Origin: a virus
IMG/VR virus record: IMGVR_UViG_3300043783_000034
Location: 1-64,000 of that record
DNA: 64,000 nucleotides
Direction: 5' to 3' (one strand)
Each line of letters starts with the position of its first letter. Position 1 is the stretch's first letter. Below are positions 1 to 64,000 of this stretch, piece by piece. The notes under the pieces were generated by a model. It worked only from the letters and a program-made list of their open reading frames with translations, did no database searches and was not told where the DNA came from. A program made the translations under genes and the position numbers.

Positions 1-20
1 GCGCCCACACGGCGCGCCTC

Positions 21-512
21 CTACCCTAGCACCTCTCCCTGTCTTTGGTGCTCGCGGACCTCCGACCGCGCGGCGCTGCCCTGTCGGACATGGCTGTAGT
101 AGGATTTTGTACACAAGCCAAGACAGGCATAATCGCCTTCGAGCGGATCAAGCGTGAGTTCGCCAAGCAATGCGTCGACGACTGCCTGCGGCGATTGACG
201 CACGCGCTCGCCGCTCGCCAGCGTCACGCGCAATTCCGACGTCATTTCCGCTTTGCCCTTGCGCCTCAAGACGCGCTCGACCTTCATCTCGCCAAGGTCG
301 AGTTCGCACACCGCTTCTTCGCTGCCCTTGCGGATGGGCTCCGGGCCGGCGACCGCACGCCCTTTAAGCGCGATCCAGATCGCGTCGAGCGTCGACGTCT
401 TGCCTTGGCCGTTCTTGCCGGCGATGCGCACCAGCGGGCTGCCGGGTTCGGGCCGAATGGTGACGGCGTTGATGCGCTTAAGTCCCTTCGCGCGCAGTTC
501 GATGATATGCAT
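21..512 (-). pseudogene. Truncated AAA/SMC-type ATPase, N-terminal part only
   Basis: The first ~125 residues look like the N-terminus of a RecF/SbcC/SMC-type ATPase. They have a beta-strand start (HIIELRAKGLKRINAV) and a Walker A motif GKNGQGKTS near residues 33-41, followed by the usual strand-rich segment. Such phage proteins are normally several hundred residues long, with a coiled coil and a C-terminal Walker B/signature half. Here the match stops after LTLDPLE, and ~40 unrelated residues lead to a stop close to the window edge. Either the gene is truncated or the first ~130 bases are chimeric contig-end sequence. Its role would be DNA recombination or repair. It is transcribed leftward, divergent from the gcrA-like gene. 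Confidence 0.6.
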
Positions 513-629
513 CGGTGCAATTCTCCAGCGAGTCGGTGACCATAAACGGGTACGCCGCTGACGCCGTCAACCTCGCCCGCCATCTTCTTTCAGACGATGC
601 TCAACAATCGCTGTTGAAAACTTGCCATC

Positions 630-729
630 GGGGACAAGTGAAAAACCTGTCTCTGTCCCCACCTGTCCCCTGTCCCCGATTTGCGCAATAAAATTGCTGT
701 CCCCGACCTGTCCCCGACCACTTGTCCCC
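630..729. repeat. Cluster of seven TGTCCCC heptamers
   Basis: TGTCCCC occurs at 654-660, 664-670, 671-677, 698-704, 709-715 and 723-729, and once in reverse (GGGGACA) at 630-636. Some spacings are close to one helical turn (10, 11). The same heptamer forms a second cluster at 8264-8396 in front of a small HTH gene. It resembles iterons or a multi-site operator. The binding protein is unknown. Confidence 0.65.
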
Positions 730-764
730 TCGTTTAATTGATTGATATGACAACGATAATAACG

Positions 765-828
765 GATTCACCTGCCGATTTCCCTCGCGCGCGCGCGATT
801 CAGAGTCTCCTATAAGAAGATAGGATTC
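765..828. promoter_or_regulatory. Four GANTC sites upstream of the gcrA-like gene
   Basis: GATTC (765-769), GATTC (797-801), GAGTC (803-807) and GATTC (824-828) fall in 64 bases, against about one per 256 expected by chance. GANTC is the CcrM methylation site in Alphaproteobacteria, and GcrA acts at promoters carrying it. A -10-like TATAAG (811-816) sits just after the GAGTC. This is inferred to be a GcrA/CcrM-responsive promoter. Confidence 0.55.
808..825. promoter_or_regulatory. Palindromic operator candidate TCCTAT-N6-ATAGGA
   Basis: A perfect 6-bp inverted repeat with a 6-bp spacer. The half site recurs as ATAGGAC/GTCCTAT around the strong promoter at 61690-61728. One phage repressor may therefore read both control regions. 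Confidence 0.4.
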
Positions 829-978
829 GTTGAAAGGCCGAGTCCGCGCCGTCGCTAGGCCTGACGGCCGCTCCGGCGGTCGGCGAACATTTGTCCGATG
901 GCGGGCACTGCGGTTGACGCCGTCGCCGACGCAGCCTTACGGTCGCCGCTGCGGTGGCAGAATCGGAAAGGATTTGTG

Positions 979-1500
979 ATGGCGAACGCGGCGATCTGGA
1001 CCGACGAACAACTCGGTGTGCTCGTGCGAATGGCGGCCGGCGGCGAGGCCTACGACGCGATTGCGAGGGCTATCCGTCGCGACGGCAACGACGTACTGCG
1101 CAAAGCCGCCGAGTTGAAAATCAGGCTGGTCAGGTCTGGCGTGGCGCCGCAGCGAATCGAAGTTCGGCACCGGCCAATTGCCATTCCCGAAGAGGCAGCA
1201 CCGGTGCCGGTGGCCCGTAGACCGCCCCGCAATCCTGTTGCGGAGGCCGCTGATGCGGCAGACGTCCGAGCCCTGGGGGGGTGCAGCCTGGTATCATATC
1301 CGGAGCGCTGGCGCGGCGCGCCGCTCGCGGTGCTGAAACTCGAGCCGGAAGCTTGCCGATGGCCTGTCGGCGACGCCAAGAGCCAGGATTTCCATTTTTG
1401 CAGTGCCGAGCGCGTGATACTGCCGCGCCGCGGCGGTGAAACTCAACCCTCGATGGCGCCCTATTGCAGCCACCACCACCGAATCGCAACGGGAGGATAA
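979..1500 (+). CDS. GcrA-like cell cycle regulator
   Basis: 173 residues. The N-terminus (IWTDEQLGVLVRMAAGG...) has the GcrA-type helix-turn-helix layout. The C-terminal part has the family signature CRWPVGD...DFHFC...PYCSHHH. In Caulobacter, GcrA binds sigma70-RNA polymerase and activates promoters carrying methylated GANTC sites. ATG 979 is chosen because AAAGGA lies just upstream and the GcrA homology starts there; the reading frame is open further upstream. A phage copy could retune host or phage promoters through adenine methylation, and four GANTC sites lie just upstream. It is the first gene of the rightward early operon. Confidence 0.85.
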   Translation: MANAAIWTDEQLGVLVRMAAGGEAYDAIARAIRRDGNDVLRKAAELKIRLVRSGVAPQRIEVRHRPIAIPEEAAPVPVARRPPRNPVAEAADAADVRALGGCSLVSYPERWRGAPLAVLKLEPEACRWPVGDAKSQDFHFCSAERVILPRRGGETQPSMAPYCSHHHRIATGG

Positions 1501-1508
1501 ACGATCCC

Positions 1509-2126
1509 ATGGGACGCAAACCTCGCTCGCCCAAACCGAAAACCGAACCTGCACAAGCCGAACCGGGCCACAATAGCGGCGGCATCACCGACCAGCAGCA
1601 GGAAGCGCTGTGGTTCCAGCACCGCGGCCAGCTGGTGAACCTGCAGGGTCAGATCGACGCGCTCGTCGCCAAAAAGCGGAATGTTTACAAATCCCTCAAG
1701 GCTAATCTCGGCATCACGAAGACCGAGGCCGATTACGCGATTGGCCTTGCGGACGACGCCGACAACAAGGCGCTCCATTCGCACCGCCGGCGTATGATGC
1801 TGGCGCGCTGGGAGAACCACCCGATCGGAACCCAAGCCGACATGTTCGACGACGTCGACCGAACCCCCGGTGTCCAGAAGGCCTACAATGCCGGCAAGAA
1901 AGTTGGGTTTCTCGGCGAGCCGTGCAGTCCGCCGCACGATCCGGCAACCGAGCAGGCGCAGCGGTGGATCGCTGGCTGGCAGGACGGACAAGCCGCCAAG
2001 CTCGGGAAGGGCATCACGCCCCTCGCAAATGGCACCGATGGACAGGATGTGCGGCCGCGCTCGCTGCAGACCGGTGACACTGCCCCAGGCGTGAATGTGC
2101 CACTTGAGACGGGCGACGACCTTTGA
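1509..2126 (+). CDS. Rmf/CrpP-like domain protein
   Basis: 205 residues. After a basic N-terminus (MGRKPRSPKP) and a GHNSG motif comes a helical region, then a C-terminal stretch resembling the ribosome modulation factor/CrpP fold: AYNAGKKVGFLGE...CSPP followed by W-IAGWQDGQAAK. The precise role in phages is not known; ribosome or nucleic-acid contact is inferred from the fold. A GGGAGG ribosome binding site lies upstream. The stop overlaps the TTG start of the RusA gene. Confidence 0.6.
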   Translation: MGRKPRSPKPKTEPAQAEPGHNSGGITDQQQEALWFQHRGQLVNLQGQIDALVAKKRNVYKSLKANLGITKTEADYAIGLADDADNKALHSHRRRMMLARWENHPIGTQADMFDDVDRTPGVQKAYNAGKKVGFLGEPCSPPHDPATEQAQRWIAGWQDGQAAKLGKGITPLANGTDGQDVRPRSLQTGDTAPGVNVPLETGDDL

Positions 2127-2659
2127 CTAGCAGCGGCCTTTTCGTCGATCAGGTCATGGCCGCTGACCAGAAGGTCGCGGCCCAAGTTCCCATCGCGAAG
2201 CGGCCACCAGATCTCGCCGTCTATCTGCCCGGCGCGCCGCGCGGGAAGGGGCGGCCGCGCTCGCGCATCGCCAAGAGCAAGACCGGCAATCAATTCGTCG
2301 CGGTATATACGGATGCCGAAACGCGAAACTACGAGGCTATGCTGCGCTATGGGGGCCAGGAAGCCGCAAAGAAAGCAGGCTTCGCGGGGCCGCTCGATTG
2401 TGCGCTGCGCGTGCGCGTGACGGCCGTGTTTGCGGTCCCTGTAAGTTGGTCGAAGCGCGATAAGGCGGCCGCGATTGGCGGCCTGATTCGTCATACGTCA
2501 AAGCCTGACTGCGACAATCTGGTGAAGACGCTCGACGCGCTCAACGGCGTGGTGTGGCGCGATGATTCGCTGATCGTCGAAATGGTCATTAGAAAATTTT
2601 ATGGAGAAGTGCCGGGCCTTCACATCGAGATCTGGCGGTTCACCGGAGGACTCGTGTGA
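2123..2659 (+). CDS. rusA: RusA-family Holliday junction resolvase
   Basis: 178 residues from a TTG start that overlaps the previous stop (TTGA); ATG 2156 is an alternative. It shows the RusA signature: the basic N-terminal segment GAPRGKGRPRSR, then KPDCDNLVKTLDALNGVVW and RDD with the catalytic Asp residues. RusA dimers cut Holliday junctions symmetrically. In phages they resolve recombination intermediates before packaging. Its position between regulator genes and the primase-helicase fits early DNA metabolism. Confidence 0.9.
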   Translation: MTSSGLFVDQVMAADQKVAAQVPIAKRPPDLAVYLPGAPRGKGRPRSRIAKSKTGNQFVAVYTDAETRNYEAMLRYGGQEAAKKAGFAGPLDCALRVRVTAVFAVPVSWSKRDKAAAIGGLIRHTSKPDCDNLVKTLDALNGVVWRDDSLIVEMVIRKFYGEVPGLHIEIWRFTGGLV

Positions 2660-3312
2660 GCGATTCCTTTCATGGACTACCGCGCGGACATTTCAAAGCC
2701 ATTCTCTGTGACCCGCCGTGGCGCTTTGCGACGTGGAATAATCAAACGGCGATCCCGCAGCATAGAGGATCCAACCATAGTTCAGCGTCGCACTTCGAAA
2801 CGATGACAACGAGAGATTTGGAGCGTCTTCCGGTCGAAAACTTGGCCGCCAAAGATTGTGCTCTATTTTTGTGGGCTACTTGGCCGATGCTCAATGAAGC
2901 GCTCGAAGTCATCAAGGCATGGCGATTCGAATATAAAACCTGCGCTTTCGATTGGATGAAAGCGCACGTCGGTCAGATCGATCTTTTCCGCGACGAAGGC
3001 GATGCCTTGATGGGCATGGGATATTGGACGCGGGCCAACAGCGAGCCTTGTCTGCTCGCGACGCGCGGAAAACCTAAACGACTTAGTGCCGCCGTTCGCA
3101 TGGGGATTATCGAGCCGCGCCGCGAACATTCGCGAAAACCAGAATGCGTTCATGATCGCATCCAAAGTCTTGTCGCTGGGCCCTATCTCGAATTGTTTGC
3201 CCGGCAATCGCGCCACGGCTGGACGACATGGGGAAACGAAGCGACCAAGTTCGACCGAAAGGCCGGCGTTGTTGACGCCGCGCGCGAGTTACCAATGAAT
3301 CCTGTCCCGTAA
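2656..3312 (+). CDS. MT-A70 family adenine-N6 methyltransferase
   Basis: 218 residues from GTG 2656, coupled to rusA by a GTGA overlap with GGAGGA upstream. The catalytic motif DPPW is at residues 19-22. The MT-A70 hallmarks FLWATWPML and YKTCAFDWMK follow in order. The family transfers methyl groups from SAM to adenine N6. In phages it is usually a DNA methylase that protects against host restriction. It is one of three methylases in the window. Confidence 0.88.
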   Translation: MSDSFHGLPRGHFKAILCDPPWRFATWNNQTAIPQHRGSNHSSASHFETMTTRDLERLPVENLAAKDCALFLWATWPMLNEALEVIKAWRFEYKTCAFDWMKAHVGQIDLFRDEGDALMGMGYWTRANSEPCLLATRGKPKRLSAAVRMGIIEPRREHSRKPECVHDRIQSLVAGPYLELFARQSRHGWTTWGNEATKFDRKAGVVDAARELPMNPVP

Positions 3313-3324
3313 CGCGGGGCGGAA

Positions 3325-5715
3325 ATGGCGCGGCGATTCCCGGATTATTTCCTTGAAGAATTAAAGCGCGCGCTCAAGCCGTCCGTGGTTGTCGGCAAAT
3401 ACCGGCAACTACGTCGGGAAGGCCGGGAATACGTCGACAAGGCCAACCCGTCGTTTCACGTCAACGATCAGAAGAACTTCATCAAGGACTTCGGGGCGGG
3501 CGGCGGCAAAGCCTGCGACATCATCGAATTTGTGATGCAGGAAACCGGCTGCGATTTCAGCCAAGCGGTCGAAGAACTTGCGCACATGGCCGGATTGTCG
3601 CTGCCAAAGGAATCATCTGCGCGCTCGCCAGCGCCGGTCAAAAATGAACCCGGACCGCCGCCTGATGAGGGCGGCGACCCGGGATATGCCATCGCAACGC
3701 AGACGCAAACCTCTCCGCAGCCGGAAGGGGGCGGCGGCTTAACGGATCGCCAACGAATCGTCAAGACGTATCCATACGTGGACGCCGATGGCGGGACGAT
3801 CTTCGAAGTGTGCCGACTGGAATGGCTGAAAGACGGCAGGCGCATGAAGTCGTTCCGGCAGCGCCGCCCGGCGCCCGGCCGACCTGGCCGCTGGCTGTGG
3901 GGTCTTGAGGCGGGCACATACATTCGGCCACGATGGTCGCCGGATACATTCTCGCTCGCGAATGAAGACCGCAAGAATTGGGATGTCGCCGAGCGGATCG
4001 AGATCGAGGATGCCGCGCCGCGGGTGCTCTATCGGCTCGACGAATTGTCGGTCGAACTCGCGCAGCCGATCGAGGACCGACGCACCATTTGGGTGCCTGA
4101 GGGTGAAAAAGATACGGATACGCTTGCCGAGTGGGGGCTGTGCGGCACCTGCGTTCCCGGCGGCGCCAAGAACTTCGAGCCATGGCAGGCTGACATGCTC
4201 GCCGGCTGCGACGTCGTCATTCCCATGGATAACGATGCGGCTGGCCGCAAGGCCGCGCACGGAAAGGCGGCGGCGCTCCGCGGGAAGGCCGCACGCATTC
4301 GTGTGATCGACTTCCGTTTGCACTGGCTGGCATGCCCGGAAAAGGGCGACGTGACGGATTGGCGCGATCACGCCGGCGGCAATGCCGCGAAGCTTCTCGC
4401 CATCCTCGACAAAACGCCGGATTGGACACCCGAACCGCCCGAGTCGGTGTTCAGCGCCATCCGCTTCGTCGACGTCGATCGTCCCGGACGCGAGCTCGAA
4501 TGGTTGATAAAGGGCGTGCTCACACGTGGTGAGGTATCGATCTGGTGGGGTCCCCCAGGATGCGGCAAAAGTTTCCTCATAATCGACGCTGGCTTCGCGA
4601 TTGCGCGCGGGGGCACTTGGTTCGGCCAGCGCGTCAAGCAGGGCCTCGTCGTCTACCAGGCCGGCGAGGGCGGCCTCGGCATCAAGCGCCGCATCCGCGC
4701 CTATCGGCAGCGCCACCACGTCGACGCGCTCGACAACCTGCCCTTCGTGCTCCTGCCGAAGCCAGTGAATCTTTACGTCGACGATGCTGACACGAAGAAA
4801 ATCGTCGAGGAAATCAAGCAGTGGGCGGCCTATTACGATAGCCCGCTCGAACTCGTGGTGATCGACACATTCAGCGCAGCGTCGACCGGCGCCAATGAAA
4901 ATGCGAGCGAAGACGTCGGCCGCGTGCAGCAGCGCTGCCGTTACATCGCCGGCGAGACCGGCGCGCACGTCGCGCTCGTGCATCACACACCCAAGGCGGG
5001 CGGATCCCCGCGTGGCTGGGGCGGCTTTACCGGCAACGTCGACAACTCGATCGAGGTCATGCTCACGGAGCAGATGAACTCGCACGTGCGCTCGGATGGC
5101 ACCACGCTGCGCCGACCGATCCACCAATTCTGGATCCGCAAGCAGAAGGACGAAAAGCAAAACGAGCACTGGAATTTCGTGCTGCCGCAGGTCCGCCTCG
5201 GGACGGATGCGGACGGTGATCCGATCACGTCCTGCGTCGTTGAAGAAGTAGTCGACCGCATCACCGGGCCGCGCGCCGTGGTGCCGCCAGGCTATCTCGT
5301 GCCGAAGGGGCCCAACACTGTCCCGGTGCTCAACGCGCTCATCAGCGCCATTATCCGCCTTGGCCGGCAGCCTCCTAAGGAAATCGGGGCACCTGATTGG
5401 ACGCGCGCGGTCACAGTGACCGAGTGGCGCGGCGCCTTGATGAAGCAGCTCGATGCCGGCGAGCAGCCGGGCACCAAGGAATACAAAACCCTCAAGGAGC
5501 GCGTCGACAAGGCGATCGAGCGCACCTATGGGGCGGCGCGCTGGGACGATCCGAAGGGCGCCAACAATATTATCGTGAAGTCGGGTGAGTGGATCTGGCG
5601 GACGTCGCGCATGGTACACGGCGTCGACGAGCCGCCGGCCCCGCCGTTGCCGGCCGAAAAGCCGGCCGGTCCGCTTTTGGGCGATGCCGACATGATTCCG
5701 TTCGGCAACCGATAA
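3325..5715 (+). CDS. Primase-helicase (degenerate zinc domain, Toprim, RepA/DnaB-like ATPase)
   Basis: 796 residues. Residues ~1-95 follow a CHC2-primase zinc domain pattern (NPSFHVNDQKNFIKDFGAGGG) but lack the zinc cysteines. A Toprim domain follows at about 250-340 (VPEGEKDTDTL, MDNDAAG). Then comes a RecA-fold ATPase of the RepA/gp4 type: Walker A GPPGCGKS near residue 408 and Walker B LVVIDTFSA near 511. The C-terminal ~150 residues are less conserved. It most likely primes and unwinds DNA at the phage fork. The missing cysteines suggest altered template recognition. It is the last gene of this operon before a new promoter. Confidence 0.88.
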   Translation: MARRFPDYFLEELKRALKPSVVVGKYRQLRREGREYVDKANPSFHVNDQKNFIKDFGAGGGKACDIIEFVMQETGCDFSQAVEELAHMAGLSLPKESSARSPAPVKNEPGPPPDEGGDPGYAIATQTQTSPQPEGGGGLTDRQRIVKTYPYVDADGGTIFEVCRLEWLKDGRRMKSFRQRRPAPGRPGRWLWGLEAGTYIRPRWSPDTFSLANEDRKNWDVAERIEIEDAAPRVLYRLDELSVELAQPIEDRRTIWVPEGEKDTDTLAEWGLCGTCVPGGAKNFEPWQADMLAGCDVVIPMDNDAAGRKAAHGKAAALRGKAARIRVIDFRLHWLACPEKGDVTDWRDHAGGNAAKLLAILDKTPDWTPEPPESVFSAIRFVDVDRPGRELEWLIKGVLTRGEVSIWWGPPGCGKSFLIIDAGFAIARGGTWFGQRVKQGLVVYQAGEGGLGIKRRIRAYRQRHHVDALDNLPFVLLPKPVNLYVDDADTKKIVEEIKQWAAYYDSPLELVVIDTFSAASTGANENASEDVGRVQQRCRYIAGETGAHVALVHHTPKAGGSPRGWGGFTGNVDNSIEVMLTEQMNSHVRSDGTTLRRPIHQFWIRKQKDEKQNEHWNFVLPQVRLGTDADGDPITSCVVEEVVDRITGPRAVVPPGYLVPKGPNTVPVLNALISAIIRLGRQPPKEIGAPDWTRAVTVTEWRGALMKQLDAGEQPGTKEYKTLKERVDKAIERTYGAARWDDPKGANNIIVKSGEWIWRTSRMVHGVDEPPAPPLPAEKPAGPLLGDADMIPFGNR

Positions 5716-5721
5716 ATTGTA

Positions 5722-5793
5722 TTGACAATGGCGCGTAAATTACTATTCTCGCGGTCGTCACTTGGGCCTTCTGGCCCGCCCTCACAGAGGAGA
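5722..5793 (+). promoter_or_regulatory. Sigma70-type promoter with hairpin leader
   Basis: TTGACA (5722-5727), a 16-base spacer and TATTCT (5744-5749) are followed by a GGGCC-TTCT-GGCCC hairpin (5764-5777) and then the ribosome binding site. The 21 bases 5773-5793, ending in AGAGGAGA, are identical to the leader on the opposite strand at 10967-10987. This is a duplicated promoter/leader cassette. Confidence 0.7.
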
Positions 5794-5802
5794 ACGACGC
5801 AC

Positions 5803-6123
5803 ATGGACAAATTCCAAGCCGAATGCCTGCTCGAAGATGCGGTCCGCGAAGCGCGCGACGGTCGCTGCTACGAATGCCAGCACTGCGGCCGCACAGCGCC
5901 TTGGTGGGAAAAGGCCGAAGACATCGACCATCAAATTACCTGCGATGTGCTGCGCGCGCGAGCGGTCTTGGTTGACGGCGAGCGCGTCAAGCACAAGAAC
6001 GATGATCGGCACGTAGGGCGCGTTGGGGTGGTGCTTTTCACTCCGGCGGGATGGATCGCCGAGGTCAAATGGGGCGGTATGACGTCGACCGAGGACGTGT
6101 GCGATTTACAGGTGCAATCGTGA
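5803..6123 (+). CDS. Hypothetical protein with zinc-binding cysteine cluster
   Basis: 106 residues. ATG 5803 is preceded by AGAGGAG, which fixes the start; an upstream in-frame start would lie inside the promoter. A short-spaced CYECQHCG motif plus a later H and C (IDHQITC) suggests one zinc site near the N-terminus. The rest is a small beta-rich region (HVGRVGVVLF, WIAEVKWGG) that may be an SH3/KOW-like fold. Function unknown. It is first in a short operon driven by the promoter at 5722. Confidence 0.6.
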   Translation: MDKFQAECLLEDAVREARDGRCYECQHCGRTAPWWEKAEDIDHQITCDVLRARAVLVDGERVKHKNDDRHVGRVGVVLFTPAGWIAEVKWGGMTSTEDVCDLQVQS

Positions 6124-6353
6124 GGACAACTCGGGATATGTCGCGCAGGGAGTTGAGGACGATCACCGGCGACTTTCGTCACCTCAGCGATACGGCACGC
6201 GACATTGCGATCATGGCCGGCTGGCGCGCTGGCAAGAATACTCGTGAAATTGCCATTGCCATGGGTCTCAAGGAGTGGGAGGTCTCTTTTCGGCTTCCGA
6301 GGCTGATCGCAAATCGGAAGGCGATACAGCATCGGTCGGCCTCAGGAGAATAG
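6120..6353 (+). CDS. Small HTH-like protein
   Basis: 77 residues from GTG 6120, which overlaps the previous stop (GTGA); ATG 6138 is an alternative. The segment AGKNTREIAIAMGLKEWEVSFRLPRLIANR has helix-turn-helix spacing, and both ends are basic. It is probably a small DNA-binding regulator. The IS200/IS605 element starts only ~10 bases after its stop. Confidence 0.5.
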   Translation: MRTTRDMSRRELRTITGDFRHLSDTARDIAIMAGWRAGKNTREIAIAMGLKEWEVSFRLPRLIANRKAIQHRSASGE

Positions 6354-6372
6354 AGCGGCTCTTAACGTCTTC

Positions 6373-6392
6373 CCCTGCCTGAAGGGAGGGGA
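6373..6392. repeat. IS end hairpin on the tnpB side
   Basis: CCCCT pairs with AGGGG, and CC with GG, around a TGAA loop, with one mismatch. It lies just past the tnpB stop. In this family the 3' end of tnpB and the adjacent IS end form the guide (omega/reRNA) scaffold, so a guide RNA would be read leftward here. Confidence 0.6.
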
Positions 6393-6397
6393 TTTCT

Positions 6398-7456
6398 TCA
6401 GCAAGAGGACGACGTTCCGCCCCGGCAAAGCAACAGATTCCGAGCCGCGTTGACATCGCGATCGTGCGAAGCACCACAGTCAAAGCAGTCCCAATGCCTT
6501 ATTCCAAGACCTGCGATACCTTTAGGGCCGCCAACTGCACCGCAGTCGGAACAGGTCTGGGTCGAGAGCCTTTCGCGGACGATTTCGAATGCAACGCCGT
6601 GCCTCAAGGCTTTGTAGCGGAGTTGCTCTCGGAACATCGACCAGCCCGCATCAAGCACGGATTTCGCCATCCGCGTCTTGGCAAGCCCGGACGCATTCAC
6701 GTCGCCGACAATGACACGGCCGTGCTCGCGCACGATCCGCGTCGAGTTCACATGCAGGAAGTGTTTTCTGCAATTCTTGGTCTTGGCGTGCAGCGCCGTA
6801 GCGCACCGCTTCTGTCCTCGTTGCTGCGCCAGCGCAAGCCGCGCCTCGTGCCGCCGGTAGAACGCCGGCATCTCGATCTTGCGGCCGTCCGACAGCGTGG
6901 CAAGGTCTTTCAGCCCGAGGTCGATTGCGACCGCGGCGCCGGTCTTCGTCGCCGATTCAGCAACCTCGATCTGGAGATTGAAGTACCAGCGCCCGCGAGC
7001 ATCTTCGGCAAAGCACGCGGTCTTGATCTCGGCGTCGGCCGGGATGTTGCGGGAGAACCACAGCCGGTATGTGCGACCAAGAACGACGATCGATCCGCTC
7101 GCTTCGTCGATGCGGAAGGCGCGTGGTGCGTTGAACGGTACCCATCCGAGCGTGCCCTTCTTGCGCGATCGCCAGCGCGGACATTGCCGGTGCGTATCGC
7201 GCGATTGGACGAACTGCCGGGCGACGGTACCGACCGTGTCGCTGTGGATTCCCAACTCGCCACTGGCACCGGTCATCAGGCGCACGAAATCAAACGTGCT
7301 TGGCCATCGCGTATTCGTGCCGCCGTGTCGGCGTCGCTGTGCTTCGCGCTGCGTCGCGCAACAGTAATTCCACGCATAATTCACCGCCCCGGCCATGCGC
7401 CGCAGATGCTTGGCGCTGGTCTTATCCTTGACGCGGTAGCGGTAAGTAAGGATCAT
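6398..7456 (-). CDS. tnpB: TnpB, RNA-guided nuclease family (IS605 OrfB)
   Basis: 352 residues from ATG 7456 (MILTYRYRVKD); the frame is open 27 codons further upstream. RuvC-I Asp lies in AIDLGLKDLATL, the four-Cys zinc ribbon is CSDCG...CFDCG, and RuvC-III Asp is in SHDRDVNAARN. In the RuvC-II segment (VIVGDVNASGLAKT) the canonical Glu position is Gly. Many TnpB relatives share this VG(D/N)VNAS form and may use a displaced Glu, such as the one in IVRERLSTQ. Active TnpB proteins cut DNA beside a short motif using a guide from the IS end. Whether this copy cuts is uncertain. Confidence 0.88.
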   Translation of the reverse strand: MILTYRYRVKDKTSAKHLRRMAGAVNYAWNYCCATQREAQRRRHGGTNTRWPSTFDFVRLMTGASGELGIHSDTVGTVARQFVQSRDTHRQCPRWRSRKKGTLGWVPFNAPRAFRIDEASGSIVVLGRTYRLWFSRNIPADAEIKTACFAEDARGRWYFNLQIEVAESATKTGAAVAIDLGLKDLATLSDGRKIEMPAFYRRHEARLALAQQRGQKRCATALHAKTKNCRKHFLHVNSTRIVREHGRVIVGDVNASGLAKTRMAKSVLDAGWSMFREQLRYKALRHGVAFEIVRERLSTQTCSDCGAVGGPKGIAGLGIRHWDCFDCGASHDRDVNAARNLLLCRGGTSSSC

Positions 7457-7486
7457 GCCCCGCAACCTACTTGGTCTGAGGGCACA

Positions 7487-7939
7487 ATGCAAGACATCCG
7501 CACCGGCCGTTACGTCGTTTATAGCATCCACGCGCATTTGGTCTTTGTCACGAAATACCGCCGCGACGTGCTATCGGCGCTGGCGATCGAAGACCTGCGC
7601 AGAATCTTCGCCAAGGTATGTCGCGATTTCGGCGCTGAACTGAAGGAATGCAACGGCGAGGACGATCACGTGCATCTGTTGGTGTTCTATCCGCCGAAGG
7701 TCGCGCTCTCGAAACTAGTCAATAGCCTAAAGGGCGTATCCAGTCGGCTTTTGCGCGAGGAAAGGCCGGAAATCACCGGCCGCTACAAGACCGGCGTCCT
7801 GTGGTCGCCGTCCTACTTCGCCGCTTCGTGCGGCGGAGCACCGCTCTCGGTCATTGCCGAGTACATCAAATCTCAAAGGGAGGCGCCGCTTCCTCCCCGT
7901 CCTGAAGGACGGGGTTTCTGCGGCGCAAAAAGACGATGA
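7487..7939 (+). CDS. tnpA: TnpA, IS200-type Y1 transposase
   Basis: 150 residues from ATG 7487; a longer open frame upstream is antisense to tnpB. It shows the IS200 fold: HAHLVFVTKYRRDVL, the HUH metal motif in DHVHLLVFYPP, and the catalytic Tyr in VIAEYIKSQ near the end. The protein acts on single-stranded DNA and recognises the terminal hairpins. The last ~15 codons run through the 7895-7914 hairpin. The stop overlaps the ATG of the next small gene. Confidence 0.9.
   Translation: MQDIRTGRYVVYSIHAHLVFVTKYRRDVLSALAIEDLRRIFAKVCRDFGAELKECNGEDDHVHLLVFYPPKVALSKLVNSLKGVSSRLLREERPEITGRYKTGVLWSPSYFAASCGGAPLSVIAEYIKSQREAPLPPRPEGRGFCGAKRR
7895..7914. repeat. IS end hairpin on the tnpA side
   Basis: A perfect 8-bp stem, CCCCGTCC/GGACGGGG, with a TGAA loop. 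It is similar in sequence and loop to the hairpin at 6373-6392, as expected for TnpA recognition sites. Confidence 0.75.
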
Positions 7940-8046
7940 GTGGGATGGTGTGTGGCGCCTTTTGGGCGCTCGTCGAGTTGCTGGCTCTTGGGGCCTTCCT
8001 GGCATTCCTGTTCACCCTCGGCGCGTGGTTGTCGGGCGCGCTGTGA
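7936..8046 (+). CDS. 36-residue single-span membrane peptide
   Basis: MSGMVCGAFWALVELL begins an almost entirely hydrophobic 36-residue peptide with one transmembrane segment (ALGAFLAFLFTLGAWL). Its ATG overlaps the tnpA stop and its TGA overlaps the GTG of the next gene (GTGA). That coupling supports real translation despite the size. It may be older than the IS insertion. Function unknown. Confidence 0.45.
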   Translation: MSGMVCGAFWALVELLALGAFLAFLFTLGAWLSGAL

Positions 8047-8321
8047 CGGGCGACGATCTGCGTGAATTACGCCGAGGCGCCGGTCTGACGGCTGTCGACG
8101 TCGCCTTTCTGGTCGGCGCGGGGTCTTCTGGCGGCAACGGAAGCACCATGCGCCGGAAGATCGCTCGGCTGGAGGGCCTGCGCGGGAAAGTACTTCCGAG
8201 CTATGCCCTCATCAACTTGCGCCGAGCGGTCGCACAGGACGAAACATTGCGCTTGCGTCTCTCGGGGACAAGCCAGGGACGCCATATATTGCGGCGTTTG
8301 GCCGCCAACTTGCCAATCTAG
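8043..8321 (+). CDS. Small HTH (Cro/C1-like) protein
   Basis: 92 residues from GTG 8043, coupled to the previous small gene. The start TGDDLRELRRGAGLTAVDVAFLVG resembles an Xre-type helix-turn-helix, followed by MRRKIARLEGLRG and a basic C-terminus. It is likely a DNA-binding regulator. One GGGGACA heptamer (8264-8270) lies inside its 3' end. Confidence 0.55.
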   Translation: MTGDDLRELRRGAGLTAVDVAFLVGAGSSGGNGSTMRRKIARLEGLRGKVLPSYALINLRRAVAQDETLRLRLSGTSQGRHILRRLAANLPI

Positions 8322-8330
8322 TACAAGATA

Positions 8331-8396
8331 TTGACGCATCGTCACAAAGCACATAATGCTGCAGCAGGGGACAGAGCCGGGGACAAGCCGGGGACA
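8331..8396 (+). promoter_or_regulatory. Promoter followed by three GGGGACA repeats
   Basis: TTGACG (8331-8336), a 17-base spacer and TAATGC (8354-8359) form a plausible promoter. GGGGACA at 8367-8373, 8379-8385 and 8390-8396 (steps of 12 and 11) fill the gap to the ATG at 8401, which is an operator position. It is the same heptamer as in the 630-729 cluster, mostly in opposite orientation. Confidence 0.55.
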
Positions 8397-8400
8397 GCCC

Positions 8401-8616
8401 ATGAACAGCAGCATTGATGCCGCCATACTTGCGAACTTCCGCGCGCATCGCACGACGTCGCAAATCGCACGTACGCTTGGCCTTGCGGAGCGGGTGGTCG
8501 CCGACCGGTTGCGGGAACTGCTCGAACGATGCCCGGCAGAGCGCCGACGTATAGCCCGCCGAGCGCTGCGCCTTGTCGAGCGTCGCATGGGTGTAAAGGC
8601 CACCAAGGTCGCCTGA
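8401..8616 (+). CDS. Small HTH regulator
   Basis: 71 residues from ATG 8401. TTSQIARTLGLAERVVADRLREL is a clear helix-turn-helix, followed by a basic Arg-rich tail. It lies directly behind the GGGGACA triplet, so it could be the protein that reads those sites (inference only). An upstream in-frame ATG at 8356 would start inside the -10 region and is not favoured. Confidence 0.6.
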   Translation: MNSSIDAAILANFRAHRTTSQIARTLGLAERVVADRLRELLERCPAERRRIARRALRLVERRMGVKATKVA

Positions 8617-8623
8617 TCCCCGC

Positions 8624-8637
8624 GTTTCACGTGAAAC
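8624..8637. promoter_or_regulatory. parS: Perfect parS-like centromere site
   Basis: GTTTCACGTGAAAC is an exact 14-bp palindrome. It equals the core of the bacterial chromosomal parS consensus bound by ParB. It lies between the HTH gene and the ParB-domain methylase gene. No ParA or canonical ParB (with HTH) gene is seen in the window, so host ParB is the obvious ligand. Confidence 0.75.
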
Positions 8638-8697
8638 ACCTTGCTTGCGCGCCGGCGCTCGCGCTTCTACAAGCCGAGCGGAACGGAGGACAGGCGC

Positions 8698-10053
8698 ATG
8701 GCTAAAGCGGCGGCCGCAAAGGCAAAAGCGAAACGCGACAACCGAAAGCCGCGTTCTGTCAAGAAAAATGCCATGCCTGTAAACGCTCCTTCGGCGCCCG
8801 CAGCACCGCCCCCTGAACCTCGCGTGACACCCCAGCCTGGCATTTGGCCGGCCGACCAAGTTGAGCGCCGCGCCGTGCGCGATTTGCTCGCTTACCCACG
8901 CAATGCGCGTACACACTCGCCCGAGCAGGTGGCACAACTCGTCGCCAGCATGCGCGAGTTTGGATGGACGACGCCGCTCCTCGTCGACGAGCAAGGCGTC
9001 ATCATCGCGGGCCACGGTCGCTTGATGGCCGCTCACCAGCTTGGCGTCACGGAAGTGCCGGCCATGGTCGCGCGGGGCTGGAGCGATGACCAGAAGCGCG
9101 CTTACCGCATTGCCGACAACGCTATTCCGCTCAATGCCGGCTGGGATCAGGACGCGCTGCGGATCGAGTTGCATGAACTCAAGGCGAGCGACTATGATCT
9201 CGCATTGACCGGCTTCGGCGATGTCCAGCTTGTGCAGTTCATGGCGATGCCGCCTACAGCACGCAATCCAGATGCGGCCCCTGAACCTCCTGGGAATCCA
9301 GTCACCAAGACAGGCGATATCTGGCTGCTCGGCAAGCACCGCCTACTTTGCGGCGATGCCACCGACGGCGAACAGGTCAAGGCGCTGTACGCCAATCACC
9401 GGCCGCACCTGATGGTTACCGATCCGCCCTATGGCGTCGATTACGATGCCGATTGGCGCAGTGCTTTCGTTCACTTCGTCGGGGACGTCGTTTACGCCTG
9501 GCATGCCGACCGGCATGCCAGTTTGGTGCAGGATAGTCTCCACGCATGTGATTTTGAAATGAGGTGCCAAATCATATGGGCAAAAGAACGCTTCGTCATT
9601 TCCAGAGGGGATTATCATTGGCAGCATGAGCCGTGTTGGTATGCCGTACGCAAAGGAAAACCCGGACAGTGGAGCGGTGATCGCTCGCAAAGCACCCTTT
9701 GGACCATCGCTCATGTCAAAAGCGAAACGGGGCATAGCACGCAAAAGCCCATCGAATGCATGAAACGCCCGATCGAGAACAATAGCCGCGTCGGCGATGC
9801 CGTTTATGATCCGTTCGTGGGATCCGGAACGACGATCATCGCCTCCGAACTCACCGGTCGGGTGGCGCTCGCTATGGAAATTGACCCAATCTACTGCGAC
9901 GTAGTTGTGCTGCGCTGGCAGACATACGCCAAGGGCGAAGCACGGCTTGAGGCCACAGGTCAGACCTTCACCGAGGTGGCCGCCAAGCGGCTGCCAAAAG
10001 AAAAGGGCACCGGCCAAGGCCAGCGCCCTGCTGTGGGCGCCTCCGCGCCATGA
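8698..10053 (+). CDS. ParB-like N-domain fused to DNA methyltransferase
   Basis: 451 residues from ATG 8698 with GGAGGA upstream. A basic Ala/Lys-rich tail leads to a ParB/Srx-type domain at ~60-150 (YPRNARTHSPEQV, IIAGHGRLMAAHQLG). A beta-class amino-methyltransferase follows: DPPYGVDYDADW near residue 242, then DPFVGSGTTIIASE near 371. Beta-class enzymes methylate adenine N6 or cytosine N4; the family includes CcrM, but target specificity cannot be read here. Such fusions are common in phages. The ParB-type part lacks the HTH that normally reads parS, although a parS lies 60 bases upstream. Confidence 0.88.
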   Translation: MAKAAAAKAKAKRDNRKPRSVKKNAMPVNAPSAPAAPPPEPRVTPQPGIWPADQVERRAVRDLLAYPRNARTHSPEQVAQLVASMREFGWTTPLLVDEQGVIIAGHGRLMAAHQLGVTEVPAMVARGWSDDQKRAYRIADNAIPLNAGWDQDALRIELHELKASDYDLALTGFGDVQLVQFMAMPPTARNPDAAPEPPGNPVTKTGDIWLLGKHRLLCGDATDGEQVKALYANHRPHLMVTDPPYGVDYDADWRSAFVHFVGDVVYAWHADRHASLVQDSLHACDFEMRCQIIWAKERFVISRGDYHWQHEPCWYAVRKGKPGQWSGDRSQSTLWTIAHVKSETGHSTQKPIECMKRPIENNSRVGDAVYDPFVGSGTTIIASELTGRVALAMEIDPIYCDVVVLRWQTYAKGEARLEATGQTFTEVAAKRLPKEKGTGQGQRPAVGASAP

Positions 10054-10839
10054 TCACTTGCCCTCCGGCGTGCCGTAGTAGCGCGTCGGCTCACCTTTGA
10101 CCTTCTCCTTGCGCAGCTTGAGGCCGACCGCTCTCGCCTGCGCCGGTACGCTCACCGCAGGCCAGCCGGTGGTCTTGAGAATCTCAGCAGTCGTGCAGCC
10201 GCTCTTGCGCTGGAGCAATTCGCCAATGAGGGCAGTCTTGGTCTTACCGCCATTGAGTGCCCGCTTCGTGGCGGTGGCCTTCGCCTTCGTCTTCGGCATA
10301 GTGATCTCTCTGTCAGGGCCAATTCGCCGCTTATCACGGGCTACCCTTGCGTCACGCGCCTGATTGGTTTCCGGTGTCCGAACCAAGCAAGCCGGAATGT
10401 CGAGGCCATCGCCGACTGGTTTAGCAGGGCCGCCGCCTGCGAAAGCAGGGGCAGGAATAGCCTCAAGCGGTGCGGTCGCTAGGGGTACAGCGGCCTGATT
10501 GATGGCCTCTCCACGGCCTTCCTCGGCGGTTCTGGCGGCAAGTGGCGGCGAGGCACCGGCGGCAGCATTCAATTTCATCGCGAGCGACAAGGTGCTCGGG
10601 CGCTTGCCGCCGTTGGCTTTTGCCTGTGCTTCTGTATCGGGTTTGACAGTGTCGGTCGGCCGCCAAATCCATGCGCCGTCGACCTTCATTGTCTCAAATT
10701 CGAACTCGTGTCGGGCGTGCGGTCCGAGCGTGAGCGTCGCTGCTGCCTTGGCATCGGCCTGCCGTTTGAAACGATCCTGTCCCTTCCGGGCAGTCGTAGT
10801 CGATAACTTGGCGGTATTGCCAGCGTGAATCGCCATCAT
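10054..10839 (-). CDS. DUF3489 domain protein
   Basis: 261 residues. The start ATG 10839 follows GGAGGGG; ATG 10836 is equally possible. The C-terminal ~75 residues (KTALIGELLQRKSGCTTAEI...TGWPAVSVPAQARAVG...) match the DUF3489 winged-helix-like domain common in Alphaproteobacteria. The N-terminal half is Ala/Thr/Pro-rich and low complexity. It is probably a DNA-binding regulator. It is transcribed leftward and ends base-to-base with the rightward methylase gene (stops at 10051-10053 and 10054-10056). Confidence 0.7.
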   Translation of the reverse strand: MMAIHAGNTAKLSTTTARKGQDRFKRQADAKAAATLTLGPHARHEFEFETMKVDGAWIWRPTDTVKPDTEAQAKANGGKRPSTLSLAMKLNAAAGASPPLAARTAEEGRGEAINQAAVPLATAPLEAIPAPAFAGGGPAKPVGDGLDIPACLVRTPETNQARDARVARDKRRIGPDREITMPKTKAKATATKRALNGGKTKTALIGELLQRKSGCTTAEILKTTGWPAVSVPAQARAVGLKLRKEKVKGEPTRYYGTPEGK

Positions 10840-10964
10840 GGTGGTCCCCTCCAATCGGGTTGTCGGCATGGTCGCCGTTCAAGGGGCAAGCAAAGATCAC
10901 CGCCCCTTGGGCTGCGATCAGGCCAATTCCAAATCCGCAATGAGGCAGGGAGCGCGCACGTCAT
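10836..10964 (-). CDS. 42-residue leader ORF upstream of the DUF3489 gene
   Basis: The ATG at 10964 has an excellent ribosome binding site (AGAGGAGA). The ORF encodes a Trp/Arg/Pro-rich 42-mer and its TGA overlaps the start of the DUF3489 gene. It could be a real small protein or a leader ensuring coupling. No homology is recognised. Confidence 0.4.
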   Translation of the reverse strand: MTCALPASLRIWNWPDRSPRGGDLCLPLERRPCRQPDWRGPP

Positions 10965-10966
10965 AA

Positions 10967-11040
10967 TCTCCTCTGTGAGGGCGGGCCCATCGGGCCCCGG
11001 TTGACAACGTGGAACATATAGCAAAAAGTAGGCGTGTCAA
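10967..11040 (-). promoter_or_regulatory. Leftward promoter with the same hairpin leader as at 5722
   Basis: On the minus strand, TTGACA (11040-11035), a 16-base spacer and TATGTT lead to a GGGCCC-GAT-GGGCCC hairpin (10983-10997) and the shared 21-base segment ending AGAGGAGA (10987-10967). It is identical over those 21 bases to 5773-5793. It drives the leader ORF and the DUF3489 gene. Confidence 0.65.
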
Positions 11041-11068
11041 TACCAAAGAGCGAAAGGGTTAAATCCCT

Positions 11069-11464
11069 ATGCCCCGGGCCACCGCTTCCTCTCGGACGCT
11101 CGCGATCGCCGCCCGCTTGGCGGAAGGCGGGATCAGCTACTCCGCCGTAGGCCGCGAATTCGGCGTCAGCCGACAGCGCGTGGAGACCATAGCCAAGAAG
11201 GCCGGTCTGCGTTCCAGCTGTTCCTTGATCGCGTGTGCCGAGCGCCGCGCCCGTCGCGAGCAAAGCAAGCGCGCTGCCCGCGCGCGCGCGGTGAAGCAAA
11301 TCGAAGCCGTCCGTAAAGCCATCGAAGAACTTGGAATGTCGATCAAAGAAGCTGCCGCCCATCTGCGTATCCCCCATTACACAGTCGCCTATATCGTCCA
11401 GAGCCGCGGCTTCCGGTGCCATCGGCAAAGCGGGAACCCAAACTACCGGAAGGAGCCCGTCTGA
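11069..11464 (+). CDS. HTH regulator, basic
   Basis: 131 residues. It has two helix-turn-helix-like segments: SYSAVGREFGVSRQRVETIAKKAG near the N-terminus and SIKEAAAHLRIPHYTVAYIVQSRG near residue 100. A very Arg/Ala-rich linker lies between them. Likely a phage DNA-binding regulator. Its last codon overlaps the ATG of the next gene. Confidence 0.6.
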   Translation: MPRATASSRTLAIAARLAEGGISYSAVGREFGVSRQRVETIAKKAGLRSSCSLIACAERRARREQSKRAARARAVKQIEAVRKAIEELGMSIKEAAAHLRIPHYTVAYIVQSRGFRCHRQSGNPNYRKEPV

Positions 11465-11742
11465 TGTTCAAGCCCGGCGACCGCGTCCGCTGCATCGACG
11501 CGGAAAATTCCTTGGCGATCCTCACGGAGGGCGCGGTCTACACCGTGGCCGGACTACGTGGCGGCATCCCGAGGCAGCGGAGACACCGTAATCACGCCTT
11601 ATGTCCCGACGGCTTGATCCTGCAAGGGATCGCTCTGCCATCGTGGGCGGGATCCTTCGCCGCCGCCCGCTTCGTCCTTATCAATCCGCGGGAAACCTCC
11701 ATTGAAGTCTTTACGCGCATGCTCGAAGGCGGCTACCGGTAG
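11464..11742 (+). CDS. KOW/SH3-like small protein
   Basis: 92 residues. MFKPGDRVRCIDA...LTEGAVYTVAGLRGG is the common phage/plasmid small beta-barrel beginning seen in many hypothetical proteins. The C-terminus (SFAAARFVLINPRETS) is also typical. Function unknown. It is coupled to the preceding HTH gene. Confidence 0.6.
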   Translation: MFKPGDRVRCIDAENSLAILTEGAVYTVAGLRGGIPRQRRHRNHALCPDGLILQGIALPSWAGSFAAARFVLINPRETSIEVFTRMLEGGYR

Positions 11743-11759
11743 GTTCATGTAGAGGTCCC

Positions 11760-11787
11760 TTGCAATCCGTATGCAGTATGATATACA
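11760..11787 (+). promoter_or_regulatory. Promoter upstream of the 11817 regulator
   Basis: TTGCAA (11760-11765), a 16-base spacer and TATACA (11782-11787). TATGCA (11770-11775) and TGCATA (11810-11815) form an inverted pair flanking the probable transcription start, a possible autoregulatory operator. Confidence 0.45.
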
Positions 11788-11816
11788 CACGGCCGGATGT
11801 CAATAGGGCTGCATAC

Positions 11817-12110
11817 ATGAAATTTCGCGAAGCGACCGACCAACTATTCAGCCAAATCGAGCACGGCGAGCTTGCCGAAAGGTTGCATGTGTCGATAGCA
11901 TCTATCAGGCAGGCAAGGTTGAAGCCTGACGCGCTTGCTCATAGAGCACCGCCCAAAGACTGGGAGCAAGCAGTAGTGAGCTTGGCCGAGCAAAGGATTG
12001 AACACTATCGAAAGTTGGCGGAAGCGTTGCGAAAAGAAAATAATCAAAACACTATCAGCAGCAAACAGCAGATACGTGGTCGCCCGATAACGGAGTGCCG
12101 CGCGATTTGA
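11817..12110 (+). CDS. Small HTH regulator with coiled-coil tail
   Basis: 97 residues from ATG 11817. GELAERLHVSIASIRQARLKPDALAHRAPP is a helix-turn-helix plus linker of a type frequent in rhizobial phages and plasmids. WEQAVVSLAEQRIEHYRKLAEALRKE forms a helical tail. It is the last gene before the packaging module and may regulate late genes. Confidence 0.6.
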   Translation: MKFREATDQLFSQIEHGELAERLHVSIASIRQARLKPDALAHRAPPKDWEQAVVSLAEQRIEHYRKLAEALRKENNQNTISSKQQIRGRPITECRAI

Positions 12111-12141
12111 TTATTTGATTCTGCCCCTGTAAATTTCAAAA

Positions 12142-12651
12142 ATGCCCCGGGGTGGAAGGCGAGAAGGTGCAGGCCGGCCGCGAAAGACGCGCCCCAAGCG
12201 CGTGCAGGATGCGCTCGAGCGCGGCGCTACGATTCAGGCCGCAAGCCGCAAAGCTGACAAGAAGCAGGCGGTGCAGGTGCTCGAGGATTTCATGTTGCTG
12301 TGCGCTGGCATGGCGGCTTACTTTCAACCGCGCCCGCCAACGGCCGCCGAGCAGAATCCCAATGCGGATGAAGGCAAATTCCTCGATTACATGGAGCGCG
12401 CATGCGACTATGCGATCGGGCTAGCGCGCTATCAGTCGCCCAGCTTCAAGGCGGTGCTCGCAACCATCCTGACCCCTGGACAGCCCGCTATGGCCGTAGG
12501 CGGGGAGCTACCCCAGCTTCCCGTCCCTGAAACGCACCGGCAGTCCGCTAATGCGCAGGGCGAAGGCGCCAAGGTGATTGATCTGCGCCCTGACGAGGCA
12601 GAGCTCGCCCGGGTCTACCAGCGCATCGTGGGCGCAACCCGCGTTGCTTGA
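12142..12651 (+). CDS. Putative terminase small subunit
   Basis: 169 residues. It starts with PRGGRREGAGRPRKTRPK, a basic motif typical of small terminase-type proteins, and has a helical middle and acidic C-terminus. It directly precedes and overlaps the large terminase gene, the usual order. It should bind the packaging site and hand DNA to the motor. Assignment rests mainly on position and the N-terminal motif. Confidence 0.55.
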   Translation: MPRGGRREGAGRPRKTRPKRVQDALERGATIQAASRKADKKQAVQVLEDFMLLCAGMAAYFQPRPPTAAEQNPNADEGKFLDYMERACDYAIGLARYQSPSFKAVLATILTPGQPAMAVGGELPQLPVPETHRQSANAQGEGAKVIDLRPDEAELARVYQRIVGATRVA

Positions 12652-14305
12652 CGTCGTTCGCCCGCGGCTGAACTTCCGCAATCCAGACTATGGCAAGATC
12701 TTCCGCGAGCGCCTACTCGCCCTCGACAACATCCGGCGCGACCCGGGTTGCCTGCCGGACCTGCGGGCTTATTATCGCGATAACGTCCCCGACTTCATTT
12801 CGGATTGGGGGATCACCTTCGAGCCGCGCAACGTTGAAATCGGCAAGCCATCGATCGTGCCGATGGTGCTCTTTGATAAACAACGCGAATTCATAGAATG
12901 GATCGTCTGGCACTGGAAAGACCAGACGCCAGGCTTGGCCGAGAAGTCGCGCGATGTGGGCGCGACGTGGTGTGCAGTCGCGACCGGCTGCGCACTTTGC
13001 ATCTTTTACGAGGGCTTCGCCGTCGGCGTGGGCTCTCGTAAGGGCGAGTACGTCGACAAAATCGGCACCATGAAGCCGATCCTGCCCAAGGCGCGTATGT
13101 TCATGCGCAACCTTCCGGTCGAGTTCCGGGCTGGCTGGGAAGAGTGGCGCGACGCGCCGTACATGCGCCTGAACTTCCCGGACACCGGCTCACTGATGAC
13201 CGGCGAGGCTGGTGATGCCATTGGCCGCGGGGATCGGACGTCGATCTATTTCGTGGACGAAGCTGCTCATTTGGAGCGGCCGCGCAGCGTCGACGCCTCC
13301 TTGTCGATGACCACGAACTGCCGCATCGACATGTCTTCGGTCAACACGATGAACAACCCGTTTGCCGAAAAACGGTGGAGCGGCAAGGTCGACGTTTTCG
13401 TATTCGACTGGCGCGACGATCCGCGCAAGGACGAGGCTTGGTACAAAAAGAAATGTGAAGAACTCGATCCAGTCGTCGTCGCCCAAGAGATCGATCGCGA
13501 CTATCAGGCCTCTGCGACCGGCGTCATCATCCCGGCCGATTGGGCGCGCGCGTGCCTGGACGCGGCCGCAAAGCTCGGCGTCGAGATCACGGGCGAGCGG
13601 TCGATTGCCCTCGACGTCGCGGACGAAGGCATTGACAAGAACGCGATCGTTGGCGGCAAGGGCATCGAAGTCTCGATCGCCATGGAATGGAGCGGCAAGG
13701 GAAGCGACATCCTCGAGACCACCCAGCACGCCTTCAATGTGGCCGACCAGTTCGACATCCGGCGCGTGCGTTACGACGCCGACGGCATCGGCGCCGGTGT
13801 GCGCGGCGACGCGCGCTCGATCAACGAAAAGCGCCGCTCGCTCAAGGCGCACGAGAAGGACTTCGAGCCGTTCCGTGGCAGCGAAGCGGTGGTCGACCCG
13901 GAAGGCATCGTCGACGGCACAATCGGCAGCGACGGCGACAAGGGCCGCACAAACGAGGATTACTTCGCCAACCGCAAGGCGCAGGGTTGGTGGTCGTTGC
14001 GCCGGCGATGCGAGCGCACGTGGCGATGGATAACCAAGGGCAACAAATGCGATCCCGACGCCATCCTCTCGATCAACACGAAAGAATGCAAGAACTGGCA
14101 AAAGCTGGTCACCGAAATGAGCCAGCCGACGTACAAGCCGAACGAAATAGGGAAACTGGTCGTCAACAAGAAACCGGACGGGATGAAGTCGCCGAACCTT
14201 GGTGACGGGCTGATGATGCGCTACGCGCCCGGCGCCCCGCGGCCGGTACGGTTTACGCCCGATTTGCTGTCGCGACTGCGTGGCATCCCGCGCCGGCGGA
14301 GTTGA
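12644..14305 (+). CDS. terL: Terminase large subunit
   Basis: About 553 residues if TTG 12644 is used; there is no ATG near the expected N-terminus, and the frame is open upstream inside the small-subunit gene. The ATPase domain has a Walker A-like SRDVGATW near residue 105 and Walker B IYFVDEAAH near 201. The nuclease half contains IALDVADEGIDKNAIV and VRYDADGIGAGV, with the Asp residues expected of an RNase H-like fold. It powers DNA packaging and makes the headful or site cut. Confidence 0.88.
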   Translation: MLDVVRPRLNFRNPDYGKIFRERLLALDNIRRDPGCLPDLRAYYRDNVPDFISDWGITFEPRNVEIGKPSIVPMVLFDKQREFIEWIVWHWKDQTPGLAEKSRDVGATWCAVATGCALCIFYEGFAVGVGSRKGEYVDKIGTMKPILPKARMFMRNLPVEFRAGWEEWRDAPYMRLNFPDTGSLMTGEAGDAIGRGDRTSIYFVDEAAHLERPRSVDASLSMTTNCRIDMSSVNTMNNPFAEKRWSGKVDVFVFDWRDDPRKDEAWYKKKCEELDPVVVAQEIDRDYQASATGVIIPADWARACLDAAAKLGVEITGERSIALDVADEGIDKNAIVGGKGIEVSIAMEWSGKGSDILETTQHAFNVADQFDIRRVRYDADGIGAGVRGDARSINEKRRSLKAHEKDFEPFRGSEAVVDPEGIVDGTIGSDGDKGRTNEDYFANRKAQGWWSLRRRCERTWRWITKGNKCDPDAILSINTKECKNWQKLVTEMSQPTYKPNEIGKLVVNKKPDGMKSPNLGDGLMMRYAPGAPRPVRFTPDLLSRLRGIPRRRS

Positions 14306-14406
14306 CGGGGCGCGGCGACCGCCACTCTTTTGCGCCGCTGACACACTTGCCACGATCTTGAAAAACTTGGAAACAATCAAGTGGCCTTTTTCAAGCGAGG
14401 GACAGC

Positions 14407-16236
14407 ATGAGCGGCAATGGTCACGGCGGCGCGCGGCGCGGGTCAGGCCGCAAGAAACTGACCGCCATCGAAGGCGGCAAGCCAGCACCGGCTATTCCAG
14501 CCGAGCCGAAGAAGCCCGCGACCGCCCGAATCCTCGACATGGCGGCCTGGGCGCAAATTATCGAAGCCAGCCGCGACCGCGCCAGCGCTTCTGCTCGCCG
14601 CCCACGAACGCCCGAGTGGAATCCATTCCAGTGCGAGAAGCAGCGCGAATTGCACCCACCGATGGCGCGCCCGAAGGATCCCGCGAAGCTGATGGCGAAC
14701 GACAGCGCGCTCGTGTCGACCAATGGCTGGAACGCACAGCAATGGAGCGCCGGCGGCGTCTTTTCGAACTTCGCCAGCGAAGGCCTGCTGTTCGTCGGAT
14801 ACCCGTACTTGGCCGAGCTCGCGCAGCGCCCAGAGTATCGGCTGCTGTCCGAAATTCGCGCCGAGGAATCGACCCGCAAGTGGATCAAATATGTCGGCAA
14901 TGAAAAAGACGACAGAGCCGCGAATCGCACCGATGCCCGCATCAAGGAATTGAAGGATTACGCTGAACACCTGCAGGTCCGCCGATGGTTCAAGGACTTC
15001 GACGCGCAGGACAGCTTCTTCGGGCGCTCGCACATTTTCATCGATCTCGGGGCGGGTCTTGACCAAGTCAGCAATCCCGAGCTCAAGACGCCGATCGGCC
15101 ACGGACGCGATCAATTCACCGACGCCGCGATCAAGGAAGGCAAACTCGGCAAAGGCTGCCTCAAGGGTCTGCGCACCATCGAACCGATATGGGCCTACCC
15201 GACGACCTACAACGCAGTGAACCCGCTGTTGCCGAGTTGGTACGATCCGCAAGTCTGGTATGTGATGGGGACCGAGATCCACGCCACGCGCCTACTGACC
15301 GGCATCAGCCGGCCCGTGCCGGATATCCTCAAGCCAGCCTATAGCTTCGGCGGTTTGTCGATGTCGCAGATGGCGCAGCCTTACGTCCAAATCTGGCTTG
15401 ATACGCGCGCGGCCGTGGGTCAAATCGTCACAAATTACTCAATCATCGTTCTGCTGACCGATTTGCAGACGCTTATTCAGCCTGGCGGCGCCGATCTGAT
15501 CGGGCGGGCGGAAGGCTTCAACGCGCTGCGTGGCAACCAGGGCCTCTTCATGGCCAACAAGGCGACCGAGGACGTCAAGAACGTCGTCACGTCGCTGGCG
15601 GGTCTGCACGAACTCCAATCGCAGGCCCAGGAACACCTATGCAGTGTCGCGCGCATTCCGGGCACGAAGTTCACCGGCTTGCAGCCGCAGGGCTTCAATG
15701 CCACGGCTGAGGGCGAGATGCGCGCCTTCGAGGAAACGATCCACGGCCATCAGGAGGACTTTCATCGTCCGCGGCTTACGCCAGTGATCGACCTGATGAT
15801 GATCTCGCTGTGGGGCGAGCGCGACGACGACATCACTTTCGAGTTCTTGCCGTTGCAGGAAATGAGCGAGAAGGAGCGCAACGAAATGCGCAAGGTGGAC
15901 GCCGAGGCGGATGGGCAAGACATCGACCGCGGCGTCATCAGCCCGGAGGAGCGCCGGCGCAAGATCGCGGCTGATCCGGATTCGGGCTACAACGATATCA
16001 ACCCGAACGACGTGCCCGACTTACTTGAGGAAGAGGAAGAAGGTCTCGAGCCCGAGAAAGGGCGACCGCAGCCGGTCGCGGGCAAGGGGAAGGGCGGAAA
16101 AGAGGCGGCAAGCAAGGGCGGCGCCGAGGATGTATCATTTGACGATGCGGCGCTTAATCGCGCGCTGGGCCGCGGCGCGGTTAACACGAAGGACCAAGGG
16201 GCCAACCTTGAACAGCTGGAGACGAGGAATGAATGA
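14407..16236 (+). CDS. Portal protein (DUF1073-type)
   Basis: 609 residues. The N-terminal HGGARRGSGRKKL tail resembles the basic start of small terminases. The body fits the DUF1073/phage portal family: LLSEIRAEESTRKWIKY, FFGRSHIFIDLG, PGTKFTGLQPQGFNATAEGEMR and a long helical C-terminal part. The last ~90 residues are Glu/Lys/Gly-rich and disordered. The portal ring forms the DNA entry vertex and docks the terminase. RBS GAGGGA lies upstream. Confidence 0.85.
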   Translation: MSGNGHGGARRGSGRKKLTAIEGGKPAPAIPAEPKKPATARILDMAAWAQIIEASRDRASASARRPRTPEWNPFQCEKQRELHPPMARPKDPAKLMANDSALVSTNGWNAQQWSAGGVFSNFASEGLLFVGYPYLAELAQRPEYRLLSEIRAEESTRKWIKYVGNEKDDRAANRTDARIKELKDYAEHLQVRRWFKDFDAQDSFFGRSHIFIDLGAGLDQVSNPELKTPIGHGRDQFTDAAIKEGKLGKGCLKGLRTIEPIWAYPTTYNAVNPLLPSWYDPQVWYVMGTEIHATRLLTGISRPVPDILKPAYSFGGLSMSQMAQPYVQIWLDTRAAVGQIVTNYSIIVLLTDLQTLIQPGGADLIGRAEGFNALRGNQGLFMANKATEDVKNVVTSLAGLHELQSQAQEHLCSVARIPGTKFTGLQPQGFNATAEGEMRAFEETIHGHQEDFHRPRLTPVIDLMMISLWGERDDDITFEFLPLQEMSEKERNEMRKVDAEADGQDIDRGVISPEERRRKIAADPDSGYNDINPNDVPDLLEEEEEGLEPEKGRPQPVAGKGKGGKEAASKGGAEDVSFDDAALNRALGRGAVNTKDQGANLEQLETRNE

Positions 16237-16281
16237 TATCGCCGTAACTCTTGGACTTCATCGCCAAACAAAGGTGTAAGG

Positions 16282-16422
16282 ATGAACAAACACCACGCCG
16301 CCCACTACGTCATCGCCATGCTGCTCGCGGCCATTTCGGTGGTCGCTCTCGTCACCGTATGGCGCTTGCCAGCGCCAACCCATACGCATAGCTTCGGCTT
16401 CGGCGAAGCGGTGCCCAAGTGA
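16282..16422 (+). CDS. 46-residue membrane peptide
   Basis: MNKHHAAHYVIAMLLAAISVVALVTV is a short N-tail plus one transmembrane helix, followed by a His/Gly-rich tail. AAGG lies just upstream of the ATG. It sits between portal and head genes with room for a full ORF. Function unknown. Confidence 0.4.
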   Translation: MNKHHAAHYVIAMLLAAISVVALVTVWRLPAPTHTHSFGFGEAVPK

Positions 16423-16455
16423 ATGGCGCAAATGGCGCGACTTGGTTGAAGCAAC

Positions 16456-16671
16456 ATGACGAATGAACAGAGGACTTGGCTTGTAGCTCACCCGGCCCAC
16501 GAAGCGGTCGGTACGGGGCGCATCTATTCGCAGACCGGCTGGCTGCGCACGGACGGGACGTTCATTCCAGACCGTCCGGGCTCTCGCCCGAGTGGCGTGC
16601 TTGTCGGCGCCTTCCGCGTCGGCATTCGTAAGGTGCCGAGCGATCACTTTCCGCAGGGACCCAGCAGGTGA
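16456..16671 (+). CDS. Hypothetical protein
   Basis: 71 residues. The repeated IYSQTGWLRTDGTFI and PGSRPSGVLVGAFRVG segments suggest a small beta-rich fold. No family recognised. It ends two bases before the MuF-like gene, so it is part of the head operon. Confidence 0.45.
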   Translation: MTNEQRTWLVAHPAHEAVGTGRIYSQTGWLRTDGTFIPDRPGSRPSGVLVGAFRVGIRKVPSDHFPQGPSR

Positions 16672-16672
16672 C

Positions 16673-17485
16673 ATGCGCGCGCTCCGCAAGGGCGAGAAGG
16701 CGCTGCCGCCGGTCCTAGCGAGTGCGGCGATCCAAGTTGCCTATAAGCGCGCGCTGTTCCAACTCACCGACGAAATGGCGAAGTCCTACGCGCGTCTGCT
16801 CAAGGCGCAGTATCGCGAGACTCCGCCGCGCATCGCCGATCTCGCCATGGATCGCACGCCGGCGGATATGCTGGCCGACGAACTCAAGAAGCTCGGCAAA
16901 CGCTGGCTGAAACGCTTTAACCAAGCTGCGCCGAAACTCGCCAACTGGTTCGCCAAGGAAGTCGACGATCGCTCGCAGCGCGTTCTCAAGAAGATCCTTC
17001 GCGACGCCGGCATCAGCGTCCGTTTCACCATGACGAAGGAAATGCGCGACGTGGCCGACGCCACGGTGCAGGAAAACATCTCGCTGATCCGCTCGATCGC
17101 CACGGAGTATCACACCCAGGTCGAAGGCATCGTCATGCGCAGCGTGACGCGCGGGCGCGATCTGGAAGACATGGTCAAGGAACTACAGGGGCGCTTCGGC
17201 ATCGAGCGTCGGCGGGCTGAACTGATTGCGCTCGACCAGAACAACAAGGCGACTGCAGCGTTCCGGCGCGTGCGCGAACTAGAACTCGGTCTCGACGTCG
17301 GGATATGGCTACACTCGCACGCTGGGAAGGATCCGCGGCCCACCCACATCGCGAATCACGGTAAACGGTTCAGCGTCAAGGACGGCTGGTTTGATTCGGA
17401 CCCGAAGGTGCGACGCGCGATTCTTCCGGGCGAACTCATCCGCTGTCGCTGTTCGTGGCGGCCGGTGGTGAAAGGCTTCACGTGA
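16673..17485 (+). CDS. Head morphogenesis protein (SPP1 gp7/Mu gpF-like)
   Basis: 270 residues. ATG 16673 is chosen because it follows the previous stop and the helical family region starts there. The C-terminal part has the MuF signature: LIALDQNNKATAAFRRVRELELG, W-LHSHAGKDPRPTHIA, then ILPGELIRCRCSWRPVV with the conserved Cys pair. Members associate with the portal and aid head assembly or genome retention. Confidence 0.85.
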   Translation: MRALRKGEKALPPVLASAAIQVAYKRALFQLTDEMAKSYARLLKAQYRETPPRIADLAMDRTPADMLADELKKLGKRWLKRFNQAAPKLANWFAKEVDDRSQRVLKKILRDAGISVRFTMTKEMRDVADATVQENISLIRSIATEYHTQVEGIVMRSVTRGRDLEDMVKELQGRFGIERRRAELIALDQNNKATAAFRRVRELELGLDVGIWLHSHAGKDPRPTHIANHGKRFSVKDGWFDSDPKVRRAILPGELIRCRCSWRPVVKGFT

Positions 17486-17505
17486 CTATGCGCTCCAGTT
17501 AGAAA

Positions 17506-17811
17506 ATGAGCCGACAGCTTGTCCTGATTCCGTCCTATCGCTATCGCCGGCAGATGATGCTCGGCTGCGCCAGCTATTTCGTGCATCTGATGCCCGGCTG
17601 GCTGAGCGCGCCATTTGCCCATCAGGTCGGCGTGCCTGCTCAGCCGCGCTACTATCCCAAGGGTTCAATCAATGAGGCCCTATATTTCTTTCGCGAGGCG
17701 GTAAAGGCGCTCGGCGGCGAGCCCTTGACGAAGAACACGCGCGAGCTTGCGGCCGCGCAAAAGCGCCTGCGCGCAGCCTTGGCGGCTGCCCCGGTCAACA
17801 GCGCCGATTGA
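17506..17811 (+). CDS. Hypothetical protein
   Basis: 101 residues. The N-terminal half is aromatic (YRYRRQMMLGCASYFVHL). The C-terminal half is helical (INEALYFFREAVKALGG...RELAAAQKRLRAALAA). No family recognised; no membrane segment is clear. It lies between the MuF-like and protease-like head genes. Confidence 0.5.
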   Translation: MSRQLVLIPSYRYRRQMMLGCASYFVHLMPGWLSAPFAHQVGVPAQPRYYPKGSINEALYFFREAVKALGGEPLTKNTRELAAAQKRLRAALAAAPVNSAD

Positions 17812-17865
17812 TCGACCATCCCATCGCGTGCTAAAGCCCGACTCGCGGCGGGAGACGAAAACTCC

Positions 17866-18063
17866 ATGAAAAGCCATCCGAGTGGCCGGCCGGTGCGCTA
17901 TCAGCAGCGCCCGAAGTCGCGCGAGATACGATGGAATATCCCGCGCGAAAGGTTCGCCTCGCCGGGTCTCAAGCCAACCGTCCCCCTTCCCAATGCCATT
18001 GGATTTCATCGGGTAGCCCCAACGGCGGAATGGGGCGGGTCATGGGCGCGGCGAACGCCATGA
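17866..18063 (+). CDS. Small basic hypothetical protein
   Basis: 65 residues with GGGAG upstream of ATG 17866. Rich in Arg and Pro. Its TGA overlaps the ATG at 18060 of the Nudix-DUF2213 gene, which supports both this ORF and that start. Function unknown. Confidence 0.4.
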   Translation: MKSHPSGRPVRYQQRPKSREIRWNIPRERFASPGLKPTVPLPNAIGFHRVAPTAEWGGSWARRTP

Positions 18064-19382
18064 TGATGCCAGCACTTACCACTGTGCCGAATAGCGCCAT
18101 TCCGCTCACCTACCGCAAGCGGGTGTCGCCGGCCGGCGATGAAAAGTTTTCCGCAGCTGGCATCCTGTTTGTGCTTCCGGATGGCCGTGGCCTTTTCTTG
18201 AAGCGCGGGGCCGATTGTGACCACCCGGGCGAGTGGTGCCTGCCTGGCGGCCGTATGGAGCAGGACGAAGACACCCATGAGGCTGCGCGTCGGGAAACGC
18301 TTGAGGAAACAGGTCATCTTCCCAAGTGGGAGCTCGCGCCGATCGATCGCACAACGTCGCATGATGGCGTGGATTTCACGACGTTCGGCCAACCGCTCGG
18401 TACGGAATTCGACCCGGTTCTGAATGACGAGTACGTCGAGGCAAAGTGGGCGCCGCTGCGCGATCCGCCAAAGCCGCTGCACCCGGGCTTGGCGGCGACA
18501 TTGGCGAAGTTCCTTGGCGCGGGTGATGCGATCCAAACGCCAGACGACGGCGACGCCATAGATGATGCTGCCGTCGAGGAAGCACTCGCCCAAGCCCAAG
18601 GCGGCAGCAATATCGATGCCGCACTGACCGATGACGGCGATCCGGCACTTGAAAGCCTCTTGAATGATTTCAAGATGGCGACAGGCGGCCGCGAACCGAA
18701 CCAGCAGGAAGACGAGACGCTGCGGATGCAGGCCAAAGGCGCGGTCGGTGACACCGCAGCTCTTGTGCAAGATTCGACGCCGCTGCCGCTGATGCTCGCG
18801 CTCGACGAGGCGTCAGTGCGCCAGATTGATGACGATGGCCGCATGCATGTCATGGTCTCAAACATCAGCAAGGCGAACGTCTGCCCGTACCGAGGAAAGG
18901 AGATCCCGGGTGCCGAGGCTCTCGGCCTCGAACCCGAGCGCATCTATTTCATGCTGCGCGATCCGGAAGAACTCAAGAAGGCCGCACCGACGCTCAACCG
19001 CGTGCAGCTTCTTCGTGAACACACGCCCGTCGATGCCGACGACCACAAGCCCTGGGACGTAGTCGGCGCTATGGGCTCGAGCGCCGAATGGGTTGCGCCC
19101 TATGTGCGCAATGATTTCGCGATCTGGTCAGCGAACGATATAGCCGACGTGCAATCCGGCAAGAAAAAGGAACTGTCGGCGGGCTATCACTACGATCCGG
19201 ACATGACCAGCGGCGAGTTCAACGGCATCCACTATGACGGCGTGATGCGCAATATCCGATTTAATCACGTAGCTCTTGTGGAGGAGGGACGTGTGGGACC
19301 CGACGTCGTAGTGCAGGACAGCGTCGACGGCCTGCAATGGTCGGCGATCGAGGCAGCGCTCGACGCGCTGGCCGCCGCATGA
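18060..19382 (+). CDS. Nudix hydrolase domain fused to DUF2213 (head protease-like)
   Basis: 440 residues. ATG 18060 is favoured by its ATGA overlap with the preceding ORF; 18030 and 18042 are alternatives. Residues ~62-84 carry a complete Nudix box, GGRMEQDEDTHEAARRETLE followed by ETGH, fitting G-x5-E-x7-RE-x2-EE-x-G. The C-terminal ~180 residues fit DUF2213: ISKANVCPYRGKEIPG, LLREHTPV, KKELSAGYHYDPD, NHVALVEEGRVGPDV. DUF2213 proteins sit at the prohead-protease locus. The Nudix part could hydrolyse nucleoside diphosphate derivatives. Its role in the head is unknown. Confidence 0.85.
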   Translation: MMMPALTTVPNSAIPLTYRKRVSPAGDEKFSAAGILFVLPDGRGLFLKRGADCDHPGEWCLPGGRMEQDEDTHEAARRETLEETGHLPKWELAPIDRTTSHDGVDFTTFGQPLGTEFDPVLNDEYVEAKWAPLRDPPKPLHPGLAATLAKFLGAGDAIQTPDDGDAIDDAAVEEALAQAQGGSNIDAALTDDGDPALESLLNDFKMATGGREPNQQEDETLRMQAKGAVGDTAALVQDSTPLPLMLALDEASVRQIDDDGRMHVMVSNISKANVCPYRGKEIPGAEALGLEPERIYFMLRDPEELKKAAPTLNRVQLLREHTPVDADDHKPWDVVGAMGSSAEWVAPYVRNDFAIWSANDIADVQSGKKKELSAGYHYDPDMTSGEFNGIHYDGVMRNIRFNHVALVEEGRVGPDVVVQDSVDGLQWSAIEAALDALAAA

Positions 19383-19648
19383 CGGACGGCACGCCCGGCG
19401 AATGCGACATCAAACCTCCGTTGCGGGTCAACGTAAAAGACCTGCGTACGGTGATGGGCCTAAGCCAGATCCAGTTCGCGCGTCGGTTTGGCTTCACGCT
19501 GGCGACGCTGCGGCAGTGGGAGCAGGACCGCCGCTTGCCAAGCGCGTCGGCGCGCGCGCTGCTCGCGGTGATCGCCTACAATCCCGGTGTGGTCATCCAA
19601 GCGCTGGCGAATTACGTGCAGCCGGTCCCGGAGCAAAGGCGAGTGTGA
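19379..19648 (+). CDS. Xre-family HTH protein
   Basis: 89 residues from ATG 19379 (ATGA overlap with the previous stop). DLRTVMGLSQIQFARRFGFTLATLRQWEQDRRLPSASARALLAVI matches the antitoxin/HTH_3 type. It resembles antitoxins of toxin-antitoxin pairs, but no toxin is adjacent. A DNA-binding regulator inside the head operon is unusual. Confidence 0.75.
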   Translation: MTDGTPGECDIKPPLRVNVKDLRTVMGLSQIQFARRFGFTLATLRQWEQDRRLPSASARALLAVIAYNPGVVIQALANYVQPVPEQRRV

Positions 19649-19908
19649 TGCAAGCTGGCCGCATTGATAACGCCACCCGCGTGCTGTTCGCGCCCAGTGA
19701 CTGGGACAAGGAAAAGCACGGGACCTGTGGCAGTCTCGCTGTCCGTGACGAGAAGACGACCGCCGGTATGGTGATGACGAGCGCATGGTTTCCGACCGAA
19801 AGAGAGATCGATCGCATCCGCGCCGGCGCTCCGATTTACCTGAGTATAATCGGAGAGGTGCACCCGCCCGTCTCTATGTCAGTCGGACCGCCGCCGCGCG
19901 CGTCCTAA
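19648..19908 (+). CDS. Hypothetical protein
   Basis: 86 residues, ATG 19648 overlapping the previous TGA by one base. It contains NATRVLFAPSDWDKEKHGTCGSLAVRD and REIDRIRAGAPIYLSIIGEVHPPV, suggesting a compact alpha/beta fold. No family recognised. It is coupled to the Xre gene and could be its partner. Confidence 0.5.
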   Translation: MQAGRIDNATRVLFAPSDWDKEKHGTCGSLAVRDEKTTAGMVMTSAWFPTEREIDRIRAGAPIYLSIIGEVHPPVSMSVGPPPRAS

Positions 19909-19987
19909 CGCGCTGACGCACTATCGCCTTAAAACTTTTTCCGCCATTGATTGCGCCATCACGTGGAATCCCGCGCGGGATTTGGGG

Positions 19988-21121
19988 ATGACGACGCTCG
20001 GCGAAGCCCTTCGGGCGAAATACAAGTCTCCCCGTGCGGCCATGGAGGCCCTCGGCCTCGACGCGGCGCTCCTCGGCGCCAGCAAGCAGGAGACGAAGTG
20101 CATGCCCGCCACCGCCGTCCGCCCGACCCGCATTGCGGCAATGACCCTCGGATTTACCGCACGCGCCGTTCGGCCGCTGCTGGCGATGGATGCCAAGATC
20201 GAGTTGATGCCGATCTTTCAAAACCTGACGACGAAGAATTTCAAGGATCGCAAGCCGGCGATCATCAATGAGCTCAAGGCGCTGCTCAAGGGCAAGACGA
20301 TCGCCCAAGACGCCGACCTGACGCATGTCGAGCACCTCCTCGGACGCATGGAAAATGCGGCCATGAAGGAGCCGAAGTCGGCCGACGAGTCGGTGAGCGA
20401 ACCCCAGCACAAGGCGATGGAAGCCGCAGCGCACGGCAACAGCAATCTCGGCATTCCAGAGAATGTCGGTCGCGAGTTCTCGCAGGCGGACAAGGGCAAA
20501 GGCTTCGACTCCGAAGCGTTCAGCGCGCACATGCGCGGCAAGGGCTTCGGCGAGGATGCGATCAAGGAAGCATGCGACTACATGGGCATGCACGCCAAGG
20601 ACGAAATGCCGGGAAATGCGCTCGACGAGAGCGACGAGGAAAAGCGCAAGCGCGAGGAAGACGAGGCCAAAACGAAAAAGGAGAAGGAAGCCGAAGACGC
20701 CCGCGCGCGCGACGCTGCCATGCATGGCAAGGACAATAAGGACATGGGCGCCGACAGCAAGAAGTTCCTCACTCAGGATCAGGCCGACCAGGCGATCGCG
20801 ACCGCCATCAAGGCGAACAACGAACGCCACGCCGGCATCGCCAAGGCGCGCGAGGACGTGCGGCCTTATGTCGGCGATCTCACGATGGCCTTCGACACTG
20901 CCGACGGCGTCTACCGCCAGGCCTGCAAGATGCGGGGTATCGCCGATGTCGACGATCTGCCCGGCAAGGCGTGCCTCCTGATTCTCAAGCAGCAGCCGAC
21001 CGAGGGCGAGCGCCGCGGGGCCAGCGCCTTCGCATTCGATTCCGCCCTCTCCACCGACGCCACGAAGTCGGCGGACCTGCGCAAACAGTTCGGCCTCGAC
21101 CGCGTCACAGCGATGAAGTGA
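19988..21121 (+). CDS. Scaffold-like coiled-coil protein
   Basis: 377 residues from ATG 19988. An N-terminal helical region leads to a long charged coiled-coil segment (EEKRKREEDEAKTKKEKEAE). A C-terminal region, KAREDVRPYVGDLTMAFDTADGVYRQA, is of the kind found at the end of DUF2213-type head proteins. Position between protease-like and capsid genes plus high charge suggest a scaffolding or capsid-assembly role. An alternative TTG at 19982 is two codons upstream. Confidence 0.6.
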   Translation: MTTLGEALRAKYKSPRAAMEALGLDAALLGASKQETKCMPATAVRPTRIAAMTLGFTARAVRPLLAMDAKIELMPIFQNLTTKNFKDRKPAIINELKALLKGKTIAQDADLTHVEHLLGRMENAAMKEPKSADESVSEPQHKAMEAAAHGNSNLGIPENVGREFSQADKGKGFDSEAFSAHMRGKGFGEDAIKEACDYMGMHAKDEMPGNALDESDEEKRKREEDEAKTKKEKEAEDARARDAAMHGKDNKDMGADSKKFLTQDQADQAIATAIKANNERHAGIAKAREDVRPYVGDLTMAFDTADGVYRQACKMRGIADVDDLPGKACLLILKQQPTEGERRGASAFAFDSALSTDATKSADLRKQFGLDRVTAMK

Positions 21122-21146
21122 CCCCTCTCACCAGGAGCGACGGACC

Positions 21147-22115
21147 ATGAGTGGCTTCCAGACTCAGGTTTATAATCAAGAAGCCCAGGCGGTCGCGGGC
21201 GACTTCGCGTCGATGAACCAATATATGACGCACCCAGCTGGCCCGGGGGGCCTCATCGCTGGCGCGTCGGGCGTCACCATCGGCGCCTTCGCTTGGACGG
21301 CGCCGCCGGATGACCCGAACGGTGCCAATCAGATCGTCAACAGCTTCGGCAATGGCGGAAATGTCGCTGGCTTCGTATTGCGCAATCAGCAGGGCCTCAA
21401 CACGGCCTTCCTAAGCGATGCCGGAATGGTCATCCAGAAGGGCTCGCCCGTCACACTGATGACCGAAGGCGACTACTGGATCGTAAACAATGGCACGACC
21501 GAAGCCGTGCCGGGCCAGAAGGCCTATGCCAACTTCTCGAACGGCCTTGCCAGTTTTGCCGCCGCAAACACGCCGTCGACCGGCGCAACGGCGACCGGAT
21601 CCAGCATCGCGGCCGAGACATTCTCGGTCACAGGCTCGATCGCGAACGATGTGCTGTACGTCACCGTGGTCGGGTCCGGTACCGTCTATCCCGGCGCGAC
21701 GATCAGCGGCACCGGCATCACGACTGGCACGCAGATCATATCGCAGCTCACCGGCACCACCGGTGGCGTCGGCACGTACCTCGTCAATTACGGCCAGCAG
21801 ACCGTGGCCTCGACCACCGTGTCGGGAACCTACGGCCTGATGACGATCGGCACGCTCACTTCGACCGCCACCTTCGCGGTCGGCCAGGTCCTCAACGTCA
21901 GCGGTGCCGTGGTGGCGAACACCACGATCACTGCCAACGTCACCGGTAGCGGCGGCACGGGTGGGACTATGGTGGTCAGCAACAACACAGTGGTGTCGAG
22001 CCAGACCATTTCCTCGGTGAGCAATGTGGAGACGAAATGGTATGCAGTTAGCGCCGCAGTTGCCGGGGGTCTGGTCAAGATTTCGAGTTGGATCGGAACG
22101 CAACTGCAAGCGTAA
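21147..22115 (+). CDS. Capsid decoration (cement) protein with inserted beta modules
   Basis: 322 residues. Residues ~1-145 and ~292-322 match a structural-cement/decoration protein layout: SGFQTQVYN, AVAGDFASMN, GASGVTIGAFAWTAP, FVLRNQQG, MVIQKGSPVTLMTEGDYWI, then VETKWYAVSAA at the end. Residues ~150-291 are two copies of the recurrent GTQIISQLTGT..GGVGTY module seen in four other virion proteins. The gene lies just upstream of the major capsid gene. The insert probably projects from the capsid surface. Confidence 0.8.
   Translation: MSGFQTQVYNQEAQAVAGDFASMNQYMTHPAGPGGLIAGASGVTIGAFAWTAPPDDPNGANQIVNSFGNGGNVAGFVLRNQQGLNTAFLSDAGMVIQKGSPVTLMTEGDYWIVNNGTTEAVPGQKAYANFSNGLASFAAANTPSTGATATGSSIAAETFSVTGSIANDVLYVTVVGSGTVYPGATISGTGITTGTQIISQLTGTTGGVGTYLVNYGQQTVASTTVSGTYGLMTIGTLTSTATFAVGQVLNVSGAVVANTTITANVTGSGGTGGTMVVSNNTVVSSQTISSVSNVETKWYAVSAAVAGGLVKISSWIGTQLQA
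21594..22017 (+). repeat. Recurrent virion beta-module, copies in decoration protein
   Basis: Encodes two ~70-residue units. The first carries PGATISGTGITTGTQIISQ and GGVGTY. Bases 21726-21757 are identical over 32 nt to 36757-36788 in the tail sheath gene. Confidence 0.75.
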
Positions 22116-22174
22116 CGTCGGCGCGCGCGCAGGAACACAGGAGCCCGACAGCGGGCGAACGGGGAGCACGGACG

Positions 22175-23311
22175 ATGTTGGACCTCGAGCGCAAGATGGC
22201 TTTCGACTCGGTCGGCGACGCCCGCGTCGCTTTCCAAGCCATCAAGCAGGATCTGGCGACGAGGGGCATCGTGCTTCCGCCCCAGATGCAGCGATTCCTG
22301 ACGACACGCGAGATCGAGCAGGACGTGCTCGCGATGGACGCCGCGAGCGGGTTGCCCGGTCCGCTCTCGACCGATCCGAACTCGGCCATTCCGTGGATGC
22401 TGACCACCGCGATCGACCCGGAGATCATCCGCGTCATCTTCTCACCGCTGGCCTTCGCCGAGATCCTCGGCGAGCGAAAGGCCGGTGTGTGGACCGAACA
22501 GCAGCGCATGTTCCCGATCGTGGAGTCGACGGGTGAAGTCTCCAGCTATGGCGATTTCAACAACAACGGTCGCGCGGGCGCGAACTACAACTATCCGTTC
22601 TTCCAGTCGTACCTGTTCCAGAGCATTCTGAAGTACGGTGAACTTGAGATCGATCGCGTCGGCCTCATGAAGATCAATTACGTGTCGGAACTCGGCCTCG
22701 CGTGCGCCGACCTGCTCAACCGCTTTCAAAATCTGTCCTATGCGTTCGGCGTGCAGAACCTGCAGAATTACGGGATCCTCAACAATCCGTATCTGTCTGC
22801 CGCGCTGACGCCCGCCGTAAAGGCGTGGGGTGGCACAGGATGGTTCGATAACGGATCGCCAGCCGCCACCGCGAACGAAGTCTACAATGACATCATTGCG
22901 ATAATAACGCAGCTTGTCGCGCAGACCAACGGCGCACTCGACATCAACTCTCCGATGACGCTGGCGTTGAGCCCGAACAGCATGATTGGCATGACGTTCG
23001 CAAATTCCTTCGGTGTCTTCGTGAAGGCGCTGCTCAAGGAAGGCTATCCGAATCTCAAGATCAAGCAGGCGCCGCAGTACGGCACCCAGACGGCGAACAA
23101 TCCGCAGGGCTATTCGACTGCCGGCAATGTCGTGCAGCTCATCGCCGACAAGATCCAGAACCAGACGGTCGCGTATGCGGCCTATAACGAGAAGCTTCGC
23201 GCGCACAAGATCGTGCCAGAACTCTCGGCCTGGATGCAAAAGCAGACGTCCGGAACGTGGGGGACGATCCTGCGCTCGCCAGTCGCCGTCGTTACTATGA
23301 TCGGTGTTTAA
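22175..23311 (+). CDS. Major capsid protein (DUF2184-type)
   Basis: 378 residues. ATG 22175 is chosen for the GGGGAG site upstream and the start of homology (MLDLERKMAFDS). Features of the DUF2184 coat family: SAIPWMLTTAIDPEIIRVIFSPL, ILGERKAGVWTEQQRMFPIVE, QSILKYGELEIDRVG, and a C-terminal VGVHLQ-like P-domain region. It builds the icosahedral shell with an HK97-type fold. Preceded by scaffold and decoration genes. Confidence 0.85.
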   Translation: MLDLERKMAFDSVGDARVAFQAIKQDLATRGIVLPPQMQRFLTTREIEQDVLAMDAASGLPGPLSTDPNSAIPWMLTTAIDPEIIRVIFSPLAFAEILGERKAGVWTEQQRMFPIVESTGEVSSYGDFNNNGRAGANYNYPFFQSYLFQSILKYGELEIDRVGLMKINYVSELGLACADLLNRFQNLSYAFGVQNLQNYGILNNPYLSAALTPAVKAWGGTGWFDNGSPAATANEVYNDIIAIITQLVAQTNGALDINSPMTLALSPNSMIGMTFANSFGVFVKALLKEGYPNLKIKQAPQYGTQTANNPQGYSTAGNVVQLIADKIQNQTVAYAAYNEKLRAHKIVPELSAWMQKQTSGTWGTILRSPVAVVTMIGV

Positions 23312-23347
23312 CCGGCGCGGCTCATCACTTTTAGGAGCATTGATAAA

Positions 23348-24043
23348 TTGAGCGACAACTTCAAGCGCCCGTGCGCAAGCTGCGGTAACCCCGTCCACCG
23401 CATGTCGAAGGTCTGCAAGGTTTGCGGCCACGCCTCGCCGTGGGTACCCAGCCCGCAGCCGGAGCTCGGGAAGCCTCCCGAAGCTGCGCCGCCCGCTGCT
23501 CCTGCCCCGCCGCGCGCCCCCGAGGCGCCGGCTGTCCAGTCCGCACTGAAGGCGCCGCGCACTGTCACGGTGGCCTGCAAGTTCCCAGGCGGCATGCGCC
23601 TGCAGCTTTCCCGCCCCGAGCAACGATTCGAGCCCATTATGGGCGGCGGCACGCGGGAATACACCGTCTACATTCCGACCGGGCGGCCGTGGTTCGTGAG
23701 CGGCCCCGCCTATCCGGTCGGCGTCGTCCCGACGGGCTTTCCCAAGGCGCCTGAAGTCGAAGGCGGCATGGCGCTCACGCATGGCATTCCAGCCGACTTC
23801 TGGGAGCAATGGGTCGAGCAGCACAAGCGGGCCGAATACGTTGTCAGTGGAATCATCTTCGCGCTGCCGAACGCCGAGGACGCCGCCATCAAGGCGCGCG
23901 AGCATGAGAAGGAATTGTGCGGACTCGAACCCCTCAGTCTCGACGAGGACGAGAAGGGCAAGCTCAAGGATCCGCGTGTGCCGAAGCCGATCAATCTCGC
24001 CGTGGCGAAGCTCGCGACCGAACAACGTACGGCTGCAGGGTAA
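23348..24043 (+). CDS. Zinc-ribbon hypothetical head protein
   Basis: 231 residues from TTG 23348 (GGAG about 10 bases upstream). The N-terminus has a zinc ribbon, CASCGNPV...CKVCGHAS. A Pro/Ala-rich linker follows, then a globular region: VACKFPGGMRLQLSRP, EYTVYIPTG, GIPADFWEQWVEQHK. It lies between the capsid and connector genes. Function unknown; a head-associated role is inferred from position. Confidence 0.6.
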   Translation: MSDNFKRPCASCGNPVHRMSKVCKVCGHASPWVPSPQPELGKPPEAAPPAAPAPPRAPEAPAVQSALKAPRTVTVACKFPGGMRLQLSRPEQRFEPIMGGGTREYTVYIPTGRPWFVSGPAYPVGVVPTGFPKAPEVEGGMALTHGIPADFWEQWVEQHKRAEYVVSGIIFALPNAEDAAIKAREHEKELCGLEPLSLDEDEKGKLKDPRVPKPINLAVAKLATEQRTAAG

Positions 24044-24051
24044 CTGGGCCG

Positions 24052-24558
24052 ATGCAATGGCCGATCCCGCCCGTTCCACCGGTCGCGTTCGTCTATCAGA
24101 CTTGGGTGGGGATGTTTTCGGAGTTCGGCTCCGTAAACGATGCTCTCGCGCAAGGGTATTTCCTGCGCGCCTCGATGATCTGCGCAAACTCGACCATAAA
24201 TCCCTTGTTCTGCTACGGCACGTTGCAGACGGTTCTCTATTTGCTGACTGCGCACATTGCCAAATTGAATGCACCCGTCGACGACAACGGCAATCCGACC
24301 ACCGTCGGCCAGCCTAATCCGTCGATCGTCGGCCGCATCAATAGCGCGACGCAAGGATCGGTTTCGGTCCAAGCCGAATGGGGAAATGGATCTTCATTCT
24401 CGCCCACGGAAGCATGGTATCTTCAAACCAAATACGGCGCCGAAGCGTGGACCGGGATGGCGCCGGCACGGACTTTCCGCTATGCAGCGCGGCCGACCCG
24501 AGTGCCGAGCGGTGCTTATCCCGGTGGTGGGGTTGTTTTCGGCCGGTTTGGCCGCTGA
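24052..24558 (+). CDS. Head-tail connector (DUF4054-type)
   Basis: 168 residues from ATG 24052; upstream in-frame codons belong to the preceding gene region. The pattern fits DUF4054 adaptors: a helical half (YFLRASMICANSTINPLF...LLTAHIAKLN), then the flexible NPSIVGRINSATQGSVSVQAE loop and a final aromatic helix region. Such proteins join the portal to the tail. Confidence 0.7.
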   Translation: MQWPIPPVPPVAFVYQTWVGMFSEFGSVNDALAQGYFLRASMICANSTINPLFCYGTLQTVLYLLTAHIAKLNAPVDDNGNPTTVGQPNPSIVGRINSATQGSVSVQAEWGNGSSFSPTEAWYLQTKYGAEAWTGMAPARTFRYAARPTRVPSGAYPGGGVVFGRFGR

Positions 24559-24570
24559 ACGGAGGCGACG

Positions 24571-24798
24571 ATGGACATCGACGTGCTGGCGCGGCAGGTG
24601 CGCGAACTGACCGCCTTCAAGGACAAATACGAGCCGATGCTCAAGGTCGTTCAGGCCAAATACGATCTCGTGCGCGACAAAACCGAGCGCGAAGCCGATG
24701 CGGAAAAGACGCGCCCGGCCGACGACCCGGACCGCGCTGATCGTGCGCCGCCCCCTACGCCGCCGGCGGCCGAGCCGCAGCCGCAGCCGTCGGCGTAA
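24571..24798 (+). CDS. Small coiled-coil protein
   Basis: 75 residues: a charged helix (LARQVRELTAFKDKYEPML...) followed by a Pro/Ala-rich tail. GGAGG precedes the ATG. No family recognised. Confidence 0.5.
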   Translation: MDIDVLARQVRELTAFKDKYEPMLKVVQAKYDLVRDKTEREADAEKTRPADDPDRADRAPPPTPPAAEPQPQPSA

Positions 24799-24851
24799 CG
24801 CTGGCAGCGTCCAGCAACCTCGAACACGTCCTAAACAGACCCACGAGCGCC

Positions 24852-25124
24852 ATGGCACCGCTGCCGGCCCGACGCGAGGCGAAGCCGCTGGTGCATCTTC
24901 CGCGGCCGGCAGAACTCGCCGGTGCGCCCGCCCGCATGCTGCGGACCATGGATCTTGCCGCGTCGATCCAGCACACGATGCGGCGCTATGACAACGTGCT
25001 CGACGCGATCGAGGAAAAGCAGACGCAAATGGCGGCGCACGTTGACGATCTAGAAGCCTACGATCGCGATCTCGACGCGGTTATCAACAAGATGCTCGAG
25101 CCGCCGAAGAACAGCGAGGGTTGA
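24852..25124 (+). CDS. Small helical protein
   Basis: 90 residues. A Pro-rich N-terminus is followed by a coiled-coil-like region (IQHTMRRYDNVLDAIEEKQTQM). No family recognised. Part of the connector gene cluster. Confidence 0.5.
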   Translation: MAPLPARREAKPLVHLPRPAELAGAPARMLRTMDLAASIQHTMRRYDNVLDAIEEKQTQMAAHVDDLEAYDRDLDAVINKMLEPPKNSEG

Positions 25125-25130
25125 CCTGTC

Positions 25131-25385
25131 ATGGATATCCCGGCCCGCTATAAGCACCTCGGCCTCGGCGACGATCACATCCGCCAGGTCCTCGTGCGTC
25201 TCGAGGAACTCGGCCAAGAGGAAGTTGCGGCGCTTATGGCGCGCGACGGTCTTCCGTACGTCTGGCACAACGTCATTCGCATTTGGCGTAAGCAGAAGTT
25301 TGCCGAGAATACCGGCATGTCGAATGTGGAAGATCTAAGCGGGCTTCGTGGGGGAGCAGCGGGGGCGTCCTCGCGCGCGTCGTAA
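25131..25385 (+). CDS. Hypothetical protein
   Basis: 84 residues with HIRQVLVRLEELGQEEVAALMARDGLP, mainly helical, and a Gly/Ser/Ala tail. Its stop lies one base before the next ATG. Unknown function in the connector cluster. Confidence 0.5.
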   Translation: MDIPARYKHLGLGDDHIRQVLVRLEELGQEEVAALMARDGLPYVWHNVIRIWRKQKFAENTGMSNVEDLSGLRGGAAGASSRAS

Positions 25386-25386
25386 A

Positions 25387-25836
25387 ATGGCGACGTTGCG
25401 CGGGGGCGGCGCTTTCGAGGCCAAGCTGCGGCAGATCGCCGAGAGCGTCTCGAAGCCCGGCACACTCCGGGTCGGCTTTCTCGAAAATGCTACTTATCCA
25501 GACGGCAAGCAGGTGGCGATGATCGCCGCGATCCAAGACTTCGGTGCGCCCGGTGTTGGCATCCCACCGCGGCCGTTCTTCCGCAATATGATCGCTGCGA
25601 AACAGAGCGAGTGGCCGAACGCTATCGGCAATCTGCTTAAGGCAAACAATTACGACGCGCCGCGTGCTTTGAGTGTTGCCGGTGCTGGGATCGCCGGACA
25701 GTTGCGTCAGAGCATTATCGAAACAAATTCCCCCCCTCTTTCGCCCACGACCATCGCAAGGAAAGGCCACGCCAAACCGCTGGTTGACACAGGCCACATG
25801 CTGAACTCCGTCGACTTTGAAGTTAAAACGCGGTGA
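25387..25836 (+). CDS. HK97 gp10-like tail/connector protein
   Basis: 149 residues from ATG 25387. TLRVGFLENATYPDGKQVAMIAAIQDFG, GIPPRPFFRNMIA, and the final PLVDTGHMLNSVDFEVK are classic for gp10/virion morphogenesis proteins, which complete the head-tail joint or tail top. Confidence 0.75.
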   Translation: MATLRGGGAFEAKLRQIAESVSKPGTLRVGFLENATYPDGKQVAMIAAIQDFGAPGVGIPPRPFFRNMIAAKQSEWPNAIGNLLKANNYDAPRALSVAGAGIAGQLRQSIIETNSPPLSPTTIARKGHAKPLVDTGHMLNSVDFEVKTR

Positions 25837-25930
25837 CCTCAATGTGTCTGTGACGCAGATTGTTTCCCGCGCGGCGTAAAATTATGATCGCGCGCGATTT
25901 TCATCGCTGCGGATCGAGGGGACAACCAAT

Positions 25931-27238
25931 ATGCTCACGAAGCTCCGGGTTGGCATTGCCGCCGTCGCCATCCTCGCCGCAGTGCTGCCCGCGAAGTCGC
26001 AGACCACCGTCCTCGACTTGGTCCCCATTCCGCTCCCGGGCACGAGCAACACCACGCTCAATTCGGAAATGCTCGTGCAGAGCCTCGCGGTTACGGGCGG
26101 CACGCTTTTCATCGTTACCATTCGGCAGCCGGGCGCCGGCGGCGCAATCCTTGGTTCAACCGCATCCTTCGCCGCGTCCGCAAATGCCGCGATCACGCCC
26201 GCGTCGATCACCGGCAGCGTGGCGCCTTTTCCAATTGCTGGCCTCGCAGCTGCGCAGGGAGGCGCCGTCACCGTCACGGGCGGCGCCTCTTCGACGTCAG
26301 CCAATGCTGGCGGGGCCGTTGATCTGACCGGCGGCGCGCCGGGGGCGACCGGCGTTGGCGGCGCCATCGTCATCGCCGGCGCAGCCGGCGGAACGACATC
26401 GGGCGCGGGTGGCGCTGCGAGCGTCACGGGCGGCGCTGGCACGGCAGGCAACTCGTCGGGCGGCATTGCTTCGCTGGTCGGCGGCGCCGGCCAGGGCACC
26501 GCGAACGGCGCCCAGGCGCAGGTCACGGGCGGCGCTTCGGGCGCTGGCCCGACCGGAGCCGGTGGCGCGGTCGTCATCGCCGGCGGCGCGGCGGCTTCGA
26601 CGAACGGCGCGGGCGGCGCGGCGTCGCTGACGGGCGGTGCGGGCGTCGGCACCGGCAACGGCGGCAACGCGACGGTGGCGGGCGGCGCGGCAGGCGCGAC
26701 CGGTACCGGCGGCACTGTTGCGATCACTGCGGGCTCGCCCACGGCTGGCAACGGATCGAGCGTCACCGTGACCGCATCGGCGGGCGCCGGCGGCACCAAC
26801 GGCGGCGGCAGCATCAACCTCGTGCCAGGCGCGGCGGTCTCGACCGGCGCTCCGGGCACCGTGCAGGTCAACGGCAATGCCGGCCTGATCTGCCACAACG
26901 GGACCATTGCCACCGGCTCGGCGTCGACCACGATCTTCATCGCGACGCGGGCGATGCTAATCGAGCAAATCAGCGCAATCTGGTCGGCGGCGGCGGGCGG
27001 CACCAGCACAGCGGGCGTCTATCACGACACGGGCACCAACGCGCCGGGTGGTGGCACCGACATGCTCTCGGCCGACTTCAACCTCAACACCACCGCGAAC
27101 ACCACGAACACCGGCTCGCTGTCGGCGACCGTGGCGACGCTGATGCTGGCTGCTGGCGATCGCATTTCGGTCAAGATGAACAATGCCATTCAGTCGACCA
27201 CTGGCTTAAACTTCACTTTCTGCGCGGCGCCGCAATAA
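25931..27238 (+). CDS. Secreted-type glycine-rich repeat protein
   Basis: 435 residues. A signal peptide-like start (MLTKLRVGIAAVAILAAVLP-AKSQ) leads to a beta region. Residues ~105-310 contain tandem GGA..GGAV.(V/L)TGGA units rich in Gly, Ala, Thr and Ser. The C-terminal ~100 residues are a beta domain (IFIATRAMLIEQISAIW...GDRISVKMNNAIQ). Such Gly runs can form polyglycine-II bundles, as in phage S16 adhesin, or fibres. It is probably a virion-surface or exported fibre. The role of the signal peptide is puzzling. Confidence 0.6.
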   Translation: MLTKLRVGIAAVAILAAVLPAKSQTTVLDLVPIPLPGTSNTTLNSEMLVQSLAVTGGTLFIVTIRQPGAGGAILGSTASFAASANAAITPASITGSVAPFPIAGLAAAQGGAVTVTGGASSTSANAGGAVDLTGGAPGATGVGGAIVIAGAAGGTTSGAGGAASVTGGAGTAGNSSGGIASLVGGAGQGTANGAQAQVTGGASGAGPTGAGGAVVIAGGAAASTNGAGGAASLTGGAGVGTGNGGNATVAGGAAGATGTGGTVAITAGSPTAGNGSSVTVTASAGAGGTNGGGSINLVPGAAVSTGAPGTVQVNGNAGLICHNGTIATGSASTTIFIATRAMLIEQISAIWSAAAGGTSTAGVYHDTGTNAPGGGTDMLSADFNLNTTANTTNTGSLSATVATLMLAAGDRISVKMNNAIQSTTGLNFTFCAAPQ

Positions 27239-27302
27239 GGAGGCGCTTAAACCCAATTCCCACGACAGCCTCGCGGGATCTCACCAGGGGGAACCTGACA
27301 CC

Positions 27303-27932
27303 ATGAAGCGCGCTTTTCTTCTCCGGAATGCCGCCGTTGCCGCAATGGTGATGGCAAACCCGCATCTTGGCGCCGCAAAGTCGGCACCGTCTGGCCTGCA
27401 GCATCAGCAGCGCCAGTTGATGCCGACTTGGCAGCAGGTCGCCCAAATCCAGCAGATGGCGAACTACGAAGCGCCGATTCTGCAAGGCACTGTCGCCACG
27501 ACCTACAAGAGCAGCGCCCTTGTCTATTCGTCCGGCTCGCGCCGCATCATGGCGTACGAAATCGAGTTCGGTCAGTCGGGCGCCCTGTCGTCGACGGACT
27601 GCCAATGCCAGTGGGACGTCTCGCGCTTTTCCTCGACGAACATCCTCACCGCCACGTCGGTCGTTCCCAACCCGCTCGATCCGGCGGACGGCACTTGCCT
27701 CGCGCTGTTCCTCAACAACGCGACCACGGAACTCACCTACACGACCGCCGGCGTCGGCCTGTCGCTCAAGAATTGGGGCATCAACCAGCGCGGTTCGTAC
27801 CGCTGGCGCGCGTTGGACGATGGCGACAACCTCATCATTCCGGCGACGAACCTCGTCGGCCTCGGCATCCGGACGCTGAGTTCCAATTTCACCGGTAGCG
27901 CAGTTGGCAACCTCTCATTCGTTGAAAGGTAA
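27303..27932 (+). CDS. Putative virion protein with signal-like N-terminus
   Basis: 209 residues. The start MKRAFLLRNAAVAAMVMANPHLGAA resembles a weak signal peptide. The remainder is beta-rich (RIMAYEIEFGQSGALSS, GLGIRTLSSNFTGSAVGNLSF). No family recognised. RBS AGGGGG upstream. It is the last gene before a strong terminator. Confidence 0.5.
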   Translation: MKRAFLLRNAAVAAMVMANPHLGAAKSAPSGLQHQQRQLMPTWQQVAQIQQMANYEAPILQGTVATTYKSSALVYSSGSRRIMAYEIEFGQSGALSSTDCQCQWDVSRFSSTNILTATSVVPNPLDPADGTCLALFLNNATTELTYTTAGVGLSLKNWGINQRGSYRWRALDDGDNLIIPATNLVGLGIRTLSSNFTGSAVGNLSFVER

Positions 27933-27962
27933 GCGTTTCCGCGCTTCTGTGATCGAACCAAA

Positions 27963-27989
27963 GGGCCCCCTTTCCGGGGCCCTTTTTTT
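27963..27989 (+). terminator. Rho-independent terminator
   Basis: GGGCCCC (27963-27969), a 6-base loop and GGGGCCC (27976-27982) are followed by seven T residues (27983-27989). It separates the head transcription unit from the accessory virion region. Confidence 0.9.
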
Positions 27990-28006
27990 GTGTCAAAGAC
28001 GCACTT

Positions 28007-28318
28007 ATGTCGCGCGATGGTCCCTTGCTCAAGAACAGCCCTGAATGGAAGATTCCGCATGGCCCATCGATCCGCGCCGGTGGTCTTGGTGAGTATTTCA
28101 ATCCGGACGGGACGATCACCGAGGTCTATTCGAGCACCTGCAGCCATTGCCAGCACGTCACCGAGTTTCCGAATCGGCGAAAGATGTTTGAGCATGTCGA
28201 CGTCTGTCGCGGCTGCATGAAATTGATTTGCCTCGGCTGCGCCGGTAAGCCTTGCGTGACTTGGCTCAAGAAGTGCGACATCGAGGAAGCGGTCGCGCGA
28301 CGAAAGATGTTGGGATGA
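28007..28318 (+). CDS. Zinc-binding hypothetical protein
   Basis: 103 residues with six Cys and two His in CSHCQH..., HVDVCRGCMKLICLGCAGKPC, which likely form two zinc sites. The N-terminal GPSIRAGGLGEYFNPDGTI is a beta segment. Coupled by ATGA to the next gene. Function unknown. Confidence 0.55.
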   Translation: MSRDGPLLKNSPEWKIPHGPSIRAGGLGEYFNPDGTITEVYSSTCSHCQHVTEFPNRRKMFEHVDVCRGCMKLICLGCAGKPCVTWLKKCDIEEAVARRKMLG

Positions 28319-28800
28319 GCGACAGGTGCATCACCTGCGCCCGCTGGCTTGTGCGGCAGGAAACTGTCTACAGCGACGGGACGACAATCGTTCGGTGGCG
28401 GGCGTCCAGCGGCCACGGAAAGTGCCGGTTCTTGAACATTGAGACGCCGGCTGAGTTTGGGTGCGCAAAGTTCGAGCAAGCGCGTCATAGTTCTGAGGCA
28501 AAAGTGTTTTTTGAAGTGCAAGTCGAGACAGAGCGCAAGGACGGCGCTCCATGGCAACACTTCACGATGATCGAATGCCCCGCGTGCAGTGGGCGCCCGG
28601 GACTAGGCGAGGCCGGCCGGTGCAAATGCGCCGGCACCGGAAAGACACGCCTCTATGACGACGGCTATGTCGGCGACGAGCACACTCGCAAGCACCCGAA
28701 GGAACTGGAACGGCCGCCTATCGCGGTCGAGCCCGGCACCATCTTGCAGGCGCTCCCCGAAAAGGCGCCAGCGGCCCTGTGGAATGAAATCCCGCAATGA
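28315..28800 (+). CDS. Zinc-finger protein, DnaJ-like CxxCxG motifs
   Basis: 161 residues. The N-terminal part has CITCARW...KCRF...CAKF. The C-terminal part has CPACSGRPG and CKCAGTG, DnaJ-type zinc motifs. ATG 28315 overlaps the previous stop, and its own stop overlaps the FkbM start. Possibly a binding or chaperone-like accessory. Function unknown. Confidence 0.5.
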   Translation: MSDRCITCARWLVRQETVYSDGTTIVRWRASSGHGKCRFLNIETPAEFGCAKFEQARHSSEAKVFFEVQVETERKDGAPWQHFTMIECPACSGRPGLGEAGRCKCAGTGKTRLYDDGYVGDEHTRKHPKELERPPIAVEPGTILQALPEKAPAALWNEIPQ

Positions 28801-29585
28801 TCAGGGAAATGCCGCACCGGTACGGGCCTCACCCGATCTACGTCCCTGATACGGACAACGGGCAATATGCGTGGCTGCTGACCACCCAGGCGTCGCCCGA
28901 GGACGAATGGATTGACTTGGTCCTCGCCCTGATGGCGCTACGTCCTCGGGGCGTGGCGCTGGACGGGGGTGCGAACTTCGGGTGCTGGACGGTAGCCCTC
29001 TCCACGGAGGCCTATCAGGTACACGCCTTCGAGCCCCAGCGGCAGGTCTGCGGGCTACTGCGCCGGACAGTTCGACCGCTCGGCAACGTATTCGTTTACC
29101 AGAAGGCGATCGGCGAGCATTCCGGGCTCGCCCGCATCCCGGATCTCGACATGATCAACGGGACAAACTTCGGCGGCGTGAGCATGAATATGGCGCACTG
29201 GGAGTACCCCGACGCCCCGATGCAGATGGTCGCCGTGGCCACCATCGACAGCTTCGACTTCCAAGACGTGTCATTCATCAAGGTCGACGTCGAAGGCGAA
29301 GAGGCGTCCGCACTTGAGGGCGCGCGCGATACCATCAAGCGATGCAAGCCGATCCTGTTCATTGAAGCGCTGTTCAAGGGCACGGACGATCTGTCAGATG
29401 AGGCGAAGCACGAGCGCGCCATCAAACGGGCCCGAAAGCTGCAAGACACAATCGAGGCGATGGGATATGCGGTGGACCATCGCGGCCCGAACTATCTCTG
29501 CTTGCCGCTTGTGAGGGACAAATGCCTGCCGACCTCAACGCCATGGTGGAATCGGCCCGCGCCGCCGTTGAGAGCGACCAAGTAG
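28797..29585 (+). CDS. FkbM-family methyltransferase
   Basis: 262 residues. A SAM-binding Rossmann pattern is visible: GVALDGGANFGCWTVALS (motif I), VHAFEPQRQV, VATIDSFDFQDVSFIKVDVEGEE, and ALEGARDTIKRCKPILFIE. FkbM enzymes O-methylate sugars and related groups in glycan and antibiotic synthesis. ATG overlaps the previous stop. Its 3' end overlaps the glycosyltransferase gene by 64 bases, so the two are expressed together. Inferred role: methylating a glycan made by its neighbour, on the virion or the host envelope. Confidence 0.85.
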   Translation: MIREMPHRYGPHPIYVPDTDNGQYAWLLTTQASPEDEWIDLVLALMALRPRGVALDGGANFGCWTVALSTEAYQVHAFEPQRQVCGLLRRTVRPLGNVFVYQKAIGEHSGLARIPDLDMINGTNFGGVSMNMAHWEYPDAPMQMVAVATIDSFDFQDVSFIKVDVEGEEASALEGARDTIKRCKPILFIEALFKGTDDLSDEAKHERAIKRARKLQDTIEAMGYAVDHRGPNYLCLPLVRDKCLPTSTPWWNRPAPPLRATK

Positions 29586-31201
29586 CCGCTGCCGGCGTTT
29601 TCTACCGATCGATCCTTCGGGAAACATCGCCCCCCAAGACGGCGACGGAGCGAGTAGCTCACGGCGAGGCATGCTGGTTCAATGGCCGCCTGGCGCTCGC
29701 CCGCGGCAAACTGGGCGAAGCGGCCGACTGGTACAAAGAAGCACTCGACGCCGACCCGCGTGCGACCGACTACCGCATCGAGTTCGTCATCCGGTGCCTG
29801 ATCCCCATGGGCGCGCTCAAGGACGCGAGGATCGAGGCCGAGCGCGCGACGCGCATCGATCCGCACCACCCGATGGCTTGGCGGACACTTGCGAGCGTCG
29901 AGCATTCCATGAGCAATGCCGAAGGCGCCATTGCGGCCTATGACAGGCAGCTTGAGCTTCTGGATGCGGGAACGCCGGAATACGCGAATGCGCTGGTCGA
30001 TCGGATATCGATCGCGATCGACACCGCAGATTATGTGACCGTCCGGCGCCTATGTGATCGCGTGATGGGCACCGAGCGTCAGGCCGATGCGCTGCACTGC
30101 CTCGCGATGGCGGCCTACCGGGAGGCCGAACACGAGAAGGCAATCGAGTTATTCGACGCAGCGATCGCTGGCGGCTGCTACGACCCGGCGCTTGCGCGCT
30201 GGAACAAGTCGCTTGCCCTGCACGCAATCGGCCAATGGGAAGAGGGCTGGTCCGATCACGAGCAGCGCGGCAAACAGAGAACCGACCGCGCGATGGCGCT
30301 GATGATGAATCGCTTCGTGATGCCGATATGGGACGGCGAACCGGCACCGGCACGGCTTCATGTACATCAGGAAATGGGATCAGGCGACGTCATCGCGATG
30401 GCGCGTTATCTGCCGATCTTGGTTCGCCACGGCTATGACGTTCGGCTCGAAGTCAACGAGCAGATGGTCGACCTGATGCGCGCGAGCCTTGACGGCGTAA
30501 CCGTGATGGCGAAGGCGCCAGATTACCCGGGCGCATTGGGCATTCCGCCGTTCGACTACCACGTGCCGATGCTCTCGCTGCCGTATCTGTTTAAAACGAC
30601 GGTAAACACTGTGCCAACTTGGATGCCATACTTGAAGGCGCCGACCAATTTTCTGAGATTCCAAAACCCAGGGCTCAAGGTCGGCCTATGCTGGTCATCA
30701 GGCATTCGCGACGGCGGAGTGTGGCTTCGCGAATACGGGATGCGCAAGTCCATGTCATTTGACGATTTACAGCCACTCATCAAGGCAACCGACCACCAAA
30801 TACAATTCTTCTCACTACAGATCGGTCCGGAGCGCAGACAAGTAGCGTGGCCCGTCTATGATATTGTTTTGCCCAAAAAACCCACTTGGGGCGAAACGGC
30901 CGATCTCATCGCGCAACTCGATCTTGTCATCACCGTCGACACATCGGTGGCGCACCTCGCTGGCGCCATGGGCAAGCCGGTGTGGGTCATGGCGCAGCGC
31001 GACTGTTCGTCGTGGCACTTCATGTGCTGGCGCCCTGACGCAGTATGGAACGACCGCAGCCCGTGGTATCCTTCGGCGCGCGTCTTCCGCCAGCACCGGT
31101 TCAACGAACCGCACAAGTGGGACGAAGTCGTCGAGGACGTGACCAAGGCGCTCATCGAATGGGCCGACGCGCAAAGGGCAAATCTCGACGCCGCTGAATA
31201 A
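29522..31201 (+). CDS. TPR-glycosyltransferase (GT9/GT41-like)
   Basis: 559 residues. TPR-like helical repeats fill the N-terminal ~220 residues (ADWYKEALDADPRATDYR, GAIAAYDRQLELLD, AIELFDAAIAGG). A GT-B type glycosyltransferase follows, with LKVGLCWSSG in its second half and DLVITVDTSVAHLAGAMGKP near residue 470, the donor-binding signature of heptosyltransferase/SPINDLY-like enzymes. Location within late virion genes suggests glycosylation of virion proteins. Modification of host polysaccharide is the alternative. Confidence 0.82.
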   Translation: MPADLNAMVESARAAVESDQVAAAGVFYRSILRETSPPKTATERVAHGEACWFNGRLALARGKLGEAADWYKEALDADPRATDYRIEFVIRCLIPMGALKDARIEAERATRIDPHHPMAWRTLASVEHSMSNAEGAIAAYDRQLELLDAGTPEYANALVDRISIAIDTADYVTVRRLCDRVMGTERQADALHCLAMAAYREAEHEKAIELFDAAIAGGCYDPALARWNKSLALHAIGQWEEGWSDHEQRGKQRTDRAMALMMNRFVMPIWDGEPAPARLHVHQEMGSGDVIAMARYLPILVRHGYDVRLEVNEQMVDLMRASLDGVTVMAKAPDYPGALGIPPFDYHVPMLSLPYLFKTTVNTVPTWMPYLKAPTNFLRFQNPGLKVGLCWSSGIRDGGVWLREYGMRKSMSFDDLQPLIKATDHQIQFFSLQIGPERRQVAWPVYDIVLPKKPTWGETADLIAQLDLVITVDTSVAHLAGAMGKPVWVMAQRDCSSWHFMCWRPDAVWNDRSPWYPSARVFRQHRFNEPHKWDEVVEDVTKALIEWADAQRANLDAAE

Positions 31202-31214
31202 AGGGGATTCGACG

Positions 31215-31370
31215 GTGTGGCAATCGCAAGCGCTGGCGCCGTTGCCCGTCTCCCGGCCCGCAGGCCCTACTCTGCAATGGCATGACGTCAAGGTCGGCGG
31301 CGGCGGATTCACGCGCGATATGGATATCGCGCCGGACGCAGTCTCTTGGTTAGAGACAGACGGCTGCTGA
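31215..31370 (+). pseudogene. Remnant of a beta-propeller (BNR/sialidase-like) protein
   Basis: 51 residues from GTG 31215 with AAGGGG upstream. LQWHDVKVGGGGFTRDMDIAPD closely resembles the first blade of phage or GH74-like beta-propeller proteins (W.nV.iGGGGfvtgi...P). The reading stops at SWLETDGC, where the full-length proteins would continue for hundreds of residues. Probably a decayed tailspike or glycosidase gene. Confidence 0.4.
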
Positions 31371-31406
31371 TTCCGCGCAGGGCCGCCTAAATCAGGGAAC
31401 GGAGCA

Positions 31407-33902
31407 TTGCCTGCTTCTATTGTCAGCATCGGCTCCAACTCGACGGTCGTAACCGGCAAGGTCACGATCACCCTTTCGGCTGCGGTGCCGGCTGGTGCTC
31501 AGATTGTCGTCCTTGCCTCTTATAATTCGACGGGCAATGCAGGAAGCTGTGCTGACTCTGGCAGCAATACCTATTCAAGCGGGCCATTCGCGAACAATAA
31601 TGGCAACGCTACTCTCGGCACATTGGCATCTTATATAGCGACGGCTAATGCCGGTCTTGCAAATGGAGGTACAATTACCTTTACATTGCCGAGCGGCGCA
31701 ACATTGGCATCGGTTGCGGCTGTTTATTTGCTCGGCGTAGTGACCGGCACTCTGTCCCAAAGCAATAGCGGCAGCGGAGTAGGCACCAACCCCAGTATTT
31801 CCACTGTCGCCAATGTGCAATCCGGTCAGGCCGCCGTCGCGGCTGTTTCCGGATCGTCGCTCATCACTTCCTTTACTCAGGACACCGCTGATGGCTGGTC
31901 AAGCCCAATCGGCGATGTATCCAATGCCGCACCCGTTTTGGCTGGTGGGTCGCAGGTTATCCCAGCGTCGGGAAGTTTGACTTACGCGCCGACTTTCGGC
32001 TCGTCCGATAATTGGGCGGCGGTCATCCTTATTTTTCTGCCGTGGACGAACTGGATACCGGAAGATCATCTGAAACCCAATCAGCACCCGCGCCCCGAGC
32101 GCAGCGGCGCCTTGCAGATCGGCGAAGGCAATATCAGCGGCACAGAATATCCGATCATACAGTGGTTCAATTACGGGTGGCCGGTCCAGCCCCCGATGAT
32201 CCGACATCCCATGCCAGAGCGCGCCGGATCGATCATGCCATTGTCGCAGATCGATACGCTTTTCCCGTGGTCGCTTTTCGGATGGGAGCCATATTCGGTC
32301 ACCTACGCAAAAGTAGGCGTACGAGCGCGGCTCGTGCAGGCGCCGGATATCGGTGCGTACGTCGCGCCACCGCCCTTTACGATTTACCGCAGCGAGATCC
32401 AATCCTGGCAGTCGCCGCACCCGCGCCCGGAGAAAGGAGGCTCGCTTGCTGGCGGCGACTTCGGCGTTACTTTTCAGCAACTGCTTCCCCAATTCTATCA
32501 GGGATGGGAAGTGCTGCTCTGGCAGCCGCCGCACCCGCGCCCGGAGAAGGGCGGATCGATCGCGCGCGGCGACGACGGTACCGAGGCCAAATTCCAGTTC
32601 GTGCCTCCGTCCTTCATTTGGGCGGCCGAAGTTCAATATTCCTACGTGCTGCCGCGCCAGCCGATGCCTCTGCGAGATCCAGCGTGGCGGGTTGATAACG
32701 GTGCCGATTGGCCGACCCGTCCGTGGCTGTTCATGGGGTTCGAGGTACAGCAGCCCCCACCGCCGCATCCCCGGTCGGAACGGTGGGCAGCAGTCTTCCC
32801 AGAAGATGACGGTATCGAGGCGCCACTGTATCGATGGCAGAATTATGGGTGGCAGATCGAGCCACCATCGCCACCGCATGTGCGCTTCGAGCGCGCCGCC
32901 GGCGTGCTCCCGATCGTCAACCCGGACGGCACGTTGCCCCCGTTCTATCAATGGGGTTGGGAAAACGCGCCGGCGCTGCCGCCGCATCCGCGCCCCGAGC
33001 GATTCGGCGCCAATGCCCGTGGCGATGATGGCACCGAGCTCAATCTCGCATTTTGGGTCACCGCCGGTCGTGGGTCGCAGGACTTCCAGCCCCCCCACCC
33101 GCGCCCGGAACGCGCGGGATCGACCCTCAAGGGCGACGAAGGAATCGAGGGCATCTATCATTTCGTAACGGCACCCTTCGCTTGGTCACTCGACGTCCAT
33201 TACGCCTACCCGCATCGACCATTCCGCGATGCCTCCTGGCGCGGCGACGATGGCGCGCAGGGCTTGTTCTCGCAGTGGATAAACGTCGGCTGGGAGCCGA
33301 CGCCGCCGATGCTCTACTTCCCGCGCCAATGGCGCGCGGGCGCAACGATGCGCGGCGATGATGGCAACGAAGGTCGCTATCAGTTTTGGGTCAATCGCGG
33401 GTGGGAGGAGACCACCGTCGACATTCCGCGGCGCCGCGTCGAGCGCGTTGGCACGCTTCCTGGCGACGATGGCATTGAGGCGCTCTACAAGCCCTTCATT
33501 CCAATCTTTACGTGGTGGTTCCCGTACCAACCACAGCGCATTCCCTTCAATCGGGAGGCCGCTATTGCGGCCGGTGACCACGGCACGGAATTGCCTTTCG
33601 TCCCGCCGTTCGTCGGCGGCGGAAAATTGTTCGAACCTCCGCAATATTGGCGCGCACGGTCGAAACTGGATGTTCCCCGGTGGGAAGAAGGCACCGAAGC
33701 GCCAATGCAGCAGCAGCCGATCACCGGCTGGGACGGTACACCACCTGTGCTGCAGATACCGTGGTTCAAGTTCGCGGCCGCCTTCATGGCGGGCTCGCCG
33801 GGCATCGACGCCGTGTACTACGTGCCGGTCTTCTATGCGAAGACGACGATCACGTGGATGCGCGGCGTAACCGTGGTAAAAGGCGAGTGGTCACCAGATT
33901 GA
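31407..33902 (+). CDS. Giant repeat protein with PPHPRPER/GDDGTE repeats
   Basis: 831 residues from TTG 31407 (GGAG five bases upstream). Residues ~1-210 are a Ser/Thr/Ala-rich beta domain (ITLSAAVPAGAQIVVLASYN). From ~215 to ~820 there are about 15 imperfect units of 36-42 residues. Each runs: hydrophobic/aromatic start, PPHPRPER.G, (R)GDDG.E, an aromatic segment, then a GWE end. Several copies are diverged (for example RPFRDASWRGDDG). No family is recognised. The regular Trp, Pro and acidic loop suggest a propeller, solenoid or fibre, probably a virion appendage. Confidence 0.7.
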   Translation: MPASIVSIGSNSTVVTGKVTITLSAAVPAGAQIVVLASYNSTGNAGSCADSGSNTYSSGPFANNNGNATLGTLASYIATANAGLANGGTITFTLPSGATLASVAAVYLLGVVTGTLSQSNSGSGVGTNPSISTVANVQSGQAAVAAVSGSSLITSFTQDTADGWSSPIGDVSNAAPVLAGGSQVIPASGSLTYAPTFGSSDNWAAVILIFLPWTNWIPEDHLKPNQHPRPERSGALQIGEGNISGTEYPIIQWFNYGWPVQPPMIRHPMPERAGSIMPLSQIDTLFPWSLFGWEPYSVTYAKVGVRARLVQAPDIGAYVAPPPFTIYRSEIQSWQSPHPRPEKGGSLAGGDFGVTFQQLLPQFYQGWEVLLWQPPHPRPEKGGSIARGDDGTEAKFQFVPPSFIWAAEVQYSYVLPRQPMPLRDPAWRVDNGADWPTRPWLFMGFEVQQPPPPHPRSERWAAVFPEDDGIEAPLYRWQNYGWQIEPPSPPHVRFERAAGVLPIVNPDGTLPPFYQWGWENAPALPPHPRPERFGANARGDDGTELNLAFWVTAGRGSQDFQPPHPRPERAGSTLKGDEGIEGIYHFVTAPFAWSLDVHYAYPHRPFRDASWRGDDGAQGLFSQWINVGWEPTPPMLYFPRQWRAGATMRGDDGNEGRYQFWVNRGWEETTVDIPRRRVERVGTLPGDDGIEALYKPFIPIFTWWFPYQPQRIPFNREAAIAAGDHGTELPFVPPFVGGGKLFEPPQYWRARSKLDVPRWEEGTEAPMQQQPITGWDGTPPVLQIPWFKFAAAFMAGSPGIDAVYYVPVFYAKTTITWMRGVTVVKGEWSPD

Positions 33903-33909
33903 GGACGCA

Positions 33910-34251
33910 ATGCTCTCGGGCGGCATCCAGGCGATTACCCGCGGCGCGACGATCCAGTTCGCAACGACGTTCTATGACGTCAATGGGAACGTCGTCGTGC
34001 CAGATTCCGCCAATGTGCAGATCTTCTATGCGACGCCCGCCGAGCCGGACGGGATCTACGCCAATGTAGCAATGACGCGGCCCGGCATCGGCAATACGCT
34101 GTGGACGGCGCTGTGGGATTCGCGAGGTGCGCTCGCGCCTTGGGTCATCGAATGGGCGATCCAGACCGGCATGGACGATCCTATCCCTGTGACGCAGGAA
34201 GACGGCATCTTCCGACTCGTCGCCAACAACGCCAACTTGCCGACGTTCTGA
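33910..34251 (+). CDS. Hypothetical tail-region protein
   Basis: 113 residues: GGIQAITRGATIQFATTFYDVNGN and a beta-rich Ig-like pattern with ALWDSRGALAPWVIEWAIQT. It resembles small phage proteins beginning with a TRG..i.f...f.D..G strand pattern. It lies 7 bases after the repeat protein. Function unknown. Confidence 0.5.
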   Translation: MLSGGIQAITRGATIQFATTFYDVNGNVVVPDSANVQIFYATPAEPDGIYANVAMTRPGIGNTLWTALWDSRGALAPWVIEWAIQTGMDDPIPVTQEDGIFRLVANNANLPTF

Positions 34252-34255
34252 TGCC

Positions 34256-34645
34256 ATGAACCTCAACTTTCTCGCCGGGGGCGTTGCGGCTGCGGTCAAT
34301 CCGCAGATGCGCGTCAAGGTGCAGGTCAGCACCGGATGGACGCTGAGCCCAAACGGGGACGGCTCGCGCATTCCGTCCTACGCGCCGCCGGTCTATGTGT
34401 TCGGCCAGATCCAGCCCGTCACATGGCGCGATATCCAGCACCTTGACGGATTGAACCTGCAAGGCACGCGCCGCGTGATATACCTCAACGGCAGAATCGA
34501 AGGGCTTGTGCGACCGACGAATCAGGGCGGCGATCTTATAACGCTGCCGGATAAGTCGGTGTGGCTGGTGACGCTCATCATCGAGGGCTGGAGCCCGACC
34601 GCCGGATGGACGAAGGCTGCGATCCAACTGCAAAACGGGAGCTGA
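34256..34645 (+). CDS. Tail completion/neck-type hypothetical protein
   Basis: 129 residues. QIQPVTWRDIQHLDGLNLQGTRRVIYLNG and DLITLPDKSVWLVTLIIEGW match a recurrent phage protein found between head-completion and tail-terminator genes. The exact role is not established. Ends three bases before the next ATG. Confidence 0.6.
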   Translation: MNLNFLAGGVAAAVNPQMRVKVQVSTGWTLSPNGDGSRIPSYAPPVYVFGQIQPVTWRDIQHLDGLNLQGTRRVIYLNGRIEGLVRPTNQGGDLITLPDKSVWLVTLIIEGWSPTAGWTKAAIQLQNGS

Positions 34646-34647
34646 TT

Positions 34648-35220
34648 ATGCGCAAGCTATACTTGGCTGCTGCGACATGGATTGCCCTCACGGCAATGGC
34701 ATGGGCACAGGGCGCCACTGGCCTCCTGATCCAGCCTCTCGGTTATTGCCAGCTTTCCGCGACGCAGCTTTCTTCGGCGATCGGCCTTGCCTCGTGCACG
34801 CGGGCAAGTTTTACCGGCACCGGATCGGGTACGAACCTGACGACGACAAGCGTCACGGGAATCATCAAGGTCGGCGATACGGTGACGGGAACGGGCGTGC
34901 CTTCGGGGACGACGATTCTCTCGCAGACCAGCGGCACCGCTGGCGGCGCCGGCGTCTACGTGACCAGTGCCACGACTACATCATCGAGTGCCAGCCTTAC
35001 GTCGGGCGGCATCCCTTCGCGAGCTAATCTCGTGGCGCTACAAGCCGAAACGGCCAACGTGCGCTACCGCGATGATGGCGGCGCACCCACGGCCTCGATC
35101 GGGGAAATTATCGTCAGCGGGCAGCAACCATTCCTGTATTCGGGGACACTGTCGACACTCCAATTCATCGCGGCAAGCGGCAGCCCGCTTCTTGACGTGC
35201 TGTTCTATTATTCGCCATGA
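34648..35220 (+). CDS. Secreted-type small virion protein with inserted module
   Basis: 190 residues. Signal peptide MRKLYLAAATWIALTAMAWA-QG. The core (LIQPLGYCQLSATQL...; LVALQAETANVRYRDDG; QPFLYSGTLSTLQFIAA) matches a small phage structural protein usually ~100 residues long. Residues ~52-120 interrupt it with one recurrent module ([19 protein letters not shown]...GGAGVY). Its TGA overlaps the next ATG. Confidence 0.6.
   Translation: MRKLYLAAATWIALTAMAWAQGATGLLIQPLGYCQLSATQLSSAIGLASCTRASFTGTGSGTNLTTTSVTGIIKVGDTVTGTGVPSGTTILSQTSGTAGGAGVYVTSATTTSSSASLTSGGIPSRANLVALQAETANVRYRDDGGAPTASIGEIIVSGQQPFLYSGTLSTLQFIAASGSPLLDVLFYYSP
34801..35007 (+). repeat. Recurrent virion beta-module, one copy
   Basis: ~69 residues. 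Close in sequence to the second copy in the baseplate J-like protein ([25 protein letters not shown] in both). Confidence 0.75.
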
Positions 35221-35294
35221 CGTTTCTGCAAATCTTCGCGCTTTACTGCATTCCATCCTTGCTCGTGGCGTTGCTCGTGGTATTGCGCGCTTAA
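35217..35294 (+). CDS. 25-residue membrane peptide
   Basis: MTFLQIFALYCIPSLLVALL is a pure transmembrane peptide. The ATG overlaps the previous TGA (ATGA). The stop is three bases before the next gene. Tiny and unproven, but well coupled. Confidence 0.35.
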   Translation: MTFLQIFALYCIPSLLVALLVVLRA

Positions 35295-35297
35295 ATC

Positions 35298-36050
35298 ATG
35301 GCCTCGATCTCTCCGACACAATCGAACATCACCGCCGCGCTTTATGCATTCCTGACATTCATTTTGCCGCCGAATACCTTGGTGGTGCTCGCGGCCGATA
35401 ATCGCGTCACTGAACCGAGCCAGACTAACTTCGTCGTCATGACGCCAATTCGCTTCGAGCGCATCGCCACCAACATCGACACCGGCGCAGACGTGAAGTT
35501 CACAGGATCCATTAGCGGCAATACGCTCACTGTCGAGAGCGTGGCTATCGGGGTGCTCGCGCCGGGTGCCATCATCAACGGGCCAAGCATTCCCCCGGGC
35601 ATCACGGTTGGCAGTCAGCGGAGCGGATCTCCGGGCGGCGCTGGCGTCTACGTTGTCAATGGCGCCCCACCAACGGTCCCCGTGGAAACCATGTCATGCG
35701 GGGCGATCGGGTTGTTGCAGTTGGCAGTCGTCACGGTGCAACTTGATTTTCATTCCGGAACCAATGGCAGCGCCAGCGCGGCGTCGGATATGGCGCAGAC
35801 AGTGTCGACGGTGCTGCGCGACGAGCAAGGCGTCAACTTCTTCGCAACGCTCGCGCCGCCCCTCAACGGCGTCGTGCCGCTCTATGCGGATGATCCGCGC
35901 TACATGCCTTTCATCAATGATGCGGAGCAATATGAATGGCGATGGGTGCTCGAAGCGCGCTTCGAGGCCGACCAGCTTGTCAGTCTGCCGCAGCAGTTCT
36001 TCGACTCGGCGACGATCACGGTTGAGAGCGCGACGGCGCTACCGGATTAA
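35298..36050 (+). CDS. Tail terminator-like protein (LIC_12616-type) with inserted module
   Basis: 250 residues. The ends (ISPTQSNITAALYAFLTFILP; then QLAVVTVQLDFHSGTNGSA...MRFE-type ...YEWRWVLEARFEADQLVSLPQQFFDSA) match neck/tail terminator proteins. Residues ~66-134 carry one recurrent module (APGAIINGPSIPPGITVGSQ...GGAGVYVVN), placed between two core strands. It sits just before the sheath gene, as expected. Confidence 0.7.
   Translation: MASISPTQSNITAALYAFLTFILPPNTLVVLAADNRVTEPSQTNFVVMTPIRFERIATNIDTGADVKFTGSISGNTLTVESVAIGVLAPGAIINGPSIPPGITVGSQRSGSPGGAGVYVVNGAPPTVPVETMSCGAIGLLQLAVVTVQLDFHSGTNGSASAASDMAQTVSTVLRDEQGVNFFATLAPPLNGVVPLYADDPRYMPFINDAEQYEWRWVLEARFEADQLVSLPQQFFDSATITVESATALPD
35493..35699 (+). 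repeat. Recurrent virion beta-module, one copy
   Basis: ~69 residues, the most diverged copy; key residues G-AIINGPSIPPGITVGSQ and GGAGVYVVN are retained. Confidence 0.7.
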
Positions 36051-36150
36051 GTCTTCTTGGCTCGCTACTCCCCTGACGCACTAGCACTTTCGCGGTCGCC
36101 CGCTATGGTCAACCCGGCTCGCTGTGGCAGCCAGGGGAGCGCCGCCGCCC

Positions 36151-38148
36151 ATGTCCTCAATCCCGTCCCAAGAAATTGTCAATACACAGGGCACGGTACT
36201 GGCGGCCGGCGGTGCGGGACTCCAATTCAACGGCCTTTTTCTGACGAACAACACGCGCGTGCCGATCGGCACCGTGATGCAATTCGGCAGTCTTGCCGCA
36301 GTCCAGCAATACTTCGGCGCATCGTCCGTCTTTGCAGCGCGTGCGGCGGTCTATTTCACCGGCCCGGCCAATGCGACGCAGACGCCGCAAGGCCTTCTCG
36401 TCACGCAATATCCGTCGACGAATGTCGCCGCCTATCTCCGGGGCGGCAATATCTCGGCGCTGCCGCTCGCTACGCTGCAGACCTACAATGGCACGCTCTC
36501 CGTCACCATCAATGGCAGCCTTAAGTCGGCGGCCATCAACCTCGCCACGGCGGCAAGCTTCTCGAATGCGGCCGAACTCATCGGCCAAGGCCTCGGTATT
36601 GAGGGCCAGCAAGCGGCAACCTTCACGGCCTCGGTCGGCGGTACGTTCACGTGTACGTCCACCGGAACGACACTCAACGTCTCTGCGGTTCTGACGGGCA
36701 GCCTACAGTCCGGCGACATCGTCAGTGGCACCGATGGCACGAACTCGCTGCCGGGCGGCACGCAGATCATATCGCAGCTCACCGGCACGCCTGGTGGTGT
36801 CGGCACGTACCAATTGAGCGCGGCGGCGACGCCGGGGAACCTCGGCAGCTGCACCGTCACGTCGCTATCGACTGTGCTCAATGTCACTGCGATCGCGAGC
36901 GGCGCCCTCGCCACGGCCGACGTCGTGACCGGCACCAGCATTCCCGCAAATACGTACATCACCGGCCAGATCTCCGGGACGACGGGCGGCATCGGCACGT
37001 ATGGCCTGAGCGGCACCGGCCACACGATCGCCAGCGAAGCGATGACGGCCTTCGGGCCGGGCGTGGTCTACGACAGCATTTCCGGTGCCTTCGTGATCAA
37101 TTCGAGCACGGCTGGCGCGACGTCGACGATCACCTTCGGATCGGGCGCGCTCGCGACGAATCTACTGCTCACCCAGGCGACCGGTGCGGTACTCTCGCAG
37201 GGCAGCGCTCCAGCGACGCCGGCCGCGTTCATGACCGCTATCCTGTCGCAAACCGTGAACTGGGTCTGTTTTGCGACCGATTTTGATCCCGACGGCGGCT
37301 CCGGGAATGCGCAAAAGCAACTGTTTGCGGCGTGGAAAAATACCGCGCTCGGCGGCAATCGCTTCGCATATGTTTGCTGGGACAACGACGTCACGCCAAC
37401 CGTCAGCGTGCCGGCGACGGCAAGTCTCGGTTACATTCTCGATCAGAACGGGGACTCGGGAACGGCACTCATCTGGGAGCCAGCTGGCGCCGTCGGAGAC
37501 GCTGATTACTATTCCGCCTTTGCGATGGGTTGGGCGGCTTCGATCAATTTCAGTGCGCCGAATGGTCGATCAACGCTCGCATTCAAGAATCAAGCTGGCC
37601 TCGTGCCAACGGTTTCTGATCCGCTTACGGCGCAGAACCTCGGCGGCAATCCGCAGGCGCCCGACAGCTTCGGCAACGGGTATAGCTTCTATGGCGCTTA
37701 CGGCACGGCCGGTCAGAGCAATACGTGGTTCCAGCGCGGTTTTATCACCGGGCCGTACGAATGGTTCGACGGATACGTCAACCAGATATGGCTGCTGAAC
37801 CAATGCCAGATCGCGTTGCTTACCGCATTCGGCAATCTCACTTCGCTGCCGTTCACGACCGCCGGCCAAGGCATCATCAGCGAGGTATTGCAGCCGTCCA
37901 TCCAGGCGGGACTAAGCTTCGGCGCCTTCGGCCCTGGCCCGCTCACGACCTCGCAACAGGCGCAGATCAATCAGCAGGCCGGCGCGAACATCGCCGCGAC
38001 GATCTCGGCGCAAGGCTGGTATCTCCAGTTCATCGCGGCGTCGCCAGCGGTCAAGGCCTCGCGTGGGCCGCAGCAGCTCGTACTATGGTATCTCGACAAT
38101 GGCGTGATCCAGTCGATCAGCCTGACCAGCGTCGCCGTCGTGGGCTGA
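36151..38148 (+). CDS. Contractile tail sheath (DUF3383-type) with inserted modules
   Basis: 665 residues from ATG 36151 with GGGGAG upstream; an in-frame GTG exists at 36124. DUF3383-like body: LFLTNNTRVPIGTVMQFGSLAAVQQYFGASS, AATFTA strand, VNWVCFATDFDPDG, FAYVCWDND, ADYYSAFAMGWAASINF, NGYSFYGAYG. Residues ~162-300 hold two recurrent modules, placed in a variable region of the sheath, presumably outside the tube. This identifies the phage as a myovirus. Confidence 0.85.
   Translation: MSSIPSQEIVNTQGTVLAAGGAGLQFNGLFLTNNTRVPIGTVMQFGSLAAVQQYFGASSVFAARAAVYFTGPANATQTPQGLLVTQYPSTNVAAYLRGGNISALPLATLQTYNGTLSVTINGSLKSAAINLATAASFSNAAELIGQGLGIEGQQAATFTASVGGTFTCTSTGTTLNVSAVLTGSLQSGDIVSGTDGTNSLPGGTQIISQLTGTPGGVGTYQLSAAATPGNLGSCTVTSLSTVLNVTAIASGALATADVVTGTSIPANTYITGQISGTTGGIGTYGLSGTGHTIASEAMTAFGPGVVYDSISGAFVINSSTAGATSTITFGSGALATNLLLTQATGAVLSQGSAPATPAAFMTAILSQTVNWVCFATDFDPDGGSGNAQKQLFAAWKNTALGGNRFAYVCWDNDVTPTVSVPATASLGYILDQNGDSGTALIWEPAGAVGDADYYSAFAMGWAASINFSAPNGRSTLAFKNQAGLVPTVSDPLTAQNLGGNPQAPDSFGNGYSFYGAYGTAGQSNTWFQRGFITGPYEWFDGYVNQIWLLNQCQIALLTAFGNLTSLPFTTAGQGIISEVLQPSIQAGLSFGAFGPGPLTTSQQAQINQQAGANIAATISAQGWYLQFIAASPAVKASRGPQQLVLWYLDNGVIQSISLTSVAVVG
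36634..37050 (+). repeat. Recurrent virion beta-module, two copies in sheath
   Basis: Units SGDIVSGTDG...GGTQIISQLTGT..GVGTY and TADVVTGTSIPANTYITGQ...GGIGTY. Bases 36757-36788 are identical over 32 nt to 21726-21757. Confidence 0.75.
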
Positions 38149-38164
38149 TAGGAGCGCAGCAGCG

Positions 38165-38599
38165 ATGCCCGGAACGATCACATCGGCCAACGTCCTCCTG
38201 ACGCTTTCGCAGACGATCCTGTTTCCGACGCCGCAGCCTATCCAGGGCTTCATGGCGGACGACGTTTTCGATACGCCGCAGGTGCGCACCAAGGAAGTGC
38301 TGATGGGTGTCGACGGCACGCTGTCTTTCGGCTTCGTATGGGCTGCGCGCCCGGTGACCGTGGCGCTGCAGGCCAATTCGCCATCGCTGTCGTTTTTTGA
38401 CACCATCAATGCTCAGGAAGAGGCGGCGCAGGACGTCTACCCGATTTCCGGCACCCTGATTTATCCGTCAATTTCCACGCGATTCACCCTCGTCAATGGC
38501 GCCATGACCGACTACAAGTTCATTCCGGATGCCAAGCGCACGCTGATCGGACGGCGCATGGTGCTCACCTTCAACCGGGTGATCGTCTCCCCGCAATAG
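38165..38599 (+). CDS. Tail tube protein (DUF3277-type)
   Basis: 144 residues with a beta-rich pattern fitting DUF3277 tube proteins: ITSANVLLTLSQTILFPTPQPIQGF, DDVFDTPQVRTKEVLMGVDGTLS, DTINAQEEAAQDVYPISGTLIYPS. Located immediately after the sheath, the canonical order. Confidence 0.8.
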   Translation: MPGTITSANVLLTLSQTILFPTPQPIQGFMADDVFDTPQVRTKEVLMGVDGTLSFGFVWAARPVTVALQANSPSLSFFDTINAQEEAAQDVYPISGTLIYPSISTRFTLVNGAMTDYKFIPDAKRTLIGRRMVLTFNRVIVSPQ

Positions 38600-38610
38600 G
38601 CTTTGCGCGT

Positions 38611-39075
38611 ATGTCGCTCAAAAGCAGCGTGGTTGTCGCCGCCTTTGGGCGCGACACCGGAAAGACCTTTCTGCTCACCGAGCAGCCGGCGATCATTGCG
38701 GAAAAATGGGCGCTCCGGTTTTTCCTGGCACTCAAGGGCACCGGCGCCGTCATCGACGACCGCGTCATGGAAATGGGCTATGTCGCGGTTGCGGTCCGCG
38801 GCATCAATTCGTTTCTCGCGGCCGACGTCGATTTCGCGAAGATCGAGCCGTTGCTCGACGAAATGCTCGGGTGTGTGCAGATCATCCGCGACAAGTCACG
38901 TCCCGAAGTCGCAACGCCACTTGTGCCGATGGCCGATATCATGGAAGTGCGAACGCTGATCTGGCTCAGGGGGGAGGTCCTGAGCCTCCACGCGGGTTTT
39001 TCCGTCACCGCGAGCCTCTCAGCCTTGCTCGACTTTCTGCGCAGCAAGACGCCGGCGATTACGCCCGATCCGTGA
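38611..39075 (+). CDS. Tail assembly chaperone, upstream frame
   Basis: 154 residues: EKWALRFFLALKGTGAVIDDRVMEMG and PLVPMADIMEVRTLIWLRGEVLSLHAGF, mainly helical. It lies between tube and tape-measure genes, the place of gpG-type chaperones. A slippery heptamer at 38994-39000 can move ribosomes into the -1 frame to make a longer gpGT-like form. Confidence 0.7.
   Translation: MSLKSSVVVAAFGRDTGKTFLLTEQPAIIAEKWALRFFLALKGTGAVIDDRVMEMGYVAVAVRGINSFLAADVDFAKIEPLLDEMLGCVQIIRDKSRPEVATPLVPMADIMEVRTLIWLRGEVLSLHAGFSVTASLSALLDFLRSKTPAITPDP
38994..39000 (+). promoter_or_regulatory. -1 frameshift slippery heptamer
   Basis: G GGT TTT in the zero frame (codons GGT 38995-38997, TTT 38998-39000) fits X XXY YYZ. 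After a -1 slip the frame stays open to 39248. It is placed near the 3' end of the first chaperone ORF, as in other phages. Confidence 0.6.
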
Positions 39076-39248
39076 ACGTGCCGGCGACCGTCGAGGCACT
39101 GCTCACGTGCAAACCCGAGCTCTACCCGGCTTTTTGCACCGTACTCGGGCTCGAATCGCTGCATGACGTTCTCGAGGTGATCGAAGTCGAGGCCTACAAC
39201 GCCCACGTCGCTGATGAGCGGCGCAGGGCAGCGGAGCGGGGGTCGTAA
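39072..39248 (+). CDS. Tail assembly chaperone, downstream -1 frame part
   Basis: 58 residues if started at GTG 39072 (GTGA overlap): VPATVEALLTCKPELYPAFCTVLGLESLHDVLEVIEVEAYNAHVADERRRAAE, helical. More likely it is also made as the C-terminal extension after -1 frameshifting at 38994-39000, which would add ~82 residues to the upstream protein. It overlaps the tape measure start by one base. Confidence 0.65.
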   Translation: MNVPATVEALLTCKPELYPAFCTVLGLESLHDVLEVIEVEAYNAHVADERRRAAERGS

Positions 39249-40654
39249 TGGTCATCGATTCGATGGTGCTGGAATTTAATCTTGACCCTCATCAGTTCAC
39301 TCAGGCGCAGCGTGAAACGATCGATGGGTTGCGGCGGATGGAGTATGAGGCCGAGCGTCGCGGCGGTGCAATTGAGGCCGCCATCAGCAAAATGGGGGGC
39401 TCTTTCTCGGTTGCTAAGGCGAATGCACTTGGCCTCCTAGGCACATTTATCGGTGCCGAGATGGTTGGAGCGCTGAACAATATAGCGGAGCTCGATAGCC
39501 GCATCGGCCGCGCGGCAAAGCGGTCTGGCGACAGCGTCAAGGATCTGTCTCAGTGGGAAGGCGCGGTGCAGGCCATCGGCGGCTCGGCCGGAAGCGCCAC
39601 CGAAAACATCGAACGCCTCGAGGATACCATCAACAAGGTGAACATGGGCGCCGCCAACCTGAGCCCGATGGCGGCCATGCTGTTCAACCGCATTGGTGCG
39701 AACGTGCGTACCATGACGCCTCATGATGTGGCCGATTTGCCGATGCGGCTCGCCGAGTTCTTCGACCGCGAGCGCGCGGCAGGCCGTAGCACCTCGGCGC
39801 AACAAGCCTCGGCGCTCCGCGAAACCGGCCTGTTCAACCAGGACATGATTGATTTGATCCTCCGCGGCGCGCGCGCCATGCGCGAACTGCGGGATTCGAT
39901 CAAGGGGGCGACCGACGAGAGCGTGGAAGCATCCAATCGGTTCATTGAAAACAAACAGAAAATTGACCAGTTCTTTTCGAACGTCTTCCGATCGATCCTC
40001 GACGTGTTCATGTATCCGTTCCAGTCCGACGACTTTCACGCCAAAATCCGCAAACAGGCCGAGGATGCCATGGCCGGTAAAGGGCCTCCAGGCGTGGCTA
40101 CGGCTGCCGCTGGTGCGGTTGCGGCACCGTCCGCTGGTGGTCTTACCCCCGAGTTCTCGGCCGCCCTGGCGCGCCTACAGGCGAATATGCCGCCCGGCAT
40201 GTCGTTCTCGATTACCTCCGGGTTCCGGACCCGAGATGAGCAGGCGGCCTTATTTGCCTCCCGGCCGGCGCTCGCAGCCCCGCCAGGGCATTCCCGGCAC
40301 GAATTAGGCATGGCGGCCGATCTCAAGTTCTCTTCGCCTGCGGCCGAGGCTTGGGCGCACGCGCACGGTGCCGACTTCGGGGTGCGCTTTCCCGTCGGCC
40401 GCGAGCCGTGGCACGCCGAACCCGAGCGCGGCGCCAGTTTCAACGAGCGATTCGGTTCGATGCCGGGTCTGAGCGGGCGATCATCCGCGCAACCGCCGGG
40501 GTCGCGGACGGAAAACAAGACCGCCAATGTGACGGTCTCGATCAATAAGGTCGAGGTCAACAGCGCGCGCGATGCGGCCGACGTTGCTAATGGGATTGAT
40601 CGTCACATTGAGCGGGTGGCGAAGGCGATGCCGGCGAACTACGGACTCGTTTAA
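39248..40654 (+). CDS. Tape measure protein with M15 peptidase domain
   Basis: 468 residues, short for a tape measure. The N-terminal ~260 residues are helical with a hydrophobic ANALGLLGTFIGAEMVGAL stretch. Residues ~311-395 form an M15/VanY-type D,D-peptidase domain: FSITSGFRTRDEQAAL, the metal site HSRHELGMAADLKF, and EPWHAE. The C-terminus is a coiled coil. It sets tail length and cuts peptidoglycan during injection. Length predicts a short tail of at most ~70 nm. Confidence 0.8.
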   Translation: MVIDSMVLEFNLDPHQFTQAQRETIDGLRRMEYEAERRGGAIEAAISKMGGSFSVAKANALGLLGTFIGAEMVGALNNIAELDSRIGRAAKRSGDSVKDLSQWEGAVQAIGGSAGSATENIERLEDTINKVNMGAANLSPMAAMLFNRIGANVRTMTPHDVADLPMRLAEFFDRERAAGRSTSAQQASALRETGLFNQDMIDLILRGARAMRELRDSIKGATDESVEASNRFIENKQKIDQFFSNVFRSILDVFMYPFQSDDFHAKIRKQAEDAMAGKGPPGVATAAAGAVAAPSAGGLTPEFSAALARLQANMPPGMSFSITSGFRTRDEQAALFASRPALAAPPGHSRHELGMAADLKFSSPAAEAWAHAHGADFGVRFPVGREPWHAEPERGASFNERFGSMPGLSGRSSAQPPGSRTENKTANVTVSINKVEVNSARDAADVANGIDRHIERVAKAMPANYGLV

Positions 40655-40678
40655 GGAAACGCGCGTTCAGCGTGCTAT

Positions 40679-41416
40679 ATGGGTTGCCAGATCGTAGGAA
40701 TCGTCAACCCCATGCCCGACGTCCCGCAGGTCCCCGGAGTGCCATCGCTCTCCAGCTACGGCCCTGGCGGCGGCGCGCTGCTCGCGGCGGACGCGGCCGA
40801 CCTTGCTTCGATCGGCGTCTCGGCCGTCCTGCCGCAATGGGGCATCTTCCTCAATGGCGCGCCGGTGATCCAGCCGGCCAGTTTCATTTCGCAGGCGCTC
40901 TCGACCGTCGCGCCTGTCGTCGCACCAGTGCTTGCGGCCTTCGGCCTGTCCTTTCCGGTTTTCGCCTCTTTCATCGATTACGAATATAAGCAGGACTGGC
41001 CGATCAGCGACTATCCGGTCGAGGATGGCGGATTCCAGTCATATGACAAGGTCCAGCAGCCTTTCGAGTTGCGCGTGCGAATCACATGCGCCGGCAGCGC
41101 GGTCGAGCGCCAGCAATCCCTTGCCGCCATCGACGCGGTCGCAAACAGTCTCCAGCTTTTCACGGTGATGACGCCCGAGGGCGGCTACGATAGTTGCTGC
41201 CCGAGTCACTACGACTACAAGCGCACGAACGACAACGGCGGTGTGAGCATGATCACCGTCGACCTATGGTTCACCGAGATCCGTGTCACCGCGACGGCGA
41301 CCTTTCAGAATACGTCGACGCCGACGGCCGCAGGAACGCAATCGATCGGGAACGTGCAGGCCTTCTCGCCAAGCGCGTCGATCAATCAGATGTACGCTGC
41401 GGGAGGATTTACCTGA
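40679..41416 (+). CDS. Dit-like baseplate protein
   Basis: 245 residues from ATG 40679 (ATG 40712 possible). A hydrophobic Ala/Val/Pro-rich N-terminal part precedes VFASFIDYEYKQDWPISDYPVEDGGFQSYDKVQQPFELRVRI, a hallmark of Dit-like/gp41-type proteins of small myoviruses. It then continues with ALAAIDAV-type helices. It links tube and baseplate hub. Confidence 0.7.
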   Translation: MGCQIVGIVNPMPDVPQVPGVPSLSSYGPGGGALLAADAADLASIGVSAVLPQWGIFLNGAPVIQPASFISQALSTVAPVVAPVLAAFGLSFPVFASFIDYEYKQDWPISDYPVEDGGFQSYDKVQQPFELRVRITCAGSAVERQQSLAAIDAVANSLQLFTVMTPEGGYDSCCPSHYDYKRTNDNGGVSMITVDLWFTEIRVTATATFQNTSTPTAAGTQSIGNVQAFSPSASINQMYAAGGFT

Positions 41417-41733
41417 TGCCGCTCGTCATCCCCGCGCAGGCGATCGCCAACCAAACCTTGCAAGTTCAACTCGCAGGCCAGCCGGTGACGTTGGCAATTT
41501 ACCAAGAGGCGTTCGGATTGTTTATGGACGTGCTCGTCAATGGCGGCGTGATCGTCGCTGGCGTCATCTGCCAGAATATCAACCGAATCGTGCGCGATTT
41601 ATATTTGAATTTTCAGGGCGATCTTATTTGGCTCGACTCGTCTGGCGCAGGCAACGACCCGACCTTCGACGGCATTGGCTCGACATACCAATTGCTCTAC
41701 CTGACCGAGGCCGATCTCGCGGGCGCCGGATGA
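41416..41733 (+). CDS. Baseplate plug/gp43-like protein
   Basis: 105 residues from ATG 41416. IPAQAIANQTLQVQLAGQPVTLAIYQEAFGLFMDVLVNG and IGSTYQLLYLTEADL match small baseplate proteins encoded just upstream of the gp44-like hub. Coupled to it by ATGA. Confidence 0.7.
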   Translation: MPLVIPAQAIANQTLQVQLAGQPVTLAIYQEAFGLFMDVLVNGGVIVAGVICQNINRIVRDLYLNFQGDLIWLDSSGAGNDPTFDGIGSTYQLLYLTEADLAGAG

Positions 41734-42719
41734 CGCTGCAGGTCAATCTCGCGAAGCCCGCACCGGACGCGCTCCCGGGCCAGATCAGCTTCACCCAAAA
41801 GCTGCTTCGCTTCACTGTCACCCTTTCGGCCAGTCCGCTCAACAATGCGTCGGCGACCTTTCAAGGTACCGGTGTGCCAAGCGCCGATGGCACCAATCAA
41901 GTAACGCTTTCCGGTCTGCGCGCGCATGTGCGGATTCAAAACAACGGCGCCCCGGCTGGCAGCATGGCCGACGTGTCGATTTATGGCCTAACGCCGAGCC
42001 TCATGAATCAGCTTTCGACGCTGGGTCAGGTCTACAATTCAATCAGCCGCAATTCGCTGCAGATCAGTGCTGGCGACGAGAGTACAGGCGTGGTGCCGAT
42101 CTTCCTTGGCACCATCACCAGTGCGTTCGGCGACTATCAGAAAATGCCGGACGTTCCGTTCGAAATGCACTGCCAGAGCGGCACCATCGATGCAGTCTCG
42201 TCGGCGACGCCATCAAGTTTCCCCGGCAATGTCGACGTGGCGACTGTCATGTCTGGACTCGCGAGCCAAATGAACCTCGGCTTCATCAACGGCGGCGTCA
42301 GCGTCAAGTTGCCGGGTGGCATTTATCTGCGCGGCAACCTCGAACAGCAGGTCAAGCAACTGGCGTCGTGGGCGAACATTCTCGCCGAGCGTGTCAACGG
42401 CGGCACGGCGCTCGCTATCTGGAAACGCGGCAGTACATGGCAAACCGGAATCGTGCCGCTGCTGTCAAAGAGCACCGGCATGATCACGGCGCCATCGCTG
42501 TCGATTTATGGGCCGGTCGTGCGCTCGATCTTCAATTCGCAAGTCGCCTTCGGCGGCAGCGTGCAAATTCAATCCGACGTCGTGCCTCAGGCTAACGGAA
42601 TGTGGTACGTGCAAAAGGTCGACCTCGCACTCGATAGCCTGGTGCCGAAGGGTCGTTGGGAGATGACGGTCCACACCAACGGCCTCAATGCGACCTTTCC
42701 GACGCCACCCCCACCATGA
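41730..42719 (+). CDS. Baseplate hub (gp44-like)
   Basis: 329 residues from ATG 41730. LSGLRAHVRIQNNGAPAGSMADVSIYGLT, ISAGDESTGVVPIFLGTITSAFGDYQ and LASWANILAERVNGGTALAIWKRG are typical hub features. The hub ring receives the spike. The stop overlaps the gp45-like ATG. Confidence 0.75.
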   Translation: MTLQVNLAKPAPDALPGQISFTQKLLRFTVTLSASPLNNASATFQGTGVPSADGTNQVTLSGLRAHVRIQNNGAPAGSMADVSIYGLTPSLMNQLSTLGQVYNSISRNSLQISAGDESTGVVPIFLGTITSAFGDYQKMPDVPFEMHCQSGTIDAVSSATPSSFPGNVDVATVMSGLASQMNLGFINGGVSVKLPGGIYLRGNLEQQVKQLASWANILAERVNGGTALAIWKRGSTWQTGIVPLLSKSTGMITAPSLSIYGPVVRSIFNSQVAFGGSVQIQSDVVPQANGMWYVQKVDLALDSLVPKGRWEMTVHTNGLNATFPTPPPP

Positions 42720-43432
42720 GTGACACCTCGTCCTACGGGTACGGGCAACTCCAGCCCGAGGACTTCAATCACGAGATGGCCGTGGTCGCGGCGATCGCGC
42801 GCCAGATGATCGCCGAGCTCGATACCATCAAGCTGGTGCAGGTCGCCGCAGTGCATGGTGGCGGTGTGGCGCTCGCTGGCACTGTCGATGTGGTGCCGCT
42901 CGTCAATCAGGTCGACGGCCAATTCAATCCGGTGCCGCACGGCACGGTCTATGGCGTGCCATGGACGCGCGTACAGGGCGGCCCGAATGCCATCATTTGC
43001 GACCCGCAAGTCAACGATATCGGATGGGTCGCATGCTGTGATCGCGACATTTCAAAGGCGGTCGCGCAGAATGGCATGCTGTCGGGCAGTTCGCTGCTCG
43101 GCACTGGCGTCAATCCCGGCTCTTGGCGCAAATACAACATCTGCGACGGCATCTATGTCGGCGGCGCGCTCAATGTGTCGCCGACGCAGTATCTTCAATT
43201 CACCGCTACCGGCGCGCGCCTCGTCGACAAGAACGGAAATTCGGTCGCGCTTGGGCCCAACGGAATCACCCTCACGGACGCGAACGGAAACGTGATAAGC
43301 ACGACTTCAGCCGGAATCGCGGTCACGCTCGCGTCCGGGGGGGACTTCGTCATCAATGGCATCGGCTTCCTCGCCCACATCCATAGCGGCGTCACCGCCG
43401 GCAGCGCCGACACAGGGCCACCGGTCCCGTGA
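42716..43432 (+). CDS. Baseplate spike (gp45/gpV-like)
   Basis: 238 residues. An N-terminal helix (AVVAAIARQMIAELDTIKLVQV) leads to an OB-fold region (PLVNQVDGQFNPVPHGTVYGVPW; GWVACCDRDISKA). A repetitive beta-helix (FTATGARLVDKNGNSVALGP) follows, and then the apex FLAHIHSGVTAGSADTGPP with the H-x-H iron-binding tip. It pierces the outer membrane. Confidence 0.85.
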   Translation: MSDTSSYGYGQLQPEDFNHEMAVVAAIARQMIAELDTIKLVQVAAVHGGGVALAGTVDVVPLVNQVDGQFNPVPHGTVYGVPWTRVQGGPNAIICDPQVNDIGWVACCDRDISKAVAQNGMLSGSSLLGTGVNPGSWRKYNICDGIYVGGALNVSPTQYLQFTATGARLVDKNGNSVALGPNGITLTDANGNVISTTSAGIAVTLASGGDFVINGIGFLAHIHSGVTAGSADTGPPVP

Positions 43433-43436
43433 CCTT

Positions 43437-43553
43437 CTGACATTCGATGAGGCTCATCGCCTTCTCGAATACCGCCCTTTAATGGGAGACTTTTCGGCAG
43501 CTTATTGGCGCGAGGCCCAGAAGCAATTCGGCGAGTTTGCGAGGCTTCGGTAA
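43437..43553 (+). pseudogene. HNH homing endonuclease remnant
   Basis: The frame reads LTFDEAHRLLEYRP, the usual N-terminus of phage HNH endonucleases. It then runs directly into SAAYWREAQKQFGEFARL, the usual C-terminus (..Y..A....FGEFAR..). The nuclease core expected between them is absent. There is no good start codon. It looks like an internally deleted homing endonuclease lying between two baseplate genes. Confidence 0.55.
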
Positions 43554-43930
43554 TGGCTGCAACACTTTTGCTAGACCGTTCCACGTGGGATCTTTGCCTC
43601 GATGCGCAAGGGAATATAGCCGTGGCGACGGCTCCATATGCCTTGGCTCAAGATGCGGCCAGCGCAATCATGACAGTCTTGGGAACCTGCTGGTGGGATA
43701 CGACCGTCGGCGTGAACTGGTCGCAATTCCTCGGCGCCACGCCACAACTCGCGCCGCTCAAGGCCGCACTCATCGCGGCGGCGCTCACGGTGCCTGACGT
43801 TGCCTCGGCACAAGTCTATTTCAATTCGATCACAGATCGCATTGTGTCCGGGCAGGTGCAGATCACAGCCGAGTCGACGGGACAAACCGCCGTCGCGCCA
43901 TTCCAGGTCGTCAATCCGCAGGGAGTGTGA
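43553..43930 (+). CDS. Baseplate wedge (gp46/GpW-gp25-like)
   Basis: 125 residues from ATG 43553. LDRSTWDLCLDAQGNIAVATAPYALAQDAASAIMTVLGTCWWDTTVG is the gp46/DUF2634 pattern, followed by the C-terminal beta region ITAESTGQTAVAPFQV. It precedes the J-like protein as expected. Confidence 0.78.
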   Translation: MAATLLLDRSTWDLCLDAQGNIAVATAPYALAQDAASAIMTVLGTCWWDTTVGVNWSQFLGATPQLAPLKAALIAAALTVPDVASAQVYFNSITDRIVSGQVQITAESTGQTAVAPFQVVNPQGV

Positions 43931-43933
43931 GCC

Positions 43934-45598
43934 GTGGGCACGACCGCCGTACCTCCGATCACCTTTACTGCGGCCGGATGGCAAATCCCATCGGGCCCCG
44001 CGATCCTCGCTGGCGTGCAGGCGGACATTCAGGCCGCCTTTGGCGTCGCGCTCGATTTCAATCTCAACACGCCGCAGGGGCAGTTGTCCTCAAGCGAAGC
44101 GGCGAACATCAACAACACGTACCAAACCTTCGGCTATTACACGCAGCAGGTCGACCCGGCCTATGCGAGCGGCCGCTTTCAGGACGCGATCGCGCGCTTC
44201 TATTTTCTCACGCGCAATGCGGCCCAGCCGACCACGTTGCAGGTAAATTGCTTCGGCCTCGCGCAATTGATTCTGCCGACCGGGGCAACGATCATCGACG
44301 AGGCCGGCAACCTCTACCAACTCACATCGTCCGTCACGATCGCTGCTGGCGGTAGCGTTGTGGGATCCTTCGCCTGCGCAGTGCCGGGTCCGGTTCCGGT
44401 GCCGGAGACAGATGACGTTTCGATCTATCAGCAAATTCCAGGCTGGGACTCGGTCGCCGTCGCGTCTGGCACACAGGGTGTGAACACGGAAGGGCGACAG
44501 GCATTCGAGCAGCGCCGACAGGATAGCGTTGCCGGCAACAGCTTTGGGCCAATTGGCGCCATCATCGGCGCCGTCGCGCAAGTACCGAATGTCACTGATT
44601 ATTTCGGCTACAGCAACAATACGGCGGCGCCCGTCACCGTTGGCGGCGTCTCGATCGCCGCAAACGCGATTTACATTTGTGTTGCCGGCGGCGACCCGGT
44701 TGCGGTGGGGACGGCTATCCTGTCAAAAAAGGGGCCTGGCGCGCCGATGACCGGAACGACCCAGGTCACGGTCTACGACACGAATCCGCTTTATGCGTCT
44801 CCTGTCCCCTACACCATCAAATTCCAGGTCGCGGCACCGCTGCAGCTTCTTTTTGAGGTCGAACTCGTCGCTTCTCCGCTGATTCCATCGAATGCGATCC
44901 AACTCGTTCAGGCGGCGCTTATTGCCGCAGTAACGCAAGGCATTCTGCCGAACGGCGCCGCGCAGCAGGTGCTCTCTCCGGGTCTGCGCGCGCGCATCAA
45001 TTCGGTGATCTACGCGCAACAATATACACAAGCCATCAATCAGCTTGGCGCTTGGGGCCTCGTTGCTTCGATTCAGATTGGCTCGGAGAATACGCCGGGC
45101 GCCGTGGTGACAGGCACAATCTCTGGAACGGTCCTCACGGTCTCGGGTGTAACATCGGGTACACTCGCGGTCGGCCAAGCGCTTTTCGATCCGCTCAACG
45201 ACATCATCAACGGCACGGTCATCGTATCGCTGGGCAGCGGCACGGGAGGCACCGGAACCTACAACGTCAACAACTCGCAAACCGTTGGCGGCGCGACTTT
45301 TACAGGCACCGGCTCAGGCTTCAATCTCACTGCCAGCAGCGTCACAGGCGTCATCGGCAGTGGGGACGTCATCAGCGGAACGGGCGTGCCGTCTGGCACC
45401 ACCATCATTACTCAGACGTCCGGAACGCCCGGCGGCGCTGGTGTCTATGTCACGAGCGCCTCGACCACTTCGTCCGGCGCCACCATTACCACCAGCAAGA
45501 CAATCTCGGCCGCCTCGGCCAATCAGACGCTCGTGTCAGTTCAGGCCAACCAGGAGCCGCAACTCGTGGCGGCTAATATCGTCGTGACGCAGACATGA
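43934..45598 (+). CDS. Baseplate J-like protein with inserted modules
   Basis: 554 residues from GTG 43934. J-like core: [77 protein letters not shown], and [17 protein letters not shown]. About 130 residues near the C-terminus (nt 45106-45498) are two recurrent modules, followed by ~35 native residues. The J protein forms the outer baseplate wedge that triggers contraction. Confidence 0.8.
45106..45498 (+). repeat. Recurrent virion beta-module, two copies in baseplate J
   Basis: Units ending [13 protein letters not shown] and ([13 protein letters not shown]...) [10 protein letters not shown]. The second is closest to the copy in the 34648 gene. Confidence 0.75.
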
Positions 45599-46266
45599 CC
45601 TTTCCGGGTCCTCCGGTGCCGCCGCCGCCGGCGCCGGGCTCGAATGCGATCGGCAAATTCCAAATCGGCACGAGCCCGATCGGAACGATTCCCCCGTTCA
45701 ACACGTGGGAAACGATCATCGACGAGTACGCGACTTCGCCGATCATCACAGGCATTGCGGCATCGTTCGGTACAGCCGCAGATATGACCGCGGCATTCGA
45801 CCTGTTTTTTGACAGCCAGTGGAATCCGGACACGGCATCAGGGCCCGGTCTTGACGTCATCGGCCGCATCGTTGGCGTGACGCGCACCCTGCAGATCAGC
45901 GGCGAGGCTGGACCATTTTTAGGATTCGAGGAGGCGGATGATCCGGACGACGTCGGCTTCAACCAGGCGCCGTTCTATACCGGCGGTCAGTTGACACAGA
46001 ATTTCCAACTTCAAGACTCCGACTTCCGCAAATTGATAAATGCCAAGATGCTTTTGAACATCTGCGACGGCTCGATTCCGGCGATCAACAACATTCTGCT
46101 GACACTCTTTCCAAACCGTGGTCCTTGCTATGTGACGGATGGGTTAAACATGACGATGACCTATACATTTGCCTTCACGCCGACTGCTATCGAACTTGCG
46201 ATCCTGCAGCAATCGAATGTGCTGCCGACACCGGCCGGGGTCGTTGCTACGCTCGTCTACCCGTAG
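45595..46266 (+). CDS. Baseplate/tail protein (DUF2612, gp48-like)
   Basis: 223 residues. [62 protein letters not shown] and a final [15 protein letters not shown] match DUF2612 proteins, which connect baseplate and fibres. ATGA overlap with the J-like gene. Confidence 0.75.
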
Positions 46267-46336
46267 CGCCGTCTCTGACGTACTTAGCGGGCGTGCGAGG
46301 CTGTGAAATAAACGCTTCTCAAAGAGGGGCCAACTC

Positions 46337-47845
46337 ATGAATCGCCTGATCTCGGTATTCGCCGCGCTGGCGATGCTCGCCACTCCAGCGCTCGCGATCG
46401 ACGAGTCTGCCGTCCCACCGAAATTCTCCATTCCGTGGGGCAATAACGCCGGCGCTGCCTATATCCGATCGATCCCGACTGCATCACAAATCGGCATCCA
46501 AAATTGTGCGGCGTCGCTCACCGACGGCTTTCCGCCTCTGAGTTTCCAGGCCTCCGCATCAGGCGGTTGCCCGCCGTTCGGCCAGGACTTCAATGGCATC
46601 CTCAAACAGGTCACACAATGGGGCCAGTGGCAGGCCGCAGGTGGCCCGCTTGTTTTCGATAATACATTCGCCGCGAATATTGGCGGTTATCCGAGACAAG
46701 GAACGCTATCGAATGCGACGACGCCGGGATGCTGGTGGGTCTCGCAGATCGATAACAATCTCGGCAATCCGGACGCCGGCGCGCTGAATTGGCTCAATAC
46801 GTGCGCACTCGGCGGCGTGCTCTCGGGCACGCCATACAATGCGAGCATCGTTGCCAGCGGCGTCACGCCGAGCGCCTATGTGGCGCCGACCATCACGGTT
46901 GGTGCAGACGGACGTCTCATCGCCGCGTCTGGTATCGCCTCGAGTTTCATGCCGTCGAATGTGTCGATTTCGGCAACGGTCGCATCGAACAATCTCACCA
47001 TTGCGCTCACCCAAACGAATGGCGCAGCGATCGGGTCGATTCCCTATTCGGCGAACGGAGCGCAGCTCGGTCTGCCGCTTGCGTCGACGTCGAGTTTTAC
47101 GGTCCCCAGTGGCAATACGATGGGCTGCGTCAGCGGCCAGGCCTGCCGCCTATGGGTGATCGCCGGCGCACAGAGCGCGAGCATATTCACGTGCGCCTAC
47201 AATGCGACGAGCGGCACGACCGTCGTGCCCTTGATCGAGGGCCATTCCTATGTATCCGGTAGCGGTTCGGGCGGCGGCTCGTCGGCGCAAACGCTTTATT
47301 GCAATTCGAGCAGTATCACCGCGGCCGTTCGGTACATCGGCTATATTGAAATCGTTCAGACGTCGGGTCTGTGGTCGGCGAATCCGAACTTCGTAATGAT
47401 CACGGGCCCGAGCGGCCCGAAGCCCGCCGATGTCGTGCGGCATCAGTACGGGCAGTTTGGCGCCACCACTGCGATTTCCAATGGAAGCTACATAGCGACC
47501 GCGACGTCGGTCGCATTGTTTCCCAGCAGCGCCGCAAATCTGATCCGCATTTCAGTAAGCGGCTCGATCAGTGCGATCTACAACGGCACGTCGAACGGCC
47601 TTGAAGTGCAGATCCAGTTGCGGCGCAATACCTCGACGCAGGTCGGCATCACGTGGCCCGTCATCGGGCCGCCCTGCACCGGCTGCGCTAGCCAGAGCAT
47701 CGGCTGGCAAATCGGCATCCCACTGATCTACGATTCACCGGCCACCACGGCTCTGACCACGTACACGGTTTATGTTCAGGGCACCACGCTCGGTAGCGGA
47801 ACATGGGAACCCAGTACTCTCACTCTTGAGGAGATCATGGGATGA
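46337..47845 (+). CDS. Tail fibre protein with signal peptide
   Basis: 502 residues. MNRLISVFAALAMLATPALA-ID is a textbook Sec signal peptide with a strong AGAGGGG site upstream. After it comes the phage tail fibre start PPKFSIPWGNNAG...IP..SQIG...ASLTDGFPPLSF...GGCPPFGQDFNGILKQ. The rest is Ser/Thr/Gly-rich beta structure. Tail fibres normally assemble in the cytoplasm, so the signal peptide is odd. Coupled by overlap to the next fibre gene. Confidence 0.75.
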   Translation: MNRLISVFAALAMLATPALAIDESAVPPKFSIPWGNNAGAAYIRSIPTASQIGIQNCAASLTDGFPPLSFQASASGGCPPFGQDFNGILKQVTQWGQWQAAGGPLVFDNTFAANIGGYPRQGTLSNATTPGCWWVSQIDNNLGNPDAGALNWLNTCALGGVLSGTPYNASIVASGVTPSAYVAPTITVGADGRLIAASGIASSFMPSNVSISATVASNNLTIALTQTNGAAIGSIPYSANGAQLGLPLASTSSFTVPSGNTMGCVSGQACRLWVIAGAQSASIFTCAYNATSGTTVVPLIEGHSYVSGSGSGGGSSAQTLYCNSSSITAAVRYIGYIEIVQTSGLWSANPNFVMITGPSGPKPADVVRHQYGQFGATTAISNGSYIATATSVALFPSSAANLIRISVSGSISAIYNGTSNGLEVQIQLRRNTSTQVGITWPVIGPPCTGCASQSIGWQIGIPLIYDSPATTALTTYTVYVQGTTLGSGTWEPSTLTLEEIMG

Positions 47846-50841
47846 TGCGCCGCCTCGCGCTCGCCGCGCTCGCGCTCGTGCTGTGGTGCTCGGGCGCGCT
47901 GGCGCAATCGTCCTGCACCATCGGTGGCATCAACATTTTCGCGCCCGGGGTCATTCCAACGCCGGGTCAGTGGGCGCAATGCTTAGAGTCCAAGCAGGAC
48001 TTTCTCGGATCATCCGCGCTTGCCGTAACCAACGTCTTTGGCACCGCGCCGATCACGGTCAATGTCGCCGGGACGATTGTCACAATCGGGATCTCAAACG
48101 GCGTGAGCGTCGTCAATCCCGGCACTGGTACGCTTGAGACGGTGTTTCCGATTCAGACGGTAGCGGGCGCAAGCAAGACCTTCGCGACCGCCGACCTGTT
48201 CAAGGAAACCCGCCGGTCGAATTCCGGGTCGGCGATGACCGATACCTTTCCGGCTGCGACTGTCACCGGCATAGTGTCCGGCACGCGGATCACCGTCACG
48301 AACGTGGATGCGACTGCGACCGATACAATCACGGCCGGTTCTGGCACTACGATCTCCGGCAATGCCACCTATGCGGTTGGGCCCGGGCGCGCGGTGCAGT
48401 TCGCGTATGATCTGGCTAATACGGAGTGGCGCCCAACACTCAACACCGGCGATGCGCTGCTCGGGCCGAACAATCTCAATGACGTTTCTAATCGCGCAAC
48501 GGCGCTCGCCAACTTGATGCCGACGCCAACGCGCGCCGGCGATATCGTGTATTGGAATGGCTCGAACTGGGTCACGCTCGCTGGCAATAATTCCGGTACC
48601 CAGTGCCTCGTCGAGAACTCTTCTGGGTCCCCGACTTGGACGAACTGCGGGCCAGCCGGTTCATCTGGGCAAGTGCAGACCAACTCTGGCAGTGGGTCTT
48701 TTGCAGCGCTTACCAACACGCAGCTTACAGCGCTCATCAATGTTGCCACCGCGAGCCTGTCTGGCGCCCTTCCGGCATGGCCAAACACCACTACAACGTA
48801 TTTTCGTGGCGACGGTACGTATCAAACACTGAACCCAACTGCGGTCGGCGCGCTCGCAATTTCCAACAATCTCAGCGATGTCGCCAGCAAGACGACCGCT
48901 CAGAACAACCTGTTTCCATCGCCAACCCGGGCCGGCGATATCGTGTATTGGAATGGCTCGAACTGGGTCACGCTCGCTGGCAATAATTCCGGTACCCAGT
49001 GCCTCGTCGAGAACTCTTCTGGGTCCCCGACTTGGACGAACTGCGGTTGGGCGATCAATGCGGTGCAAACCTATGGGGCGGTCGGCGACGACAACACCGA
49101 CAACACGGCGGCGATGACATCCGCCATCAATCAGGTCAATTCCGTCGGTGGATTTGTAGCGTGGCCGGAAGGCTCATATCGTTACAACTGCGCGAGCACT
49201 CCAGCCATCACGGCGACGGGTGGCGGATTTATCGGCGTCGGATCAGGCTCGGCCTATACGTCGCAGAACACTGGACCATCGGGCGCGGCTCACGGCACGA
49301 TTTTCCGCTGCACGAGCGCCACCGCCAATTCGCTGACGACGGGCGGATCAATCGGTTTTGCGATTCGCGATATTGGCTTTTGGCCGGTACCGTTTAAAAC
49401 CGGCGGCTTTGAAATACAGGATGGCGGAACCAACACGATAATAGATAACGTTAGCTGCTCGTACGTCAACGGATGTATTTTCTTTGGCGGCGGGTCAAAT
49501 GGAAGCTCGGCCCGTCACACGCGATGTTTCGGTGTTTTCGGATCGACCGGATGCGTGATGACGCAAGGGTCTTCATCCGCAATCGCCAACTGGGCGCAAG
49601 GCATTCTGGTCGACGACATTATCGCATATAATCCTTGGCCTGTTTCTGAACCCGGCCAAACGGCATCTATCAATGCAAGCTGGACGGCAGGCGCGACCTA
49701 CGCGACAGGCGCGATCGTCATAAACGGCAATTATGTCTTTCAGGCGATCACCGGCGGTGTTGCGGCTGCAAGCGGAGGAGGTCCGGTTCCTCCATCATAT
49801 AGTTTTGCCGGCGCCCCAACGACGACCGGAATTACGGACAATACCGTCGTCTGGCATATGACAGAGGCGGCGCAGGCCGGGGCCGTGAATGTAGATTCGA
49901 ACTCCGTTAACATCACGATCAGCAATGCGCAATTGCTGACGTTTTTTTGGGGCCTCATAGTTGAAAATACGCTATCGTCAAGTCAATACCCTCAGGATGT
50001 AACCATTTCACTGTACTTGGTAGACAGCACGTTAGGCGACAGCATTTTCGCTCCCGCCGGCTCGCGGCTTAGCATACTTGACGGTCGCATGCACGAATCC
50101 GCTATTGGGCGTGGATTCACCGGTGGAGCGGGCTTCACTGGCGGACTGCTCATCCGCGGCAATCACGTTTGGAAAGCGGCGCTTAATGGCATCCAGTTGC
50201 CGCCGATTACAAATTGTATTTGCACCGTGGTCGACAACGTGATTGCGGGTAATGGCGCCAAAACGTCAAATACCTATGCCGGTATTCTTATCGGGTCATC
50301 GACAACCAAAGTCACGGCGCGTGGAAATACGATAGGCCCGGACGCGGCGGGCGGCGGTACGCAGTCGTATGGCATGACGATAGATGCCGGCAGCGACAGC
50401 CTTGAGATTGATCACAACAACCTGTGCGGCAACGGCACGGGTGGGATGTTGAACGGTGCGACGACAGTGAACAGCGTCATCGTCGACAATCTTTGTTATA
50501 ACCCGGTTGGTGTCACGGCAGCCGCAAATGTCGGCACATCGCCAGCTACGATCACGAACGGCGCGACGCCGGCGACGCATTACCTCAATCAATCAGCCAC
50601 CAATACTGCAACCGTCGCCAAAGGCGGCCGCGCCGTCGCGACGCTCGCGGGCTCGTCAACCTATTACCCAATCCAGCTCGGCCCGAACGAGAGCTACACG
50701 GTGACGTGGAGCACGACGCAGCCGACTTACACCGCTGACGTGCATCTGCGCGACGACGCGTTTGCCGCGCGAATGCTCGATGTGGCGAACGATAACGAGG
50801 AAATTTTCTACAAGGCCGCGCGGCGGTCAAATGGACGGTGA
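47842..50841 (+). CDS. Tailspike with right-handed beta-helix and signal peptide
   Basis: 999 residues. Signal peptide MMRRLALAALALVLWCSGALA-QSSC. The N-terminal ~400 residues are fibre-like, with two identical segments (AGDIVYWNGSNWVTLAG...). A pectate-lyase-like beta-helix follows from ~410: VQTYGAVGDDNTDNTAAMTSAI and PEGSYRYNCASTPAI, then repetitive NVI/GNTIG strands to ~890. This fold commonly degrades or binds surface polysaccharide. It probably determines host range. No catalytic residues can be assigned by eye. Confidence 0.8.
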   Translation: MMRRLALAALALVLWCSGALAQSSCTIGGINIFAPGVIPTPGQWAQCLESKQDFLGSSALAVTNVFGTAPITVNVAGTIVTIGISNGVSVVNPGTGTLETVFPIQTVAGASKTFATADLFKETRRSNSGSAMTDTFPAATVTGIVSGTRITVTNVDATATDTITAGSGTTISGNATYAVGPGRAVQFAYDLANTEWRPTLNTGDALLGPNNLNDVSNRATALANLMPTPTRAGDIVYWNGSNWVTLAGNNSGTQCLVENSSGSPTWTNCGPAGSSGQVQTNSGSGSFAALTNTQLTALINVATASLSGALPAWPNTTTTYFRGDGTYQTLNPTAVGALAISNNLSDVASKTTAQNNLFPSPTRAGDIVYWNGSNWVTLAGNNSGTQCLVENSSGSPTWTNCGWAINAVQTYGAVGDDNTDNTAAMTSAINQVNSVGGFVAWPEGSYRYNCASTPAITATGGGFIGVGSGSAYTSQNTGPSGAAHGTIFRCTSATANSLTTGGSIGFAIRDIGFWPVPFKTGGFEIQDGGTNTIIDNVSCSYVNGCIFFGGGSNGSSARHTRCFGVFGSTGCVMTQGSSSAIANWAQGILVDDIIAYNPWPVSEPGQTASINASWTAGATYATGAIVINGNYVFQAITGGVAAASGGGPVPPSYSFAGAPTTTGITDNTVVWHMTEAAQAGAVNVDSNSVNITISNAQLLTFFWGLIVENTLSSSQYPQDVTISLYLVDSTLGDSIFAPAGSRLSILDGRMHESAIGRGFTGGAGFTGGLLIRGNHVWKAALNGIQLPPITNCICTVVDNVIAGNGAKTSNTYAGILIGSSTTKVTARGNTIGPDAAGGGTQSYGMTIDAGSDSLEIDHNNLCGNGTGGMLNGATTVNSVIVDNLCYNPVGVTAAANVGTSPATITNGATPATHYLNQSATNTATVAKGGRAVATLAGSSTYYPIQLGPNESYTVTWSTTQPTYTADVHLRDDAFAARMLDVANDNEEIFYKAARRSNGR
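48535..48650 (+). repeat. Perfect 116-bp direct repeat, copy 1
   Basis: Identical to 48931-49046 over all 116 bases. The offset of 396 nt keeps frame (132 codons). It encodes AGDIVYWNGSNWVTLAGNNS and onward. Confidence 0.9.
48931..49046 (+). repeat. Perfect 116-bp direct repeat, copy 2
   Basis: Second copy of the 48535-48650 repeat. The flanking codons (PNNLNDVS/SNNLSDVA) are related but diverged, so the perfect core implies recent duplication or gene conversion. Confidence 0.9.
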
Positions 50842-50959
50842 CGGGATGGCCGCGCTTCTGAACCGCATCTGGGCCGCCGTCACAATCGGGCTCATCGTCT
50901 GCATTTCTTTGAGCCGGACGCTGACCACACACCACATTGAAGAGGAAACGCAAAAATGA
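50831..50959 (+). CDS. 42-residue membrane peptide
   Basis: MDGDGMAALLNRIWAAVTIGLIVCISLS has one transmembrane span and ends HHIEEETQK. It overlaps the tailspike stop, and its own TGA overlaps the next ATG at 50956. ATG 50846 is an alternative start. First of the lysis/envelope set. Confidence 0.45.
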   Translation: MDGDGMAALLNRIWAAVTIGLIVCISLSRTLTTHHIEEETQK

Positions 50960-51101
50960 AGGTTTTAACACTATGCGCCGCGCTCATCCTCTCAGCATTG
51001 ACGCCGATGGCGGCTATGCGCCACCGCAGCCGCCTCCGGGGGAGTTGCCACCGCGGCCGCCGGGCGTCAACATGCCTCCCCGTCCAGTCTTACAGAGGTA
51101 G
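50956..51101 (+). pseudogene. Small signal-peptide/Pro-rich gene, probably frameshifted
   Basis: From ATG 50956 (strong GAGGA site) the frame encodes a signal-like MKVLTLCAALILSALTPMAA. It then becomes implausibly Arg-rich and runs on without a stop into the next gene. The -1 frame instead encodes a natural-looking Pro-rich tail (GGYAPPQPPPGELPPRPPG) ending at TAG 51099-51101, just before the next RBS. A one-base indel near 50990-51000 would join them into a ~48-residue secreted Pro-rich protein. Confidence 0.4.
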
Positions 51102-51108
51102 AATTCCC

Positions 51109-51498
51109 ATGAAACGCTTTTTGATTGCGGTCGCGCTCGCGACCGCGCCCTCCGTCGCCTTTGCGCAGCAGCAGGCTCCGCAGCAGGTGCCGCCGCCAGA
51201 TCCAGAGATCCTGCAGTATTCGATCAATGCGGTCCGCGACCAGCGCAATCGGGCGTTTGACGAGGCCGCCGGTGCTGAGGCTGCGCTTGCCAAGGTGCAG
51301 TCGGTCAACAACCAGCTCCAGACAATGATCGCCAATTCAAAGAAAGAGGCCGCCGATGCTGGCAGCCGCGCCAAGACGGCCGAGGATCGCGCCACGAAGG
51401 CTGAGACCGCGCTCGCGGCCGCGCTGGACCGCGCCACCAAGGCCGAGAGCGCGGTCTCGGCCGCGCCAGCGCCCGCCAAGGAAGGAAGGGAGCCATGA
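51109..51498 (+). CDS. Periplasmic coiled-coil protein
   Basis: 129 residues from ATG 51109. Signal peptide MKRFLIAVALATAPSVAFA-QQ. A Pro/Gln linker leads to a long Ala-rich coiled coil (EAALAKVQSVNNQLQTM, SRAKTAEDRATKAETALAA). It could be the inner component of a spanin-like lysis system, but this is inference. Overlaps the next membrane peptide gene by ATGA. Confidence 0.5.
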   Translation: MKRFLIAVALATAPSVAFAQQQAPQQVPPPDPEILQYSINAVRDQRNRAFDEAAGAEAALAKVQSVNNQLQTMIANSKKEAADAGSRAKTAEDRATKAETALAAALDRATKAESAVSAAPAPAKEGREP

Positions 51499-51608
51499 TC
51501 CTGCCGGGCTATTCGGCGATTTTTCATCGCTTGCGCATCATCGGCGCGACAATCTTTGCGTCTGCGACCATCCTTGCCTCGGCGGGAATCTGCTATTCTC
51601 TCCCGTGA
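51495..51608 (+). CDS. 37-residue membrane peptide
   Basis: MILPGYSAIFHRLRIIGATI continues into a hydrophobic FASATILASAGICYSL span. RBS GGGAG, ATGA overlap with the coiled-coil gene. Small and unproven, but coupled and in a lysis context. Confidence 0.4.
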   Translation: MILPGYSAIFHRLRIIGATIFASATILASAGICYSLP

Positions 51609-51622
51609 AGGGGGAGTAAATC

Positions 51623-51961
51623 ATGCGAAAGGTTTGCCTTCTGGCGGCCGCAGCTTCAATGCTGGCGGCCGTTTTCGTTTCCGGCGCCGCCGCGCGCGAT
51701 GATGGGCGCTACGCCCAAAGCCCGCTGAAAGAGTGGTTCGATAGCCTGTCGAGTAGCAGAGGCTATTGCTGTTCGGAGGCCGACGGCCGTGAAACCGAAT
51801 ACGACATTCGCGGTGACAAATTCTGGGTGCCCGTCGACGGCGTGTGGCAAGAAGTGCCGGACGATGCGCTCATAACCAGCCCGAACCGGCTGGGGCGGCC
51901 GATGCTTTGGCTCGACGGTTCGCACAATATTCGCTGCTTCATTCCAGGATCCGGGCTGTGA
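51623..51961 (+). CDS. Secreted Cys-pair protein
   Basis: 112 residues. Signal peptide MRKVCLLAAAASMLAAVFVSGAAA-RDD. The mature part (GRYAQSPLKEWFDSLSSSRG-YCCSEADG; VPVDGVWQEVPDDALI; IRCFIPGSGL) matches a short secreted family frequent in Bradyrhizobium-type genomes and their phages. Function unknown. Confidence 0.65.
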   Translation: MRKVCLLAAAASMLAAVFVSGAAARDDGRYAQSPLKEWFDSLSSSRGYCCSEADGRETEYDIRGDKFWVPVDGVWQEVPDDALITSPNRLGRPMLWLDGSHNIRCFIPGSGL

Positions 51962-52101
51962 CTCGCGCGCGGCGCCCGTGGTGGCGTCGCCCGCGCGTTT
52001 TTGCCGACTCCATCCTGATGGCCGTCATTTTGCTGGTGTTCGCGATGACGGCCTATGTTATATGCGCGGCCATCATCGATTACATTTTCGCGAGGCCATA
52101 A
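51958..52101 (+). CDS. 47-residue membrane peptide
   Basis: GTG 51958 overlaps the previous TGA (GTGA). A basic N-terminus (TRARRPWWRRPR) precedes one transmembrane span (ADSILMAVILLVFAMTAYVI), giving an N-in topology. It sits directly before the endolysin and could assist holin function. Confidence 0.45.
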   Translation: MTRARRPWWRRPRVFADSILMAVILLVFAMTAYVICAAIIDYIFARP

Positions 52102-52102
52102 C

Positions 52103-52846
52103 ATGACCAACAGACCATACTGCATCGACATCTATCAAGGCGACGACGTTCTCGACGCACCCGGACAGGTGGACGCCGGTTTCGTCAAGGCGAAGGCCTA
52201 CGGCATCGCGTTTCTCGATCATAAGGCCAGTCAGGGTACCGGCATGGTGGACAGCCGGTGTGCGCTCCGTCGCTCGAAATGGATGGACGGAGAGCCGATC
52301 CCCGTGACCGACATTGACGGCACGGTGCTGCAACTCAAACCGCGCTGGGGCTTCTACCACTACAACGGTGGCGCATCGGCTGCGTCTGAGGCCGCGCATT
52401 TCCTCGCCGTCGTCAAGCCGATGTTCGAGAAGGGTGATGATCTTTGTCTCGACTGGGAGGACATCGGCGCGTCCGGCACGCAAATGTCGGCAGAATGGGC
52501 AGACGATTTCTGCAAGGACGTCGAGGATTGGTCCGGTTTCCCAATGAAGGTGTACGGTGGCGACGCTCCCCGTGAACAGCTTCTCCGGGCTTCTACCGCG
52601 ATCCTCGAGCGCTTCGCCGCGCGCCGCTTCTGGTTCTGTCAGTACGGCGCATTCAATACCGCGCTAGTACCGCTGCCATGGAAGGGCAAGCCGACCGGCG
52701 TCTTCCAGTGGCAGGACGATGGCGATCAATACGGCCCGGGACCGCACACCATCCCCGGTGTCGAACGCTATTGTGACAACTCCACGGTCGTCGGTGCCAT
52801 GACGGTAGCGAAGATGAATGCGCTATGGGGCGGCGGCTCGGCATGA
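52103..52846 (+). CDS. GH25-like endolysin (muramidase)
   Basis: 247 residues from ATG 52103. GH25 layout: CIDIYQGD near the start (first Asp), FVKAKAYGIAFLDHKASQGTG, WGFYHYNGG, then CLDWED near residue 115 with the catalytic DxE-type acids, and VFQWQDDGDQYGPGP at the end. It cleaves the glycan strands of peptidoglycan. It has no signal peptide, so it depends on a holin. Confidence 0.8.
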   Translation: MTNRPYCIDIYQGDDVLDAPGQVDAGFVKAKAYGIAFLDHKASQGTGMVDSRCALRRSKWMDGEPIPVTDIDGTVLQLKPRWGFYHYNGGASAASEAAHFLAVVKPMFEKGDDLCLDWEDIGASGTQMSAEWADDFCKDVEDWSGFPMKVYGGDAPREQLLRASTAILERFAARRFWFCQYGAFNTALVPLPWKGKPTGVFQWQDDGDQYGPGPHTIPGVERYCDNSTVVGAMTVAKMNALWGGGSA

Positions 52847-53052
52847 ATGATCCGGCCGACTGGCCTGCGCTAGAAGCGGCAATCAACAAGGCTTTTGACG
52901 CTTACGTCGAGTGCCTTTTTGATGTGATGGTTTCCGGCATGATCACTGGCCTTGAGGCAGACGCTCGCAGGCGATTCGCCAGCGGCCTCGAGAAGGCCAT
53001 AGAAGCCAAGCGACTCGCCATGAGCGTGGTCGATGAAAGGGCCAAGCAATGA
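52843..53052 (+). CDS. Small helical hypothetical protein
   Basis: 69 residues, ATGA overlap with the endolysin. Helical: WPALEAAINKAFDAYVECLFDVMVSGMITGLEAD. No family recognised. Confidence 0.5.
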   Translation: MNDPADWPALEAAINKAFDAYVECLFDVMVSGMITGLEADARRRFASGLEKAIEAKRLAMSVVDERAKQ

Positions 53053-53855
53053 AGGTCATCCGCCACCCGATCACGGGCCAACCATTTTGCATGGGGCGCA
53101 CCCGGCCGGCTATGCGGCCGCAACTTCGTTTCGCGCGATATCTGGATGTGGTGGATCTTCCGGCATCGCCCGTCGCTGTTGATTACGCTTCGAAGGCCAC
53201 GACGATCCTTTTCCAGATTCTGGGCAACGATCAGTATGGCGATTGCACGGTTGCGGGTGCCTTTCACGTCCATGGCACGATTCTCGCCAATGCTGGCGAG
53301 CCGCCCGACCCTGACCTGAGCGCCGCCAATGCCACGAACCTTTACCTGCAACTCACTGGTGGCAAGGATATCGGCCTTGACGAGCAGACCGTACTCAATC
53401 ACTGGCAGAAGGATGGCCTGTTGCCCGGCGGCACGCGCAAGATCGCTGGATGGATGGCGGTCGATGCAACAAACAAGGCGCACTGCCAACTAGCGGCATG
53501 GCTCTTTGAAAACCTGTATTTCGGCGTCGAGTTGCCCGACGCTTGGATCAATCCGATGCCGAGCGCATCCGGATTTCTGTGGGACGTTGCCGGTGCGCCT
53601 GATCCCGATAACGGCCATTGCTTCGTCGCACCCGGCTATGATGCCGCAGGTCCGAAATGCGCCACTTGGGGCATGGTCGGGAATGTTTCCTGGGAGGCTG
53701 TGGCGAAGTATGCGGTCGACAGCGCCAGCGGCGAACTCTACACGGTCATCAGCGCGGATGGCATTGCCAAGGCCACCGCGCGCTGCCCAGCTGGCGTCGA
53801 TTGGGCAGGCCTTGTGGCGGACTTTGCCGCGCTCGGCGGCACCGCGACCGCGTAG
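53049..53855 (+). CDS. Cysteine peptidase-like protein
   Basis: 268 residues. ILGNDQYGDCTVAGAFHVHG contains the nucleophile-like Cys (about residue 66). PDNGHCFVAPGYD supplies a His, and KCATWGMVG follows in papain/C39-like order. Related proteins occur in many phages and bacteria without a proven role. It may help lysis or process virion proteins. Overlaps the previous gene by ATGA. Confidence 0.6.
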   Translation: MKVIRHPITGQPFCMGRTRPAMRPQLRFARYLDVVDLPASPVAVDYASKATTILFQILGNDQYGDCTVAGAFHVHGTILANAGEPPDPDLSAANATNLYLQLTGGKDIGLDEQTVLNHWQKDGLLPGGTRKIAGWMAVDATNKAHCQLAAWLFENLYFGVELPDAWINPMPSASGFLWDVAGAPDPDNGHCFVAPGYDAAGPKCATWGMVGNVSWEAVAKYAVDSASGELYTVISADGIAKATARCPAGVDWAGLVADFAALGGTATA

Positions 53856-53870
53856 GAAGGAATATTCACA

Positions 53871-54047
53871 ATGGCAAAAGCACTCGAGACACTCGCGGCC
53901 GAGGTGGCGACATCAGAATCGGCCTTCGGCATCGACTGGCCGACATTCAAGGCCGGCTTTGCGGAGCTCGTCGCGCGCATCGAGACGGTAGAGGCCGAAT
54001 TGCAACAGTTGAAGCAAAACGTGGCGGCTGCTCAGAAGGGGCAGTGA
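53871..54047 (+). CDS. Small coiled-coil protein
   Basis: 58 residues with GGAAGGA upstream. FGIDWPTFKAGFAELVARIE followed by a leucine-heptad coiled coil (VEAELQQLKQNVAAA). Similar small proteins lie next to holins in rhizobial phages. Function unknown. Confidence 0.5.
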   Translation: MAKALETLAAEVATSESAFGIDWPTFKAGFAELVARIETVEAELQQLKQNVAAAQKGQ

Positions 54048-54106
54048 CGCACCGATCGATTTCAGATAAGGCGATGGTTGCTGACCTTTGAGGGGGAGCA
54101 ACCACC

Positions 54107-55054
54107 ATGAAGTTTGACTGGATTCTCATTGTCGCCTGCATCACTACGATTTTGCAGGCGGTAGCATCTGGCACCATTCACCTCACGGATATGGTGCCTG
54201 ACCAGTACCTCAAGAAGATCACCGCCTGGGCCGGGTTCTTCGCCTTCTGCAACTCCACGTTCTTAACGGTCGTCGTCGGCATCAAGACGAACGCAGCGAC
54301 AGCCATGGGAGAAACCATCATGCGATATGCATCCGCCGCATTGCGGCTCATCATCGTCTTGCTACTCGCCGTCTTCGTGTTCCTCGCGCCCGCCGCGCGC
54401 GCGGCCGACATGCCGCTCGCCGTGCCGGATACGCCGGTTTACACGAAGGCGGTGCCGAAGCGCCTGACGCTCGCGTCGACGCCGTGCACCGTCCTATCGT
54501 GCAGCGGCTTCTATGGCGGCGTGACGGTCCTCGGCAGCGGATCGAATCTCGACATCATCGGCGGCGGCATCAACAATTCGGTGCTCGCCGGTGGCGCCAC
54601 CGCAGGCGTCGATGCCGGCTATCAGCTTTGGAATGGCCAGTGGTTCGCCGACATCGAAGCATTCATCGGCTATACGCTAAACGCCAACAACAATCAGGTG
54701 ACCGCGCCAGCGAATGCGAACCACTGGGCGGCCTACCAAGTGGTCGACGTCGGCTATGGCCTGTCGAATCTGTTCGGCACCAACGGCAATGCGCCATCGC
54801 CCTCGCAGGGACCAGTGACAATTCCGACCGCGCTCGCTTCGACGCTGATCTCGCCGTTCATCAGTTTCGGTGCGTGCGAGCGGCCATGGGGAACAGCATG
54901 GTGCACCGGCGCCGGCGCCGCCTTCGTGCTCGCGCCGCAATGGGAACTCAAGATCCGCTATCTGTATGCCAACTATTCGAACGCTCAGGTAAACCTGAAC
55001 ACGACGCAGCAGTCCGACAATTACGTGGGCGTCTCGGCCAATTATAAATTCTGA
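54107..55054 (+). CDS. Holin-like domain fused in frame to outer-membrane barrel
   Basis: 315 residues as one ORF from ATG 54107 (GGGGGAG site). Residues 1-71 are a two-span holin-like protein: MKFDWILIVACITTILQAVA, then ITAWAGFFAFCNSTFLTVVVG. There is no stop after GETI, and the frame enters the outer-membrane protein directly. As a single chain the signal peptide would be buried, so a second product from the internal ATG 54320 is likely. Loss of the holin stop codon is the simplest origin. Confidence 0.65.
   Translation: MKFDWILIVACITTILQAVASGTIHLTDMVPDQYLKKITAWAGFFAFCNSTFLTVVVGIKTNAATAMGETIMRYASAALRLIIVLLLAVFVFLAPAARAADMPLAVPDTPVYTKAVPKRLTLASTPCTVLSCSGFYGGVTVLGSGSNLDIIGGGINNSVLAGGATAGVDAGYQLWNGQWFADIEAFIGYTLNANNNQVTAPANANHWAAYQVVDVGYGLSNLFGTNGNAPSPSQGPVTIPTALASTLISPFISFGACERPWGTAWCTGAGAAFVLAPQWELKIRYLYANYSNAQVNLNTTQQSDNYVGVSANYKF
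54320..55054 (+). CDS. Outer-membrane beta-barrel protein (Omp25/31-like), internal start
   Basis: 244 residues from ATG 54320 with GGGAG seven bases upstream. Signal peptide ends ...VFLAPAARA-ADMPLAVPDTPVYTKA, a typical start for rhizobial Omp25/31-type porin-like proteins. Alternating beta strands follow (GATAGVDAGYQLWNGQWFADIEAFIGYTL; WELKIRYLYANYS), and the chain ends ANYKF with the terminal Phe used by the BAM machinery. Possible roles: superinfection exclusion or altering the host surface. Confidence 0.7.
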   Translation: MRYASAALRLIIVLLLAVFVFLAPAARAADMPLAVPDTPVYTKAVPKRLTLASTPCTVLSCSGFYGGVTVLGSGSNLDIIGGGINNSVLAGGATAGVDAGYQLWNGQWFADIEAFIGYTLNANNNQVTAPANANHWAAYQVVDVGYGLSNLFGTNGNAPSPSQGPVTIPTALASTLISPFISFGACERPWGTAWCTGAGAAFVLAPQWELKIRYLYANYSNAQVNLNTTQQSDNYVGVSANYKF

Positions 55055-55093
55055 CGCGAACTCCCTGCGCGTCAGCGACAGACTTTCTAAATC

Positions 55094-55133
55094 AAGGGCG
55101 GCGTGGCCTATTGCAGGCCAAGGCCGCCCTTTC
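55094..55133 (+). terminator. Hairpin terminator after the outer-membrane protein gene
   Basis: AAGGGCGGC (55094-55102) pairs with GCCGCCCTT (55123-55131), and TGGCC (55104-55108) with GGCCA (55116-55120). It is followed by only a short T-rich tail, so termination may be partial. Confidence 0.6.
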
Positions 55134-55178
55134 TACGTCTTGGCAAGGACACCGGCCGACGCGAGAAAGGCCGCGCCA

Positions 55179-55487
55179 ATGCTCCGACAACTGATGGTGG
55201 AGTTGGGCGTCGACCCTAAGTCGTTGTTCTGGAGCTTCTTCGGATCGATTGCGGCGATCTATTTCATTCCCGCGCCGCGGACGCCTAGTGCGGCGTTCTG
55301 GACGGTCGTCGTCGGCACGATCTTCGGAACCAGTTTCACGCCGCTCGCGTCTAACCTATGGTCGATCGCCGAAACTTACGCCAATGGCATCGCCACGCTG
55401 ATAGGGTTCCTCGGAATGCCAGCGGGCCAGGCCATTCGAGTCGGGTTCCGCAAGTGGAAACCTTCATTCCCGGAGCGAAAATCATGA
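55179..55487 (+). CDS. Small membrane protein, holin-like
   Basis: 102 residues from ATG 55179 (GAAAGG upstream); a TTG at 55140 is an in-frame alternative. Two to three hydrophobic segments: LFWSFFGSIAAIYFI, AAFWTVVVGTIFGTSF, ANGIATLIGFLGMPA. A basic C-terminus suggests cytoplasmic location. May be a second holin or an antiholin. Confidence 0.5.
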   Translation: MLRQLMVELGVDPKSLFWSFFGSIAAIYFIPAPRTPSAAFWTVVVGTIFGTSFTPLASNLWSIAETYANGIATLIGFLGMPAGQAIRVGFRKWKPSFPERKS

Positions 55488-55840
55488 CCGAACTCGATCT
55501 CGAGCACGCGCACATCGTAAACGACTTCATCAATGCGGTCGGCTTCTTCGGCGGACTGCTCGCCGCTGGATTGGCGATCTATACATTGCTCGGCTGGATC
55601 GGCGCACCGACGGATGGGCCGCACATACGGCTTGCGCGCAGTCTGGTCTTTGCTCTGATCGCCATTGGCTTCATGGGTCTTTTCGCGTTTCCTGATGCAG
55701 GCTTTTCGATCAACTTACCGCTCGCGGTGCTGGTGATCGGCGTCGTCGGGCAGATGTTAATCACGGCATGGTCGGCTTGGTGGAATCACCGACGCAGCGC
55801 AGCGCCACGCGCACCATTCATGTGGGGACACTGGCGCTGA
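55484..55840 (+). CDS. Three-span membrane protein
   Basis: 118 residues, ATGA overlap with the previous gene. Segments AVGFFGGLLAAGLAIYTLLG, LVFALIAIGFMGLFAFP and LPLAVLVIGVVGQMLI. Paired with the preceding membrane protein, so they may act together in lysis timing. Last rightward gene before the convergent junction. Confidence 0.5.
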   Translation: MTELDLEHAHIVNDFINAVGFFGGLLAAGLAIYTLLGWIGAPTDGPHIRLARSLVFALIAIGFMGLFAFPDAGFSINLPLAVLVIGVVGQMLITAWSAWWNHRRSAAPRAPFMWGHWR

Positions 55841-55980
55841 TTTCGAATAATGGCCACCGCTACCGCTCTGCCTCGGGCCGACCGATAACGCGCCCCGATT
55901 GGAGGCGATGCGCGCTACCATGTACCGCCGGGGGCTGAGGTCAACCCTGGGGGCTAACGGGCGGCCCGGCGATGCACCTC

Positions 55981-56151
55981 TTATCGTTTCTTGCCTCTCA
56001 GCTTGCGTTTGACGCGGCGACTTATCGCCTCATCTGGCTCAGTCGCCTTCGCATCGTCAGGGGCACCGGATAGTTGTCGGGCTAATTGGTTCGGCCGGAC
56101 TTCGCGCATCGCGCGGAGCGCGTCGGCCTTGGGTGTCGGATCTTTGCTCAC
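55981..56151 (-). CDS. Small Arg/Lys-rich protein
   Basis: 56 residues from GTG 56151, with GGGAG seven bases upstream. Ends in a very basic RRVKRKLRGKKR tail. A longer frame to 56355 would overlap the exonuclease gene and is not favoured. Last gene of the leftward operon. Confidence 0.45.
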   Translation of the reverse strand: MSKDPTPKADALRAMREVRPNQLARQLSGAPDDAKATEPDEAISRRVKRKLRGKKR

Positions 56152-56212
56152 AGGCTTGGCTCCCGGCTGGCGACGACTCGACGGATCGTCGGCGACCAGC
56201 GCTGGGCGGCAG

Positions 56213-56962
56213 TCATGGCCTCGCTGCCCTTCGGCGGTAGAGTTCGGCGCCGGCGGTATGGCGAATGTCTTCGTCAAATTTATCGCCTTGGTCCAGAACC
56301 CATTGAAGGTAATCGTCAGGAATCGTGTCGACCGATTTGCCTTGATGCTTGCCAAAGTGAAAGCGCCGCAGATAGGCCGGCATGCGGCTAACCTCGATCA
56401 TCTGCGCGAGCACCTCGTCGACTGTCGGATGCGATGGGTCAGCGAGCGCGCGCACGATCATGAGACGGAGGAGCGCGCCAGTCACCGTCACGTCGCCGGG
56501 CGCACGGTGCGGCTCCGGTACGCTGGCGAGGCGCAGCTTGAGCCAGTAGCGAAGCACCTGATTGGCGTGCGACGGCGCGTCGGGCCACATGCGCAGTGCG
56601 ACCTTGCGCGTGCAGATAACCGGGATGATGTCGGTCGGCTGCTTGAACCATTGCAGATCGAACCGCGCGTGGTGGATGGCGATAGCGGCGAGCGGACCAC
56701 GGAATATGTATCCTTGCATCGTATCGTCGAATGCCGGAGCCTCGAGCACGTCGTCATCAACAATGTGGTGGATGGCGCTCGCCTGCGGCGGGATCGACTT
56801 GCCGGGATTGCAAAGGCTCGACCACGATTCGCCGCGCGCGATGGTGCCGCCCTCGTCGATGACAAGATCGGTCGTAGCGACTTCGCAAACGCCGCCGTCT
56901 TCTGGCTTGAGGCCGCAGGTCTCAAGATCGATGCAGCGTACGATGCGTGGGGCGATGCTCAC
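56213..56962 (-). CDS. DnaQ-like 3'-5' exonuclease
   Basis: 249 residues from GTG 56962 (GGAGG upstream). DEDDh motifs: RCIDLETCGL (Exo I, D and E), AIHHIVDDDV and IAIHHARFD (Exo II), with a later His/Asp region (YWLKLRLASVPEPHRAPGDV) for Exo III. The C-terminal ~60 residues (FGKHQGKSVDTIPDDYLQWVLDQ) are a DUF3820-like module often appended to such exonucleases. Role in DNA replication or nucleotide recycling. Confidence 0.82.
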   Translation of the reverse strand: MSIAPRIVRCIDLETCGLKPEDGGVCEVATTDLVIDEGGTIARGESWSSLCNPGKSIPPQASAIHHIVDDDVLEAPAFDDTMQGYIFRGPLAAIAIHHARFDLQWFKQPTDIIPVICTRKVALRMWPDAPSHANQVLRYWLKLRLASVPEPHRAPGDVTVTGALLRLMIVRALADPSHPTVDEVLAQMIEVSRMPAYLRRFHFGKHQGKSVDTIPDDYLQWVLDQGDKFDEDIRHTAGAELYRRRAARP

Positions 56963-57007
56963 CGGGAAACCTCCGGGCGCCGTAGGGGCTGGTGACGGTC
57001 AAGAGGC

Positions 57008-57166
57008 TCATGACGGCTCCGCAGTGCGCAGTTCGCGCCTGCGGTCCAGTTCGTCCCGGCATGCAGTGCACATCAGTCCCCATGTGATCGGAGCGTCGCA
57101 GAGATTGCAGAGGCGGGAAGGAGCCCGGAATGGGGGGCCGTTCAAATGATCTTCGATGCGCTTCAT
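57008..57166 (-). CDS. 52-residue zinc-ribbon protein
   Basis: Encodes MKRIEDHLNGPPFRAPSRL followed by CNLC...CTAC, a CxxC-x12-CxxC zinc ribbon, then an Arg/Glu-rich helix. The start is at 57166. It is well placed between methylase and exonuclease genes in the leftward operon. Confidence 0.6.
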   Translation of the reverse strand: MKRIEDHLNGPPFRAPSRLCNLCDAPITWGLMCTACRDELDRRRELRTAEPS

Positions 57167-57225
57167 GGTTAATGCCTTTCCGTGATCGCCCCAATGGCGG
57201 TGATGATGATGGCGGTCAGCATGGG

Positions 57226-58110
57226 TTACCCGATTGCTTCGATGCTGGCGGCGATGAACTCTGCCGCGATTTGCGGGACGATCGCGTTGCCGTAGGCGCG
57301 CAAGCGTCCCACTCGACCGGGTATCCTTGAAGCCAGCGGGAATGTGCCGGGTTCAACTGGCCGCGCTTTTCCGTCGGTGCAGGGGAGCCATTCGCAATCG
57401 CTCCAGGCGCTTGCCGCCCGAGAGGGGACGTTGGTGTCGCCCAGGCCGCCATTTGAGTGAGCGACGATCCGCTCATCGCCGATGTAATGGTGCCTCCCCG
57501 CTCGCCGTCCGTCGCGGACGGAGTCGTCCATGCCGCTGGCAGCGCTACAAGGGCCGCTGCCCGTGCCATATTCGCGCCGCAAGCATTCGCCGCTGCTGGC
57601 GTCGTCCAGGCTTTGAGCGACGAACCACAGTCGCTGTCGGATATGGGGCGCGCCGATGCCACAAGCCGGCAGTGCGGCCGCCCCCGTGGCGTAACCTTCG
57701 CCTTCCAAGTCAGCGCAAACAGCGTCGAGCCAGCCCTGTTCAATCGCTGCCGCAACCTGTTCGCCAAAGAGGATTGGAGGGCGGCACTCGCGGATGAGAC
57801 GGAACCAATGCGGCCATAGGTGCCGGCGGTCGGCGCCACCTTGTCTTTTGCCTGCGGCCGAGAAGGGTTGGCAGGGGCAAGAGCCTGTCCAAACAGGTCG
57901 ATCGTCGGGGATTCCTGCGAGCCTGCATGCAAGTGCCCAGCCCGCAATCCCGGCGAAGAAATGGCATTGGGCATAGCCTCGGAGATCGGCGGCGCGGACA
58001 TCAACGATGCTGCGCTCATCAACGTCGCCGGGCGCGATGTGTCCGGCTGCGATGAGGTTGCGGAGCCATTGAGCGGCATATCGGTCGTTTTCATTGTAGT
58101 AGGCCGTCAT
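57226..58110 (-). CDS. DNA (cytosine-5) methyltransferase
   Basis: 294 residues. Motif [19 protein letters not shown], motif [14 protein letters not shown] with the catalytic Cys, motif VI FGEQV (EQV in place of the usual ENV), motif [18 protein letters not shown]. The C-terminal [18 protein letters not shown] resembles motif X. It probably protects phage DNA from restriction. The substituted motif VI is also seen in related phage enzymes. Confidence 0.88.
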
Positions 58111-58130
58111 CCCTTTGGCGCGCGCATGGG

Positions 58131-58871
58131 TCAGCGGCCCTCTGCCGTGTCGCGTGCTGGCGGGAATGTTACCTCGCAGCCTTCCCAGTGGAAGCTTTTG
58201 TGCGCCTCGGCCATGTCGGTGACAAAGAGACCGCGAGCCGTTTCAAGCACGTCCACTGACCACGCGCCGCCGCAGGCTTCGCCGGCACGCGACGCTAGCG
58301 AGAGCACGCGGCCAATGTCGTCCTCGCGACACAGGTTCTCGTAAACCGACTCGTTCGCGCCGCCCCTGATCAACGCCTCGCGGGGCCAATAGGGATGATG
58401 GCAGAGCACTTTTGGCCCATCCACGAACACCCGAAACTCGCGGCATACCGGCATGTCGCCGTAGGATGGACAGACGGTCAGCGGCTGGATCGGCAAAAAC
58501 TCGCGAATGGCCCAGCGTTCATACGGGAGACCGATGATGGACGCGCACTCGCAATATTCGACGATCGCGATTATATGGCTTTCGACCTTTTCAGGATCGC
58601 CGACGAAACACGAGCGCTTCCAGGAATGCTTTGCGGACGTGTGATCGGTCCGAAGGAAGAATGGCGCGCCAAACTCGCTGGCTTCGCGCCTGATGGTTTG
58701 AGCAAAACGTTTCAGCCCAATGCTTCCGTCCGGGCCGTCTTTGCCATCGAATGCGGCGAAGATGTCCTCCAGAGCCGCAGACGTAATCTCCACGATCTTC
58801 GTGCGCGGCACCGGCAGGTCGGCGGCAGCGATCCGGGGAAACCAGTAGGATAGTGCTGTGCGGTCGCTCAT
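58131..58871 (-). CDS. ATP-grasp-like protein
   Basis: 246 residues. FFLRTDHTSAKHSWKRSCF (nucleotide-binding strand and loop), REFLPI, CREFRVFVDGPKVLCHHPYW and GGAWSVDVLETARGLFVTDMAEA form an ATP-grasp pattern resembling D123/Cdc123-like proteins. ATP-grasp enzymes ligate carboxylates to amines or thiols. Substrate unknown; its place among DNA-modification genes is intriguing. Confidence 0.6.
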   Translation of the reverse strand: MSDRTALSYWFPRIAAADLPVPRTKIVEITSAALEDIFAAFDGKDGPDGSIGLKRFAQTIRREASEFGAPFFLRTDHTSAKHSWKRSCFVGDPEKVESHIIAIVEYCECASIIGLPYERWAIREFLPIQPLTVCPSYGDMPVCREFRVFVDGPKVLCHHPYWPREALIRGGANESVYENLCREDDIGRVLSLASRAGEACGGAWSVDVLETARGLFVTDMAEAHKSFHWEGCEVTFPPARDTAEGR

Positions 58872-58874
58872 GGC

Positions 58875-59234
58875 CTAGTCCGTGTCGCGTGCTGGCGGGG
58901 GAGGAAGGGGCTGCCAGTGGGTAACGGGAATATCAATGGGAGCGGCGCTTTCGCCCATATCCATCAACCAGTCCTCATTGCCCATGGTGTCCCAGCGGCC
59001 GAACACGATTTCGAGAATACGCGAGCCCGGCACGAACAACAGAACAAGCGTCCCATCCTTCGGCGCGCTCTCGATCGTCCGCCACTCCCGCTCGCGCTTC
59101 TCGGCTTCCAGTTCGGCGACGCGGGTGCGGAGGTGGGTGATTTCGTCGATGATTTCCTGGAAAATTGGCCCATACGTATAGGGGTCAAGATGATGTCGGA
59201 CCAAGTAGTGCAATCGCTCAACGATGTCGCTCAT
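58875..59234 (-). CDS. DUF551-like protein
   Basis: 119 residues. An N-terminal helix/coiled coil (IIDEITHLRTRVAELEAEKRE) precedes WRTIESAPKDGTLVLLFV...THWQPLPPPP, the short DUF551 signature common in phages. Function unknown. Confidence 0.65.
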   Translation of the reverse strand: MSDIVERLHYLVRHHLDPYTYGPIFQEIIDEITHLRTRVAELEAEKREREWRTIESAPKDGTLVLLFVPGSRILEIVFGRWDTMGNEDWLMDMGESAAPIDIPVTHWQPLPPPPARDTD

Positions 59235-59240
59235 GGCTTC

Positions 59241-59393
59241 TCAACGCTTGGTACGTGTCAGAAGGAACAACAAGAGAAAAACGAACAACGTGCCGAAAAA
59301 GGCTGCGGCTTTGCTGAGAGTCGGACAGGTCGCGCTATCGCTGTTGCTACAGAATGGGTCGATACCCGCCATGATAATGTCAGGGCCGCTCAT
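59241..59393 (-). CDS. 50-residue membrane peptide
   Basis: MSGPDIIMAGIDPFCSNSDS, then a transmembrane helix AAAFFGTLFVFLLLFLL and a basic TRTKR end. ATG 59393 overlaps the stop of the upstream gene (ATGA), which supports translation. Confidence 0.5.
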   Translation of the reverse strand: MSGPDIIMAGIDPFCSNSDSATCPTLSKAAAFFGTLFVFLLLFLLTRTKR

Positions 59394-60202
59394 GGCTTCT
59401 CTCCGAGGGCGGCACGGGCTCGATGCTGGATAGTTCTAATCGTATGGCCTAAGCTTTCGCTGTCGTTTACGGTCAAAAGCGACATCACGCGCCACTCGAT
59501 CTCAACAAGCACCTCTCTCAGCCTCTCGACCTGCGCTCGCAGCGCGTCGCGTTCGACCTCGATCTTTTCGGTCTCATCATAGTCCGCTTCCATTTGTGTG
59601 TTCTGCTGCTGGATTTTCGCCAAGTCGGCTTCGTGCTTTGCCCGCAGCGCGTCGCGTTCGGCGAGAAGGGCGGGGGCGGCGGCAATCAGGCGGGCGTTAG
59701 CGATAGAATCGGGCGTTGGCTGACTGCCAGGAGAGCAATCGCAAATAACACCGCGTCCTGGACCCTGTGGTCCCCAAACGCAGTCGGCGTACTCAGGACC
59801 GTAAGTGTGCCTAATGCCGTTTTTAATGACTAGTTCGCCTCCGTTATCAAATTGCTGCCACGGACCCTGCGTGTGCCCGTCGAACTGCGCCCCCGCCACG
59901 GATGACGGGGGCGGCGTTTTATTCCCCAATCCCGGTTGGGTCGAGGTATCTTGCGATGCGGATATCCTGTCTCCGGGTCTATGCTGCATCACCTCCTCTC
60001 GGTTGGGTGCGTTGTCAGCGCGGGCGCGACGGGCGGCGAGAAGAGCGGCGCGGGCTTGCACTCGGTACTTTTCTCTAATCTCCGGAAAGGCGAAGTCATA
60101 AGCCGGAGGCGGGCGACTAACATTCGAATATGACGACGTATGTAGATCATAGAGGGCCTTCGCCGCCGCTTCGACTTCCGCCGGGGTTATGTCGTCGGTC
60201 AT
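59390..60202 (-). CDS. Hypothetical protein with coiled coil
   Basis: 270 residues. N-terminal EVEAAAKALYDLHTSS; a middle GPWQQFDNGGELVIKNG and ANARLIAAAPALLAERDALR segment typical of phage Ead/Ea22-like accessory proteins; C-terminal heptad coiled coil. Stop-start overlaps with both neighbours. Function unknown. Confidence 0.6.
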   Translation of the reverse strand: MTDDITPAEVEAAAKALYDLHTSSYSNVSRPPPAYDFAFPEIREKYRVQARAALLAARRARADNAPNREEVMQHRPGDRISASQDTSTQPGLGNKTPPPSSVAGAQFDGHTQGPWQQFDNGGELVIKNGIRHTYGPEYADCVWGPQGPGRGVICDCSPGSQPTPDSIANARLIAAAPALLAERDALRAKHEADLAKIQQQNTQMEADYDETEKIEVERDALRAQVERLREVLVEIEWRVMSLLTVNDSESLGHTIRTIQHRARAALGEKP

Positions 60203-61614
60203 TGTGCGACCTTCGCCTGCGCGTCGGCGACCGCCTTGCGGCAGGCATCAAGTTCGGCGGTCGTCATGGCCTCGCCGAGCGCTGCGCGGATGTCCCGCTG
60301 CGGCGGCCCCTTGAACCACTCTTGGATGGCAGTCGGGCTGGCGCCCTCGATTGCGAGCCGCGCGACTTTCTCGCGGACATAGGCCAGATAGTCCTCGCCG
60401 GTTTTCTGCTCCGGATCGGGGAACTCGGTCGCCGAGCCCGGCTTCTTGCCGTCGCCCCCGGCCAGAGGAAGGCCGCCAGTGGCTTGAGCAGGCGGGGGGG
60501 CTGCGTGGGTAGCCCCCAGCGCATCGGACGCATGGGTGGCCTGTTTCTGGGCCGTGGTGCCCCCATTGCCACCAAGCGTAGTCTTGGCTGCTTGCGTGGC
60601 CGGTTCGCGCTGATGGTCCGCCGCTGGCTCGCCTTGGGGAATGGGGCGGTCGGCGGCGGTGGTTCCGGCAGCATCGGCGGGGGAAGCGGATGTGGCCGGT
60701 TTCGAACCTTCGACTTGGTGGGGATGGGCGCCCTGCTGCTCGCTGCCGTCGTCGCCGAGTGGATTGTCGACCCGGTCAAAGGCGCCCGATGTCATGAAGC
60801 GCGGGTCGAATAGTTCGTCGGCGGTGACGACTTCATCTTTCAGCTGCTCATACATGCCGCGCAGCATGACCATGTGGTCGAGCGTGATTTCCTTCTCGTC
60901 GCGAATGCCGAGCGCAGCGAAGATTTTCTGCGGCGTGACGCCGAAATTAGCGAAGGTGGCAATCATCTTGGCGCGCCGCTCGGGCAGCGTTGCCGTCGTT
61001 CCGCGGACGATGACCAGTGCTTCCTCGTAGATCGGGCGCCAAATCACGTCCGACACGCCTTTGAAGATCGCATTGCGCTGCGCGATCGACGTCGCCGCCT
61101 GGATCGTGACGGCGATCATGTCGTCGCTGTAAATAAGGCCATTCTTGCCGCTGATCCTGCGGGTGACTGTTGCCGATGACGTACGATTAGTCTGCAAGTC
61201 GCGGAACATGCCTTCGCAGACCACGACCTTATTCGTCCGATCAGTGTGCACCCACCAGCCGCGATCAATGCAGTTTCCCCAGGCCGTGGCGGTGATGGTG
61301 GCGAGGCCAATCGACGGGCCGATGATTGCCTTGTCTTTGCGCGGCAGCGCGTAGACGCACCGATTCGCGGACGCATCGGTGAACAGCGCCATCTGCCGGA
61401 TTTGGTCCTGCACGACCGCCATGCGGCGCGGATGCCGCAAGGCATGTTCCATCGAGACGTCAAGCTCCATGCGCAGCACGCCAACGTCAAGAGCGGACTT
61501 GTGGAGCGCATCGAGCGGGCCCTCGATCTCCTGGCGGGCTGGGGCACGCACGCTGTTCGTGGGCTGGCGCTCCTGCTGCTGATCGTTGCCGGGCGCATTC
61601 GGGTGGTCGTTCAT
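60199..61614 (-). CDS. Putative single-strand annealing/RecT-like protein
   Basis: 471 residues, with GGAGGA upstream of ATG 61614. The core (~50-290) contains VYALPRKDKAIIGPSIGLAT, SATVTRRISGKNGLIYSDD, AATSIAQRNAIFKGV, and a C-terminal FGVTPQKIFAALGIRDEKEITLDHMVMLRGMYEQL resembling the end of RecT/Erf-type recombinases. The last ~170 residues are a Pro/Ala/Gly-rich linker plus a small helical domain. First gene of the leftward operon with exonuclease and methylase, which fits recombination. Family membership is tentative. Confidence 0.5.
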   Translation of the reverse strand: MNDHPNAPGNDQQQERQPTNSVRAPARQEIEGPLDALHKSALDVGVLRMELDVSMEHALRHPRRMAVVQDQIRQMALFTDASANRCVYALPRKDKAIIGPSIGLATITATAWGNCIDRGWWVHTDRTNKVVVCEGMFRDLQTNRTSSATVTRRISGKNGLIYSDDMIAVTIQAATSIAQRNAIFKGVSDVIWRPIYEEALVIVRGTTATLPERRAKMIATFANFGVTPQKIFAALGIRDEKEITLDHMVMLRGMYEQLKDEVVTADELFDPRFMTSGAFDRVDNPLGDDGSEQQGAHPHQVEGSKPATSASPADAAGTTAADRPIPQGEPAADHQREPATQAAKTTLGGNGGTTAQKQATHASDALGATHAAPPPAQATGGLPLAGGDGKKPGSATEFPDPEQKTGEDYLAYVREKVARLAIEGASPTAIQEWFKGPPQRDIRAALGEAMTTAELDACRKAVADAQAKVAQ

Positions 61615-61689
61615 GGTCGGAATCCTCCAATCGGGTATCAGTCGGTCGGTTATTTGGCGCGCGGTTCAGGCACGGCGTCAACCGTGAAA

Positions 61690-61728
61690 ATAGGACGTAT
61701 TGACATATAGGTCGTACTGTCCTATATT
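61690..61728 (+). promoter_or_regulatory. Strong promoter with overlapping operator repeats
   Basis: TTGACA (61700-61705), exactly 17 bases, TATATT (61723-61728). ATAGGAC (61690-61696) and GTCCTAT (61719-61725) form an inverted repeat spanning it. ATAGGACGTA and ATAGGTCGTA are near-direct repeats. Likely the operator of a phage repressor; the half site matches the palindrome at 808-825. Confidence 0.75.
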
Positions 61729-61793
61729 GTCCATCGTCAGGTCGAGATGGACTTGAACCCCGCGCCTCGGGGCATCAGGGGCGAGGAACGAAA

Positions 61794-62039
61794 ATGACCA
61801 ATCATCCGAACCGCAGCGCTCGTCCGATCCGCAGCACTCCGCGCAATGCGTTTCCCGGCGATCCCGTACGGATCATGCAAGGCGCTCGTCGGGACACGGC
61901 ATGCAACCTGTGGCCGCACGGAACCGAATTCAAGCCGCAGACCTACGGGGCAAACAACGTGCGAGGCCGAGTAGTGCAAGTCGTGTCAATTGGCGGGCGA
62001 GACGTCGAATTTCTGTGCGGAGAGATTGGCATCGCCTAA
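61794..62039 (+). CDS. Small hypothetical protein
   Basis: 81 residues with GAGGAACG upstream. NAFPGDPVRIMQGARRDTACN and VRGRVVQVVSIGGRDVEFLCGEIG suggest a small beta-barrel. Directly under the strong promoter at 61700. Function unknown. Confidence 0.55.
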   Translation: MTNHPNRSARPIRSTPRNAFPGDPVRIMQGARRDTACNLWPHGTEFKPQTYGANNVRGRVVQVVSIGGRDVEFLCGEIGIA

Positions 62040-62040
62040 A

Positions 62041-62238
62041 ATGACCGTTTCCGAATTCAACTCGATCCTCGCGCGCCTCGATCTTTCCCAGGTCGGGGCC
62101 GCGAAACTGCTGGGGGTTACAGATCGGCAGGCGCGTCGCTATGCGGCTGGCGATTCCGACATCCCGCAAGCAGCGGCCAAACTTCTGCGGCTGCTTGCGC
62201 GTGGCGCTCTGACGGTCGAGCAGATTCAGCGTGCCTGA
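62041..62238 (+). CDS. Small HTH regulator
   Basis: 65 residues from ATG 62041, two bases after the previous stop. FNSILARLDLSQVGAAKLLGVTDRQARRYAAGDSDIPQAAAKLLRLL is an Xre/YdaS-like helix-turn-helix. Candidate repressor for the ATAGGA-type operators upstream. Confidence 0.7.
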   Translation: MTVSEFNSILARLDLSQVGAAKLLGVTDRQARRYAAGDSDIPQAAAKLLRLLARGALTVEQIQRA

Positions 62239-62485
62239 TCTCACAGCTCTTCGGTTCCCTTCCTAGGCAGTCATAGCTGCTGAAATACCCAAAGCGAAAT
62301 CTAGATGTTCCAGGTCGGCTTTCTGCCCCGGTTGCTCGATCGTGTTTCGCTAGAGCGTCCGGACCGCTCGTCTGACAGCACGCGGGCAGTCGTCAGCGGA
62401 CTTTCCCCGTCTCTCCGTGAGTGTTCGCATCGGGAATGGTTACCCTAGCGGCCGAATCGTTCCATCTAGACTTCGCTTTGGCTCC

Positions 62486-62737
62486 CTATTTGCTGGCGTC
62501 CAGTTCGTAACGAAACCGCCCGAGCGGCGTGAGTTCGAACAGCCCGCTCGCTTCCGCGATCTTGGTGTGGGTCGCGTAGCCTGCCTCCACGCATCGCTGG
62601 AGACAGCAAAGTGCGGCCGCTGAATTGCTCAAGGCTTCGGACCCACCATCGAGCTCTAACGTCACGACCATGCGACCCCCGCGCGCCGCTAGGCCCTTGA
62701 GGGCGACACGTTGGGCTTCGGTCAGCGGATCGTCCAT
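62486..62737 (-). CDS. Hypothetical protein
   Basis: 83 residues from ATG 62737 (AAGGAG eight bases upstream); a longer start at 62773 overlaps the upstream gene. LTEAQRVALKGLAARGGRMVVTLE and CLQRCVEAGYATHTKIAEASGLFELTPLG look like a winged-helix layout. Function unknown. Confidence 0.5.
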   Translation of the reverse strand: MDDPLTEAQRVALKGLAARGGRMVVTLELDGGSEALSNSAAALCCLQRCVEAGYATHTKIAEASGLFELTPLGRFRYELDASK

Positions 62738-62753
62738 GGCGGAAGCTCCTTCG

Positions 62754-63038
62754 CTAGAGACTAGCTTCCGCAATGATATCGGGCTGCTGGCTGCACCATT
62801 CGCACCATCGCATGTGGATTGGTAGCGGCACGTGATACTCCCACCATTCGAATTTCCATCCGGTCGTGGGGTCGCGGTTTTCGCGAGAGACGCGCTCGAT
62901 CAAACCTCGATCGAGAAGCGCCTTGAGCGTTCGATCCGAGAGCGTTCGACCCGAGGCATACGGCGGTTGATTGATCGCGATGCGCTCAAATGTTGCGATC
63001 TGCGCCTTGGTCATGCCCTTGCACGGGTGATCGGTCAT
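62754..63038 (-). CDS. Winged-helix-like hypothetical protein
   Basis: 94 residues, AAGGAG upstream of ATG 63038. MTKAQIATFERIAINQPPYASGRTLSDRTLKALLDRGLIERV resembles a helix-turn-helix, followed by aromatic EWWEYHVPLPIHMRWCEWC. Function unknown. Confidence 0.5.
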   Translation of the reverse strand: MTDHPCKGMTKAQIATFERIAINQPPYASGRTLSDRTLKALLDRGLIERVSRENRDPTTGWKFEWWEYHVPLPIHMRWCEWCSQQPDIIAEASL

Positions 63039-63049
63039 CGGTTGGCTCC

Positions 63050-63502
63050 TTACGTAGAGGCTGGATCGAGATAGTCGCCAAGCACAACGGTAACGATGTT
63101 GTTGCGATGTGCGACGATGAATGTGACGGCATCCTTGGTGTAGGCCACAGCGTCACCCTTCGCGCGGCAGATTGCATTATCACCATTCGCTTTTGCCTCA
63201 AGAGCTGTGTCGGCAATCTTTTTTCGCAGCGCATCCATGTCGAAGCCTTCAACCTTTTCGAGCCACCGCACGATGGCGTGATCGCTGACTTTTAGTTCCG
63301 GCTGTTCGCGTGAATGCAGGATAGCGGTAATCGCATCGGATTCGACGCGAAGTTTATTAACGGTGGCGCCATGCACCTGCATTAGACTGCCGAGGTCCGC
63401 GCGGCGAGCGGCCAGGATGCTGCTAGGCTTATCCGCGAGAAAAGAAAACTCCGCGATGTTCACCATCTTCGGCAGTCGCCCGTTGCTCCGCTTCTTGCTC
63501 AT
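63050..63502 (-). CDS. Hypothetical protein with SDHA-RWLEKVEG motif
   Basis: 150 residues. The C-terminal half (KVSDHAIVRWLEKVEGFDMDALRKKIADTA...IVAHRNNIVTVVLG) is a compact alpha/beta unit recurrent in alphaproteobacterial phages. It resembles small nuclease/toxin-like folds, but no activity can be assigned. ATGA overlap with the upstream gene. Confidence 0.55.
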   Translation of the reverse strand: MSKKRSNGRLPKMVNIAEFSFLADKPSSILAARRADLGSLMQVHGATVNKLRVESDAITAILHSREQPELKVSDHAIVRWLEKVEGFDMDALRKKIADTALEAKANGDNAICRAKGDAVAYTKDAVTFIVAHRNNIVTVVLGDYLDPAST

Positions 63503-63756
63503 CGGACCGATGCCACTTTGACCAAAATGCGCCGCTTCGCCGAGACGGTATGCGTTGTTTTCATCACATGATAAATCGCGCCTTCGCCGCCTTCATTGTC
63601 GTTCCGGCAGCAATTTCTGGCGAAAACAATAGCCTCTTTCTCGGAAAAGAAAGTTTCCACTCTTGGGTCTTGCGTGGCGATGGCTTCGCCATCTTGCACG
63701 AGTAACACTAACCAGCGCTTTGTGCCGCCGTCATCGGCCTTTTGTTCTTCGGCCAT
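63499..63756 (-). CDS. Hypothetical protein
   Basis: 85 residues from ATG 63756, with AAGGGAG eight bases upstream; ATG 63774 is possible. WLVLLVQDGEAIATQDPRVETFFSEKEAIVFARNCC suggests a small alpha/beta fold. Function unknown. Confidence 0.45.
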   Translation of the reverse strand: MAEEQKADDGGTKRWLVLLVQDGEAIATQDPRVETFFSEKEAIVFARNCCRNDNEGGEGAIYHVMKTTHTVSAKRRILVKVASVR

Positions 63757-63775
63757 TCTAAATGCTCCCTTCATG

Positions 63776-64000
63776 CTAATCCAGAAATCCTTCCGACACG
63801 TCTGCCGGACTGAGGCGTGGCGCCGCCGGCGCGGCACTTTCTAGCTGGCCAGACTTTTGCAACACGTCGCGGAAGTAATTTTCGAGACCAATGGGGCGCA
63901 AGCCTTCCGAGCGTGGAAGAAACTTAAGTGCGTCTTCAATCGCCCACTGCTCGACGGCCACGAAGCGCAGCCCCGACTTCGCCGCGTCAATGAGGTGTTC
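63776..64000 (-). CDS. Partial hypothetical gene, C-terminal end
   Basis: The frame is open to the right edge, giving at least 74 residues: IDAAKSGLRFVAVEQWAIED...PRSEGLRPIGLENYFRDVLQ and an Ala/Pro-rich end. It probably belongs to a longer protein that starts beyond the window. A GTG at 63961 is a possible internal start. Confidence 0.5.
   Translation of the reverse strand, partial: EHLIDAAKSGLRFVAVEQWAIEDALKFLPRSEGLRPIGLENYFRDVLQKSGQLESAAPAAPRLSPADVSEGFLD

Follow-up and report, generated by a model that had tools for sequence, protein, structure and literature searches.

Evidence that one homologous domain of about 68 residues is inserted into several proteins of an E217-like contractile-tailed phage

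Introduction

Phages are known to display Ig-like domains or CBMs, limited to one virion protein or a few; Ig-like domains on phage structural proteins were reportedly described by Fraser et al. in 2006. The Ig-like domains of phage structural proteins are also discussed in a survey of tail sheaths (PMC9230969). Like the unit described here, as modelled, they are small beta domains, optional on capsid, tail, sheath and other virion proteins; they are horizontally exchanged, and weak carbohydrate binding has been proposed for them. Unlike them, the unit represents one family found on the cement, gateway, sheath and baseplate proteins of one particle, as a true insertion. In 936 lactococcal phages, CBMs are found at the neck, the tail and the distal tail protein, and some were shown to bind host cells (PMC6669499). 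Like the unit, these binding modules occupy more than one position on a single virion, but they have recognised folds and belong to siphophages, whereas the unit matches no known CBM family and has almost no tryptophan. Finally, extra beta-rich domains interrupt the conserved core of phage tail sheaths, away from the tube (PMC9230969), as the unit interrupts a sheath core here; by a term search, that survey does not mention DUF3383, and our unit is also present on head, neck and baseplate proteins. Here we analysed a stretch of 64,000 nucleotides (the window) from the IMG/VR virus record IMGVR_UViG_3300043783_000034.

Results

By searching the window's own 73.9-kb viral record with the A1 profile, which includes the window's own units, we found exactly eight units, at the intervals proposed in the initial annotation (Table 1). 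An independent profile, made of 318 units from other genomes only, recovered the same eight in a six-frame search (domain i-E 1e-8 to 5e-22), the rest being noise, and none of 1,600 composition-preserving shuffles scored with it. The unit is about 68 residues long and stands in frame, in tandem or singly, with 1-3 copies per protein.

Table 1. Features of the window and the evidence for each
Feature	Position	Strand	Evidence
Structural cement/decoration protein, E217 gp24 / Pam3 gp6 / XM1 gp53 type, two units	21147..22115	+	PF23982 + PF22758 + phrog_2122
Cement unit 1	21624..21824	+	both profiles
Cement patch near-identical to sheath patch	21726..21780	+	sequence comparison
Cement unit 2	21807..22013	+	both profiles
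FkbM methyltransferase	28797-29585		same cluster as structural genes
TPR-glycosyltransferase	29522-31201		same cluster as structural genes
Collar-protein homologue, E217 gp28 type, empty module site	34256..34645	+	alignment; PF22755
Small protein, signal-peptide-like N-terminus, one unit	34645..35220	+	alignment, orthologue comparison
Small-protein unit	34798..35001 (profile: 34804-35001)	+	profiles; absence from L114/L115 orthologue
Neck gateway / tail terminator, E217 gp29 type, one unit	35298..36050	+	PF23961, AF2 match
Gateway/terminator unit	35493..35696	+	both profiles
Tail sheath, DUF3383, E217 gp31 type, two units	36124..38148	+	PF11863; E217/Pa193 sheath chains
Sheath unit 1	36640..36840	+	both profiles
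Sheath patch near-identical to cement patch	36757..36811	+	sequence comparison
Sheath unit 2	36844..37047	+	both profiles
Baseplate J-like wedge protein, E217 gp44 type, two units	43934..45598	+	PF04865, phrog_6, E217 gp44
Baseplate J unit 1	45101..45304	+	both profiles
Baseplate J unit 2	45290..45490	+	both profiles

The AF2 model is all-beta (pLDDT 86.5), and Foldseek against the PDB returned no significant fold for the tandem unit (best E 0.67) and no Ig cluster among the top matches. Weak matches to F1-ATPase and Uba1 chains recur and are kept only as a lead. The unit matched no Pfam or NCBIfam family and no PDB sequence, and we found no description of it in the literature, a weak absence as only open-access texts were covered. 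Over 235 units, S/T make up 31.5% of residues and K+R+D+E 3.3%, with W at 0.1%, Y at 2.0%, F at 1.7% and H at 0.2%; at the sequence level, these units show no aromatic platform typical of carbohydrate binding. No Ig-like, Big_2, fn3 or PKD family was matched, neither by proteins of the window nor by 107 carriers, and CBM families gave a single match (CBM_5_12) in these carriers. The unit is a Ser/Thr/Gly-rich, nearly uncharged domain, all-beta by prediction, of an undescribed family. PHROG 21413 and PHROG 38233 (tail fiber) were matched through the module and hold it as a part but, unlike the module itself, they are whole-protein clusters without a described domain.

The E217-like order of cement, collar, gateway, sheath, tube and baseplate J cores is present in the window, as supported by PF22758, PF22755 (below cut-off), PF23961, PF11863, PF22764 and PF04865, and it is the same in 2_D05. 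First, the cement protein matched PF23982 (E 9e-20) and PF22758 (E 7e-13) over aa 4-158, together with phrog_2122 (minor head protein). Its second unit overlaps the end of the first, with no linker. The pair does not form a C-terminal extension, as the final ~20 residues (aa 295-315) align with the C-terminus (aa 144-164) of the module-free phiAO1 protein. Second, the gateway/terminator core is split by its unit into two stretches (PF23961, E 1.5e-16), and the AF2 model of this protein matched neck proteins of Pa193, Pam3 and E217 (E 1e-6 to 2e-5). Third, two tandem units split the sheath core in the same manner (PF11863, E 5e-94). Fourth, the baseplate J protein, whose units sit near the C-terminus, matched PF04865 (E 6e-10), phrog_6 (E 7e-43) and E217 gp44 (E 2e-17). 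E217, Pa193 and Pam3 (and also XM1) have these family cores in common with the window, but the matched E217, Pa193 and Pam3 chains are shorter, with 504 aa vs 674 for the sheath, 417 vs 554 for E217 gp44 and 156-183 vs 250 for the gateway, which is consistent with no units there.

Empty sites were found in the collar homologue and in an orthologue of the small protein. The collar homologue, whose match to PF22755 (E 0.0012) is under the curated cut-off, carries no unit at a module site that follows about aa 45 (near 34390); this site holds 1-2 units in 7 of 9 relatives, and 0, 1 or 2 in an alignment across ten genomes. The small protein, judged by eye to have a signal-peptide-like N-terminus, has an orthologue in the L114/L115 phages that is short of exactly one unit (68 aa / 204 nt) and 75% identical over the C-terminal 68 residues, while these phages carry about 13 units elsewhere. 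At this empty/filled junction no target-site duplication, terminal repeats or mobile-element structure were visible, with the reserve that short marks may have eroded at 75% protein identity. The small-protein core had no match in isolated phages. The unit had initially been assigned to five virion proteins: four stand, and the small protein is at most a candidate member of the virion.

The isolated syntenic phages phiAO1, 2_D05 and KP12 have the same cores without units, and no module match was found in them at E<=10. By tblastn of sheath, baseplate J and cement proteins against 196, 886 and 107 isolated-phage records, respectively, none reached 80% query coverage. Against isolated phages, the baseplate unit pair found nothing in tblastn, where the low-complexity filter masks part of the query, and the unmasked gateway unit gave matches to the core only. 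Cement proteins mostly have two or three copies (1-3 units in 31/31 related proteins counted) and baseplate J proteins 0-3 across relatives, while no unit is present in the MCP, the tube, the tape-measure-like and hub proteins, or the spike-like and adaptor proteins. Among the structural proteins checked, the interior ones are avoided by units.

Given the biased composition of the units, one could argue that their similarity is convergent, the segments being low-complexity Ser/Thr/Gly-rich but ordinary parts of each family. Against this stand the shuffles, the confident predicted fold and, in each family, clean empty sites and module-free orthologues; the empty sites exclude it, and we leave it practically no chance. 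The segments are not ordinary core parts, and homologues do not always contain them. Thus, we are highly confident that a homologous domain of about 68 residues is inserted in frame into several proteins of an E217-like contractile-tailed phage. The module-free orthologues (phiAO1, 2_D05 and KP12, L114/L115 and the empty collar sites) also support the initial view that one domain family lies within several different outward-facing virion protein families. Since close relatives lack the unit at some sites, the domain is a genuine movable add-on in this soil-type phage.

In the unit tree, 66 of 81 nearest neighbours shared their host protein, against a null mean of 17.6, and almost all of these came from another genome; same-genome nearest neighbours were not enriched (4 vs 6.0 expected). 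Because units cluster by host protein and same-genome pairs are not enriched, most insertions are old and have been passed down vertically within each host protein. Same-genome copies are not more alike than orthologous ones, unlike those of a recently mobile DNA element, with the exception of one patch. There, the identity of 32 nt between 21726-21757 and 36757-36788 is exact, as first noticed, and extends to 51 of 55 positions; it is a strong outlier and lineage-specific. The 32-mer was in none of the IMG/VR contigs searched. A patch of about 55 nt is thus common to units of the cement and of the sheath, and to those of no other lineage, which points to local exchange. The recent spread between loci that had been proposed is therefore not general, as the tree groups units by host protein, but holds for the cement/sheath patch as a single event.

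A single-unit query of viral contigs gave 72 loci, whereas sheath and MCP queries found no relatives there. A second sheath family, unrelated to the first (phrog_165, L040), has the insertion too, as does a phrog_3287 head-and-packaging protein (L069), and BFVD matches included HK97-type MCP, P22 gp10-like, tail fibre and tip J proteins. Module-bearing phages also occur as prophages in isolate genomes (records behind L095, L096, L098 and L106). Giant-virus collagen-like proteins are possible further carriers. In bacteria, the module occurs in 2 of 385 genomes of a class-wide sample and at no fewer than two loci (>=2) in a bacterial contig scan. Tentatively, at somewhat below even chances, the beta-barrel-like unit may be a general coat module of environmental viruses, present in unrelated phages and in hundreds of copies per particle. 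It would have entered surface loops repeatedly, in proteins that range from capsid, cement and collar through gateway and sheath to baseplate and fibre, and one particle would thereby show a single binding domain from end to end.

Discussion

The unit behaves like phage Ig-like domains in being optional and exchanged between virion proteins, which is a behavioural analogy and not membership. Our best guess, by this analogy, is that it may work like these domains or CBMs while belonging to a different family. If located as E217 homology suggests, hundreds of units would project from each particle and could form an adhesive coat, multivalent although each unit binds weakly, that attaches to glycans of the host surface or the extracellular space, or to other surfaces. 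Such a coat would raise the encounter rate, which phage Ig-like domains have been proposed to do and some CBMs were shown to do. Sites would come and go when, on rare occasions, complete units recombine in frame. This adhesive function is possible but slightly doubtful. The scarcity of tryptophan and other aromatics, unlike carbohydrate-binding platforms, counts against adhesion, the gateway ring, only partly exposed in E217, counts against a coat, and with no significant PDB fold match there is no function to borrow.

The units could instead be stabilising clamps, those of cement, sheath and neck touching their neighbours and guarding against drying, pressure or premature contraction. Their carriers cement, sheath and gateway are precisely the outer proteins that form lattices, and extra sheath domains of phage 812 were proposed to stabilise the sheath disc (PMC9230969). 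However, copy number is free (0, 1 or 2 at the collar, 0-3 in baseplate J), units also occur in tail-fibre-like proteins, and the low charge offers little basis for specific clamps, which makes clamping unlikely. We also consider it improbable that the unit is a neutral or mildly selfish passenger, a beta domain tolerated where loops allow and with no selected function: turnover at the collar and small-protein sites and presence in many unrelated phage proteins would fit, but the glycine/threonine scaffold is kept across deeply diverged phages, all related cement proteins counted carry units, units are inherited with their host protein, and the empty-site junction lacks mobile-element structure.

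A glycan-acceptor role had been suggested as well, in which the Ser/Thr-rich units would be O-glycosylated by phage enzymes, masking the particle. It draws on the S/T content and on the morphogenesis cluster, which includes FkbM and GT9-like domains. This idea is weakened, and we hold it very unlikely: FkbM is missing from 8/8 module-bearing relatives, being unique to the window's record among nine searched, no GT2 glycosyltransferase is present in any of the nine, and BLAST matched neither FkbM nor the TPR-glycosyltransferase to the structural regions of the relatives. Overall, an inserted domain forming an adhesive coat is the best explanation, to which we give an even chance.

Because Pfam lacks this domain family, annotation can be misled by it, as the two PHROG clusters matched through the module show. 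Here, one particle bears a single undescribed domain family on proteins of its head, neck, sheath and baseplate, and does so across a whole environmental myophage clade. The natural empty sites are ready-made controls, in which proteins with and without the module can be compared at several sites in close relatives, so that the long-debated role of optional virion beta domains becomes testable.

The module and its carrier proteins

Using a profile built from the eight proposed units, each a predicted all-beta domain of about 68 residues, we found exactly eight copies in the whole 73.9-kb IMG/VR virus record, of which the window represents 64 kb. Because a search with the window's own units is circular, the profile was rebuilt from 318 units, all from other genomes, and run in six frames. 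The same eight units were recovered (domain i-E 1e-8 to 5e-22). Shuffling the window units 1,600 times with their composition preserved produced no match. Both profiles confirm the units in the places where the initial annotation had put them. The module sequence had no match in Pfam, NCBIfam or PDB.

Carrier proteins and other features of the window
Feature	Position	Matches and remarks
NUDIX-DUF2213 protein	17931-19382	NUDIX domain (PF00293, E 6e-16) fused N-terminal to DUF2213 protein; homologue of the latter in 2_D05 annotated head maturation protease
Cement/minor head protein	21147-22115	PF23982, PF22758, phrog_2122 (Pfam, PHROGs)
FkbM-type methyltransferase and TPR protein	28797-31201	GT9-like match in TPR protein; within morphogenesis cluster; neither protein with a BLAST match in relatives' structural regions
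831-aa protein	31407-33902	Many copies of PPHPRPERxGxxxxGDDGxE; no family match
Collar homologue (E217 gp28 type)	34256-34645	
Small protein	34645-35220	
Neck terminator	35298-36050	PF23961 in two stretches (Pfam)
Sheath	36124-38148	DUF3383 in two stretches, phrog_205 (Pfam, PHROGs); E217 gp31 (PDB sequence search)
Tail protein	39248-40654	VanY D-Ala-D-Ala carboxypeptidase domain (PF02557), aa 301-363
Baseplate J	43934-45598	PF04865, phrog_6 (Pfam, PHROGs); E217 gp44 (PDB sequence search)
Fibre-like protein	47842-50841	Near-exact internal duplication ('PTRAGDIVYWNGSNWVTLAGNNSGTQCLVENSSGSPTWTNCG'); weak CBM_5_12 match

Modelled with AF2 (pLDDT 78), the terminator matches the neck proteins of Pa193, Pam3 and E217, which are 156-183 aa long compared to 250 aa in the window. 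The small protein has a signal-peptide-like start and matched no known family; the five virion proteins originally proposed therefore become four, plus one not assigned to the virion.

The tandem pair is predicted to be all-beta (mean pLDDT 86.5) with no linker, as each unit's final strand continues into the first strand of the next. A PDB fold search with the tandem unit gave no significant match; weak recurring matches to chains of F1-ATPase and Uba1 hint at a small beta-barrel, as a lead only. The units contain 31.5% S/T, 17% G, 3.3% charged residues and 0.1% W.

The units are inserted into family cores

The cores are present in the same gene order in the isolated phages Acetobacter phiAO1, Aeromonas 2_D05 and Klebsiella KP12 (baseplate J region undetected in the KP12 stretch compared), and the module had no match in these three even at E<=10. 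First, the C-terminus of the cement protein in phiAO1 (144-164) could be aligned to residues 295-315 of the window cement, placing the cement units ahead of a conserved C-terminal tail. Second, across the isolated-phage collection, matches to baseplate J stop at residue ~388 and those to cement at ~133, sheath matches split into two or more pieces, and no record covers 80% of the sheath, baseplate J or cement query. Third, the L114 and L115 phages, which have about 13 units at other places, have an empty site in their orthologue of the small protein, with exactly 68 residues (204 nt) absent. Thus module-free orthologues, which the initial annotation had proposed to look for, do exist, and the units are insertions and not part of the family cores. 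The module-free small-protein orthologue lies at 4001-4204 in L114 and also occurs in L115. Separately, genes for a catalase and a Cu-Zn superoxide dismutase lie among or next to the structural genes of phiAO1.

Collar units all sit at one point, after PxYATPG. As an alignment-length filter distorted the collar tally, counts were taken from the alignment: the window, G006 and G008 have no unit, six relatives have one each, and G004 has two. Since the window groups beside G004 in the phage tree, units at this site must have been lost at least once or gained repeatedly.

History of the units

In the unit tree, 66 of 81 nearest neighbours lie within the same host protein, 64 of these in another genome (null mean 17.6, maximum 34 over 2,000 shuffles), and neighbours from the same genome show no enrichment (4 vs 6.0 expected). 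Most units are therefore old acquisitions that have been passed down by inheritance. The 32-nt identity between cement (21726-21757) and sheath (36757-36788) is exact and nevertheless stands out as exceptional. The next longest shared strings reach 17 nt (195 within-genome pairs) and 20 nt (1,356 between-genome pairs), the G004 orthologues do not share the identity, and identical codons encode 15 of the 17 shared residues (7.4 expected). We interpret it as a single, local conversion in this lineage; recent DNA exchange between loci, as first suggested, probably holds for this patch but is not supported as the general history.

Distribution and putative role

In nine relatives, the proteins with units are cement, collar, gateway (neck terminator), sheath and baseplate J, and none occur in MCP, tube, adaptor, tape-measure-like, hub, spike-like or p45595 proteins. 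Relatives are mostly metagenomic contigs, and those retrieved by module query are biased to carriers; among loci retrieved independently of the module, by way of the adjacent p45595 gene, units are present in 12 of 14 baseplate J proteins. Isolate-genome prophage records have six units each. In the tally of units over related proteins, the sheaths counted without any may include fragments. The 107 non-redundant carriers include 22 cement, 22 baseplate wedge and 21 sheath proteins (phrog_205), with 13 terminators and 7 proteins of collar type. Further carriers are a sheath of another family (phrog_165, locus L040) and a phrog_3287 protein (locus L069). Among the structural matches in BFVD are an HK97-type MCP and proteins of the P22 gp10-like, tail fibre and tip J kinds. 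Collagen-like proteins of the giant virus Indivirus ILV1 (A0A1V0SCQ2, A0A1V0SDM6) also match in structure, with 29-35% identity over the aligned part. One aligned carrier reading frame also has an IS1595-type transposase domain.

A role of the units as glycosylation substrate, one of the jobs initially suggested, is weak, because FkbM, not found in eight relatives, is unique to the window's record among nine searched, and GT2 is absent from all nine. The units may alternatively stabilise the particle or persist neutrally. E217 has 204 sheath copies and trimeric gp24 over the capsid three-folds (PMC10329688); by homology, several hundred or more units would be shown per particle, presumably surface-exposed. 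As they keep to the outer layer, are optional and vary in number, the units fit with a multivalent surface coat. Its preferred function, at somewhat under even odds, would be adhesion, by analogy with phage Ig-like domains (PMC9230969) and with the CBMs carried by 936 phages; for two of these CBMs, binding to host cells was demonstrated (PMC6669499).
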